Source of the DNA: Selaginella tamariscina
Taxonomy: Eukaryota; Streptophyta; Lycopodiopsida; Selaginellales; Selaginellaceae
NCBI GenBank assembly: GCA_003024785.1
Contig: PUQB01000535.1
Coordinates: 1 to 64,000, forward strand
Direction: 5' to 3'
Length of the DNA: 64,000 bases
Shown here: positions 1 to 64,000 of the stretch, one piece after another
Numbering within the stretch: the first letter of the stretch is position 1
How the letters are laid out: each line of letters begins with the position of its first letter
Program-made: the position numbers and the translations under genes
Notes under the pieces: generated by a model
Database searches by the model: none
What the model was told of the DNA's origin: nothing
What the model saw: the letters and a program-made list of their open reading frames with translations, nothing else

Positions 1-95
1 TTTTATTTTTGATTGATTTAATATATCTTATTACTAGCTTGTTATTGAATTAGATTTTTTTTAATTACGACCATTATAGAATATATATTCTTTGA

Positions 96-824
96 GTGAC
101 CTGGGTTAGGGTTAGGGTTAGGGCAGGAGATGGAAACGCGCCAACCGAGGAGCAGGAACAGAGCGAAGGCGGGGATATCTATGGTGAGAAGCAGAGTAAA
201 TCATTTGTGGAAGACGGCGAGTGGGAGGATATTTATGAGGAATCAGGGGATCAAGAGGCCAAAGAGGGTCTCCCAGGAGACATTGATAAGAGCACGGTGC
301 GTGCGTGTGTGTCTGTGTGTTTTGTTAGTAACTGTGCGTGTGGTGATTTGTAGCTTATGAAGCTGTTGAAGCGTACTCAGAGGGTTTTCAACAAATGGCT
401 TCTCACTGAGGTGCCCATGTGTGAAGATGACATTGTTTTGCATCCTCCTGAGGTACATACACACATACATATATAAATAACATTTATTATAATGCATAGA
501 ATACCATTCTGACTGTTTCAAACAGTTGTCTTGCCTGTGCGTGCGTGCGTGCGTGCGTGCGTGTGCTAATGATGGTTCGATGCAGAAAAGCCCGGGGTCT
601 GGCCTGTGGAGACGGCCCATCACGTACAACAGGTTTGTTAGTTAAAACCTCTTATATATAGTCTTATAATAATTTGATTTATTTAGGACGTGCACCCGGC
701 GCTTTTTTAGATATGTGGCAACGCTAGAACGTACAGAATATTACCTTCAGAATGAAGAGGGACGGATTATGCTTCGACACATATGGAAATGTGACAAATC
801 TGGAGAGATCACCTATCATCAGGT

Positions 825-860
<36 letters not shown>

Positions 861-1027
861 AGTGGTAGGTAGATACCTATATACTGTATACTTTCGTACA
901 CACATATCATATACTAACTAGCCTGTTGTAGGTGTTTTGGATGGCAGAATCAAACTGGAAAATGTTTAGATGGGGGGTTTATTTTCATGATGAAGAGCCA
1001 AATTGCACTGGTTATCAAAGTGGTTAG
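96..1027 (+). CDS. Unrecognised five-exon protein gene (about 192 aa)
   Basis: I do not recognise the product. Five exons (96-296, 354-452, 586-632, 687-822, 932-1027) join in one open frame through four GT-AG introns with matching phases, which is strong evidence for a real gene. The first exon is acidic (motif EDGEWEDIYEE near residues 38-48), the middle is basic (LLKRTQRVFNKW), and the fourth and fifth exons are rich in aromatic residues. The introns hold the GT/CG microsatellites. The chosen ATG at 96 lies before an in-frame TTAGGG tract, so the true start may be an acceptor or ATG downstream, or lie left of the window. The frame stops at 1027, but another frame stays open from about 992 to 1122 (QLALKGEPIPQDILEEAK), so the end may be a one-base frameshift and the protein longer. 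Function unknown. Confidence 0.5.
103..124 (+). repeat. Short interstitial TTAGGG tract
   Basis: Three to four units of TTAGGG lie in the 5' part of the first gene. This is too short for a telomere and differs from the plant-type CCCTAAA units near 30530. Confidence 0.5.
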
Positions 1028-1127
1028 GCCAAGTTAAATATATCGGACAACTAGCTTTGAAAGGAGAGCCGATTCCTCAAGATATTCTTGAGGAAGCCAA
1101 GAACATGGAAAGGCGTTGTTGACTTCT

Positions 1128-2780
1128 TTCGATCGGGAGAAGAGAGAGAGTGATAACGTATGGTTTGCTTTTTGTATCTTTTATTTATAAATTATACATT
1201 ATTTAATTTAAATTTTATATTTTACAGTATTCAAATCTACATTTAAGAGAATATTAAAAAAAAAATTAAAGTGAGTTTATTTAAAAATATAATGATTAAA
1301 ATTTATAAATTCAAAATCATCTTACTTTTTCTAGTTTTCACATTTAACTTAATCTAATATAATAATATATATTATGGATTTTTAACCATCAACAGACAGA
1401 ATTTCTATAGCTGATTCTTAAAAAATTAAACTTTATAAACAGGTTCATTTGCAAAAAACTGCATATGCACACACACACACACACACACACATGTATACTC
1501 ATGTATATATAGAATTACGTAATTTCTTTGCAATCTATACGTATTAAGTTAGGTATGTCTGTATACTAATAATATACACATAAAGAGATATATTATATGT
1601 CTTGTGTCACCATGCATACGTACATGTGTGTGTGTGTGAGCGTTTTATACTTGTTAAACAATAGTAGTAAAACCTTCTTACACATAAAAAACTAAATATT
1701 TTTGTCTGACTACTTTTTAAAGTTTTTGAGATAATGATTTAAGATACAGATCTTATTAATATCTTTAAAAGATTTAGTATTTCATTTAACACAAAGAATT
1801 AAAATTTCACTAACATTTTTTTTATATGTTAATATAAGTGAATCGAGCTTTGAACATACTCTTGAAATAAATCTGATATTATGTATAAATATACACACAG
1901 ACATAAAGATGTAAATACACACAGTGTGTGCACACATACACAAGTCTACGTGACGGGTTGGATAAGCAATCTAGCATTAAACGTGACTCTTGTGTCATTA
2001 TATTAGTGTAGTATGTAGTACAAGAAAATGAATACCGTGGAGAATATACTCTGTTTATATACATACAACATATGTGTGTGTGTAGATGGATACACATGGG
2101 TTAACATAAAATTTGATCATATAATAGTTTTGGGAGGCAATGGAACAATGTAAATTAAACAAGCATTCATTAACATGTAAATGGGTGGGTTTGACTACGT
2201 GTATATATTATTTCACAGATTTAAATATACCTCTAGATTTTAAATTAAATATTTAAATTCAATACAAAATCTAATATTTACTTGTTATATGATAAATTTA
2301 ATCCTAAAACAATTTGATAATAATAATAAAATAAAGCGTACTTTAGGACATCAACAAAAGAATGTAAAGTATTCTTTTGTAATGTTAAGGTTATATATTA
2401 AACTTCATCATATTAAAGATATTTAAATATACTCTTAAAATTATATTTACATATGACACTGCATGAAGAATGTAATACTATAAGTGTAAGTTTTTGGTAT
2501 ATGTATGGAATTCATACATATCCCACAAAAGTTAGTATTTTATGACGTCATCACAGGGACTCATTGTGTGGTATAAGGATATCTTTGTGCCTTGTGGGAA
2601 ACCATTAACCAGTGATATATGCCGTAGTAAAAAATGTTACGGATTAGTAATTAAATTAGATTAATAATTAGTAAATTAGTAATTAAATTAATAATTAAAT
2701 ATTTCCGTAACATTTTTCAACTACAGATTTAATCACTGTCATTAACTGATAAGTATACGCTTTGCCATACTAAAACGGAC
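1128..2780. other. AT-rich spacer with microsatellites
   Basis: No gene recognised. The stretch is AT-rich, with short CA/GT runs at about 1469-1490, 1625-1640 and 2072-2084. Confidence 0.5.
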
Positions 2781-2783
2781 GCT

Positions 2784-3235
2784 ATGTGTATCCAGATTTC
2801 CAGGTTATGGATGCTGCCTCAGGGGACTTACAAGCTAGTTACTTATACACGCTCTAGCATCAAAACTTATGACTCGACTAGTGAGAGTGGGAGGAGATTG
2901 AGACTCTTGAGGAGTTCCGCAAGTAGGGCCTGCAAGGGTGTGTGCGAGCTTCTAAAGCTGCAAAACATGGTTTTCGCGTGCCAGCCTGCTACATCAAGCA
3001 GCTTCAACTGGCTCATATATCGGGGCCGGTGGAGTGGCGGCCCGTACTCGATGAAGAAGGAGAAAATGACCGCTGCATATCATACACGTTTGATGATGGT
3101 AAAGGGCGATGTCTGTATGAGGATACTTCCAGTTTAACAATGGAGGTTTATGAGTTTGATGCATGTTACATCAAATGGAACAGGTCCTTATACCAGTTAG
3201 TTTCGGGATTGAAACTAACCACTTCTCCATTATAA
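2784..3235 (+). pseudogene. Possible remnant of a coding region
   Basis: Coding-like stretches occur in shifted frames. One carries EWEEIETLEEFRK (about 2890-2927), followed after a stop by an open frame from 2942 to 3235 with SGPVEWRPVLDEEG. The acidic EWEEIE motif is the kind that follows Tudor/agenet-like domains. A Tudor-like exon lies on the opposite strand at 3166-3297 and overlaps the end of this frame, so the last part of the plus-strand frame may be a shadow. I infer an inverted or rearranged fragment related to the minus-strand gene; no function is claimed. Confidence 0.25.
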
Positions 3236-3676
3236 AACCGGCTCCCAAACTTCTTCCGCACTTTCTGTCCTATCACATCTTTTTCCATACCCATGCTCTA
3301 GATCCTTCATGAAAAACAGTATATATACAAGCATACAATGACACACACACACACGCACACAAGGACATGTTACACACATACCAACATAGGCACATGCATG
3401 TATGCACGCACACATGTATATATTATCAGAAAGAAAGAGTTTATACTCACATGGATGTTCTGAGGTGCAGTGTTTATCTTTTCTGCAGCTTTGATTCTTG
3501 GGGATTTTCTAGTTGCAGCTTTGTTTGTTGATAAACCTTCCTGTTTTGGACCTTCCACATTCTTTGTAGGACTGCAATAAGTTCTATAGTACTTATTGAA
3601 TCATGAAGTCATAAAATATAACATTGCATTCTGATCTCTCTTTATATGTTAAGCGGCCCTCTCTCCCTCTCCCTTC

Positions 3677-3713
<37 letters not shown>

Positions 3714-3953
3714 AACAAAACATAAGTGGATATTAAGTGAACTTGGTCAATAAAAAGCTTACCCTGCTGCTACAGTTTTCACCCCTGCTTGGGTCTCAGT
3801 TTTCCTACGCTTAACAGAACTGCAACAGGCTTAAAACATACACATGAACATGTGATCTTTATATATGTTACTCTCTCTCTCTCTCAGAAAGCTTACCCTG
3901 CTGTGACCGTCTTCATGCCTGGTTTGCTCTCTGTTTTCGTACGCTTAGCAAAA
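3166..3953 (-). CDS. Basic nuclear-type protein with Tudor-like C-terminal exon (5' partial)
   Basis: Four minus-strand exons join in frame: 3953-3897, 3819-3763, 3571-3451 and 3297-3166, with consensus GT-AG introns. The first two are both exactly 57 bp, have the same phase (1 base + 18 codons + 2 bases), and encode related basic peptides (KRTKTESKPGMKTVTAG and KRRKTETQAGVKTVAAG), so one is a duplicated exon. The third is Lys/Ala-rich (AATRKSPRIKAAEK). The last carries GQKVRKKFGSRFYNGEVVSF followed by NPETNWYK, matching the start of plant Tudor/agenet-like chromatin-reader domains (VRKKF..W/Y.GEVVS.DPET..Y), but the frame stops before the usual acidic YEDGD segment. The 5' exons are not identified. 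A truncated chromatin protein is likely; function is inferred from family resemblance only. Confidence 0.4.
3660..3713. repeat. CT/CA microsatellite in an intron
   Basis: A pyrimidine run (CT)n passes directly into (CA)n. It lies in the intron between the second duplicated 57-bp exon and the third exon of the minus-strand gene. Confidence 0.7.
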
Positions 3954-3959
3954 CTGCAA

Positions 3960-4640
3960 CAAGTTATATACTGGGGTTTAAAACATATATATACATGTAT
4001 ACATGTGATCTTTGTATATGTTTCTCTCTCTCTCAAACTACTACTGTATACAACATTATAACCCTAAGTGCTGGGATCAAAATGTAACGATAATACCAGG
4101 AGGGGGATGTTGCGCCTCAAAACATCAACAGGCCTAGCGATTTCAAAATACATCAGGCCTTATAAGATGTATTTTGTACATTATATAATCAAAATAAATA
4201 TTGGGGTCCTTGTAACTTTGACAAATATATCAGAAGAAAATTGTGTTTGTGTGTGAGAGAGATCGTTGAACTTCTGCTGGTTGGCATCTGATGTGTTAGT
4301 GTTTGTGAGTGTGGGTGCGTGTGTGTGTAGAGAGAGAGCCAGTCCGTCAAGCTTCTACTGAGATGATAGCATGTCCTTATGACTTTGAATTGAAATATGG
4401 AACAAAGGCAAGTTTCCTATTGTATATACACATATAGTGTATATGTAAGTGTGTGTGTGTGTGCATATGTGGCACACACACACATGCCTTTTTAAGTATT
4501 TCTGTATATGTATATATAGATGTAGTGAGTGTTTTTACAAACACTTTTCATATCTGCCTTCATATAAATTTACATGTGCGCTCTCTCTCTCTCATTGATT
4601 CTTTTTTGTATATATATATAGCATATTTATTAATTTGAAC
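3960..4640. other. Spacer with CT/GT microsatellites
   Basis: No gene recognised. Short CT tracts (about 3870-3885, 4024-4034) and GT tracts (4320s, 4450s) occur. Upstream exons of the minus-strand gene may lie here, but I could not define one. Confidence 0.35.
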
Positions 4641-7021
4641 TTGTTAAACTAAATGTGTGAAAGTAGAAGATATTTTTTTATGTTGCCGTTTTTCTTAACA
4701 GAAACATTCAACTTGTTGTTTTGTATACAAACACACTTACCTCCAGTTTACTTGAGTGTATAATGGAGGACGGTGTGTTGTGTGTGTGTGTGTTCAGTAT
4801 TTGCTAAATACGCGTTTTCTGCTCTATGATGTAATATGATATCATACATCCACAATTCTCAAGAGACAAGTAGCATTCTACTTATGATAAATAAAATTCT
4901 ATTGAAGCTAGAATTTTTATTATTTTTTAATTTTTTAAATAAGATGGTTCATCAACTTTAAAATCTGTTTTTAAATGTTTAAGCTAATTAATTATATACA
5001 CTTTTTAAATTTGACTTGACGAAACTAATATGTTAAGTTTTGAATGAAAGGTAAATACATAGAAAAATTAGATATTTTATATTTTATTATCTCTCCTAGT
5101 TTAAAAAAATAGATATTCAACTTGTATTAGTTTGTTTTAAACACAATCTCTGTCGTGAAATGTCCATACATGTATTGCATAGAATGAAACATATCTATCA
5201 CAATATAAATCATCTAAAAATTACATTATCTTATTTTATTCCAATTTGCTAAGAATGAAATTAAATGTGCATATATTTAATTCTATTTTTAAATTATCTA
5301 CATAAATAAATGAATAACAAGAATATTTCATTAATTTTTTTAATAATTTTAAATGAAACTTATATTAAAGATTAAACATTGTTAGAAAATTATATGAATT
5401 TTTTTTTGAATAAATATTATTTTATATTTAAAGAATCTTGTTGATGTCCCCATCTCTTTTTTCTTTGTAACTTATTAATAGTATATAATAGTTTTATAAC
5501 AAAGAAATTAAATCTGAGTTACATCAAAAAGAAAATATTGCAATTTTTTTTTACATTATATGCATAGTTTTCAGACTAATACGAAGAAATCAAATAGGGA
5601 ATGTATATAGCGACTTTTACCCTTATAGTATTTGGCGGTAACAACTATCAGCGTAGGTGTGTGTATCTGTGTGTTTACGAAATTAAGCAAAAATGGATAC
5701 AAATAACCATCGACATTGTTTTATAAAGCTAATTCAGAAAACATCTTAGAATATTATGAACAAAAAATGCGTTTATACTTTGATCAATTTCATTTAACTT
5801 TTGTAATCGTGTTTTGACTTGTGCTTAAATTCTTGTGAGGCAGATTTAAAATTGTTAATAGTATGTAATGTATTGGTTAAGAGCCATTAACAGGATGCTA
5901 ATTTATTCATCTGAATTTAATTAATTTAACGTTATTTCTTTATTTTTCTTTTAATTAATAAACTTTGTCCTTTACATGGGAAGAAAACTGCCTCTTTATA
6001 AGTTAATGTTAAAATATTTGAATTAATATTTTCTATTTGTATGCAAATACGTAATTCTTAAATGAAACGAGGATATTTTCTTCTCAAACATATATTAAAA
6101 TCAAAACTTTGAATTGTATTAACGGACTCTCTTGTTTTAATGAATAACAACACGACTGTTATAATTTATAAATGACAAATATGTACTTTTCCAAACACAG
6201 ACAACCCTTTGTGTGTGTAGCTAAAATATGCGTATCATCACATATACACATGCACACATTAAGTATATCGTTTTTTATAACAATTCCAAAGGATCCTATA
6301 TATATCTCCATGTACATATGCACGTTGAGGCAATTATAAATTTTTATTATATTTTTGCTACTTTTAATTTATAAATGTATAACTTGTCATTTTATATATA
6401 TATATTTATAATGTAATATATATGTACGAATATACATACTGCATATAATGTTTATAGGTCCCCGTTTTAAAAACTCTTATATCTACGCTTCTGTTTTATT
6501 AGATAGGTCCGTGCATGTGTGTGTGAGAGAATAATGTCTCTCATACACACATGTACATTGTGTGTGTGTGTGAAAATATACGTATTGATATTAGATGTCT
6601 AGCATACACACGAGTACACACGCACATACACATATGCATGCATACAAGAAATAGAGCTGGTAGAGGGTACAATTAACAAAGTAAAATTTTATTTTAATTT
6701 AATGAATATAAAATTTTTAAGATAAAATAATTAAAGTTAAATTTTTTAAATATTTCTTTATTTTTCTAAGACAACTTTATAATACTATAACATAAATTAA
6801 TCTGAATAATTAATATTTAATTAGTGACAGAAATCTTATGTTCTTGCTTTCTTTAACTTACTGCCTGTATTACCAGTAATAGTATATAATAGTTTTTTAA
6901 TAAAAAAAATTATATCAAAATAAAATACTATCAATTTAATTTACAATATTCATATACAGTTGTCATAGCATTCCATGAAACTAGGTTCCTCTATGGCATC
7001 TTCTGGAACAGCAGAGCTGCC

Positions 7022-7022
7022 T

Positions 7023-7086
<64 letters not shown>

Positions 7087-7089
7087 ACA
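7022..7089. repeat. (CT)n(CA)n microsatellite
   Basis: About 20 CT units run directly into about 14 CA units. A shorter version of the same compound repeat lies at 10815-10852 in the duplicated copy. Confidence 0.85.
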
Positions 7090-7223
7090 AATTTATATAT
7101 AATATATATTATGTATGAAAATATTAAATATATAGTACGTATAATATATGATATATAGTGATTGGTGTTTAGCAGAGGGAGAAAAAGAGTTTATAATAAA
7201 ACCATTGCGATTAGCTGATATAT

Positions 7224-7418
7224 TTGATAAAGCAGTGCATACGGAAGTTTGGCTCAGACAGTTCATCAGAGTTTACCACAAAAGGAAAGAGGTTCAAGCA
7301 CAGTAACGGAAAGATTAGTAAGAGTAATCAGGAGATTAGTAAGGAAATTAATGATAATATGGTGGTTAGTGAAGAGATTAGTAAGGAGGCTATATGTGTT
7401 TTTTGGGAGGAGGGTTAG
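7224..7418 (+). CDS. Small conserved open frame, copy A
   Basis: An open frame encodes RKFGSDSSSEFTTKGKR, then a stretch of repeated ISK(E/S) units, and ends in SKEAICVFWEEG. The duplicated block holds the same frame near 11085-11206 (KRKFASDSASEFTTKGKR ... SKEAICVSWEDC) with the stop at the same place but without the ISKE repeats. Conservation of frame and stop suggests it was once a terminal coding exon. No family recognised; no upstream exon found. Confidence 0.3.
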   Translation: MIKQCIRKFGSDSSSEFTTKGKRFKHSNGKISKSNQEISKEINDNMVVSEEISKEAICVFWEEG

Positions 7419-8702
7419 TTTATGTTCATTATATATATCTTAATGTATGTATAGACAAACGATTCTTAAGGGTTTAAAATGGTGTTTTAAACAGGTAACT
7501 TCAGTTAAAAACAATGTGTGGTAAAATGAATTTTACTAAAACATGAATTAATTAAAAACTTAAATGCTAGTATCAATTCTATTGTTTTAAGTAAAATTTC
7601 CTTCGGCTCGGAACGTTCGTTGTTTAAAAAGCTAATTTAAATTTAAAATTAACTTTTTAATTATAGATACTTAATTTTTAATTTGAACTTGATAAAACTA
7701 ATATAATTAGTTGAAACTGAATGCTGTGATAATATAACATATTTTTATATGTTGCCATTTTCTTAACAGAAACATATCTCTATTGAAATTGAAATGAAAA
7801 AAACTTTCATAAACATAACACAACCAATTAACCATATGTATCATAATATAATATTTTCAAAATAACCAAGTGTGATTTTTGAAAAATAAAAAATAAATTA
7901 AACCCTTTGTTTTAAACAACACAAACGTGGTTTCATTTATGACAAATCTTTCAAAAAAATATATAAGAAAATCTTCATAAGATTCTGTAGATTCTGTGAT
8001 AATATTATTTTCACTACTTTTTATGTAAGTTTACTTTTAATGATGGTAAATTATATTTCACATAAGGTTATTATGAAATTTCTTATGAAGTAAGAAGAAT
8101 AACATTATATTTATTTTCGATGAGAGATACTTTATAACGAGAGTAGTTCACATATGAATTAAATAATATATAGTCTCTTATTATAATATTAATTAGTCAT
8201 TTTTCTTTTTAGTTAATATTAATTAGACTTTTATAAGAAAAAATCTTAACCAGTCTGCATTTGTTATACGATTAGAGATTGAATAAAACGATTTTCGATT
8301 CGTCAAACTAAATATATTGATACTATCCTCACTAAATATATAGAAATTCAGTAATAACTCTAAACCATCCATCGTCACTTGAATTACTTACATTAAAGAA
8401 TATATTAAAATCTTTAATAAAATATAAAATTTATTAATTAAAGAATATTTTAATTTTTTTAATAAGATTTTTATCTAAATATAGTAATTCGTTTTAAAAT
8501 TAATTATAAGTACTTAATATAATTGAAACTGAATGTGTGAAAATAGAAGATGTTTTTATAAGTTGCCGTTTTCTTAACAGAAACATTCAACTTGTATACA
8601 AACACACTTATCTCCAGTTTAATCATGTCTTCTCCGAGTATATAATGGAGGACGCGTGTGTGTGTTTTTAGTATTTGCTAAATATGTGTTTTCTAATTTA
8701 TA

Positions 8703-9170
8703 AGGAAAATTACATTTATACCCTTGAAATTTATCATATTTACATATATATATAGTAATAAAAAATTATATTCACAAATATACCTCTTTAAAGGTTGTAA
8801 ATTTATATATATACCTTTGAAAATTTTAATCATAATATTTTAATTTTTAAAATAATAATATTAACTAAAAAATATTTTTATATTATAATATATTTATAAA
8901 TGAAATAATTGAAGTTTATTAAGTGTTAAATGTTAAGTAAAACATAGAATATTTTTAAAAATAATTATATTATATTATGATATATATGTTTAATAGGTTG
9001 TATTTTGGACCTAAATAATAAAATATAAATTAATTATAAATTTTTATTAATGTTTTAAAAATGTTTTTTAATTTTTAATTTTATAATTTATGAAGTTTTA
9101 AATTAAAGTTTAAAGGGTAAAGGGTATATGTAAATATGAAAAATTTCAGGGTATAAATATAATTTTCCCT
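8703..9170. mobile_element. AT-rich MITE with 8-bp target duplication
   Basis: This 468-bp element has imperfect terminal inverted repeats of about 45 bp (left AGGAAAATTACATTTATACC, right end reverse-complemented AGGGAAAATTATATTTATAC) flanked by a perfect 8-bp duplication, AATTTATA (8695-8702 and 9171-9178). The matching place in duplication copy A (near 4825) is empty. An 8-bp duplication fits hAT-type mobilisation, among others. It has no coding capacity. Confidence 0.8.
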
Positions 9171-10816
9171 AATTTATATACATGTACACATGCACCTACA
9201 CATAATTCTCAACGTTTTAAATTAGTTTAGAGCAGAGACAAAGTAGCATTCTAATGAAACATATCTATCACAATATAATTATTTAAAAATCATATATTTA
9301 TTTTAATCCAATTTGTTATGAATGAAATTAAATGTGCATATATTTAGTTCTATTTTTTAATGATCAACATAAATAAATTAATAAAAAGAATATTTCATTA
9401 TGTTTTTAATAATTTGGATTTATTTAAATGAAACTTATATTAAAGATTAAACATTGTTAGAAAATTATATAAAGTTATTTTAATAAATATTATGTTATGT
9501 TTAAAGAATCTTGTTGATGTCCCTCTCTTCAATTGTTAGTCCTTCTTTGTAACTTATTAATATTATATACTAGTTTTATAATAAAGAAACTAACACCATC
9601 CTCTGCATGGAAAAAACAGCGTATTTAAGAGTTATTGTTAAAATATTTATTTATACGCAAATACGTAGTTTTTAAATGAAACGTGAAATGGAGGATATTT
9701 TAGTCCCAAGGTGAGCACATGTTAAAAAAAACGTTGAACTTGTATTAAGGGACCCTTTGTGTGTGTAGCTAAAAATATGTGTATCTAAACATCACATATA
9801 CACATGCACACATTTAAGTATATCGTTTTTATAATAACTCTAGAGGAGCCAATTTTTATTATATTTTCGTTACTTCTTATTTATAAATGTATAGCTTGTC
9901 ATTATATATATATTTATAATGTAGTATATATCCAAGTAGTTTAGCAGAGGGTTTAAAGAGACAGAAAACATAGTTAACAAAGTAAAGTTTTATTTTAATT
10001 TATAATGAATATACAATTCTTAAGATGAAATAATTAAAGTTATATTTTTAAATTTTTCTAGAACGACTTTATAATACTATGACATAAATTAATCAGAATA
10101 ATTAATATTTAATTACTGACAGAAATCTTATGGTTCTTGCTTTCTTTAACTTGCACCTGACAGTGTATTGCCTGGAGTAAAAGTCACTGGCATATTCATT
10201 TATCTTCCTAAATAGTTGTCTATATACTATTTTTTTTTTATAAAATTTTGCCTTGTTTCGTCGCAATAATTATTAATAGTATATAATAGTTTTTTAATTT
10301 AAAAAAATTATATCAAAAATAAAATATTATATTCATATCCAGTTGTCACGAAACTTAAGTCGATATGTATATCTACTCTCTCTCTCTCTCTCACACACAC
10401 ACACTCACATTGGAACGCTTTCATAATCCACCCCCGTTTTGTATTAATGATAATTAATAAAAACTTAATTAATTGACAAAAACTAAAAATCAAGAAAAAA
10501 AATATATTTAAAGAAAATTTAATATATATAAATGAAATGCATTAACCCTGAAGACTGTCTTATTTATATCCTGAAAATGCATATAAATCGTTAAAATAAT
10601 TTATTTATTTAACCTTAATTGAGGAAGGGAGCTGTTTTGTGAAAACTAGCCCTCACATTTACCCAGAGGGTAACTAAGTCGATATGTATATAATATTGTA
10701 TATACAGGTATGTATGACATATATCTATGTATAATATTTGTTTTCTCTCTCTCAAAGAGAGAGATATTATATATAGATATGTCATATACACCCGTATGTA
10801 TGTATAATATTTGTTA

Positions 10817-10853
<37 letters not shown>

Positions 10854-11084
10854 TTTCTGCAGGGACGCACGCACGCACAAACACTGATTTATAATAAACA
10901 CATTTATCCACATATAAAATATGTATTATGTATGAAAATATTTAATATATATGTATAATATGTGATATATGTGATTGATATGTTTATGATCAGGTGTATA
11001 GCAGAGGGAGCAAAAGAGTTTACTAAAAACCATGTGATTAGCTGATATTAAACGCATGTAAAGACTGGAGATGAATATTTAATA

Positions 11085-11206
11085 AAGCAGTGCATATCTA
11101 CAAACGGAAGTTTGCCTCAGACAGTGCATCGGAGTTTACCACAAAGGGAAAGAGGCTCAACCACAATAGTAAGGAGGCTATATGTGTTTCTTGGGAGGAT
11201 TGTTAG
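11085..11206 (+). CDS. Small conserved open frame, copy B
   Basis: Counterpart of the open frame at 7224-7418, ending in SKEAICVSWEDC with a TAG stop at 11204. It lacks the ISKE repeat expansion. The start is not defined; it could be a terminal exon or a decayed fragment. Confidence 0.25.
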
Positions 11207-11751
11207 AGAGTTAGTTTATGTTTGACATTCTTTTTATAGAATTCTTATATCTTTTGATAAATTTATTTATTAACTTTTATGTATACTGCCTTTGTGTATG
11301 TGTGTGTTATCTTAATGTATGTACTACCCATTAAGGGTTAAAAATAGTGTTTTAAACACGTAACTTCAGTCAAGTAGCGAATTTTCCTAAAACATGAATT
11401 AATTAAAAACTTAAATGTTAATATAAAAAGTTTTAGCTTTATTGTTTTAAATGAACTCAGCTAATTTAAATATAGTAATTTTTTTTTTTAATTAGCTATA
11501 GGTACTTATTTATTAAAATTGAACTCGATAAAAATAATATAATTAGTTGAAACTGAATGGTGTGAAAATAGAAGATATTTGTATATGTTGTCGTTTTTCT
11601 TAACAGAAACATTGAACATGTTGTTTTGTATGTACAAGGCAAGCACACTTATCTCCGGTTTAATCATGTCGTCTTTATGTATATTGGAGGACGTGTGTGT
11701 GTGTAAGTATGCGTTTTCTGTTATGCAATATGATATCTTAGTTTATATACG

Positions 11752-11754
<3 letters not shown>

Positions 11755-11786
<32 letters not shown>
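11755..11786. repeat. CA microsatellite
   Basis: An uninterrupted (CA)n run of about 13 units, in the segment before the LEA gene. Confidence 0.8.
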
Positions 11787-11790
<4 letters not shown>

Positions 11791-11883
11791 ACATTCACAT
11801 GATTGTCAAGGTTTTAAATTAGTTTATAGCAGAGGGTTTAGAAACACTTAACAAAGTAGCATTCTACTCACGATGTTGGTATA

Positions 11884-12426
11884 ATGAAGGAGAAGACCGC
11901 CAATGCAGCTGCAACTATGGAGGAGAAATGGGATAAAACTAAGGCAGCTGCCTCTGAGAAGGTAAAATATGGTGTATGTATGTGTGTGTGTGTTATAAAT
12001 CATATAAGTAATGCACAGACTAAGCTGATGTATATTGTATTCTTGTAATCTGCATGTTTGTTCTTTTGTTAGTCTGTTATAGTTGATGCTCTCTCTCTCT
12101 TTCTCACACACACACACACACGCAAGCATGTGTATGTATGTTATTGGGTATAATATTGGTTTCCCGTATATGTAATGAAATTATACAGTGCCTTTATGAG
12201 TGTCCATGTGTGTGTGTGAGATATTGATGTTTTAGCAGACCATTATATGTTCATTGTGTGCGTGTATACCCAGCGTGTATATCTTTATGACATTGTATAT
12301 TTACAGACGGACAGGATGAGAGCCCACGATGAAGATGAGAAGCTTCACAAGGGTAACAAAAGCAGAGGAGAGCAGCCGACAACAAGAATATTCATCCCGA
12401 CCAACCGAATATTCATACTTAATTAG
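11884..12426 (+). CDS. Short LEA_1 (group 4/D-113) family protein, two exons
   Basis: Two exons, 11884-11961 and 12307-12426, join in phase 0 and give a 65-aa protein. It begins MKEKTANAAATMEEKWDKTK and continues with AAASEKTDRMRAHDEDEKL, the lysine/alanine/glutamate-rich amphipathic pattern of LEA_1 proteins, whose motif is (Q/S)EK.(D/E)(R/K)M.A(H/R)D...K. These are hydrophilic desiccation-protection proteins of cytosol and nucleus. The protein is short for the family (usually about 80-150 aa), and its last 20 residues (IFIPTNRIFILN) are not LEA-like, so the 3' end may be truncated or replaced. The intron contains CT/CA runs. The ATG is chosen because it opens the LEA motif directly; an upstream exon is possible. 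Confidence 0.6.
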
Positions 12427-12703
12427 TAGCAATGTATTTCTGGTCCTTGCTCTGTTCTGAGTAAACACGATTTTCTTTTCTTATATTTATTTATATGTAA
12501 AGCTCTAACTTCAAATATATTATTAGAATATATTGTTTAATTTATACTATTAAAATTTAATTTAAAATTTAAAATTTGTGAAGAAAGTTATTTTAAATAC
12601 ATATATAAATTCAAATCTCGATGGCTCCGCAGAGTTTTTATCTTTGTTTGTTTGTCGAAGCTTCTCAAGCTCTAACTCTTCTTTTTTTCTCTGGTTGTTT
12701 GCA

Positions 12704-12775
12704 TGCCCGTGGTGCCAGGTTGCTCAACTCAAGCGCTACTGCCGAAACTGTGGCAAGTTTTGGTGCCAGACCCAT
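12704..12775 (+). other. Zinc-ribbon-like coding stretch upstream of the CRN gene
   Basis: In the same frame as the downstream CRN exon, with no stop between them, the DNA encodes CPWCQVAQLKRYCRNCGKFW followed by CQTH. The spacing is C-x2-C-x8-C-x2-C-x4-C-x2-H, a plausible metal-binding pattern. I could not find a clean start or splice that includes it, so it is recorded as a possible 5' extension rather than as part of the gene. Confidence 0.25.
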
Positions 12776-12871
12776 CTGCTGGAGCTGCTCGCAACATCTC
12801 GGCCGTCGGATGTACGCCGCCACGCATACCCTCTAATAGGGCTAGTTCTTTCGGTAGAAGCTCGAATAGGG

Positions 12872-15840
12872 ATGGCATCGTCTTCCGCGGCTATGGAGTT
12901 TGACGCTATGGACGTCCAGGAGGTTGAGCGTTCCATCAGGGCTGTGGAAGCTAAAATCGAGGTAGTGGAGAAACAACTGACGAGCGTGCAAGATCCGGAG
13001 GAGAGGCAGTATCTGCGGAAGGAGAAGGAGCAGCTGCGGAAGAAGGAGGAGCAGCTGCGGGAGAAGGAGCTCCTCCTACTTAAATCTAAAGGTAAGCCTT
13101 TTCCGATACATATTGATTGCCCCAAATTTCCTTCTTCTTCATTCTTACTGTACGCCCTTGTTACAGTTTCCCCTGTGACAACTGCTCAGGATTCATCAGG
13201 TAAAGCATTTGCTCTTTCGTACGTTTCTCCAGTCATGTGGGGTGCTTTCCTTTTAACCAGGTCCAAAGGACGTCATTGAAGAACTCCTGCGTATTTATGG
13301 TGACCGTTTAGAGCAAGCCAGAGATGTCAGTCTGGAGAGGAACCCCCTGAGAGAAGAAGAGAAGCTTCCAATAGATGAAATAGGTAATCTCAACATACCG
13401 GGAGCTGATCCAGGGGTCTGTTTCCCCATTGTCGGCAGGGATGAGACACTCTGTTCTCTGGTGCACGGTGCTGCTCTGGCATTCCGAAACTTTACACGGG
13501 AAAATACGACGAGTGTCTCCGTGGATGCGGGTATCAGGGATCCTCACTTCAACGCCTTGATTGCGTATCCTGGAGCAGGCAAGTCCACGATAGGGAGGGA
13601 CTTTCCTCGTCTTTTGAGGCAGTTTTGGGTGTCGGGAGGTGCTGCTAAGTGTCTGGCGTCTCACAAGTCGCTGGTGAATCCGAGTCAGATGCATAGTTTC
13701 ACTCAGATGGTGCAAGATTCTCTGGGTTACAACGCCTGTCTGTATCATAACATCGACGACCACCAAAGGGGTCGACTCTACCCTGTCGAGAGGGAGCTAG
13801 CTTCCTCGAAATGGTTTGGGCAGATTCTGGCTTTAAGGTATGGAAATATAGTTTTCCGGTTTTTGAATGTTTTCTGATGCTTGGAAGTCAGGCTTCTCTT
13901 TGCGGCTGTTTCCGAGCCTGTGCCCACTCTGACGTATGGAGAGATGCTACATTCTATTGCACACTTTGCCACAAGGATTACTTTGAATGACGTGCTTATT
14001 TTCTTCCGTAGAGCCGTGAAGACACCTCACCAGAGGCCGATTCTGGTGTCATTATTCTTGGACGAAATCAATGGAGCAGAGTCTTTTGGGGATACCACGT
14101 GGACTCAGGAGGCTTTATCCTCTTACGTGCACTCCCTGCAGGATTCTAGGAAGACGAACGTGTTGCTCGTGGTCAGCGTATCATGCACACGGCATAAGGC
14201 TGCATCCTTGCGGTTGACAGCGTCCCGGTTAACTCAACATCTGCCCATTCCTGTATCTGCGCTCAGCTGCGAAGACGCAGTTACAGTTGTTACAAAGTTC
14301 TTTAGCCGGCTTTCTGTTACAGTTGGTGGCACGAACGAGTTTCAGCCGGGTAACACACTCAAACTCTGCATTGCCCTCACTGGAGGGATGCCAAGATACT
14401 TGGGATTCATGGTAAGGGGAATGCGTACTAAAGTTTGGACGGATCCCATCTGCGCAGCAGCACTTTTAGAGACGGCTCGGGAGTTCACCACCGAGGTTCT
14501 CATGCGAACCCTGACCAATACAATCTCTCTCACTCCATGGAGTACCGACAAGTATAAAGAAGGTGCCGGTTTTGCTATATTGCTTACTGCCCTGCGGCAT
14601 TCTCTGCTGGGTACGAGGGTCTTTAGATGGGGGCAGGTTGTACGCAGCTTGGGGCAGGTTGTACGCAGCAAGAAGGCACGTAAGTTTGAGGATAACACTT
14701 GGGGCAGTTTAGAGCAGAAAGGGCTAGTTTCGTTGCAGCTTGTGGATTTCAATCCTGTGGTGGAACCTGAAGAGTGGCCATGTCAGGTACACTTTCCTCC
14801 CCTGCTTGCTCTTGCAATGCAGGACGGCCGCACTGACTATTTTGGGACTTGCTTTCCATCTGCTATGGAGAGAGGATTTCGTCCACGCGAACTCAGTGAC
14901 TTGAAGTTCATCGCCTTTATGATCTTTCTTCTAAAGTCACCTTTAACAGAACTATCACCTTGTGATTTCAGGTAATAAGTTTTTTCATTCTTATTTATTT
15001 TTGGTCTAAGATGATTTTGCAGGTTGCGAGATATTATTCCTTGTTCTTGGAACATGCACAAGGAACTGGAGCAGCTGATTCTACCTTATCCTTGTGGAGG
15101 TCGGCTTAACCAGTACAAGACAACGGACCACATTACTGGAGCTGCTTTACAGGCACTCGTTACACGTCTAGGCCCCAGGTTTTCTTTACTCGCTTCTGGT
15201 AACTTTGGATTGGACTCTGTGCATGTTCTTGATAACTTTCTTGTTATCATCCAGACAAGATCTTCCGACGATGCTGAGGATCAACCGGAGTCAGACGCAG
15301 CCAGGATCTTTTGGTCCTGTCTGTCAGACTTGACAGGGATAGCTCGTCTAGGGCATTTGACAACCGGTGACTTGGAAGAGTTTGGGCCTGCACCTACAAA
15401 TTTACGACGGGAAGTTCAGCAGTTATGTGACAACGTAGCTTATTCTCCACCAGGACCCTCACCATCAACATCAACGAGTGATAGAGTCGTCACCCGTTCT
15501 TCCACAGGATCGTTAAAGTTGAAGTATACAACCTTGGAGGGGATGGATGAAGAAGTGGAGTACGTAGCACAGCCAGCAGGTATTTTATTTTTGCGGATTT
15601 GATTCTTGACTCATTTTCTCTTTCTTTCCTTTGGCAGGATGCTATGATCTATTAAATATTGTTTATATATACTCTTCTGACCATCAAATAAGACAGGCAG
15701 AGCGGATCATAGATTCCGAAAATCCGTTGTGCAAGAGAATTGTCATCAAGCGGCCTGGTGCATCAAGCGTCCTCGACATGTTGTCTGAGGTTCGCCATTT
15801 GTCTCCTCTTCCTGTAGTACCACGAGGAAATGTTGTCTGA
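12872..15840 (+). CDS. Crinkler/RHS-type P-loop NTPase protein (CRN-like), six exons
   Basis: Exons 12872-13091, 13167-13199, 13261-13837, 13892-14971, 15023-15579 and 15638-15840 join with consistent phases into about 889 aa. An N-terminal coiled coil (residues about 10-73) ends in the CRN-type run EQLRKKEEQLREKELLLL. After a short linker comes a P-loop NTPase: Walker A GAGKST at residues 189-194 and Walker B LVSLFLDEI with the aspartate near 334. The C-terminal part (about 640-890) contains FGLDSVHVLDNFLVIIQTR, which fits the strand-loop-strand core of a restriction-endonuclease-like fold with Q-x-R in place of E-x-K. Crinkler-RHS proteins occur in oomycetes, some fungi, trypanosomes and scattered other eukaryotes, including some plants, as secreted or nuclear effectors or genome-conflict proteins. 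No secretion signal or ubiquitin-like header is visible. All exons are open, so the gene looks intact. Confidence 0.7.
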
Positions 15841-15875
15841 TGTTCGCCATTTGTCTCCTCTTCCTGTAGTACCAT
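15778..15875. repeat. 52-bp tandem duplication at the CRN 3' end
   Basis: The segment starting ATGTTGTCTGAGGTTCGCCA at 15778 is repeated at 15830 with one change (GAG to GAT). The CRN stop falls inside the second copy, so the last residues may have been altered by the duplication. Confidence 0.85.
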
Positions 15876-15880
15876 GCTAA

Positions 15881-15917
15881 ATTACGACGTCGTATGTGCT
15901 AATTTTGCAATTGTTAA

Positions 15918-15955
<38 letters not shown>

Positions 15956-16130
15956 GACTTATCTGTTTGCATTAATTAATTTAATATTAAATTATATGTT
16001 AATGATGCTTAATTTCTCCCTGTACTTTCCTCTTTTAAATGTGAAAACTCAGACCTCTGCAGCCATACCATTGCGATCCTATATATAATTTTTAAATAAT
16101 AATAATAATGATAAACTATATTGTAACATA
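15881..16130. other. AT-rich spacer with TA/CA microsatellite
   Basis: No gene recognised. (TA)n(CA)n lies at about 15916-15954. Confidence 0.5.
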
Positions 16131-16575
16131 TAATAATATACCTTGAGGTTTCTTGCATTTACCCAAAGTTGCATAAATTTATAAATTTATATTTACATAT
16201 GTACCCCTCATACATAAAACTACTTTTAAAATAATAATACTTAATTAAAAAATAATAAGATATTTAGAAAGAAATAAAATAAAGTTCACTATAGGAGTTA
16301 AATGTTAAAAAAATGGAATTTTCTTAAATATTGCAATATATATATGTTTAACTGACTCCACTTTGAAGCTAAGTATAATAAAATACAAATTAGTAATAAA
16401 TTTCTATTGATTTTTTAAAATATATTTAATTTTGAAATGCGTGAAGTTTTTGTAAATTTCAATTGGCTAGCTAAATATAATAAAATACAAATTAATGATT
16501 TAAAATATATTTAATTTTTAATTTTGATGCATGAAATTTTAAATATAAAATTTTGAAGTTTTCCTTTAATTATTT
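16130..16575. mobile_element. Diverged relative of the 8703 MITE
   Basis: The internal order of motifs (ttaaatgttaa, then atatatatgttta, then aataaaatayaaatta, then atttttaattttgatgcatgaa) parallels 8920-9110 of the MITE at 8703. The ends are too decayed to define terminal repeats or a target duplication. Confidence 0.35.
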
Positions 16576-16800
16576 TGAATTACCTGTTATCCGGTTTATG
16601 TCCACAGGATTCATCGTCCAAGTGCTAGTTTGTCTCATATTACTTCACCGGCTCCTGTGTGGATGTGAATTTCCATATATATTATAAATCAGCACACTCA
16701 CGCATACACACACATACCTTTGCAATCTCGACACAAATCTTTGAGGGGCTTCACAAACTGAGAAGAAGATGCTTTGGGCAGCAAGGAGGAGAAGACGGCT

Positions 16801-17392
16801 ATGGTGGAGAGTATAAAGAAGTCATTGGGTACATGGCACAAGAGGGCCAAGACGATTTGGGAGCTTCAGCAGATGGGATTCTCAGCTGAGGAGCTGTCGA
16901 ATGCGTTGCATTTGCAAACATCCATGGTGGTTGCTGCCAAAGTATGAAATATGGATACGTTCTTGTGTTCTTCATGATCTCCTTATAAGAACATCTGCAT
17001 GCTAACTGCAGGGATTCTTAATTTGTAACAAATGCCCTGCGGGCATATGTAAAGGCTAGGAGTTTTCTACTGCATTTGCTTCATCTGTTTACAGAACGGT
17101 TCATATTGTGTGTTATTGCTGTGTTCCTGTGTTCTTCATGATCTCTGTATAAGCAGAGTTGAGAACATCTGCATGGTCTTCTTGCAAACTACAGGACTTC
17201 TTTATTTGCAGCAGATGCCCAGTCTGGGCATATGTAAAGACTAGGAGCATTTGCCTCATTTCTTTACATAACGGTTCATGTAATTAATATTATTGTCTTC
17301 TTTGTGTGTAGGTCCGTGACTCCCTTCTTGCAGCACAAGCTTCACCAGAGGTTCTGTCTGCATTCGAGAAAGATCCAGCCTTTATGAGTTGA
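16801..17392 (+). CDS. Unrecognised two-exon small protein (73 aa)
   Basis: Exons 16801-16941 (47 codons) and 17312-17392 join in phase 0. The protein starts MVESIKKSLGTWHKRAK, then a helical-looking segment (IWELQQMGFSAEELSNAL), and ends in SAFEKDPAFMS. I do not recognise a family; it is predicted to be a small soluble helical protein. An in-frame TGA upstream of 16801 supports this ATG unless an upstream exon is spliced on. The 370-bp intron is made largely of two tandem copies of one segment. Confidence 0.45.
16957..17280. repeat. Two tandem copies of an about 150-bp segment inside an intron
   Basis: Copies at about 16957-17095 and 17125-17280 share 'gtgttcttcatgatctc', 'gaacatctgcatg', 'gggcatatgtaaag' and 'aacggttcat' in the same order. 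They fill the intron of the small gene. Confidence 0.7.
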
Positions 17393-17428
17393 GAATATTG
17401 TCTAACAATCAGCGAAAGGCACGTCATG

Positions 17429-17456
17429 TGTGTGTGTGTGTGTGTTTAGATATATT

Positions 17457-17487
<31 letters not shown>
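17429..17487. repeat. GT ... CA microsatellite pair
   Basis: A (GT)n run followed about 15 bp later by (CA)n and (TA)n could fold back on itself. Confidence 0.7.
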
Positions 17488-17577
17488 GGATGTCTAGAGT
17501 TTATAATAGAGAAGGACATGGATACCAAAGGTGCCGAGGAGCTTGCCACATATGTACCAGTGCGTGCGGAGCAATGA

Positions 17578-18520
17578 AGCAATGGCATTCAATGGCTTGC
17601 ACGCTGGACACCATTGAGGAGCTTGCTCGAGCAATGAGAATGCCACACCAGAACGTGGTCACCTGGAACGTCATGCTGATTGCTTATGCCCAGAACGGGC
17701 ATATAGAAGAATCGAGCATTTTGTTCCAAAGTTTATGCCGAGAACGGGCAAGTCCAGCTCGCTAAGCACATGTCTAACCTTCTTCCAATGTGGGACACGA
17801 TCTCCTGGAGCGCCTTGATGCAGGCATTTGCCGAGGCTGGTCATATGGACGAAGCCAACAGAATGTTCGCCACGATGCCGATTCTCGTGGACCAGCATGA
17901 TCCGGGGCTATGCCCAGAACGGGGACCTCTTCGACCAAATGGAAAACAAGAGCATAACCGCATGGACTGCATTGCTCATCGCTTATGCTGATGAAGGCAG
18001 CGGGCATTTGCAGCAATCCAAGGCCCTGTTTGAGAAGCTGCCCGAACGGATCGGGAACACAATGGTCTTCCTGTTTGCGAAGCTGGGTGCAGCGAGAGAC
18101 ATGTTTGAAGAAATGCCCGACAAGGATATAGTCACCTGGAACATGATGATCCACGGGTACGCCCAGAACGGCCACGGCTGGGGATGGACGATATCACCTT
18201 CTGTGACCACGTTGGTCTGCTCTCCGAAGGCGAGAAATGCTTCCTTTCGATCATCGAAAACCATGGTTTGGTTCCAGATGTAGAGCATTTCAACCTGCTT
18301 ATTGACAACCTTGGAAGATCCGGCCATCTCCAGAGAGCCGAGCAAGTCCTGGAGACGATGCCTTATGGTGCGGATTCCATAACCTGGATGACTTTCCTCA
18401 ACATCTGCAAAGTGCATGGCGATATGAAGCGGACCGAGGAGGCTGCCAAGAACGTTGTAGAGCTGGAGCCTGAGATTTCTGGTCACAAGGGCGTACGAGA
18501 CCGCGGGTGGCTGCAGTGAT
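17578..18520 (+). pseudogene. Decayed PLS-type pentatricopeptide repeat (PPR) gene
   Basis: Several frames carry successive PPR units: NVVTWNVMLIAYAQNGH (about 17650), DTISWSALMQAFAEAGHMDE (about 17800), SITAWTALLIAYADEG (17950), DIVTWNMMIHGYAQNGHG (18125) and a C-terminal part with LVPDVEHFNLLIDNLGRSGH (18270) and DSITWMTFLNICKVHGD (18375). Intact members bind organellar RNA and direct editing or processing. Here the frame changes at least three times and repeats are shortened (for example SGHLQQSKALFEKL directly after an incomplete unit), so no continuous protein exists. The GC content is higher than that of the flanks. The AYAQNGH signature is characteristic of lycophyte and bryophyte PPRs. 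Confidence 0.75.
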
Positions 18521-18986
18521 TTGCGCCACGCTTCCAGCGAGTCTGGTAATGCAGAATCTAAAGTTCGATAGGGATAATCCAGTAGCATTGGCTAGGATAA
18601 TCAAACACCAGGTTCCCAGGTTGCTGGAGAAGGATTTTCTAAGTATAATCCCTGAGCTAAGGATGACAGAACCATTCAAGGCAAGCAAGCATTTTTTTTT
18701 AAAATAATTTTTGCAAGAAGAACACAATCTTCAGGTTTTCCAGGTAACGAGGATACGAACTATACAGGGACCTGATGATAGCCTTTATGCTGGAATGACC
18801 ACTTTGACGAGCTCGAAAGCTTGTTCCTACTCTTCAGCCTATAATTCTTTGCGTAAGTATTGCATTACTAACGACCTTCCTGAAAGAGCAGTGGACCATT
18901 TCATTATGTTCCTAATTTCTCATCACCAGCAGGTTGGCCGGTATGCTCTGTGGTTCAGAAACCAAGATTTTGTATACTTGAGCTAG
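18507..18986 (+). pseudogene. Unrecognised coding remnants between PPR and LINE
   Basis: Two short open stretches lie here: 18507-18707 (ARIIKHQVPRLLEKDFLSII) and 18711-18986 (SSAYNSLRKYCITNDLPERA then VDHFIMFLISHHQQ). The second weakly resembles the helical N-terminal domain of tyrosine recombinases (Y.sal..~y..FC...lp). No catalytic domain follows. They may be the 5' part of the adjoining LINE or an unrelated fragment. Confidence 0.25.
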
Positions 18987-19020
18987 AACGTTTGCGGTTG
19001 AGGCAGCTAAACAATCCAAC

Positions 19021-20590
19021 AAGCCGCGCTTGTTTGTACAATGGGTATCCCGCTTGTATCGGAGCTCGAAAAGCTGTTTGATCCTCAATGGTCGGATGAG
19101 TCGTATGGTGGAATTGCAGAGGTCAGTTCGTCAGGGGTGCCCGTTGGCACCATATCTTTTTCTTATGCAGGGCAGAGGCGTTGCACGCTCACCTCTTGGC
19201 CCGCAGACCCAGACGACCACAGGGCATTCCGCTCCCGGACCAGGGTACACTAGTGCAACAGGAAGTGGTGGCCAGTCTGTTTGCCGATGACGCTGGACTT
19301 CTGCTAGCTGGTGACGTGGAAAACCTGGACACAGTAAAGCAAAGACGAACTGGGGTAAATCCAGGGGGATCTGGCTTGGTGATGGAGATCATCCGGACTG
19401 GGTGAATGGATGGGGCTTCCAATGGGTTGCGAGAGGTGCCACCACGAGGTACTTAGGCTTTCAGCTGGGCGCACGGTATGATCCGGTATGACAGAGTTTG
19501 TTTGTTCTGGAGCGGGTGGCTAGCCACATTAGTCAATGGGGGAGAAGGAAGCTGTCTTTCCCCGCCCGTGCCACAGTTGCCAATAGCGTCTTGCTCGGGA
19601 GCTTGTGGTTCTTTGCTGGAGCATGGAGTATCAACGCGGAGACGATGCGGAAGGTGGAAACCTTGTTGCGGGCATATATCTGGAAACGGATGAGGTACCA
19701 AGCTAGATTAAGGTGGGAGTCTTGTACCATGCCAAAGTCGGAGGGAGGTCTAGGGTTGATTCCACCAGTTGAGGCGGCTCAAGCACTCCTGGTTAAGCTC
19801 GTGATCAGGGGGTTGTCGCCAGGGCAACAGCCGTGGAAGGTTCTGCTGAGAGACGCATTAAGGAGGGTGTTACCGGCTCGGGCGTCTGGGAGAGCAGTGC
19901 AATGGGCGCCGGACAATGCTTGGTTTCTTGCTGCGTCTGCATTACGGCTCCCTGTGCTTCGTGAATCCTTTACTGGGAAGTGGAGAAGCTGAAAGCGGCA
20001 CTGTCTGTGGTTCCTGGCTGTCGGGCGGAGTATCTGAGGCACTTCACGAACTGATGCAATCAGAGGAGGGTTGGATGTTAGGAGAAGAGAAGATGCCACA
20101 AGCCATGAGGGATTGTTTTAGACGTGGCATAAGGCGGGTCTGCGACGGGTTCACCAGCTTGAGGATCTGCAGACAGGGGAACCGGGATTAGCGGCTCAAT
20201 GGATCCAACGGTGGGAAGGGCCGGGCCATCAGGACTCTGGAATATGCGCGGAATCGCTTGCGGCGAATGGGGGATTGGCAATCGCAAGTCTACAAATCAG
20301 GAGACTGGTTGATGTTAGATGAGCAGGGTACCCGTACAGTATGGTTCGTGTATGATGCAGGAGGGGCGAGGTTTCGGGTTATTACAGCCGCATGGTGTGG
20401 TGATCACCCCATTACCGGATCTGTCTCAGGCACGGCCGGCACGCGTGGTGGATATGGACAAGAAGAATCCATGCGTTGACCCGTGTGTCCGCCATGGGGA
20501 ATGTATCTTTTCGGCAGGGGGATTGTGGAAGAGCTGGATTTTGACGACAGGATCAGGTGAAATGGAGGTGGAGCCCCCCTAGATGGTTGG
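19021..20590 (+). mobile_element. Decayed L1-type LINE reverse transcriptase
   Basis: Frame-shifted pieces follow the order of a plant L1-clade reverse transcriptase: SRLYRSSKSCLILNGRMS and VRQGCPLAPYLFL (about 19045-19165), the catalytic FADD box as SLFADDAGLLLAG (FADD at 19280-19291), the thumb region with ATVANSVLLGSLWFFAGAW (about 19570), and the typical CTMPKSEGGLGLIPPVEAAQ (about 19720). The GGxNLI-type ending is common in bryophyte and lycophyte elements. Several frameshifts and stops inactivate it. A tail at 20250-20590 (GSGEMEVEPPLD) probably also belongs to the element. No poly-A tail or target duplication could be fixed. Confidence 0.7.
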
Positions 20591-20765
20591 TGGATGAGTG
20601 CTGACGTGGGTGTTGACGCGGCGGCTTACGTGGGGGTGGCGTGGCTGCTGACATGGCTGCTTATGTGGGGGATGACGTGGCTGCTGACGTGTGCGTGGCG
20701 GCTGACGTGAAGGATGATTTGGCGGCTGACGAGGACGATGACGTGGCTGCTGACGTGGCCGAGAG
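20590..20765 (+). repeat. Short GC-rich array of TGACGTG units
   Basis: At least six exact TGACGTG units (about 20599, 20670, 20682, 20703, 20739, 20751) and several one-base variants lie in 170 bp, mostly spaced by multiples of 3 or about 12 bp. TGACGT is the core bound by plant TGA-type bZIP factors. It may equally be a degenerate tail repeat of the LINE. Confidence 0.5.
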
Positions 20766-21188
20766 TGTATACATTGAGGTAGCAGCTGTCGAAATTCGAG
20801 TGCAGGTCAACGAGCTTGACCAAGATTTGCAAATATTCTTGAATATTCTGTTGTTCCGAAATATAATTACTTTTTAATATTAACCTATTACATATTCATA
20901 TGATAAATTGGACTATTAACACTTTGTTAGTTTTTAGTGTTACATATTTAATTCATTTGTATGATTTTCGTTTAGATATCCTCGAATATTCTGTACGGAA
21001 ATTTTTCGTACTGCCAAGTGTACACACAATTGGACTTTTTAAAATTTTCAAGAATATTCTAGAATATTTTAGTGTGGCGGCCGCATACAAAATATGGTAG
21101 TATATTTTTGTTGTATTTAAAGGAAATATACGTTAAATTACTTATAAGCATAAAATTACCATTAAAATTTATATTGAAAATTATAAGT
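20766..21188. other. AT-rich spacer with heat-shock-element-like motifs
   Basis: No gene recognised. TTC-nn-GAA-nn-TTC (about 20834-20850) and GAA-nn-TTC-nn-GAA (about 21050-21066) match the alternating nGAAn pattern of heat-shock elements. They lie downstream of the MULE gene, not at its promoter. Confidence 0.35.
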
Positions 21189-24100
21189 TTAAAATAACAA
21201 ATATAAAACCGAAGCTATTTGAAAACAAACCAAACACACTAAATAGATGGTGGAGGATGGAGGTTCCTTGGTATCACGGGGTGCAAGTGTACGACATTGC
21301 AAATGCTTGACAACTCGAGGATCAGCTCCCAGTACACGCTTGTAAACAAAATACATATGTTTGCAAGGCACCCACTGACGACCATTGCAGAACTCCGAGC
21401 ATGAACAAGATGGTGCGTTGCAAATGACAACCCAAGCAGATGTATGGTCGTTGTCACATACTCTGAAGCGAATGCATGTTGGAGGATCAACCACGTCAAC
21501 TTCTGCGACATATGCTCCCAACGTCAAACATGCTTCAAAACTTACATGTTGTTTCTTAGACATCCCTAAAGGTGTTCTTGTTGCACGACCACTTGCAAGA
21601 ACAGGAGGTCCACAAAATTGTGCTGGGGGTGTTGAAAATCCAGCGACTCCAACAGGAACTAAAGGAACATGAGGTGTTGAAAAACCTGGCACTCCTGCAT
21701 GAGCTGAAGGAAGCCTAGCTAGCATAAAACCTAATCTTGCCAGATCATTGATCTCCACTGCTATCAGCTTTGTGCCCACTTGAACTTTCCAAACCGAGGT
21801 AGAAGCTGGCGGAGAAACAATAGTTGGTCTTGGATGTCTGCTGCAAAGCATGTTTGTTGGACAAAAATACATCATTTGTGAGCGAAAGCATTCTTCACCA
21901 GTTTCTTTGTCATTGTATCTGATCCTTCCAAAAAAATAAGGAGCAGCCACTCGATTACCACTAGGACTGATCTTTTTGTCACAAGCACTCCACTGACCTC
22001 CTGAAGAGGGAAAGCCTGCCAGACATTTCACAGAACTTCTTTCACCACATCTTCTAATCGCCCATTGTCCAGGTGTAACATTTTGTTCTTCAACCAGAAC
22101 ATATTCTTCATGTTCTTCTGTAACAGGAAAATCCAACCGTCGCTTCCGTCTACAATGTGTTGGAATAACCTGTTCACTATAGAAAATGTCCGGTCGGTGG
22201 ATCGTTCAGCCTCTGACCCCATATTTCTTTGCACAGTGCGATGTTCAACATTCGTGGCAGCCACAAAAGCAGTATCCTGCATGCTTGATGGAGCAACATC
22301 TTCAACTAAGTCGATGATAACCTTTGCTGTAGGTGTTGTTGAGTTAGCATTTGACATTCTTCTCTCGAACCTTGCTGAGAGCTCCTCTGAAGTCGGCCCG
22401 GAACCACTATACCTTCCATCTCTAAAAGCCTTCACAAGAGCACATTGTCGCACTGATTCAGTCAGGTCGTGGATTGTAGCTTGGTACAATGAAATGTATT
22501 TTGAATCTCTAGCCCTCCTCCATCTTCCGTGAACAGACTCCGACTGGTTTGTCATGGGCACAACCCTTGCAGCATTCTCCGGCATGCTTTCAAGAACAAC
22601 ATTTGAAATATGATTCTTCTGTCTTTCCCACCATGAAAACCACGTCCGCATAACTCCAACATCCTTCACATTTTCATTCCAAAAGCGGAAAAGATTATTT
22701 TCAATTTCTTCACGATCAGTTGTTGATGTGGCTGTTGGCCATGATCTCAAAAGTTAAAGATGTTGTTGTTGATGTTCAAGAGGGACCCACTTCCTTGTCA
22801 CACGTTGTATAGCTTGTTCATAATGAAAGATACAGCTCCGTTCACGTCCAGGAATTTCTTGGCCATTAAAGAACACATTCCTAATTGCTTGCCAGATCGC
22901 TCTTGCTTCATCGGACATAAACCCAGCGAACTGCACATTGTAGATTCCCTTCTCGGAACAGACATCCAACATAGCATGAAAAAACTTCTCCACAGCTCCA
23001 GTCGTTTGTCTCTTCATGTCACCATAAGCAATGGTGGATAATCGACGCACACTATAAAATAATCAAAGAGTTAAGCAAACCACAAAAAGATAACTTCTTA
23101 CTTTGGGTCGTAAACATGCAATGCTAGAGTGATCCACTTATCAACAACACGGTGTGTGTGATCAAGTAGAACCCAACTCTTCTGCAAAGGGCCAAGAGGA
23201 GGTTGGCACATCCTTACATAATCAATTCCAGAACCTGGCCCTGAAACCGTCATTTTAAAAACTAATGCCTGGTCGTCTGAACCACGGAAATTCATCCCAG
23301 GATAGTGAATCACGTGGATGAATGGGATAGACAACCTTCGTTTCAACTCTAATAATCCATCAATATTCTCTGGCATTTCAGCAGCAGTTCTCTTTGCGGA
23401 CGCTACCCATTGATGAACTCTGCATCAAAGGTATTATCAAAGAATGTTCAACACAAAGTAAAACTCTAATTGTACCTTCGATTATTTGATAATGGCTGCA
23501 AATGATCCATGAGCTTATCCCAACTTCCAGGCTCAGAATTATCTAATAGAAAACCAAAGATAGCATCTTTACATGCTGCCATTTCAATGACTCTTGGACT
23601 AGCTCTGGGAGTTCTTTCTGTTGCATTCTGGACCGCCATATGCATTTCTTCTTTGTTCGATGCAGAAACACCATCACCCACTGGATGTGAATGTTTTCCC
23701 TGGTGGATAAACAATCTAGTCTTGGTTATGTCGTCTGGGAAAATGCAGAACGCCACAGCATGACAAACTTCAAGGCACAATGGATTTTTTTTACAGAAAA
23801 AACATGTCAATCCTTTTGCCAATTTGTCGATTGAAGGTGGGGAAATAATACATCCTTTCCATTTAGTGTAGTTTGGAAATCCTGCCTTAGAAGCAGGGCA
23901 GTCCGGGTTGATACAGCAAAGGCTCCCAACACATTTGCTCCTGGACACCCTCGCTTGAAAATTCCAGTTGCTGGTCGTTCCTGCTGTCCAGGTATGTCCA
24001 TCCTCTTTCCGATTCATTCCTTTGTATTTGTATTCGGAAGGAGGGAGCTCAAAAATGACATCCCCATCATACGCAACAGGCAATTCTTGAATGAATGATC

Positions 24101-24373
24101 GTGGAACCCTCGATAAGAATTCTTCCTTTTTTGCAGGTATTAGAAGTGAAAAGGTCCTTCAACGTTGAGTATTCAGAGTCAGAAGAAACGACAAGCTTAA
24201 ACAATGGTCCTTCATCCAGTAACAAAACATATCCTGGATTATCCTTCCCTCCAGCATCTTGGTCCTCGTTTATTTCGATCTTTAAAGCAGATTGTCCATG
24301 AAGAAGTTTAAAAAGACGAACACTTTGCCAATCAAAAATGCCAAAGAACGTTCTGATTTGATTAGTAAGAATA
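21189..24373 (-). pseudogene. MULE-type transposase gene with SWIM zinc finger, probably inactive
   Basis: Minus-strand exons separated by short GT-AG introns (23475-23420 and 23101-23052) carry a Mutator-like transposase. The order is: an N-terminal region with GCM/FAR1-like Cys/His pattern (SKCVGSLCCINPDCPASK ... HQGKHSHPV, about 23950-23690); a first catalytic aspartate candidate in SWVLLDHTHRV; FMSDEARAIWQAI and CIFHYEQAIQRV (about 22900-22790); a candidate catalytic glutamate in NQSESVHGRWRRA (about 22540); and a SWIM finger, CSCSEFCNGRQWVPCKHMYF (about 21410-21350). An in-frame TAA at 22751-22753 and a frame change near 22136-22300 break it. Its 5' end runs straight into the terminal repeat of the large transposon at 24374, so that insertion probably removed its promoter or first exon. 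Confidence 0.65.
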
Positions 24374-24399
24374 TGCATGTTGTAACTAAAATGGGCATG
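24374..24399 (+). repeat. Left terminal inverted repeat, copy 1
   Basis: 26 bp, pairing with 41275-41300 at 24 of 26 positions. The same end occurs at 47242, 57194 and 57764. Confidence 0.85.
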
Positions 24400-24884
24400 G
24401 CTATAGTCCCATTTCCTAATAATTAGCAATTTTAGCTATTTAATTAACATTTTCTAATATTAAAGGAATATTCTTTAGAATATATGTTTGAAAATAGAAT
24501 ATTCTATTTTGTATTCTACCCTTTAATAAATTATAGCATTCATTGAACAAAAATTAATAATATTATAAAAGTAGAAGGTATTAAATTATATAATATATTG
24601 CCTAATATAACAATTAAGGAAGAGCATAAGAGGTACATTATATAAATATTGATGTTGTTATTAAAATATTAATATTTAAATATAACATTATTAATTAAAA
24701 ATTTGTAGTAGTAATAATATATATATAAAATCCTATAATAATATAGTCAATCTTCCATATCATTTTTTAAATTTATATAATTAAGTAAACAATTTGGTAC
24801 TATTATTAAAGAGTTTATAATAATTATGAATATTAAATATATGATATTTTATAATTTTGTAATTGCTTTAAGCTTCAGAAAACA
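24400..24884. other. AT-rich left subterminal region of the transposon
   Basis: Noncoding and conserved in the copies at 47.2, 57.2 and 57.8 kb. It contains repeated GAATATTC motifs near the terminus (about 24467-24510), which also occur near the right end, so they may be subterminal binding sites. Confidence 0.6.
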
Positions 24885-27800
24885 TACATTCCCTTGCAGT
24901 TTTGTTAATCATGACTTTATCAACGCTTCTTGACATCCACCTATATCGAATGGATTTAACATTTATAAAACATGCTGGGTCTTTTTAATTGGGAGACCAT
25001 GTTTTCTCTAGGCATCCATTATATCTTTCGCTCTCCTTCTCGTGTCGCCTTTTTTGTGGTTTGAACCATGCAACCTTAACAATACTATTTTTTGTGATTA
25101 CTTCAGGTGTGTCGATAATTTGACCCATCCAAATAGGCTGATTATATGACGCATCTGGAGTAATGAGAACCATCATTAGTTTTTGAAGATCCTGGCAGCA
25201 ATCAAAGTATGCTTTAGGTTTTTGGTTCCTTTGTCCAACAAAGTGTGGGGTTTGCACTTCCACATCACTACTGGCTTCTATGTCGTCTGTGCTCAGTGAT
25301 GTCATTTTAATCTCCTCTCGCCACCTTGTTTTAGGCCAAAAAGGGTGTTGCAATTCTGTACTTGTGACAGTAGGCCCTTCCAACTCTCGAACAACAGTCT
25401 CCCAATAGTCGACCACATGCTTATATAGTTCTGAGTAACCAGTTGCCTTATCAGAATTCTTTGGCATCGATTTTTGAATCCATGCCACATATTTTTTGAT
25501 GCCATCAATAATAACCTCTTGTTCCTTGAGCTGGGCACTCAATGGAATAGGGTCTGGTTGTCCTTCTGGGAGAAGTGGCTTTCCATTCTCTCCACTTTTG
25601 AAGAGCATTAACCCCTCTTTCGGTAACCACTCCTGCTCTGATGGCCGTAACTTGTACTGCATAATAGGTATACCATCTCGTATGGAGAAAAAGAATTGTA
25701 GTGGCACAAGGTGACCAATTAAAGAATCACTCCCCTCTTTTATATACTCCTTGAGAAATTTTTTGAAGTCTGGCACCTCAGTCACAAGCAAAGCACAACT
25801 TTTTTTGGAGATGCAATTTTCAAAAAGATTCATCATATGCGGTAAGGTAAGTGCACTTGTCCTTTTTGTAGAGTTGGAGACCTTGCTGAAGAACGCATCA
25901 ATATCTTCATGAGTGTGACCAACCATAAGAAAACTGAGCGTGATTGTTTCAAACACACCTTTGGCAACAAGCATTGACAAGTATGCTAGCACATATCTAG
26001 AAAATAAAAGTAAGTATGAACTTGAGAAACCCTTAAGTAAAATGATTTACCTATTTTTGTTCTCGCCTGCACAATTATCCATCTATAAAAGCAAATGACG
26101 AGGAAGCTTATTTGATGTTGAGGACACATGTACACTATTTGAGCTAGATCCCTCCACTAAACCTGAACTCTCAACAGGGCCATCTGTTTTTTGTGCAGGT
26201 TGCTGACAATGCCTCTCATATTCCCAAGTAGCCTCAAGTGCAGACGTGTTCATGAGAGCATTATGTAAAGGTTAAAGGTGTTGTTTCTTCACTTTGAGAT
26301 CACCGATAGGACTTGTCTGTGAGTGGGCTTCAAGGTTTCTGAAACACATGGCCAACGACCCAATAGTGAAATTGGAGTCGCTAGACCAATGTGGAAGTGA
26401 AAAGTGTCCATATGATTCACAACCGTGTCCATGTGTTAGCACACCTGTCAATGAAATCGGAAGTTTCATGACATTTCCAAGGCACTTTCAAATTGGTGTT
26501 GCAACGAGCTTTGAAATGCTGGTCTTTGAATGATCCATCTTGTCATGGATCAAGCACAGGTACTCTGATGGGCGTGACACAGAAAGCATGCGGTGTGCAT
26601 AATACTGAGACCGGCAAGTTTGTTGCGTAATCATGTGGGCCTCCATCTTCTTTTGAATGGCAGTGATCTCCACCAAGGTTTTTGCACAAGCCTCTGCAGC
26701 CTTCAATGATGTACAAGTGTCACACTTGGAAAAGCTAGAGTGTTTTGCAATCTCCACATCCTTAAAATGAGTATTCCATATGTTGTTGAAGGTACCAGTG
26801 CAGATTGCTTGCAGCCCCATCAAGCTGAGGCACTTGTTCACATGTTCACACAGCTTCAATTGAGTGTAGATCGAAGGCAAAACCTTGAGATTTTCCCTGA
26901 CCCCTGCATTTGTGGTTCGGCATTTGTGAGGCATCCTGTCTGCATTTGCTTCCACAAAAGCCTTGAGTATCTCTATGGCTGCCATAATGTGAGAGCGGGT
27001 TTTGACCAAGCCAGTGTTCCCATGTACTGAGGTTTGCGCTCCATCTAACCACTCATCCCTCCGACGGTAGAACGTGGTCTTTGGGATCCCATATATACTG
27101 TACCAAGCTTTGAAGCAGATGGCCACCTTATTAAATACCATGGATGTACTCTGATAACCTGTGTCCGAAGCCATTCCATCAATACACCCAGTTAGTGCAG
27201 CATATACAAACTCATGCCTTTGCTTTTGGGTGAGCGTACGAAAGACATGTCTACATTGAGTAATTTCATTCCGGTCTGCCATCTGACAACACTTCTTCTT
27301 GCAGCAGTCAATCATGGAAATGCTCGTAACACTTTCGGAAGATGTAGGATTCATCTTCATCCTCTTGCTGAAACATGTAGGGGAAGATCTGCAACCCATG
27401 AATCGCCTTTTTCTTTTAATAGGACCAATGCAAGGAACCTCTTCAAATATGAGTTGTTCTGGGTTGTTATTATTGAAATCCAACCCAGAATATGTTGAAC
27501 CATCTTGCCGTCTTAATTCAGATGTTCGCCACCTCACGAGGGATCCAGGATGCAAAGTGCCATTAGGTGAAACCTCTGTCACAACTACACCCACGAAGTC
27601 GGACCCTAGTTTCTTTTCTGACACTGCTTCCATTGGATTTATAGCTGTGATGATGCCTCTCCCAACCTCAATCTCATGAAGAAAGAGAATCACCTCATCC
27701 ATCACAGCAGGCAAGCCATCATCTGGAAAACTCGTGCTACTGTTTGTTTGTGACTCTGTATATTCTGTGTCAGCCTTGACTTCATCCAAATTCCACAATA

Positions 27801-28001
27801 CAGGAGAACCCTCCTCAAATTCCATTCCAGGAACCTCAACATGCTTGAAAATGTGTTCACCCATATGTACACACAAGATCCTTGGGCAATATTGTGACAT
27901 GATGCATTATCATCTCGAACTTCCACAGTTCCAGTGCCAACTATCTCGTTGTTCCGAAGAAGACATACTTTATCTCCAGTATTATACATATTGTCCTGCA
28001 C
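24885..28001 (-). pseudogene. DUF7869-like putative transposase, copy 1 (most complete)
   Basis: Read leftward: an N-terminal part (about 28001-27700, with a frame change near 27900), a long open segment 27900-26488 with a cysteine cluster (CCKKKCCQMADRNEITQCRH) and a zinc-binding FSKCDTCTSLKAAEACAK, then LIHDKMDHSKTSI. Downstream frames carry LTHGHGCESYGHFSLPHW, MDNCAGENKNR and VGHTHEDIDAFFSK. The D..D / DN.x.ENKN / HTHEDID trio is the hallmark of DUF7869 proteins, thought to be RNase-H-fold transposase relatives. An intron (26050-25997) is placed between ENKNR and YVLAYL. A frameshift near 26488, a TAG just before MDNC and a C-to-T stop at about 24985 (still a glutamine codon in the copy at 58.3 kb) disrupt it. 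Frameshifts in homopolymers could be assembly errors. Confidence 0.65.
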
Positions 28002-28140
28002 ATAAAAAATTGTGTTATTTATGATATCTGTTTATGCAATATTTGTAAGAAATTATAACTGCAGTTGCTTAATAATATGCATGTGCAATAATACATAATT
28101 ATATAAAAATAATATCTCATGCTTTATTAATATAACTGAT

Positions 28141-28945
28141 GGGCGGGATTAATCCCGCCGCAGACTCTACCCCTTCAGAGTGAGTCGGCGAGATTAATCC
28201 CGCCGCCGACTCTACCCCATCGGAGAGAGTCGGCGGGATTAATCCCGCCGCCGACTCTACCCCGTCGGAGAGAGGCGGCGGGATTAATCCTGCCACGGGC
28301 TCCCTCAGACGAGGAAGTACCGGCGGGATTAATCCCGCCGCAGACTCCCTCCGACGAGGAAGTAGCGGCGGGATTAATCCCGCCGCGGGCTCCCTCCGAC
28401 TAGGAAGTAGCGGCGGGATTAATCCCGCCGCCGGATCTTCCTTGTCTGTGAGAGTCGGCGGGATTAATCCCACCGCAAATTCCTCCGACGAGGAAGAGGG
28501 GGCGAGATTAATCCCGCCCACAACACTGACGACGGAGAATAGGCGGCGGGATTAATCCTGCCCACAACTCTGACGACGGGGAATAAGCGGCGGGATTAAT
28601 CCCGCCCACAACTCTCTTCGAAACTATGATTTCAAAGAGATTAGGGATGAATTCTGCCCACAAATATTTAAAACAGGGAAGTAGTGGCGAGATTAATCCC
28701 GCCACCCCTTCTCTGCCTCCTAAAATGGTTGGCGAGATTAATCCCGCTGACAACTCTTTCTAATAAATTCAAGTAAATCATTATCAGTTGAGAGAGTTAT
28801 CGGCGGGATTAATCTCGCCACTCTTTTTAAGAAGCGGAGAAGCATTGCCCGAACTAATTCTGCCATAGCTATGAAAGAGATGGTGGCGGGATTAATCCCA
28901 CCACCTCTTCAAAGAGCGAAAAAAATGGCCGGATTAATCTCGCCG
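28141..28945. repeat. Palindrome array 1a (GGCGGGATTAATCCCGCC)
   Basis: About 16-17 units of an 18-bp perfect palindrome. The ATTAAT centres fall at 28148, 28193, 28238, 28283, 28328, 28373, 28418 and 28463, an exact 45-bp period, then at 44 bp (28507, 28551, 28595) and irregularly to about 28933. Spacers are themselves related (GACTCTACCCCNTCGGAGAG, GACTCCCTCCGACGAGGAAG). The array is GC-rich in AT-rich surroundings and lies directly upstream of the leftward gene. Confidence 0.95.
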
Positions 28946-30829
28946 CCCTGGCTAACCGAGAATACTAAGTTAAAAGTATATTTAAACGGGATAAATCCCT
29001 AACAGAATATATTGTAATTCTAATGCATTCCTAAATCCCTAAATTCTAAAATTTAAGAGAGAATGTAAGAGAGTGAATCTTTATAAATATATCTAAATTT
29101 GTTTATAATACTTACTTGTAAACAGCACTGAAGGCGCTGTGCTTTCCTATAAACAATAGCGTACCCAATTTAATGTCGCTCCTGAGCTGATCACTAAGAA
29201 GAAAAAAGAAAATCTGAAGAGTGAAAATGAAGAAACCCTTGCCGGAGAAAGAACCAGATCTGAATTTGAGTGGGAAATTAAATGTATTTTCAAATTTACA
29301 TGTCAGACTGATAATACTTATGTCAGAAATTCGAAATTTTTGAAATAACAGAAAAGAAAATTTAAGATGAGTTGAAACAAATAACCGACAGTCTGACATA
29401 TATACTCTTCAATTCCAATGAGTGTTTTAAAATTGTATTTAATGTCATTCAAGTGCTTCAAGCTGTTTAATATTACGAAATTTTTGTAATTATTCTACAT
29501 TCTTAATATTCAAGTATATATTATTAAGTTTATATATATATATATATACATTAATACAATAAATAAATTGATATATTATTATGTATCATTTAAAATATAT
29601 TCATAGTCTGTTTATTATTATTATTTTCTTAATTACTCGAGTAATTAATTTACATTTCCTACTATTAATGGGATATTCTTTATTATTTTCTTAATATTCA
29701 AAGAATATTCCAATATTAAACCTAATTATCATAATTAAATTAGTCTTATTATTAATTATCTCAGTAATTATTCGTATATATTAATGGGATTTTCTCAATT
29801 AATTTGTTATTATTTCAAGAATATTCTAGTGTTAAACCTTATTATCAATATTAAATTAATATATATTATTAAAACTATATATGGCTATATATTAGATAAA
29901 ATCATATTATTATGTATAATTTAAAATATATTCATAGTGTGTATATTAATATTATTTTCTTAATTATTCGATGTTTGTTTTGCACATATTATATATAAAC
30001 ACAATCATAAATTTATATATACATGTGCACACGCATTTTAGAAGCACTTACAGAGACACATATGCACACACATGCACATTGCCCTAAACCAAACTTGAGA
30101 AATTATATGTTGCTTCTTTATTGAAAAACATCATGTTCAACGCATGTATGATCTATATGTACTCAGTGTGTGTATGTAACACATTGAATTTACACATGTA
30201 ATATATATGTATGTCTGTGTGTATACACGTGTGTATGTATATATGTGTACTAATATAATATATGCAATGTGTACGATTTTCATTTGTTAACACTATATCT
30301 CTTCTCTCATACATACACAGTGTCACCATGCATAATCCCTTCTCTCGTACATACACACCATGCATGATCATGATCCATAATATGTAGCCTGTCTCTTCTC
30401 TCATATATACACACCATGCATGATCCATAATATGTACTGATGTTACAATATTATGTAATATGTATAATGTATATCTGTGTATAACACTCACTCCTCTCAT
30501 ACATAAACACCATGCATGATCCATCCTAACCCTAAACCCTAAACCCTAAACCCTACATTGAATTTACACATGTAATATGTATGTATGTCTGTGTGTATAC
30601 ACGTGTGTATGTATATGTGTGTACTAATATATCCAATGTGTATGAATTTAATTTGTTAACACTCTCACTCTTCTCTCATACATACACACCATGCATGATC
30701 CATAATATGTATTGTCACTCTTCTCTCATACATACACACCATACATGATCCTATACTCTGTCTCTCTAATATTAATATATACTAATATGTATGTATGTCT
30801 ATGTGTACAAGCCGCGTACGCATGCCCTG
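28946..30829. other. Central noncoding region of copy 1
   Basis: 28946-29190 is shared with the copy at 50.8-51.07 kb. The following 1.6 kb is absent there and holds AT-rich DNA plus repeated 'catacatacacaccatgcatg' units, including a duplicated block (about 30183-30420 and 30556-30720). No gene recognised. Confidence 0.6.
30526..30555 (-). repeat. Interstitial plant-type telomere repeat
   Basis: About four units of CCCTAAA, the Arabidopsis-type telomere repeat, within the copy-1-specific central segment. Confidence 0.75.
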
Positions 30830-30834
30830 CGCGG

Positions 30835-31450
30835 AATCGGGCGGGATTTATCCCGCCGCCATTGGCCTGCCTGAAGGGCCTAGGCGGCGGGATTAATCCC
30901 CGCCCTGCGCGGAATCCGGCGGGATTAATCCCGCCGCCTAGGGCCTAAGTGAAGGCCGGGCATGCATATGCGCGGGATTAATCCCGCCGATTTCGAGCAG
31001 GGAATTGGCGTCCGGCGGGATTAATCCCGCCGCATAGGGACCGAGTGAAGGCCCTGGGCGGCGGGATTAATCCCGCCGAGCCTTCAATGCCTGTTGGAGG
31101 AATGAATCCCGCCACCCTTCCTTTTTTCTCCATTGGTGAGTCGGACCAATCCCAAACGTTTCTGTCTGAGACGTAGAAGGTTTACAACATACCAATGGAG
31201 AGAACTGGGAAGGGTGGGGAAATTCATTTAACCATCCCTTACATGGTGGGCGAGATTAATCCCGCCTCCTTTCTGGAGTCACTGAAGGGTGTGCCAAATA
31301 AATCCTGCCCAGTTCTCTCTGAGACCGAGAAGGGTGGCAAGATTAATTCCGCACTCCCGTTCAAGGCCTCCAGAAAGGTGGCGAGATTAATCCCGCCCAC
31401 TCTTTCAGGAGGCATTGAAGGGGTGGCGAGATTAATCCCGCCGCACCTTC
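30835..31450. repeat. Palindrome array 1b
   Basis: Eleven palindrome units, some altered (GGCGAGATTAATCCCGCC), upstream of the rightward gene. Spacers carry CATGCCCTGCGCGGAAT and its reverse complement, so larger inverted units exist around the core palindrome. Confidence 0.9.
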
Positions 31451-31556
31451 CATGTGAATATATATGTGTATTAGTATATATAAGTTGCATATCTCATTTT
31501 ATTTACTTTTATCATCTTATCATAATATTTCGAGTAAAAGCTAGGAATCTATGTAA

Positions 31557-31643
31557 AACTGTCCAGAGCTCACATTTGTGGTGGTTCTAAAACGAAATGT
31601 TATCTTTCTTTTGCACTAGCACAAATGTGAGCTTTGGACAGTT
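31557..31643. promoter_or_regulatory. Conserved hairpin upstream of the rightward gene, copy 1
   Basis: A 24-bp stem (AACTGTCCAGAGCTCACATT... at 31557 and its near-complement ending ...GCTTTGGACAGTT at 31643) encloses a 39-bp loop. It recurs at 52058-52143 and 61146-61233 at the same distance (about 140-150 bp) from the first ATG. It may be an untranslated-region structure or a binding site. Confidence 0.7.
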
Positions 31644-31784
31644 AATTCCGTCTACTTCTCTTGTGTATTATTTTTGTATATTCGGGTTTATACAAGTGTG
31701 TGTGCGTTTTTATATGATTTGTATTCATAGTGTATTATTTTGCAGAAGGACGATTTGATCAAACAAGGAGATCGAGTCATTAGT

Positions 31785-34700
31785 ATGGAGTCGTCGTCAA
31801 ATTCTGGGTAAGAATTAAAATAAAATCTGTTATACTCGGATACTTGAACTAATCATTTTTGTATTCAGATGTGGAATTGAGGTGACATTAAAGGAGAGCA
31901 GGAGAAGAGATGGGCAGGGGGATTCTGGAATCAACTTGGCCATATTTCAAACTAAACGGGAAGCGCATTGGAACAACCATGGTTGCTGTCAAACTAACCT
32001 CTGTCACATCGCATGGACAAGCAAAACAATGGAAAGTGGGTGTGCTAGTCAAGCATCCGAAAGCATGCTGTGAACCCAGATTGAACGATGCTCGACACAT
32101 ATGCCTTGTTCCATCCAATGTCACGTTCTCGGATCCAGAGGTCGCCAGTTACAACATTAATTTCGGGTGGTTTTGTCGACTTGTGGATAATGACGTTCAC
32201 GTGTTCACTAATGATGTTGACCTTGGAGTTCTTCTTCAACTCAACGAAAGCCCATCTATGGAGGGGATCCATCTGGATGTCTACTTCGAAGATCTTCAGA
32301 CTCATCGAGTAGGTGTATTGTCAGGAGATATTGCTTCACAATACAGAAAATCAGCAAGTGGAGCAATCGTCCCTCTTCACATTGAAGAAGAACACTGCGA
32401 CATCATAAAGGAGATTGAGAGGGTGGCTTGGTCTCAGGTTCTTTACAGATCACGTTCAATTTGCTTAGAAAATTTCGGGAGCTGGAAGAGTGTGCCGAGA
32501 ACCTTAGAACAGCATCAATCGGGGATCACACATGTTGATTCGGATCGTAGAAGAAAATCATTAGTCGTTTTGTCAGCTGCACCTGTGGCGTCCCATGCTG
32601 CAATAAGCCACAAGGAAATGATGTTGGATGATAGGATTTACCAGTGTAGGGTTAAGTATTGCAGCGTCAACCCAAACTTCAATTACAGGCCACTCAATCA
32701 GGAACGTGTAGCTGAGCTCATGGAGAAGATGAAGGACGACAATTCTTACACCGTTCCACATAATGCTGTTTTGTGCGCATACTACGAGAGACAAAAGGCG
32801 CTGACAAAGTGTGGATCACAACACCGGAACAAATGAGGAAGGTTCAGACGGAGAATAGAAAATCAGTTAAGTACTACATCATTAGTGGCCAGCACACAAT
32901 AACGGCAGCCCAACGACTTCTCGATGACACACAACAAAGGAACGATGGCAACAAAACTTTCGAGCATACCCGTGAGAAGCTGACGAAAAGATCGGCGTTT
33001 TTAGCGAAGCCGAATCTCACAATCGAGCAGTACCATAAGTTATCGGCGGAATGGGACGCTGCAGACACCAACCACTACAACAGCAAAATATGGGAGAAGT
33101 TCAAACACACGCGAGCCGTGTGGGAATCTCTTCAGCGACCACAAAGAGCTACCGCAGGGAATACACAATCTGCGGAATACCGGGTAAGCAAATTGTTTGG
33201 GCGGGATTTATCTCGCCGGTATATTAATCTGTCTTTTTCCTCAGAGAGTTGAAGAAATTGTAGCAGTTGATTTTGCCCAGGTGGGCGGGAAGGAAACATC
33301 CTTTTTGATGATGTTGATTTCTTGTCCCGAGGATAGGATCTTTGCCAAATGGTTGGGGATTATGGAATCCTTTGCAAAAGGAACACTGAAGAAGAAGCAG
33401 ACAAGTGAAGTGGAGCCCTCAGAGAGTCTGCAAAGAAACCCAGTAAGACGCCGAAGCTAAGTCTGTTCAATCTATAAAGGATGTAGACAACGATTTCAAG
33501 CTCACATGGTTGAAGCCTTTAAATGGAACAACGATGGAGGAGATGGAAGTCTTGGCTGATTTGGTGATTGATGGCAAATTACAGATTAACAACAGCAGCC
33601 CCACCTCTCCTTTTCATCTCAAGGCAATGGAGTTGAAGACGGTCAGGCACTTCAAGGAGTGGTTGGGAATACACTGCCACAAACTGGGTTGGATTTCGGC
33701 TTCAACATACGAAGAGGTCAACAAATATTTGCATGTGACAAATGATGATATGCTTGTCGAATGGGTGAATCAATCGGAAGATCTGGGCAAGAATCTATTG
33801 CACGCCAACGCCAAAAGGAGAACATTGCGATGACGCCTTCTCTTATGGCAGTCCTTCAGCAGCGGAGAACCGAGTTGAACCTTATAAAGGAGGATGCTAC
33901 GAATCACGACAAGCCCTACAGATGTTTGTTGTTGGATTCGGAGACTTTATGGGGTACCATCACTGCTTGTAGGAAACCGTTTCAATTGTTCGTGATGGAT
34001 CGGCGGGTGTCAAAAAATCCTTCGACAGACAGGACACTAGAGGATTTGGTGGAGAAACTTAGCCGTGCAAGCATGTACAAAGAAGGTATTTATTATTGAA
34101 TTCATACTTGCACTCTTGACTGATATCTACGTTTTCAGGTATTTATTTCTTGATTCTTGCTCATGTCACCGATACCTTTGCCTTCTCCTTTGCCAAGAGG
34201 AATAAACATCGTTGGACAGGATTTTATATGAATGATGCTGATCCGAAGTGCATTGATTCGGTTGTTCACTTGGTTGTTAGGAATGCGCCAAACAGTTTCA
34301 AACTTCCAAATGACTGGCCAGGCATCTGTTTGCACTCCAACGGCCCTGAACCTCCATCCGATACACCGATAGGTGAGTGACGTATTCGGCAATGTACGTT
34401 ATCCAAACATCACAAGTCAAGCGGCACGGAGCATCGTCAACTTGATCAGGGGTCCTCACAGTGATGCGTGGGTTTTTGACTACTGCACTAGGGGGTCCGT
34501 CTTGAAGGAGTGTTACCTTCGGCATACATGTGTATTTGCCGTTGAAAAGGATAAGACCATGGTTGAGGACCTGAACAAGTGGATAGATAGGTTCTCAACT
34601 GACTACCCCAACGAATCCATAAAGGAGTATTTGAGAAAGTTCCCTCCAGATAAGTGCGATAGCTCTGAAGACGAATCTGGTTCAATGTCGGAGTCTGAGG

Positions 34701-34884
34701 ACGAACTTCAATCAGATATTAGACCGGAAGTTATCTCGAGGAGTACAGAACATTGCACACTCCATTACCCATGGAAACATCAATAGAAGATGCAGAAGAT
34801 CTTGAACCATCTCACAAGCGGCTTAGACCTTCTTCGCCTCACTCAGAAGGTAATAGCGAAGAAGAATTGTTAATGAATTGTTAG
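31785..34884 (+). pseudogene. ParB-like and DNA-methylase-like protein gene, copy 1
   Basis: Exons 31785-31807, 31869-33183, 33245-34085 and 34139-34849 (or to the stop at 34884) are bounded by GT-AG introns. The central part has YCSVNPNFNYRPLNQERVAE and, about 60 residues on, YYIISGQHTITAAQRLL, matching ParB/Srx-type folds (N.R.l....v..L ... G.H...AA). Further on come FVMDRRVSKN at the position of the methylase DPPY box and SQAARSIVNLI ... AWVFDYCTRGSVL ... VFAVEKDK, matching the SAM-binding motif I and the acidic end of strand 2 of N4/N6 DNA methylases. A Ser/Glu-rich tail with a basic KRLRPSSPHS follows. A 2-bp deletion near 31905 and one- or two-base changes near 32795, 33440, 33815 and 34373 break the frame. 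Confidence 0.55.
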
Positions 34885-34951
34885 AGTGACGAATAGTTGT
34901 AAATGAGTGTAACATAAGGCATTTTTGTATATTTCGTTTATATTTGTACAG

Positions 34952-35900
34952 AAAATAAATTCTCAAGGATTAATGAAGCTTTTAGTTCAAACATGGGTCA
35001 CACATTAACAAGGTAAATAATATACCTTGATAATTTTAAGGTCAGCTAATTATCATTTTGCAGATGTAATGAAACAATTGAGAACATGGATTTTCAGCAT
35101 TGGCATGAGGTAAGAGAGGGGTTTGGCGACAATTTCTTGTGCCACATGTCAGAATGACAGAGTTCATGCAGGAAATGGATAATAATGCAGCTCAAAACAT
35201 CGTTACCATGGGGGCCACTTCAGTTTTTTCATCATCATTTTTATTGGCTTCAGTTCCGAAATCAATTTCTTCAGCGCATGCAATATCTGAATCTTGTAAG
35301 GATGATGTACAATTAAATGATGAAGGGATAGGCAACGAGATAGTGGCAACGGATAAATGTGAAAGGGAGCAAACAAGTGATTTGCAAAGTATTCAAGAGG
35401 CAACGCTATCTCATGTTACTCATGGCCATATTGTGTTGTTGGATGTCAATGGTGTTCTGCTTCATCGACAAAGGCGAGGATAGGAAAAAAGAAATCAAAC
35501 AAGGAGATTTCATTCCTTGTCATGGTAAATTTCGATATGATATTATTTTTCGTCCAGGGTTGGATCGTCTCTTTCAAAAGCTTAAGGAGATGGGTGCGCT
35601 TGTGGGGATTTGGTCATGCATGCAGATTCATAACTTAACACCGCTGTTGAATTTGCTTAAGAAACATTGTAGTGTTGCAGAAGATGTGATTCGTAAAGAT
35701 TGGATTTTTGACCAGCGAATGTGTTATAAACCTCTCGAATTTCACAATATAAGAAAGGAAAGCAAGCCATACTTCTTCAAGAATGAAAGAATAATTGGGA
35801 CTCATGGGGAGATCAGTCGCTTAAGGATAATGAAGAATGCACATATCTTAGTAGTAGACGACTCTCCTCAGAAGGCTATGCTCAACCAAAACATTGCTTG
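34952..35900 (+). CDS. HAD phosphatase (NLI-interacting-factor/FCP1-like), copy 1, cut by gap
   Basis: Exons 34952-35012, 35064-35109 and 35172 onward join in phase; the first also joins in phase to the preceding gene at 34849, so this may be the C-terminal part of one long protein. The HAD core shows motif I IVLLDVNGVLL (about 35429-35461), RPGLDRLFQKLKEMGALVGI followed by WSCMQIHNL (motif II region), and LVVDDSPQKAMLNQ (motif III/IV, about 35848-35890). This is the plant 'LD(I/V)NG' branch of NLI-interacting-factor phosphatases, where the second motif-I Asp is Asn. A frame change near 35475 interrupts motif I from motif II. The gene runs into the N gap. Confidence 0.65.
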
Positions 35901-36392
35901 NNNNNNNNNNNNNNNNNNNNNNNNNNNNNNNNNNNNNNNNNNNNNNNNNNNNNNNNNNNNNNNNNNNNNNNNNNNNNNNNNNNNNNNNNNNNNNNNNNNN
36001 NNNNNNNNNNNNNNNNNNNNNNNNNNNNNNNNNNNNNNNNNNNNNNNNNNNNNNNNNNNNNNNNNNNNNNNNNNNNNNNNNNNNNNNNNNNNNNNNNNNN
36101 NNNNNNNNNNNNNNNNNNNNNNNNNNNNNNNNNNNNNNNNNNNNNNNNNNNNNNNNNNNNNNNNNNNNNNNNNNNNNNNNNNNNNNNNNNNNNNNNNNNN
36201 NNNNNNNNNNNNNNNNNNNNNNNNNNNNNNNNNNNNNNNNNNNNNNNNNNNNNNNNNNNNNNNNNNNNNNNNNNNNNNNNNNNNNNNNNNNNNNNNNNNN
36301 NNNNNNNNNNNNNNNNNNNNNNNNNNNNNNNNNNNNNNNNNNNNNNNNNNNNNNNNNNNNNNNNNNNNNNNNNNNNNNNNNNNNNNNNNNNN
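35901..36392. other. Assembly gap (492 N)
   Basis: A run of N. Sequence before it matches the 3' HAD domain, and sequence after it matches the leader upstream of the rightward gene, so it joins unlike parts of two near-identical elements. Confidence 1.
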
Positions 36393-36484
36393 CAAGTGTG
36401 TGTGCGTTTTATATAATTTATATTTATAGTGTATTATTTTGCAGAAGGACGATTTGATCAAACAAGAGAGATCGAGTCATTAGT

Positions 36485-39400
36485 ATGGAGTCGTCGTCAA
36501 ATTCTGGGTAAGAATTAAAATAAAATCTGTTATACTCGGATACTTGAACTAATCATTTTTGTATTCAGATGTGGAATTGAGGTGACATTAAAGACAAGAG
36601 CAGGAGAAGAGATGGGCAGGGGGATTCTGGAATCAACTTGGCCATATTTTAAGATAAATGGGAAGCGCATTGGAGCAACCATGGTTGCTGTCAAATTAAC
36701 CTCTGTCACATCTCATGGACAAGCAAAACAATGGAAAGTAGATTCGCTAGTCAAGCACCCGAAAGCAGGCTGCGAACCCAGATTGGACGATGCTCGACAG
36801 ATATGCCTTGTTCCATCCAATGTCACGTTCTCGGATCCAGAGGTCGTCAGTTACAACATTAATTCGGGTGGTTTTGTCGACTTGTGGATAATGACGTTCA
36901 CGTGTTCACTAATGATGTTGACCTTGGAGTTCTTCTTCAACTCAACGAAAGCCCATCTATGGAGGGGATCCATCTGGATGTCTACTTCGAAGATCTTCAG
37001 ACTCATCGAGTAGGTGTATTGTCAGGAGATATTGCTTCACAATACAGAAAATCAGCAAGTGGAGCAATCTTCCCTCTTCACATTGAAGAAGAACACAGCG
37101 ACATCATAATGGAGATTGAGAGGTGGCTCGGTCTCAGGTTCTCTACAGATCACGTTCAATTTGCTTAGGAAGCTTGGGAGCTGGAAGAGTGTGCCGAGAA
37201 CACTAGAACAGCTGCAGTCGGGGATCACACATGTTGATTCGGATCGCAAAAGAAAATCATCAATCGTTTTGTCAGCTGCACCTGTGGCATCTCATGCTGC
37301 AATAAGTCACAAGGAAATGATGTTGGATGATAAGATTTATCCTTGTAGGGTTAAATATTGCAGCGTCAACCCAAACTTCAATTACAGGCCACTCAACCAG
37401 GAACGTGTAGCTGAGCTCATGGAGAAGATGAAGGACGACAATTCTTATACCGTTCCACATAATGCTGTTTTGTGTCCATACTATGAAAGAAGGAAGGGCT
37501 GACAAAGTCTGGATCACAACACCAGAACAACTCATGAAGATTCAGACGGAGAATAAAAATCTATCAAGTACTACATCATTAGTGGCCAGCACACAATAAC
37601 GGCAGCCCAACGACTTCTCGATGAACACAACAAAGGAACGATGGCAACTAAACTTTCGAGCATACCCGTGAGAAGCTGACAAAAAGATCGGCGTTTTTAG
37701 CTAAGCCGAATCTCACAATCGAGCAGTACCATAAGTTATCGGCGGAATGGGACGCTGCCGACACCAACCACTACAACAGCAAAATATGGGAGAAGTTTAA
37801 ACACACGCGAGCCGTGTGGGAATCTCTTCAGCGACCACAAAGAGCTACCGCAGGGAATACACAATCTGCGGAATACCGGGTAAGCAAATTGTTTGGGCGG
37901 GATTTATCTCGCCGGTATATTAATCTGTCTTTTTCCTCAGAGAGTTGAAGAAATTGCAGCAGTTGATTTTGCCCAGGTGGGCGGGAAGGAAACATCCTTT
38001 CTGATGATGTTGATTTCTTGCCCCGAAGATAGGATCTTTGCCAAATGGTTGGGGATTATGGAATCCTTTTCAAAAGGAACACTGAAGAAGAAGCAGACAA
38101 GTGAAGGGGAGCCCTCAGAAAAGTCTGCAAAGAAACCCAGTAAGACGCCGAAGGCTAAGTCTGTTCAATCTACAAAGGATGTAGACAACGATTTCAAGCT
38201 CACATGGTTGAAGCCTTTAAATGGAACAACGATGGAGGAGATGGAAGTCTTGGCTGATTTGGTGATCGATGGCAAACTACAAATTAATAACAGCAGCCCA
38301 ACCTCTCCTTTTCATCTCAAGGCAATGGAGTTGAAGACGGTCAGGCATTTCAAGGAGTGGTTGGGAATACACTGCCACAAACTGGGTTGGACCTCGACTT
38401 CAACATATGAAGAGGTAGCAAATATTTGCATGTGACGAACGATGATATGCTTGTCGAATGGGTGAACCAATCGGAAGATCTGGGCAAGAATCTATTGCAC
38501 GCCAACGCCAAAAAGGAGAACATTGGGATGACGCCTTCTCTTATGGCAGTCCTTCAGCAGCGGAGAACCGAATTGAACCTTATAAAGGAGGATGCTACGA
38601 ATCACGACAAGCCCTACAGATGTTTGTTGTTAGATTCGGAGACTTTATGGGGTAACATCACTGCTTGTAGGAAACCGTTTCAATTGTTCGTGATGGATCG
38701 GCGGGTGTCAAAAAATCTTTCGACAGATAGGGCACTAGAGGATCTGGTGGAGAAACTTAGCCGTGCAAGCATATACATAGAAGGTATTTATTATTGAATT
38801 CATGCTTGCGCTCTTCACTGATACCTACTTTTTCAGGTATTTATTTCTTGATTCTTGCTCATGTCACCGATACTTTTGCCTTCGCCTTCGCCAAGAAGAA
38901 TAGACATCGTTGGACAGGATTTTATATGAACGATGCTAATCCCAAGTGCATTGATACGTTGTTCACTTGGTTGTTAGGAATGCGCCAAACAATTTCAAGC
39001 TTCCAAATGACTGGCCAGGCATCTGTTTGCACTCCAACGGCCCTGAACCTCCATCCGATACACCGATAGGTATGAGTGACGTATTCGGCAATGTACGTTA
39101 TCCAAACATTACAAGTCAAGCGGCACGGAGCATCGTCAACTTGATCAGGGGTCCTCACAGTGATGCGTGGGTTTTTGACTACTGCACTAGGGGGTCCGTC
39201 TTGAAGGAGTGTTACCTTCGGCATACATGTGTGTTTGCCGTTGAAAAGGATAAGACCATGGTTGAGGACCTGAACAAGTGGATAGATTGGGTCTCAACTG
39301 AGTACCCCAACGATTCCATAAAGGCGTATTTGAGAAAGTTCCCTCCAGATAAGTGCGATAGCTCTGAAGGTGAATCTGGTTCAATCTCGGAGTCTGAGAA

Positions 39401-39581
39401 CGAACTTCAATCAGATATTAGACCGGAAGTTATCTCGAGGAGTACAGAACATTCGCACACTCCAGGACCCATGGAAACATCAATAGAAGATGCAGAAGAT
39501 CTTGAACCATCTCACAAGCGGCTTAGACCTTCTTCGCCTCACTCAGAAGGTAATAGCGAAGAAGAATTGATAATGAATTGA
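36485..39581 (+). pseudogene. ParB-like and DNA-methylase-like protein gene, copy 2
   Basis: The same exon structure as copy 1 (ATG at 36485, second exon from 36569, intron with a decayed palindrome near 37880-37940, last coding segment 38967-39581). The N-terminus is open here (ESSSNSGCGIEVTLKTRAGE), where copy 1 has a deletion, but a one-base loss near 36862 and changes near 37500 and 38416 shift the frame. The ParB-type YYIISGQHTITAA, the altered FVMDRRVS box and AWVFDYCTRGSVL are all present. It differs from the copy at 61.4 kb by only a few bases and shares its frame breaks at 36862/61751 and 37500/62390. Confidence 0.55.
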
Positions 39582-39650
39582 TAGAGTGATGAATAGTTGT
39601 AAATGAGTGTAACATAAGGCATTTTTGTATATTTTTTTATATTTGTACAG

Positions 39651-41029
39651 AAAATAAATTCTCAAGGATTAATGAAGCTTTTAGTTCAAACATGGGTCAC
39701 ACATTAACAAGGTAAATAATATACCTTGATAATTTTAAGGTCAGCTAATTATCATTTTGCAGATGTAATGAAATAATTGAGAACATGGATTTTCAGCATT
39801 GCCATGAGGTAAGAGAGGGGTTTGGCGACAATTTCTTGTGCCACATGTCAGAATGACAGAGTTCATGCAGGAAATGGATAATAATGCAGCTCAAAACATC
39901 GTTACCATGGGGGCCACTTCATCATCATTTTTATTGGCTTCAGTTCCGAAATCAATTTCTTCAGCGCATGCAATATCTGAATCTTGTAAGGATGATGTAC
40001 AATTAAATGATGAAGGGATAGGCAACGAGATAGTGGCAACGGATAAATGTGAAAGGGAGCAAACAAGTGATTTGCAAAGTATTCAAGAGGCAACGCTATC
40101 TCATGTTACTCATGGCCATATTGTGTTGTTGGATGTCAATGGTGTTCTGCTTCATCGACAAAGGCCCAGGATAGAAAAAAGAAATCAAACAAGGAGATTT
40201 CATTCCTTGTCATGGTAAATTTCGATATGATATTATTTTTCGTCCAGGGTTGGATCGTCTCTTTCAAAAGCTTAAGGAGATGGGTGCGCTTGTGGGGATT
40301 TGGTCATGCATGCAGATTCATAACTTAACACCGCTGTTGAGTTTACTTAAGAAACATTGTAGTGTTGCAGAAGAGGTGATTCGTAAAGATTGGATTTTTG
40401 ACCAGCGAATGTGTCATAAACCTCTCGAATTTCACAATATAAGAAAGGAAAGCAAGCCATACTTCTTCAAGAATGAAAGAATAATTGGGACTCATGGGGA
40501 GATCAGTCGCTTAAGGATAATGAAGAACGCACAGATAGTAGTAGACGACTCTCCTCAGAAGGCTATGCTCAACCAAAACATTGCTTGTATTCATCCAATC
40601 ACTTTCGATCCATATTCTGATACCGATATCATGGATGAGCTAGTGAACTACTTGGATACGTGCCTCAGAAAGAAGAATCTCGAAAATTTTTGTGAGCAGT
40701 ATCCACCGTATCATACATTTCCTGAAGCTTTTCTTTCTCGTGATATTGAATTTTATAAAATGAAGGATAGCAACCGGGCGCTTTATAATATTATTCTTAA
40801 GGAACGTCAGTTTTTAGATGAGCCTTTATGCAGACCTTCTCTTATCACATCTTATGTATTAACAAGGATGGCAACTCCCAATTGCATTCGTGAGAGTGTT
40901 AAGTGGTGGCAACAACATCAAGATATTGACCAAAATGATTTGATTAATCCGGAGAGTGATGATTTAGACAAAATGAAAAGATTTCTTTGTATGATAGAAA
41001 GAAAGTATTTAAAAAAATTAACATGTTGA
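39651..41029 (+). pseudogene. HAD phosphatase (NLI-interacting-factor/FCP1-like), copy 2
   Basis: Acceptor exon from 39651, then 39838-40218 with IVLLDVNGVLL, then after a frame change near 40165 an open segment 40250-41029. The latter has GALVGIWSCMQIHNL, the IVVDDSPQKAMLNQ box, and about 150 further residues (PITFDPYSDTDIMDELVNYL ... IRESVKWWQQHQD) of unknown role. The first part is Ser- and acid-rich. Phosphatases of this family dephosphorylate Ser/Thr or RNA polymerase II CTD substrates; activity here is unproven. Confidence 0.6.
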
Positions 41030-41300
41030 TAAGAAAATGATTTCATTTGTAATTATGTTTGATAGTATTTCTTCATTATTGTAAACTATTTTTAGAATAA
41101 TATGAATATTCTAAGATATTTTAGGAATATTCCTTACTAAGTAAGGTTATTGAAGGATTAATTAATTAATTAATTAATATTTAAGGCTTAATTACATATT
41201 AATTAAATGATTAATTAATAATTAAAACTTAAGTATTAATTAGTAATTTATTTTATATTCCCATTTTCACGTATCATGCCCACTTTAGTTACAACGTGCA
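41030..41300. other. Right subterminal region and terminal repeat, copies 1/2
   Basis: AT-rich. It contains GGAATATTCC and, directly after, the palindrome CCTTACTAAGTAAGG (about 41130-41147), then TTAAT repeats, and ends in the 26-bp terminal repeat at 41275-41300. Confidence 0.75.
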
Positions 41301-41329
41301 TATATACTCACATTGTGAATTGGGATATA

Positions 41330-44300
41330 TACCCTGTGTTGCTCTTAACTTAGAAGTTGAAGACATGCCTCAACCTTTCTAAAGTGGGTTGGCACGAAAT
41401 CTTAATCACAATACAATAATACTTGGCGAGTTTAACATAAAGACCCATCAACCCATAAACTTTAGGGGTGTTTTTAACTATATATGACACATGAACTAAT
41501 CAAATTCAATTTTTTAAATGGAAGTGTTTGCTTCACCTAGAATTTTATGCAAATAAGTAATGATACCTAGCTAGATGAGTTTTTTAAATGCTAACTTCAT
41601 CAAGAATTTTTGCAAATAACTAATGACACTTGATTGAGTGTTTCTTTGAAATGAAAGTACTAACTCTAACACCCAAAGGGACTTATTGTTATTAATTAAT
41701 GACACCCAACTGGACTTTCATTAGATATTGTTACATACCCCATAGGTTATAATTGTCCATGGTAGGCCACCTATTGCTAAATAAATAGCCAAAAGAGTTA
41801 TTCAAAGACCTAAAACTTATAATTAAAAGAATAAGACTTAAACCCAATACCTCTCAATCTTTCTTAGTTTTAAGCTTTAAAGATAACTCAGCAAAAGGGC
41901 AATTGCTTATTCAAACACTCATTTTATTATATCTAATAGATACCCATGTGCACTAAATAAAGGCATGTTTCTTAAGACACTTAGGGCCCCTTGACATAAT
42001 TTAATAGGTAACAATAGTCAACCTTCAAAGTAAAGGGTGGTGAAATAATAATTATTACCTTGAATGAGCCAACAAAACTTGGTAATTATTGTGCAAATGT
42101 AATCGTGTCATCAAAGCAATTCTTGAATTTTTGAACAAACTCTTTGAAGTTCTCTAGCTTGAGGCCTACGTTGCACTTGTTTGATAGCTCTTTGACATGC
42201 CTCATCAGATTTTGGACATCTCTATTTTACCACTCATTAATATAATCAATCTTTTATTCTTGTTATCAACCATTGGTTCTTCGGACTTGTGAACTTAGTG
42301 AACAAACAATCTAGCTCGAAGAGCATACGATGGTAGTTTTTGAGTTATGACTATTGTCATGGCACAACAAGAACTTGATTCTATTTTTGGGAGATTTTGA
42401 TTCAAACTATCATGGTTGCAAAAAATAAAATATGAATCAGAATTATTGATTCTTTATGAATTAAAGAGAGAGAAAATAATAAGAAAGCTAACTAAACAAA
42501 AGAATAACATACAACTTGTGTAAACCAATCCTGACCTTTTAATCTTGACTTCATAAATTCTTTTGGAAACTCATATGAACCACCAATCCCCATGCAGGAT
42601 TTGGACCACCATCCCCATGCAAATAACCTACTATATCTATAGAATACTCCAAGGCATATTGACATTGTATTAGCATATATTCTGGTGATTCATGACACCC
42701 ACTCCATATTTGAGTCATCAAAGAAAAAGGTATTTCATAACTTTTATTGATGACTACTCACACTACACTTCCTCATGCTCATGGCCAAGAAATCTGAGGT
42801 ATTTGATCATTTCATGTGTATAAGATTTGAACTAGAAATCTTATAGGGAAGCAGCTCAAAACTCTTTGCAATGACAACTATGAAGAATACAAGTCAGGAG
42901 AAGTTGTGCAATGATAGTGAAATCTAGCAGCAATTTACAACCCTTCACAGTCTCACTCAGAATGATGTCGTTGAAAGGATGAATCGAAACTAATAGAGAG
43001 TGCTTGTAGCTTTTATCCTTTTGGTCAAAGGTTTATATTAGCAATAGAGTACCAATGCAACTTCTTTCAAATGTTTCTTACAAATTTTGGATAGACAAGT
43101 AGGCCAGCTTGAAGCATATCAAAGTTTTTGGATGCTTAGTGTATGCATAAAATTCTGATGAGCATCGTAGAAAACTAGAACCAAAAGAGTATTCACTACA
43201 TTATGGTTAAGTATTGCCTTAAGACTAAATATTGCTTATACAACACAGCCACCAAGTCAATTATCACTAGTCGGGATGTCAAGTTCAATGAAAATACTTT
43301 GTATAAGCACATTACAAAACACCAAGCTCAACTTGTGTTTTGTGGTGCAATGAAGAAGATAGCTCTAGGGCAATTGGGTGGCAATGAGGTCAACCACAAC
43401 ATCAGGGCCAGATGATCAGCAAGATTCAAAGGTCTAGAGTAACAGTACCCACTTTCATTCACCCTACTCATGCAAAGCAAGAAGAAGAAGACATTACCAC
43501 GTTCAATGGGTTCAAATCATTTGAAAGTCTATTTGATTCATTGAAGTTGAGTATGAGCCGCCTCAGTTAGTGGCACCAATTGTCAGCAAGCTAGGATGGA
43601 CAACCTAAGCTCATTAACTAAGGCACTTTTGCTAGCAAGCAAACCCATATATAAGGCCTAACCTCCCTTAAGAAGATGCCCAAAGCTTAACATCTTGATG
43701 TGAGCACAAGCACATCTGCTTACCAAGATCTCAACTCTTTAAGCATTAAACACATAACAGAACCCAAAGGGTGTGCCTTAGGTGTTGTATTGTATGCACA
43801 AGTGTCATATGTTCATCCTAGGACATAGGTTATTGACATAACCCCTAAGAAATAAGAGTTATATTTGGTGTCACAAACATGAATCACATATGCCAACCCT
43901 AGAAATCTTCTCTATGAACCCTTAAGAAACATAGTAAGTGAAAATTTGCATGGCTAGATTACACACTCACAATTGGATAAGGGCATAGATAATACTTATA
44001 TTATGAGTTAGGATGCATGTCTTGCTTAGTTATGAATATCATTCTTAGCTTGGTGTGGAGGAGGAGAGTAGAGACATGCTTCAACTTCTAACCTAAAAAA
44101 CATGACATTGTACTTTGACAAGATCTCCCACAAGTGTAAATGGATTGTAGGACAGAAGGAATTAGTCAATGTACTTAGTCACAACAACATGGAATTGTTA
44201 ACCCATGTTTTCCTATTTTTAAAAAGTGTGATTAGCACGAAATTGGTGACCCACCTACCCCTAAACCCTACCTCAAGGGATTATGGCATGGAATTAGGTC

Positions 44301-44600
44301 AACCCTAGGGTGTTTTTAATTATAATTGACATGCCAAACTCATCAAAACTAGCCAAAAATATAACTAGGATATGAAAAATAAGGGGAAAGTTTTTTTTTT
44401 TTAAAAGGTGAGCTCTATCTTCATTTGAAGCTTTTTAAGGATACTCTGTTAGACTATCATTAAATACCTAAGTGCATTAAGCAGGTCCATTTCTTATTAC
44501 ATTTAAGGCCCGTTAACATAGTTCGATAAATAATAATAATTAACTTCCAAAGTAAGGGATGATCATGAAAAACTATGACAATCATTATCTAAACATGTCC
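41330..44600 (+). mobile_element. Decayed Ty1-copia LTR retrotransposon
   Basis: Two diverged direct repeats (about 41330-42060 and 43960-44590) share ordered motifs such as 'agacatgc-tcaac', 'gggtgttttta', 'aaggcc(c)-ttaacata' and 'ttcaaagtaaggg', consistent with old LTRs. Between them are copia integrase and connector remnants: VVERMNR (about 42966), FGCLVYA ... DEHRRKLEPK (about 43130) and SIITSRDVKFNENTL (about 43258), the last being the copia ISRDV.F(N/D)E motif. Stops and frameshifts are frequent, and no reverse transcriptase is left. The large transposon end at 41300 lies in or beside the left LTR. Confidence 0.6.
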
Positions 44601-45049
44601 TTGATCCAAGCTCATCCTTGGTATTAATCACTCTAGAAACCATATGACATCTTGCATAGACCAATGGATCATTAAAGTTTCTCCATAATGTACACTATAT
44701 GTGCTACCCAAATTTGACTGTTCTTTTGCTATTGTTAGGTGGTTTCAATGTGGACTTTCACATCTAGGACGTTCCCATCCCTCCTATGTATTAAAATACA
44801 TCTCACCATTGGTCCAAAACTTGTTTTGTCTCTTGTGTGCTTTAAAAAGTAAACTCATATATGTTGTTGTCATACTCATTGCGAGGAACATGGAGCTTGA
44901 TAGCCATCTTTCCATAGTCATAGTTTGAGAAATAATGTCACTAGTTGAGGCAGTTCTACATACATAATAGGTGTGCATATATATGGAAAGAGATAAAAAT
45001 CATATTTGACACACACACCCACACACAACAATGGAAAACATCAACACTT

Positions 45050-47110
45050 TGTGTGAGCAACACTAAGTTTTTCAAGATGACCCCAAAAGTTTGATTCAGA
45101 TACCCAATTAGGCATGAGACTTAGGTCATACCTATGTCCCTTAAAATGACTATCCTATAACCTCAAATGATAAATTGAGTAGACTTTAGGATCTTGTCCC
45201 AAAAGACTTAGACATGTTCATGCCATAACCCCACTTAGGAGACATGTTTAACACATACCAACATGAAAGAACTAAGGATCATAGCTTACCCTTTAAGAAA
45301 TCATCATGTATAACCCTTTTAGGGCCCATGATTAAACCTTAAGGTTTAAGCTGTATCCTAATCCCATGGTTAATACTTTGTGTTAACACGAGTGTGCACT
45401 TAAAGTGGACATAAGTGTTGTGCGAAATAAACCCATAAGGTTAGGTTTAGAGAACCCTAAGCATGTGACCACACAAGTGCCTCATGAAAGGGCTCTTGCT
45501 TGAGTTGTTCAACTTCTAAACATGTTCACACACCCCAAGAAAGAACACCCCTAGCCAATTGTGCTTACTAACACACCTAATTATGAAACTTGACCTCTCT
45601 TGAGTAGATGCTCTTCTATCGGTCGAAGCTTAAGCTTGAGTCATTAAGGCACAACCCATATTGTACTACATCTTCTAGTAAAAGGGTACGTCACACCCTA
45701 AGGGTTGCCCAACCCTTATTATTGGTGAATAATGTCCCCATGATCGGGAAATTTGCATTTGAGTTTCTATTCAATAACCTATTCACAAGTTTAGAAGGCG
45801 TTGATTGAGTTTATATAATGCAAGTCTAGTGATTAAGGCCTTGCTCTGGCTACCTCATCCATGCCAAGCTAAAAACAACATTTGTACCATAATTGGTCAC
45901 ACTCTCCATGTACTTACCCAATTAAGAGTGTGAATTCTTGGGTGTCAAAGTTTTAACATTGGGTTATCTTACCAGACTTGTGGACTTTCAATGAGGTTTC
46001 AAAGTTGGCATCTAATGAGTTGCACTTTGACACCATATAAAACTATGACATTGCAGTATTAGAGCCTATTTTCTTGATAAATAGAACTACTTAAGGTCAT
46101 AGAGTGTTCCAATAACTTTAACAAGTTGAACGATGCTGAACTTAGATCTAAGTTTTTAAAATATCAATAACTTTTGCTTAACACACAGAGAGTTGGGTCC
46201 TGAGAGCTATCACTTTTCAAAATGCACATGCTTAACAAGTCAGTGCGGGATTTTAGGTTTGTCTTATGCTTGTTAAAAAAACTATGCATGTGGGTGTTTA
46301 ACCTATGCATGATGTTTCCAACCTCAGAGTGAAGAATATTCTAAGCTTATTCTTTAAGTGGTGATATTTGAGTTCAATATAATGAGCAACATGAGCCTGA
46401 GGGTTGTTGTAAAACTCAGAGTGAGGAACATGAAGAAGGTGAACCAACATGTTGACCCCTAGGGTTAAGTTGGTGAAACATAATGATGCATGCCTAAACT
46501 ACATATCAACCCCTTGTTGGCAAGACATAATGATTTATCATTGAGGGGTTGGATATCTTGGGAAGCAGGCATGCTTGTGCTTGCATTTGGGTATCTACTC
46601 AATGAAGGTAATGTGTAAGTAATCACACTTGACTAGGGATGTTCTTCATGGAGGTGTGTGAACATGTCCAATTGAACAATCTACATTCATTAACATGAGC
46701 CCTTTCATGAGGCACTCATGTGGTCACATACTTAGAATTCTTCAAATTTAGCCTTAGGCATTTGCTTAGCACAACACTTATGTCTGTCTCAAGTGTTGAC
46801 ATTAAGTATTACAACTAGGACTAGGCTATAACTTGATTTCAAAAACCCTTAGGGCTTAGTCATGGGGTAAAGTCCCCTTTGTCACCTTAAAGGTTTGTAC
46901 TCCTAAACGAGGGTGATTCCTAAAGAGGTAAGTGACAATGCCTTGGTTTTCTTATGGTGGTATGTGTGAAACACATCTCTCAAGTGGGGTTATGACATGA
47001 GCCTATTTAAGTCTTTTGGGGTGAAATCCTAAAGTCTACTTAGGTTATTCTATAGGGTTTGAGAGATAATCGCTCTAGGGAACTGCATTGCTCACACAAA
47101 GTGATAACAC
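45050..47110. repeat. Large imperfect inverted repeat (arms about 550 bp)
   Basis: The arm 45050-45625 is the approximate reverse complement of 46560-47110. Matched landmarks in order: 'ctttgtgtgagcaa', 'agactttagg ... ccccaaaagactta', 'catgtcataaccccactt', 'gacataagtgttgtgc', 'gtgcctcatgaaagg', 'acatgttcacacacc'. The spacer is about 930 bp with no recognised gene. It may be two solo LTRs of one family in opposite orientation or a foldback element. Confidence 0.65.
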
Positions 47111-47235
47111 CAAATAATCATTTGACAAACCCTTCATGTTAAAACATTGACAATGGTAGTGGAGCCTATTCTCTACGGCCAATCGGATTGCCAAAGCTAT
47201 AGTGTGTTTAGTAAGTTAGATCTAAATATTTAAAG

Positions 47236-47241
47236 TACTTA
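47236..47241 (+). repeat. Target-site duplication TACTTA, left
   Basis: TACTTA directly precedes the TGCA terminus and is repeated exactly at 56512-56517. Confidence 0.75.
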
Positions 47242-47749
47242 TGCAAGTTATAACTAAAATAGGCATGGCATTTTCTAATAATTAGCAATTTTAGCTATTT
47301 TTAGCATTTTCTAATATTAAAGGAATATTCTTTAAAATATATATTTGAAAATAAAATATTCTTTAGAATATTCTATTTTGTATTCAACCCTTTAATAAAT
47401 TATAGCATTCATTGAACAAAAATTAATAACATTATAAAATAAAAAGTATTAAATTATATAATATATTGCCTAATATAACAATTAAGGAAAAGCATAAGAG
47501 GTACATTATATAAATATTGATGTTGTTATTAAAATATTAATATTTAAATATAACATTATTAATTAAAATTTGTAGTAGTAATAATATATATATAATATAC
47601 AAAATCCTATAATAATATAGTCAATCGTTTTTAAATTTATATAGTTAAGTAAACAATTTGGTACTATTATTAAAGAGTTTATAATAATTATGAATATTAA
47701 ATATATGATATTTTATAATTTTATAATTGCTTTAAGCTTCAGAAAACAT

Positions 47750-50000
47750 ACATTCTCTTTCAGTTTTGTTAATCATAGCTTTATTAACGCTTCTGACATC
47801 CACCCATATCGAATGGATTTAACATTTATAAAATATGCTGGGTCTTTTTGATTGGGAGACCATATGTTCTTTAGGCATCCATTATATCTTTCACTCTCCT
47901 TCTCGTGTCGCCTTTTTTGTGGTTTGAACCATGCAACCTTAACAATATTATTTTTTGTGATTACTTCAGGTGTGTTGATAATTGACCCATCCAAATACGC
48001 TGATTATATGACACATCTGGAGTAATGAGAACCATCATTAGTTTTTGAAGATCCTGGCAGCAATCAAAGTATGCTTTAGGTTTTTGGTTTCTTTGTCCAA
48101 CAAAGTGTGGGGTTTGCACTTCCACATCACTACTGGCTTCTATGTCATCTGTGCTCAGTGATGTCATTTTAATCTCCTCTCGCCACCTTGTTTTAGGCCA
48201 AAAAGGGTGTTGCAATTCTATACTTGTGACAATAGGCCCTTCCAACTCTCGAACAACAGTCTCCCAATAGTCCACTACATGCTTAATAGTTCTGAGTAAC
48301 CAATTGCCTTATCAGAATTCTTTACATCGATTTTTGAACCCATGCCACATATTTTTTGATGTCATCAATAATAACCTCTTGTTCCTTGAGCTGGACACTT
48401 AATGGAATACGGGTTTGGTTGTCCTTCTGGGAGAAGTGGCTTTCCATTCTCTCCACTTTTGAAGAGCATTAAGCCCTCTTTCGGTAACCACTCATGCTCT
48501 GATGGCCATAATTTGTACTGCATAATAGATATACCATCTCGTATGGAGAAAAAGAATTGTAGCGGCACAAGGTGACCAACTAAAGAATCACTCCCTCTTT
48601 TATATACTCCTTGAGAATTTTTTTGAAGTCTGGCACCTCAGTCACAAGCAAAGCACAACTTCTCTTGGAGATGCAATTTTCAAAAAGATTCATCATATGC
48701 GGTAGGTAAGTGCACTTGTCCTTTTTGTAGAGTTGGAGACCTTGCTGAAGAACACATCAATATTATCTTCATGAGTGTGACCAACCATAAGAACACTAAG
48801 CGTGATTGTCTCAAACACACCTTTGGTAACAAGCATTGACAAGTATGCTAGCACATATCTAAAAATAAAAGTAAGTATGAGCTTGAGAAACCATGTCTCA
48901 CAACCATGTCCATGTGTTAGCACACATGTCAATGAAATCGGAAGTTTCATGACATTTTCAAGCACTTTGGTGTTGCAATAAGCTTTGGAATGCTGGTCTT
49001 TGAATGATCCATCTTATCATGGATCAAGCACATGTACTCTGATGGACATGACACAGAAAGCATGCGGTGTGCATAAGTAATGAGACTGGCAAGTTTGTTG
49101 TGCAATCATGTGGGCCTCCATCTTCTTTTGAATGGCAGTGATCTCCACCAAGGTTTTTGCACAAGCCTCTGCAGCCTTCAATGATGTACAAGTGTCACAC
49201 TTGGAAAAGCTAGAGTGTTTTGCAATCTCTACATCCTTAAAATGAGTATTCCATATGTTGTTGAAGGTACCAATGCAGATTGCTTGCAGCCCCATCAAAC
49301 TAAGGCACTTGTTCACATGTTCACACAGCTTCAATTGAGTGTATATTGAAGGTAAAACCTTGAGATTTTCCCTGACCCTGCATTGGTGGTTCAGCATTTG
49401 TGAGGCATCCTGTTTGCATTTGCTTCCACAAAAGCCTTGAGTATCTCTATGATTGCCATAATGTGAGAGCGGGTTTTGAACAAGCGAGTGTTCCCATGTA
49501 CTGAGGTTTGCGCTCCATGTAGCCACTCATCCCTCCGACAATAAAACGTGGTCTTTGGGATCCCGTATATATTGTACCAAGCTTTGAAGCAGATGGCCAC
49601 CTTATTAAATACCATGGATGTACTCTAATAACCTGTGTCCGAGGCCATTCCATCAATACAACCAGTTAGTGCAGCATATCCAAACTCATGCCTTTGCTTT
49701 TGGGTGAGCTTACGAAAGACATGTCTACATTGGGTAATTTCATTCTGGTATGCCATCTGACAACACTTCTTCTTGCAGCAGTCATTATGAAAATGCTCAT
49801 AACATTTTCGGAAGATGTAGGATCCATCTTCACCCTCTTGTTGAAACTTGCAGGGGAAGATTTGCAACCCATGAATCGCCTTTTCTTACAATAGGACCAA
49901 TGCAAGGAACCTCTTCAAATATGAGTTGTTCTTCCGGGCTGTTATTATTGAAATCCAACCCAGAATATGTTGAACCATCTTGCCGTCTTAATTCAGAAGC
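47750..50000 (-). pseudogene. DUF7869-like putative transposase, copy 3
   Basis: Retains the C-terminal part (FVGQRNQKPKAYFDCCQDLQ, about 48100), VGHTHED-type segment (about 48790) and the FSKCDTCTSLKAAEACAK region (about 49200). A deletion at about 48895 removes the segment that holds the DNCAGENKN box in copy 1. The 5' end is lost: at about 50000 the coding sequence (ELRRQDGSTYSGLD) joins the palindrome array directly. Several frameshifts are present. It cannot be functional. Confidence 0.65.
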
Positions 50001-50830
50001 TACCCCTTCGGAGAGAGTCAACGAGATAATCCTGCCGTTGACTTTACCTCATTGGAGAGACTCAACGGGGTTAATCCCGCCGTTGATTCCCTCCCGCGAG
50101 GAAGAATCGGCGGAATTAATCCCGCCCCCGGATCTTCCTCGTCTGAGAGGCGGCGGGATTAATCTCGCCGCGGACTCCCTCCCGCGAGGAAGAATCGGCG
50201 GGATTAATCCCGCCCCGGATCTTCCTCGTCGGAGAGTGGTGGGATTAATCCCGCCGCGGACTCCCTCCAACGAGGAGTACCGACGGGATTAATCCCGCCG
50301 CCGGATCTTCCTCTCGGAGAGGTGGTGGGATTAATCCTGCCGCGGACTCCCTCCAACGAGGAAGTACCAACGGATTAATCCCGCCGCTGAATCTTCCTCG
50401 TCGGAGAGAGGCAGCGAGATTAATCCCGCCACAAATCCCTCCGACGAGGAAGAGGGGTGGATTAATCATGCCCACAACTCTGACAACAGGGAATAGGTGG
50501 CATGATTAATCCCGCCCACAACTCTCTCCGAATGTATGATTCAAAGAGATCTCGAATATATCCTGCTCACAAATATTTAAAATAGGGAAGTGGTGACGAA
50601 ATTAATCCCGCCACCCTTCTCTGCCTCCTAAAATGGTTGGCGAGATTAATCCCAAATAACTCTTTCTAATAAATTCAAGTAATTCTTTATCAATTGAGAG
50701 AGTTATTGGTGGGATTAACCTGCCGCTCTTTTTAAGAGGCGGAGAAGCATTGCCCAAACTAATTTTGCCATAGCTATCAAAGAGATGGTGGCGTGATTTA
50801 ATCCGCCACCGCTTCGAAGAGGCGAAAACA
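50001..50830. repeat. Palindrome array 3a (decayed)
   Basis: About 16 units, mostly imperfect (for example GGTGGGATTAATCCCGCC, AACGGGGTTAATCCCGCC), at roughly 40-46-bp spacing. Confidence 0.9.
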
Positions 50831-51075
50831 GGCTAACCGAGAATATTAAGTTAGAAGTATATTTAAACGGGATAAATCTCTAATAGAATATATTGTAATC
50901 CTAATGCATTCCTAAACCCCTAAATTTTAAATTTAAGAGAGAATGTAAGAGAGGGAATCTTTATAACTATATCTAAATTTTTTTAATACTTACTTGTAAA
51001 CAGCATTGAAGGCGCCATGCTTTCCTATAAACAATAGCGCACCCAATTTAATGTCGCTCCTGAGCTGATCACTAT

Positions 51076-51955
51076 GGTTAGACCCTCGGCGGCGGGATTA
51101 ATCCGCTATATGGTTAGACCCTCGGCGGCGGGATTAATCCCGTCGCCTACGCATGCCCTACGCAGAATCCGGCGGATTTATCCTGTCTGAAGGGTCTAGG
51201 AGGCAAGATTAATCCCGCTGGATTTCGCGTAATGCATGGGTGTCCGGCGGGATTCATCCTGCCGCCCATGGCCTGCGTGCTGGGCCTAGACGGCGAGATT
51301 AATCCCGCTGCGTACGCATGCCCTACGCAGAATCCGACGGGATTAATCCCGCCGCCTAGGCCCTTCAGACAAGCCATTGGCGGCGGGATAAATCCACCGG
51401 ATTCCACGCAGGGCATGCGTACGCAGTGGGATTAATCTCGTCGTCTAGGCCTAACACGCAGGCCATGGGCGGTAGGATGAATCCCGTCGCACGCCCATGC
51501 CATGTGCAAAATCCGGCAGGATTAATCCCGCCGCACATGGCCTACGGGAAGGGCCTGGGTGGCGAGATTAATCTCGTCAAGCCTTCAATGCCTGGTGGAG
51601 GGATGAATCCTGTCACCCTTCGTTTTTTCCTCCATTGGTGAGTCAGACCAATCCCAAACATTTCTGTCTGAGCCGTAAAAGGTTTACAACATACCAATGG
51701 AGGGGCTGAGAAGGGTGGCCAGATTCATTTCACCATCCCTTACATGGTGGGCGAGATTAATCCAGCCGCCTTTCTGGAGCCCCTGAAGGGGTGTGCCAAA
51801 TAAATCCTGCCCAGTTCTCTCTGAGACCAAGAAGGGTGGCGGGATTAATCCCGCACACCCGTTCAGGGCCTTTAGAAAGTAGCGAGATTAATCCCGCCCA
51901 CTCTTTCAGGAGGCATTGAAAGGGTGGCGAGATTAATCCCGCCGCACCTTCCATG
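51076..51955. repeat. Palindrome array 3b
   Basis: About 17 units with alternating spacer orientation (CATGCCCTACGCAGAATCC and its complement), upstream of the rightward gene. Many units show CG-to-CA/TG changes. Confidence 0.9.
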
Positions 51956-52057
51956 TGAATATATATGTGTATTAGTATATATAAGTTGCATATCTCATTT
52001 TATTTACTTTTATCATCTTATCATAATATTTTGAGTAAAAGCTAGGAAACTATGTAA

Positions 52058-52143
52058 AACTGTCTAGAGCTCACATTTGTGGTGGTTCTAAAACGAAATG
52101 TTATCTTTCTTTGCACTAGCACAAATGTGAGCTTTGAACAGTT
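52058..52143. promoter_or_regulatory. Conserved hairpin, copy 3
   Basis: Same stem-loop as 31557-31643, with two stem changes. Confidence 0.65.
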
Positions 52144-52285
52144 AATCCCGTCCACTTCTCTCTGTGTATTATTTTTGTATATTCGGGTTTATACAAGTGT
52201 GTGTGCGTTTTTATATGATTTGTATTCATAATGTATTATTTTGCAGAAAAACGATTTAATTAAACAAAGAGATCGAGTCATTAGT

Positions 52286-54799
52286 ATGGAGTCGTCGTCA
52301 AATTCTGGGTAAGAATTAAAATAAAATCTGTTATACTTGGATATGTGCTTGAAGAACTAATCATTTTTGTATTCAGATGTGGAATTGAGGTGGCATTGAA
52401 GACGAGAGTAGGAGAAGAGATGGGCAGGGGGATTCTGGAATCAACTTGGCCATATTTCAAACTAAACTTGAAGCGCATTGGAACAACCATGGTTGCTGTC
52501 AAATTAACCTTTGTCACATTGCATGGACAAGCAAAACAATGGAAAGTGGGTGTGCTATCAAGCATCCGAAAGCATATGCCTTATTCCATCCAATGTCACG
52601 TTCTCGGATCCAGAGGTCGCTAGTTACAACATTAATTTTGGGTGGTCTTGTCGACTTGTGGATAATGACGTTCACGTGTTCATTAATGATGTTGACTGTG
52701 GAGTTCTTCTTCAACTCAACAAAAGCCCATCTATGGAGGGGATTTAACTAGATGTCTACTTCGAAGATCTTCAGACTCATCGAGTAGGTGTATTCTCAAT
52801 AGAGATTGCTTCACAATATAAACATCCACATGTGGAGCAATCGTCCCTCTTCACATTGAAGAAGAACACAGCGACATCATAAGGGAGATTGAGAGTGTGT
52901 CTCGGTCTCAGGTTCTTTACAGATCACGTTCAATTTGCTTAGAAAATTTTGGGAGCTGGAAGAGTGTGCCGAGAACATTAAAATAGCATCAATCGGGGAT
53001 CACACATGTTAATTCGGATCGTAGAAGAAAATCATCAGTCGTTTTGTCAGTTGCACCTGTGGCATCCCATGCTGCAATAAGCCACAAGGAAATGATGTTG
53101 GATGATAGGATTTATGAGTGTAGGGTTAAGTATTGCAGCGTGAACCCAAACTTTAATTACAGGCCACTCAACCAGGAACGTGTAGTTGAGCTCATGGAGA
53201 AGATGAAGGACAACAATTCTTATACCGTTCCACATAATGATGTTTTGTGTCTATACTACGAGAGAAACAAAGGCGCTGACAAAGTATGGATCTCAACACC
53301 AGAACAAATGAGGAAGATTCAGACGGAAAATAGAAAATCAATCAAGTACTACATCATTAGTGGCTAGCACACAATAACGTCAGCCCAATGACTTCTCGAT
53401 GAACACAACAAAGGAACGATGGCAACAAAACTTTCTGAGCATACTCATGAGAAGCTGACGAAAAGATCAACGTTTTTAGCGAAGGCAAATCTATAATTGA
53501 GCAGTACCATAAGTTATCAGCGAATGGGATGCTGCAAACCAACCACTACAACACAAAATATGGCAGAAGTTCAAACACACGCGAGCCGTGTGGGAATCTC
53601 TTCAGTGACCACAAAGAGCTATTGTAAGGAATACATAATGTGCGATGTACATGGTAAGTAAATTGTTTGGGCGGGATTTATCTTGCCGGTATATTAATCT
53701 ATCTTTTTTTTTTCCAGAGAGTTGAAGAAATTATAGCAGTTGATTTTGCCCAGGTGGGCGGAAAGAAAACATCCTTTTTGATGATGTTGATTTCTTGTCT
53801 CGAGGATAAGATCTTTACCAAATGGTTAGGGATTATGGAATCCTTTGCAAAAGGAACACTGAAGAAGAAACAGACAAGTGAAGAGGAGCCCTTAGAGAAG
53901 TTTGCAAAGAAACCCAGTAAGACGTCGAAGGCTAAGTCTGTTCAATCTACAAAGGATGTAGATAACGATGTCAAGCTCACATGGTTGAAGCCTTTAAATG
54001 GAACAACGATGGAGGAGATGGAAGTCTTGGTTGATTTGATGGCAAACTACAAATTAACAACAGCAACCCCACATCTCCTTTTCATCTCAAGGCAATGGAG
54101 TTGAAGATGGTCAGGCACTTCAAGGAGTGGTTGGGAATACACTGCCACAAATTGGGTTGGACCTCGGCTTCAACATACGAAGAGGTCAGGAAATATTTGC
54201 ATATGACAAACGATGATATGCTTGTCGAATGGGTGAATCAATAGGAAGATTTGAGCAAGAATCTATTGCACAACCCTGAACCGATACACCGATAGCTGAG
54301 AGTGACGTATTCGGCAATGTACGTTATCCAAACATTACAAGTCAAGCAGCACGGAGCATCATCAACTTGATCAGGGGTCCTCACAGTGATGCATGGGTTT
54401 TTGACTACTGCACTAGGGGGTCCATCTTGAAGGAGTGTTACCTTCGGGATATATGTGTGTTTGCCATTGAAACGGATAAGACCATGGTTGAGGACCTGAA
54501 CAAGTGGATAGAGAGGTTCTCAACTGACTACCCCAACAAACCCATACAAGAGTATTTGAGAAAGTTCCCTCTCGATAAGTGTGATAGTTTTGAAGACGAA
54601 TCTGGTTCAATGTCGGAGTCTGAGGATGAACTTTAGACCAGAAGTTATCTCGAGGAGTACAGAACATTCACATACTCCATTACCCATGGAAATATCAATA
54701 GAAGATACGAAAGGTCTTGAACCATCTCACAAGCGGCCTAGACCTTCTTCACCTCACTCAGAAGGTAATAGCGAAGAAGAATTGTTAATGAGTTCTTAG
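52286..54799 (+). pseudogene. ParB-like and DNA-methylase-like protein gene, copy 3 (internal deletion)
   Basis: First exon ATG at 52286, second exon from 52377. The open N-terminal part reads GRGILESTWPYFKLN, and RVKYCSVNPNFNYRPLNQER lies at 53122-53180 with YYIISG at about 53350. A decayed palindrome lies in the following intron (53668-53700). At about 54280 some 540 bp are missing relative to copy 1, removing the segment with the DPPY-like box and strands after it; the SAM-motif-like AWVFDYCTRGSIL remains (about 54390). Numerous stops (for example in place of the residue after ISG) show it is dead. Confidence 0.6.
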
Positions 54800-54847
54800 A
54801 GTGACAAATAATTGTAAATTTTGTATATTTCGTTTATATTTGTATAG

Positions 54848-56224
54848 AAAATAAATTCTCAAGGATTAATGAAGCTTTTAGTTTAAACATGGGTCACACA
54901 TTAACAAGGTAAATAATATACCTTGATAATTATAAGGTTAGCTAACTATCATTTTGCAAATGTAATGAAACAGTTGAGAACATGGATTTTCAGCATTGCC
55001 ATGAGGTAAGAGAGGGGTTTGGCAAAAATTTCTTGTGCCACATGTCAGAATGACAGAGTTCATGCAGGAAATAGATAATAATGCAGCTCAAAACATCCTT
55101 ACCATGGGGACCACTTCAGTTTTTTCATCACCATTTCTATTGGCTTCAGTTCCGAAATTAATTTCTTCAATGCCTGCAATATCTGAATCTTGTAAGGATG
55201 ATGTACAATTAAATGATAAAGGGATAGGCAACGAGATAGTGTCAACAGATAAATGTGAAAGGGAGCAAACAAGTGAGTTGCAAAGTATTCAAGAGGCAAC
55301 ACTATCCCATGTAACTCATGGCCATATTGTGTTGTTGGATGTCAATGGTGTTCTTCTTCATCGACAAAGGCTTGAGGATAGGAAAAAAGAAATCAAACAA
55401 GGAAATTTCATTCCTTGTCATGGTAAATTTTGATATGATATTATTTTTTGTCTAGGGTTGGATAGTCTCTTTCAAAAGCTTAGGAGATGGATGTGCTTGT
55501 GGGGATTTGGTCATGCATGCAGATTCACAACTTGACACCGCTGTTGAATTTACTTAAGAAAAATTGTAATGTTGCAGAAGAGATGATTCATAAAGATTGG
55601 ATTTTTGATCAACGAGTATGTTATAAACCTCTCGAATTTTACAATATAAAAAAAGAAAGTAAGCCATACTTCTTCAAGAATGAAAGATTTATTGGGACTC
55701 ATGGGGAGATCATTCGCTTAAGAATAATGAAGAACGCACATATGTTAGTGGTAGACGACTCTCCTCAGAAGGCTATGCTCAACCAAAACACTGCTTGTAT
55801 TTATCCAATCACTTTAGACTCATATTCTGATACCGATATCATGGATGAGTTAGTGAACTACTTGGATACGTGCCTTAAAAAGAAGAATCTCGAAAACTTT
55901 TGTGAGCAGTATCCACCGTATCAAACATTTTCTAAAGCTTTTCTTTCTCGTGATTTTGAATTTTATAAAATGAAGGATAGCAACCGGGCGCTTTATAATA
56001 TTATTCTTAAGGAACGTCAATTTTTAAATGAGCCTTTATGCAAACCTTCTCTTATCACAGCTTATGTATTAACAAAGATGGCAACTCCCAATTGCATTCG
56101 TGAGAGTGTTAGGTGGTGGCAACAACATCAAGATATTAATCAAAATGATTCGATTAATTTAGAGAGTGATGATTTAGACAAAATGAGAAGATTTCTTTAT
56201 ATGATAGGAAGAAAGTATTTATAA
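54848..56224 (+). pseudogene. HAD phosphatase (NLI-interacting-factor/FCP1-like), copy 3
   Basis: Exon from 54848, the open segment 55035-55433 with IVLLDVNGVLLHRQ, then a stop and frame change near 55433-55487, and the segment 55487-56224 with VGIWSCMQIHNL and VVDDSPQKAMLNQ. Sequence after the HAD core (FCEQYPPYQTFSKAFLSRDF) is conserved with copy 2. It has the same family features as the other copies. Confidence 0.6.
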
Positions 56225-56511
56225 AAAAATTAACATGTTGATAAGAAAATGATTTCATTTGTAATTATGTTTGATAGTATTTTTAATTATTGTAAATTAT
56301 TTTTAGAACGAAGAATAATATGAATATTTTAAGATATTTTAGGAATATTCCTTACTAAGTAAGGTTATTGAAGGATTAATTTATTAATTAATTAATATTT
56401 AAGGCTTAATTATATATTAATTAAATAATTAATTAATAATTAAAACTTAATTAGTAATTTATTTTATATTCCCATTTTCACATATCATGCCCACTTTAGT
56501 TACAACGTGCA

Positions 56512-56517
56512 TACTTA
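56512..56517 (+). repeat. Target-site duplication TACTTA, right
   Basis: Exact repeat of 47236-47241, directly after the right TGCA terminus of copy 3. Confidence 0.75.
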
Positions 56518-57193
56518 CCACTTTTAGTTAACATATTTGAATTTTGCGTACAGAATTTGATTTTAAAATATATAACTCTTTAAAGAATACTTGCTTGGTA
56601 AGTGGGTGTGGGTTATGAACTCTAGTGTTAAAGTTAACACTCAAAAGGCAACTTCTTATTATGTGCCAAGTTGGTACTTTATTTTACATTTGCCAGGTTA
56701 TTTTATGTTTACTTATGTTATTTACATTATGTTTTACATGTTAATTTATCATATACTTTCACAAGACATAGCGAGTTAGTTTGTTATGGCTTACAAATTA
56801 AGTCTTGTGAAATGGATTATGTGATGTGCTAAGTCTACACATCACTAAAAGACATTTTTTTTTTGTTTAAAATGCATGAAATTAGAATAATACATGATTC
56901 AGAAATGTGACATTATCCGTTGAATTTTGGCTAGGTTAATAACTTATAACAATAGAGGTATATAATAGTACATTCTTATCAATGCAATTTTGAGGTAGAT
57001 GACACGATCTACCAAAAATAGAAATGAGAATGCAATTTATTGACTATAAGAAAACTTGCATGGTGAAGGCGTTCTATGCACACATATGCGTTTCATTACT
57101 AACTATTTAAGCTTGAAACTTATAATATTGTTTGCATTATGGGAGTTGATTGATTTAGTCTTAATCAAGGGTGATTCTTTGATTACCAAGAGA
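56518..57193. other. Spacer between transposon copies
   Basis: AT-rich; I see no gene or repeat that I can name. This is host or older repeat sequence separating copy 3 from the truncated copy at 57194. Confidence 0.5.
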
Positions 57194-57763
57194 TGCATGT
57201 TGTAACTAAAATGAGCATGGTTATAGTCCCATTTCCTAATAATTAGCAATTTTAGCTATTTAATTAGCATTTTCTAATATTAAAGGAATATTCTTTAGCA
57301 TTCATTGAACAAAAATTAATAGCATTATAAAAGTAGAAGGTATTAAATTATATAATATATTGCCTAATATAACAATTAAGGAAGAGCATAAAGGTACATT
57401 ATATAAATATTAATGTTGTTATTAAAATATTAATATTTAAATATAACATTATTAATTAAAAATTTGTAATAGTAATAATATATATATAAAATCCTATAAT
57501 AATATAGTCAATCTTCCATATCATTTTTTAAATTTATATAGTTAGTAAACAATTTGGTACTATTATTAAAGAGTTTATAATAATTATGAATATTAAATAT
57601 ATTATATTTTATAATTTGGTAATTGCTTTAAACTTCAGAAAACATACATTCCCTTGTAGTTTTGTTAATCGTGACTTTAATAACGCTTCTTTACATCCAC
57701 TCATATCGAATGGATTTAACATTTATAAAACATGCTGAGTCTTTTTGATTAGGAGACCATGTA
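57194..57763. mobile_element. Large TIR transposon, left-end fragment interrupted by copy 4
   Basis: Begins with TGCATGTTGTAACTAAAATG and follows the left end for about 570 bp into the 3' part of the transposase gene (to 'gagaccatgta'), where the complete left terminus of copy 4 starts at 57764. This is one element inserted into another; the rest of the older copy should lie beyond the window. Confidence 0.8.
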
Positions 57764-58267
57764 TGCAAGTTGTAACTAAAATGGGCATGGCTATAGTCCC
57801 ATTTCCTAATAATTAGCAATTATAGCTATTTAATTAGCATTTTCTAATATTAAAGGAATATTCTTTAGAATATATGTTTGAAAAGAGAATATTCTTTAGA
57901 ATATTCTATTTTGTATTCTACCCTTTAATAAATTATAGCATTCATTAAACAAAAATTAATAACATTATAAAAGTAGAATGTATTAAATTATATATAATTG
58001 CCTAATATAACAATTAAGGAAGAGCATAAGAGGTACATTATATAAATATTGATGTTGTTATTAAAATATTAATATTTAAATATAACATTATTAATTAAAA
58101 ATTTGTAGTAGTAATAATATATATATAAATCCTATAATAATATAGTCAATCTTCCATATCATTTTTTAAATTTATATAGTTAAGTATACAATTTGGTACT
58201 ATTATTAAAGAGTTTATAATAATTATGAATATTAAATAATATGATATTTTATAATTTTGTAATTGCT

Positions 58268-59655
58268 TTAAGCTTCAGAAAACATACATTCCCTTGCAGT
58301 TTTGTTAATCGTGACTTTATCAACGCTTCTTGACATCCACCCATATCGAATGGATTTAACATTTATAAAACATGTTGGGTCTTTTTGATTGGGAGACCAT
58401 GTTTTCTCTAGGCATCCATTATATCTTTCGTTCTCCTTCTCGTGTCGCCTTTTTTGTGGTTTGAACCATGCAACCTTAACAATACTATTTTTTGTGATTA
58501 CTTCAGGTGTGTCGATAATTTGACCCATCCAAATAGGCTGATTATATGACGCATCTGGAGTAATGAGAACCATCATTAGTTTTGAAGATCCTTGCAGCAA
58601 TCAAAGTATGCTTTAGGTTTTTGGTTCCTTTGTCCAACAAAATGTGGGGTTTCACTTCCACATCACTACTGCCTTCTATGTCGTCTGTGCTCAGTGATGT
58701 CATTTCAATCTCCTCTCGCCACCTTGTTTTAGGACAAAAGGGTGTTGCAATTCTGTACTTGTGACAGTAGGCCCTTCCAACTCTCGAACAACAGTCTCCC
58801 AATAGTCGACCACATGCTTATATAGTTCTGAGTAACCAGTTGCCTTATCAGAATTCTTTGGCATCGATTTTTGAACCCATGCCACATATTTTTTGATGCC
58901 ATCAATAATAACCTCTTTGTTTCCTTGAGCTGGGCACTCAATGGAATAGGGTCTGGTTGTCCTTCTGGGAGAAGTGGCTTTCCATCCTCTCCACTTTTGA
59001 AGAGCATTAAGCCCTCTTTCGGTAACCACTCCTGCTCTGATGGTCGTAACTTGTACTGCATAATAGGTATACCATCTCGTATGGAGAAAAAGAATTGTAA
59101 CGGCACAAGGTGACCAACTAAAGAATCACTCCCTTCTTTTATATACTCCTTGAGAAATTTTTTGAGTCTGGCACCTCAGTCACAAGCAAACACAACTTTT
59201 TTTGGAGATGCAATTTTCAAAAAGATTCATCATATGCGGTAAGGTAAGTGCACTTGTCCTTTTTGTAGAGTTGGAGACCTTGCTGAAGAACGCATCAATA
59301 TCTTTCATGAGTGTGACCAACCATAAGGAAACTGAGCGTGATTGTTTCAAACACACCTTTGGCAACAAGCATGACAAGTATGCTAGCACATATCTAGAAA
59401 ATAAAAGTAAGTATGAGCTTGAGAAACCCTTAAGTAAAATGATTTACCTATTTTTGTTCTCGCCTGCACAATTATCCATCTGTAAAAAGCAAATGACGAG
59501 GAAGTTTATTTGATGTTGAGGACACATGTACACTATTTGAGCTAGATCCCTCCACTGAACCTGAACTCTCAACATGGCCATCTGTTTTTTGTGCAGGTTG
59601 CTGACAATGCCTCTCATATCCCAGTTAGCCTCAAGTGCAGATGTGTTCATGAGAA
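58268..59655 (-). pseudogene. DUF7869-like putative transposase, copy 4 (5' deleted)
   Basis: The C-terminal third is the best preserved of the copies: the reading ends in NKTARECMFSEA at 58268, passing the site where copy 1 has a stop. The segment HQINFLVICFLQMDNCAGEN followed by KNR is continuous here (about 59510-59455), whereas copy 1 has a stop before MDN. VGHTHED-type sequence follows at about 59320, shifted by an indel. The 5' two thirds are missing: at about 59655 the gene runs straight into the palindrome array. Confidence 0.65.
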
Positions 59656-61040
59656 TTAATCCTGCCGCTATAGGTTTATGGCCTCGGCGGCGGGATTAAT
59701 CCCGCCGCTATATGGTTGGGGCCATGGCGGGGGATTAATCCCGCCCCGAGGCCCTTCACGCAGGCTATGGGCGGCGGATTAATCCCGCCGCTCTACGACA
59801 AACCGAAGAGCGGGATTAATCCCGCCGCCCATGGCCTGCGTGAGGGGCCTCGGCGGCGGGATTAATCCCGCCGCTCATCCATGCCCTGCGGAATGCGGCG
59901 GGATTTATCTCGCCGGCAATGGCCTGTGTGAAGGCCCTAATGGGCGGGATTAATCCCGCCGGATTCCGCGCAGGGCATTTACAGGGGATGGGCGGCGGGA
60001 TTAATCCCGCCGCTCATGAGGCTAACCGAGAGCCTGCATGAAAGATCCTGCACGGAAGGCTAACCAAAGAGCCTGTATGACATGTCCTGCGCATAAGGCG
60101 GCGGGATTAATCCCGCCGCCCGGGAATTCACGCAGGACATGAACGGCGGCCCCACACTCATGCCCTTCGCGGAGGGGGCGGGATTAATCCCGCCGCTCAG
60201 GCACTTCCGCAGGATATAAGCGGCGGGATTAATCCCGCCCCCACCCATCCCTGTTCAAAATGCCGCAGCCATATATATGTGTGAGCGCATGATTTACGAG
60301 AGGGCGGCGGGATTAGCTCCGAACCTTCATTACCCGGTGGCGGATTAATCCCGCCACTTCTTACCCATTGGTATGTTGAATCAATCCCGACTAACTCTGT
60401 CTGAGACGGAGAAGGTTTACAAAATACCAATGGAGGGAACTGAGAAGGGTGGTGGGATTAATTTCACCATCCCTTACATGGTGGGGGGATTAATCCCGCC
60501 GCGTACGCATGCCCTGCGCGGAATCGGGCGGGATTTATCCCGCCGCCATTGGCCTGAAGTGCCTAGGCGGCGGGATTAATCCCGCCCGATTCCGCGCAGG
60601 GAATTGGCGTCCGGCGGGATTAATCCCGCATAGGGACCGAGTGAAGGCCCTGGGCGGGGGATTAATCCCGCGAGTCTTCAATGCCTGTTGGAGGAATGAA
60701 TCCCGCCACCCTTCCTTTTTTCCATTGGTGAGTCGGACCAATCCCAAACGTTTCTGTCTGAGACGTAGAAGGTTTACAACATACCAATGGAGAGAATGGG
60801 AAGGGTGGGGAAATTCATTTAACCATCCTTACATGGTGGGCGAGATTAATCCCGCCTCCTTTCTGGAGTCACTGAAGGGGTGTGAGAAATAAATCCTGCC
60901 CAGTTCTCTCTGAGACCGAGAAGGGTGGCAAGATTAATTCCGCACTCCCGTTCAAGGCCTCCAGAAAGGTGGCGAGATTAATCCCGCCCACTCTTTCAGG
61001 AGGCATTGAAGGGGTGGCGAGATTAATCCCGCCGCACCTT
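59650..61040. repeat. Palindrome array 4
   Basis: About 25 units, many perfect (GGCGGGATTAATCCCGCC at about 59688, 59851, 59993, 60097, 60568). Spacers contain CATGCCCTGCGCGGAAT-type sequence in both orientations. The part from about 60480 on matches array 1b closely. Confidence 0.95.
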
Positions 61041-61145
61041 CCATGTGAATATATATGTGTATTAGTATATATAAGTTGCATATCTCATTTTATTTACTTT
61101 TATCATCTTATCATAATATTTCGAGTAAAAGCTAGGAATCTATGT

Positions 61146-61233
61146 AAAACTGTCCAGAGCTCACATTTGTGGTGGTTCTAAAACGAAATGTTATCTTTCT
61201 TTTGCACTAACACAAATGTGAGCTTCGGACAGT
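61146..61233. promoter_or_regulatory. Conserved hairpin, copy 4
   Basis: Same stem-loop as 31557-31643, about 140 bp before the first ATG. Confidence 0.65.
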
Positions 61234-61374
61234 TAATTACGTCTACTTCTCTCTGTGTATTATTTTTGTATATTCGGGTTTATACAAGTGTGTGTGCGTT
61301 TTTATATAATTTTATTATAGTGTATTATTTTGCAGAAGGACGATTTGATCAAACAAGGAGATCGAGTCATTAGT

Positions 61375-64000
61375 ATGGAGTCGTCGTCAAATTCTGGGTA
61401 AGAATTAAAATAAAATCTGTTATACTCGGATACTTGAACTAATCATTTTTGTATTCAGATGTGGAATTGAGGTGACATTAAAGACAAGAGCAGGAGAAGA
61501 GATGGGCAGGGGGATTCTGGAATCAACTTGGCCATATTTTAAGATAAATGGGAAGCGCATTGGAGCAACCATGGTTGCTGTCAAATTAACCTCTGTCACA
61601 TCTCATGGACAAGCAAAACAATGGAAAGTAGATTCGCTAGTCAAGCACCCGAAAGCAGGCTGCGAACCCAGATTGGACGATGCTCGACAGATATGCCTTG
61701 TTCCATCCAATGTCACGTTCTCGGATCCAGAGGTCGTCAGTTACAACATTAATTCGGGTGGTTTTGTCGACTTGTGGATAATGACGTTCACGTGTTCACT
61801 AATGATGTTGACCTTGGAGTTCTTCTTCAACTCAACGAAAGCCCATCTATGGAGGGGATCCATCTGGATGTCTACTTCGAAGATCTTCAGACTCATCGAG
61901 TAGGTGTATTGTCAGGAGATATTGCTTCACAATACAGAAAATCAGCAAGTGGAGCAATCTTCCCTCTTCACATTGAAGAAGAACACAGCGACATCATAAG
62001 GAGATTGAGAGGTGGCTCGGTCTCAGGTTCTCTACAGATCACGTTCAATTTGCTTAGGAAGCTTCGGGAGCTGGAAGAGTGTGCCGAGAACACTAGAACA
62101 GCTGCAGTCGGGGATCACACATGTTGATTCGGATCGCAAAAGAAAATCATCAATCGTTTTGTCAGCTGCACCTGTGGCATCTCATGCTGCAATAAGTCAC
62201 AAGGAAATGATGTTGGATGATAAGATTTATCCTTGTAGGGTTAAATATTGCAGCGTCAACCCAAACTTCAATTACAGGCCACTCAACCAGGAACGTGTAG
62301 CTGAGCTCATGGAGAAGATGAAGGACGACAATTCTTATACCGTTCCACATAATGCTGTTTTGTGTCCATACTATGAAAGAAGGAAGGGCTGACAAAGTCT
62401 GGATCACAACACCAGAACAACTCATGAAGATTCAGACGGAGAATAAAAATCTATCAAGTACTACATCATTAGTGGCCAGCACACAATAACGGCAGCCCAA
62501 CGACTTCTCGAGAACACAACAAAGGAACGATGGCAACAAAACTTTCCGAGCATACCCGTGAGAAGCTGACAAAAAGATCGGCGTTTTTAGCTAAGCCGAA
62601 TCTCACAATCGAGCAGTACCATAAGTTATCGGCGGAATGGGACGCTGCCGACACCAACCACTACAACAGCAAAATATGGGAGAAGTTTAAACACACGCGA
62701 GCCGTGTGGGAATCTCTTCAGCGACCACAAAGAGCTACCGCAGGGAATACACAATCTGCGGAATACCGGGTAAGCAAATTGTTTGGGCGGGATTTATCTC
62801 GCCGGTATATTAATCTGTCTTTTTCCTCAGAGAGTTGAAGAAATTGCAGCAGTTGATTTTGCCCAGGTGGGCGGGAAGGAAACATCCTTTCTGATGATGT
62901 TGATTTCTTGCCCCGAAGATAGGATCTTTGCCAAATGGTTGGGGATTATGGAATCCTTTTCAAAAGGAACACTGAAGAAGAAGCAGACAAGTGAAGGGGA
63001 GCCCTCAGAAAAGTCTGCAAAGAAACCCAGTAAGACGCCGAAGGCTAAGTCTGTTCAATCTACAAAGGATGTAGACAACGATTTCAAGCTCACATGGTTG
63101 AAGCCTTTAAATGGAACAACGATGGAGGAGATGGAAGTCTTGGCTGATTTGGTGATCGATGGCAAACTACAAATTAATAACAGCAGCCCAACCTCTCCTT
63201 TTCATCTCAAGGCAATGGAGTTGAAGACGGTCAGGCATTTCAAGGAGTGGTTGGGAATACACTGCCACAAACTGGGTTGGACCTCGACTTCAACATATGA
63301 AGAGGTCAGCAAATATTTGCATGTGACGAACGATGATATGCTTGTCGAATGGGTGAACCAATCGGAAGATCTAGGCAAGAATCTATTGCACGCCAACGCC
63401 AAAAAGGAGAACATTGGGATGACGCCTTCTCTTATGGCAGTCCTTCAGCAGCGGAGAACCGAATTGAACCTTATAAAGGAGGATGCTACGAATCACGACA
63501 AGCCCTACAGATGTTTGTTGTTAGATTCGGAGACTTTATGGGGTAACATCACTGCTTGTAGGAAACCGTTTCAATTGTTCGTGATGGATCGGCGGGTGTC
63601 AAAAAATCTTTCGACAGATAGGGCACTAGAGGATCTGGTGGAGAAACTTAGCCGTGCAAGCATATACATAGAAGGTATTTATTATTGAATTCATGCTTGC
63701 GCTCTTCACTGATACCTACTTTTTCAGGTATTTATTTCTTGATTCTTGCTCATGTCACCGATACTTTTGCCTTCGCCTTCGCCAAGAAGAATAGACATCG
63801 TTGGACAGGATTTTATATGAACGATGCTAATCCCAAGTGCATTGATACCGTTGTTCACTTGGTTGTTAGGAATGCGCCAAACAATTTCAAGCTTCCAAAT
63901 GACTGGCCAGGCATCTGTTTGCACTCCAACGGCCCTGAACCTCCATCCGATACACCGATAGGTATGAGTGACGTATTCGGCAATGTACGTTATCCAAACA
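61375..64000 (+). pseudogene. ParB-like and DNA-methylase-like protein gene, copy 4 (cut by window end)
   Basis: ATG at 61375, second exon from 61459, intron 62771-62831 with a decayed palindrome, then a fully open third exon (62832-63675) with RVEEIAAVDFAQVGGKETSF, the Lys-rich AKKPSKTPKAKS, RCLLLDSETLWGNITACRKP and FVMDRRVSKN, and a fourth exon from 63728 (IYFLILAHVTDTFAFAFAK). ParB-type KYCSVNPNFNYRPLNQERVA lies at 62243-62302. Frame breaks remain near 61751, 61999, 62390 and 62510. Because the third exon is open over 280 codons in a repeat copy, the reading frame has clearly been under recent selection or the copy is young. Confidence 0.6.

Follow-up and report, generated by a model that had tools for sequence, protein, structure and literature searches.

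A probable family of large DNA transposons with TG..CA inverted ends, a DUF7869 gene and palindrome arrays in Selaginella tamariscina

Introduction

Several stretches of one Selaginella tamariscina contig (PUQB01000535.1) end in the same short sequence, and between these ends lie a gene for a DUF7869 protein, genes that run the other way and arrays of palindromes. Are these copies of a mobile element and, if so, which of its proteins moves it and what could the palindromes do? Pfam gives no function for the DUF7869 domain, and reading it as a DDE transposase would give meaning to the annotated 'genes' that carry it. We addressed these questions in the first 64,000 nt of the contig (hereafter the window, meaning this whole stretch), for which a first-pass annotation had proposed an undescribed transposon family. 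A literature search found no paper naming DUF7869, so that "undescribed" agrees with the literature that we searched; a name may exist in Repbase or Dfam.

Results

Six matches to the terminus TGCANGTTGTAACTAAARTG lie in the 64,000-nt window at three mismatches or fewer, against 0.04 expected from shuffles, and these are all of the ends that had been listed from the letters alone: left ends at 24374, 47242, 57194 and 57764, and right ends at 41300 and 56511. Left and right ends form a 26-bp terminal inverted repeat of the TG..CA type (identity 22-24/26 across eight left/right comparisons), and over the 15 bases that follow they agree at 1-6 positions; the comparison of ends in the window revealed no direct long terminal repeats, only the inverted 26 bp. 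BLAST alignments between copies start at 24372, 47240 and 57762 and stop at 41302 and 56513, that is, they reach 2 bp past the TGCA ends on each side. The extra 2 bp are TA, which adjoins three of four left ends and both right ends (5/6). Copy B (47242-56511), the sole copy in the window with both of its own ends, has the exact TACTTA duplication that the first-pass annotation had described (a 6-base flank match by chance has a probability of about 4e-4 at the local composition); as a property of the family, the 6-bp target-site duplication is so far that of this single copy. We prefer TG..CA as the true ends because TA..TA ends would cost copy B its 6-bp duplication. A further sequence, TTTGATTA, recurs to the left of A1, C and D (24344-24373, 57164-57193 and 57734-57763), within about 25 bp of the element; the one that flanks D lies within element sequence, and the flank of B is without it. 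Its presence reflects either a target preference or chance.

Table 1. Positions of the element copies and of their features in the window.
Feature	Copy	Position	Strand	Basis or remarks
Left end, transposase gene, both palindrome arrays, gene 2, NIF/HAD start	A1	24374..35900		enters N gap
Right half of another copy: gene 2, NIF/HAD gene, right end	A2	36393..41300
Both ends, TSD TACTTA, decayed genes	B	47242..56511
Left-end fragment	C	57194..57763		interrupted by copy D
Left end, transposase 3' part, palindrome array, gene 2	D	57764..64000		passes window end
Left 26-bp TIR	A1	24374..24399	+	terminus search, end comparison
Right 26-bp TIR	A2	41275..41300	-	terminus search, end comparison
Left 26-bp TIR	B	47242..47267	+	terminus search, end comparison
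Right 26-bp TIR	B	56486..56511	-	terminus search, end comparison
TACTTA TSD, left	B	47236..47241	+
TACTTA TSD, right	B	56512..56517	+
Transposase gene (probable), with introns, DUF7869 (PF25273)	A1	24985..27900	-	Pfam, relatives, modelled relative
Palindrome array 1, just upstream of transposase start	A1	28142..28944		16 sites, ≤3 mismatches
Palindrome array 2, upstream of gene 2	A1	30840..31442		10 sites, ≤3 mismatches
Pre-miRNA-like foldback, between array 2 and gene 2	A1	31557..31643	+	z -10.9
Gene 2, orphan, several exons, frame breaks	A1	31785..34884	+
NIF/HAD phosphatase-like gene, last exons	A2	39900..41029	+	Pfam, sub-cut-off
Palindrome array 1	B	50064..50612		10 sites
Palindrome array 2	B	51127..51943		11 sites
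Palindrome array, adjoining truncated transposase gene	D	59689..61033		21 sites

A reading of the stretch from 24374 to 41300 as one clean, intact copy A of 17 kb was abandoned in favour of a chimera: an N gap (35901-36392) joins A1 and A2, 31693-35900 is repeated as 36393-40587 (95.8% identity in BLAST between copies), and the outer flanks differ (AGAATA versus TATATA), as is expected from different insertions or from a misjoin. The element half duplicated on either side of the gap is likely a scaffold misjoin or the product of collapsed copies. Part of A2 (36393-39108) is 99.6% identical to 61285-64000 of copy D, and D (57764) is itself nested in the left end of copy C (57194), so that one element sits within another like it. 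Copy B, 9,270 bp in length, looks older from its base changes: relative to A2, over gene 2 and the HAD gene, it differs by G/C-to-A/T at 199 positions and the opposite way at 80, and the CpG transitions number 39 against 8. In B and D the transposase gene lacks its 5' part, and in D what remains of it is joined directly to a palindrome array; none of the copies in the window has an intact transposase gene. In A1, about 1.6 kb between the arrays (29196-30811) includes AT-rich repeats and a telomere-type AACCCTA array and has no counterpart in copy B. The window also encodes a PPR repeat protein, which, like the AACCCTA array and the grouping of the transposase with liverwort proteins, is in keeping with a land plant; diverged direct repeats unrelated to the transposon occupy AT-rich DNA at 4646-11704. 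An ORF adjoining the left end of A1 (23466-24083, minus strand) displays a FLYWCH/WRKY-like Cys/His pattern by eye; it has no Pfam match at E ≤ 0.01.

The DUF7869-like protein reported in one direction is confirmed by Pfam (E 2.7e-25) in the minus-strand gene, which stands at the same place in copies A, B and D. DUF7869 is present in 101/101 homologs among the matches listed, from liverwort, coral, mollusc, urchin and algae; relatives in Riccia, corals and molluscs have conserved residues in common with the A1 protein, the transposase groups with the liverwort proteins, and several of its plant relatives carry PF26133. The predicted structure of one relative (P0005, pLDDT 86.7) has an RNase H core with D169, D327 and E366 in the canonical DDE places, the nearest chains being integrases and transposases, and its short D327-to-E366 spacing, with no large insertion between, is that of integrase-type enzymes; Foldseek with this model against PDB and BFVD returned nothing at E ≤ 0.001. 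Because the model of the relative places D, D and E as in DDE transposases, the DUF7869 protein is very probably a DDE transposase, and its putative catalytic residues in A1 are the Asp of DKMD, the Asp of MDNCAGENKN and the Glu of GHTHED. Pfam gave no integrase family for five DUF7869 proteins at E ≤ 10 (the filters of HMMER discard the majority of matches with E above 0.1), and no integrase turned up among PDB sequences with the A1 DUF7869 profile. The codon-position test on the transposase gene, A versus B, gave p 0.39.

At the transposase N-terminus (27675-27570, minus strand; residues 75-110 of P0001), Pfam Transposase_23 (TNP1/EN/SPM) appears below cut-off at E 0.23. An N-terminal domain common to the transposase and gene 2 was considered and not supported, shuffles scoring as high in 13/1000 and 31/1000 cases with a first profile and in 101/1000 and 233/1000 with a second. 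Farther afield, no DUF7869 relative was found in viral contigs and tblastn of a DUF7869 piece against phage sequences yielded nothing; among genome contigs, relatives lie on two MAG contigs (L002 and L003), which are probably eukaryotic DNA in bacterial bins.

Opposite to the transposase gene, the first-pass annotation had read a ParB/methylase-like/HAD gene. The divergent direction holds; the locus more likely comprises two genes, gene 2 and a NIF/HAD-like gene. By eye, gene 2 has what we take to be a ParB-like order of motifs, NPNFNYRPL then IISGQHTITAAQRLL, in a stretch that runs NPNFNYRPL..ERVAELMEKM and on to YYIISGQHTITAAQRLL, followed farther on by what is presumably a methylase motif I-like stretch, FDYCTRGSVLKECYL...VEKD. 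Neither the GERR-type ParB motif nor a methylase catalytic DPPY-type motif was seen by eye in gene 2. Both labels were dropped after searches of Pfam, PHROGs, NCBIfam and PDB and searches against proteins, none of which gave a significant match. Pfam returned 0 families at E ≤ 10 for a blended gene 2 query and 0 families for P0106 and P0108; for the ParB-like ORF at 32773-33252, sub-cut-off matches were DrrA_P4M (E 0.019) and DUF1015 (E 0.025, 14 of 25.8 bits). The best E was 0.16 in PHROGs and 1.4 among PDB sequences, and NCBIfam gave no match, ParB or methylase. Protein searches with residues 180-900 of a 954-aa query found none at E ≤ 0.001 among 7626 candidates (proteins of 525-1670 aa only, so that single-exon pieces fell outside), and a 457-aa query was likewise without a match at E ≤ 0.1 in 1636 candidates. 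With the ParB-like piece, tblastn brought up four phage records, the best at E 2, and nothing from plasmids. The single-sequence structure model of gene 2 has a pLDDT of 40.8.

Between A1 and A2, the tested exons of gene 2 changed at 24/915 codon positions 1+2 versus 30/457 third positions (p 6e-4). Because third positions changed more, gene 2 was kept as a protein in the A1/A2 lineage and is, judging from its codons, under purifying selection there; the same test between A2 and B is weaker (p 0.057). Downstream, PF03031 at E 3.2e-4 (20.8 bits, slightly short of the 21.8 set as cut-off) points weakly to the NIF/HAD-like gene. In A1, A2 and B alike, its motif I has DVNG in place of the expected DxD, so activity of the protein is doubtful, and the codon-position test of the HAD exon gave p 0.10 (A1 versus A2, partial) and p 0.76 (A2 versus B).

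Palindrome arrays had been placed between the divergent genes, and they are indeed found upstream of the transposase gene and of gene 2. The 18-bp palindrome GGCGGGATTAATCCCGCC has 72 sites within three mismatches, 18 of them exact and all inside elements, with none in the remaining 31 kb of the window. Within arrays, 37 of 63 spacings measure 42-46 bp, the others ranging from 32 to 189; arrays 1 and 2 have the palindrome in common and differ in spacer, and single palindromes lie in the gene 2 intron at 33200, 37896, 53670 and 62786. The CpG observed/expected ratio is 0.89-1.15 in the arrays, which consist of CpG-bearing motifs, 0.30-0.38 in the transposase genes, 0.62-0.77 in gene 2, 0.70 in the first 24 kb of the window and 0.16 in the A-B interval. 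Between A and B, CpG has changed to TG/CA at 10/51 array palindrome CpGs versus 20/45 array spacer CpGs (p 0.015) and 49/142 in genes (p 0.053), a comparison in which palindromes were chosen by likeness to the consensus. It leaves aside the 3 CpGs of intron palindromes and all CpGs aligned with a gap or with some other change, namely 11 in palindromes, 8 in spacers and 45 in genes. These counts suggest CpG protection of the palindromes only weakly.

Palindromes also occur beside one DUF7869 gene outside the window: at L003:4972-5162, on the 3' side of the gene and extending to the contig end, an 89-bp perfect tandem repeat holds two other palindromes with centres 48 and 41 bp apart. L002 has no GC-rich palindrome of arm ≥ 8, and since its contig ends about 170 bases past the DUF7869 match, 3'-side arrays were examinable at L003 only; an occurrence at one of two loci may be due to chance. 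One viral contig contains the 18-bp palindrome once, in exact form (L001:146-163). Like A1, copies D and B have a foldback (61148-61234, z -9.1; 52065-52136, z -5.6), and the pairing of these foldbacks runs to 17-24 unbroken pairs, or 8 + 15 in copy D. From its predicted fold, it looks like an element-encoded microRNA precursor.

Discussion

These data give good support to a DNA transposon with terminal inverted repeats and TG..CA ends, a probable DUF7869 DDE transposase, passenger genes and palindrome arrays. That it represents a family of large cut-and-paste elements, with helper or passenger genes and palindromes of regulatory function, is in our view likely. The observations behind this reading are the ends, one duplication, DUF7869, the DDE fold modelled in a relative, palindromes confined to elements in the window and selection on gene 2; the cut-and-paste chemistry, a target preference and the roles of gene 2, the HAD gene and the palindromes are what we infer. 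The DUF7869 transposase, an enzyme built on an RNase H core, would bind the 26-bp TG..CA inverted ends, cut out the element and link it to target DNA across a 6-bp stagger. It may favour sites flanked by TA, and gap filling would then create the 6-bp duplication. Gene 2 and the NIF/HAD-like gene would be helpers or passengers.

Could the ends belong to another kind of element? TG..CA ends are known from LTR elements and 6-bp duplications from Polintons (PMC10045372), which would suit an LTR retrotransposon or a Maverick/virus-like element; however, the only terminal repeats here are inverted and 26 bp long, and Pfam hits of the 10 ORFs scanned include no polymerase, reverse transcriptase or capsid family, so that this origin is largely refuted and hardly credible. 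A divergent branch of IS3EU/GingerRoot, the eukaryotic relatives of bacterial IS3/IS481, deserves more attention: the same source gives these elements 6-bp duplications, TA..TA and occasionally TG..CA termini, and a GingerRoot in a clubmoss (PMC10045372). The 6-bp duplication (in copy B only), the TG..CA ends with TA next to 5/6 of them and the integrase-type spacing of the modelled core would all fit. However, IS3EU transposases are recognised there by similarity to IS3/IS481-type enzymes (PMC10045372), and neither Pfam, within the filters mentioned above, nor the PDB sequence search brought up an integrase; moreover, TA..TA ends would leave copy B without its duplication. We regard membership of this group as unlikely. 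Still less probable, in our opinion, is that the DUF7869 gene is a passenger and that the ends are moved by a transposase encoded elsewhere. The want of an intact transposase among the copies in the window and the loss of its 5' part in B and D would be explained in this way, but not the DDE core modelled in a relative, the same place of the gene in A, B and D and its recurrence across eukaryotes.

The part played by the palindromes is a closer contest. They may serve transposition or replication, for example as transposase-binding repeats, or be a neutral satellite expansion, instead of acting in regulation or anti-silencing, and we would put this only slightly short of an even chance: the palindromes of L003 lie 3' of the DUF7869 gene and not between divergent genes, and mismatches between A and B are nearly as frequent in palindromes as in spacers (36/269 versus 121/745 and 27/201 versus 94/671). 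Against it stand the position of the arrays upstream of two divergent genes, the sharing of the palindrome and not of the spacer, and the single sites in the gene 2 intron. In our view the palindromes most likely serve as sites to which a protein of the element itself binds, either that of gene 2 or the transposase, and the bound protein would control the central promoters or keep them unsilenced. Regulation or anti-silencing by orphan gene 2 and the palindromes is speculative, and a role of gene 2 in transposon self-defence, in which it would bind arrayed motifs and remove methylation as in VANDAL elements, is possible and rather doubtful. Fungal transposons with TET/JBP genes offer a second kind of proposed self-defence (PMC12730594). 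A broader view would make DUF7869 an unnamed, eukaryote-wide, integrase-like DDE superfamily whose plant branch carries a ParB-like anti-silencing or partition-like system on CpG-bearing palindromes, a fast-evolving ParB-like protein loading on palindromes about 45 bp apart between divergent promoters. The palindromes might then be an old part of the machine, because the mean spacing is similar beside the L003 DUF7869 gene; taken as a whole, we find this scheme improbable.

DUF7869 as a transposase suggests that large transposons lie unrecognised in many genomes. The Riccia, coral and mollusc DUF7869 proteins share the Pfam domain and conserved residues with the one described here, a likeness at the protein level. 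Among known elements, IS3EU/GingerRoot is the nearest kind in duplication length and modelled core, with no sequence link in Pfam and PDB searches, and it differs in its passengers, the fungal TET+ IS3EU elements carrying alpha-kinase and TET/JBP genes (PMC12730594). Dada elements are likewise 4.7-11 kb long, with a DDE transposase, an N-terminal Cys motif and 6-7 bp duplications, and they have no TIRs, target small RNA genes and place the second D and the E of Dada-U6_DR at D635 and E811 (PMC3706591). The element here differs from Dada, so described, in its TIRs and short D-E spacing; Rfam gave no match at gathering score in the window. Gene 2 resembles VirB/ParB-type anti-silencers in its ParB-like order of motifs by eye; profile support and the GERR-type motif are absent. 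VirB itself is a bacterial anti-silencer (PMC10653881). For the arrays, the tested precedent is VANDAL of Arabidopsis, whose protein VANC is reported to bind arrayed short motifs and to remove methylation (PMC5735166). VANDAL MULEs with VANC and the element described here are alike in having arrays of short motifs in non-coding parts and an extra element-encoded protein, and unlike in transposase and motif, so that the likeness is one of layout only, drawn here from sequence. Palindrome arrays together with a selected orphan gene 2 make a testable candidate, beside VANDAL, for transposon-encoded control or anti-silencing.
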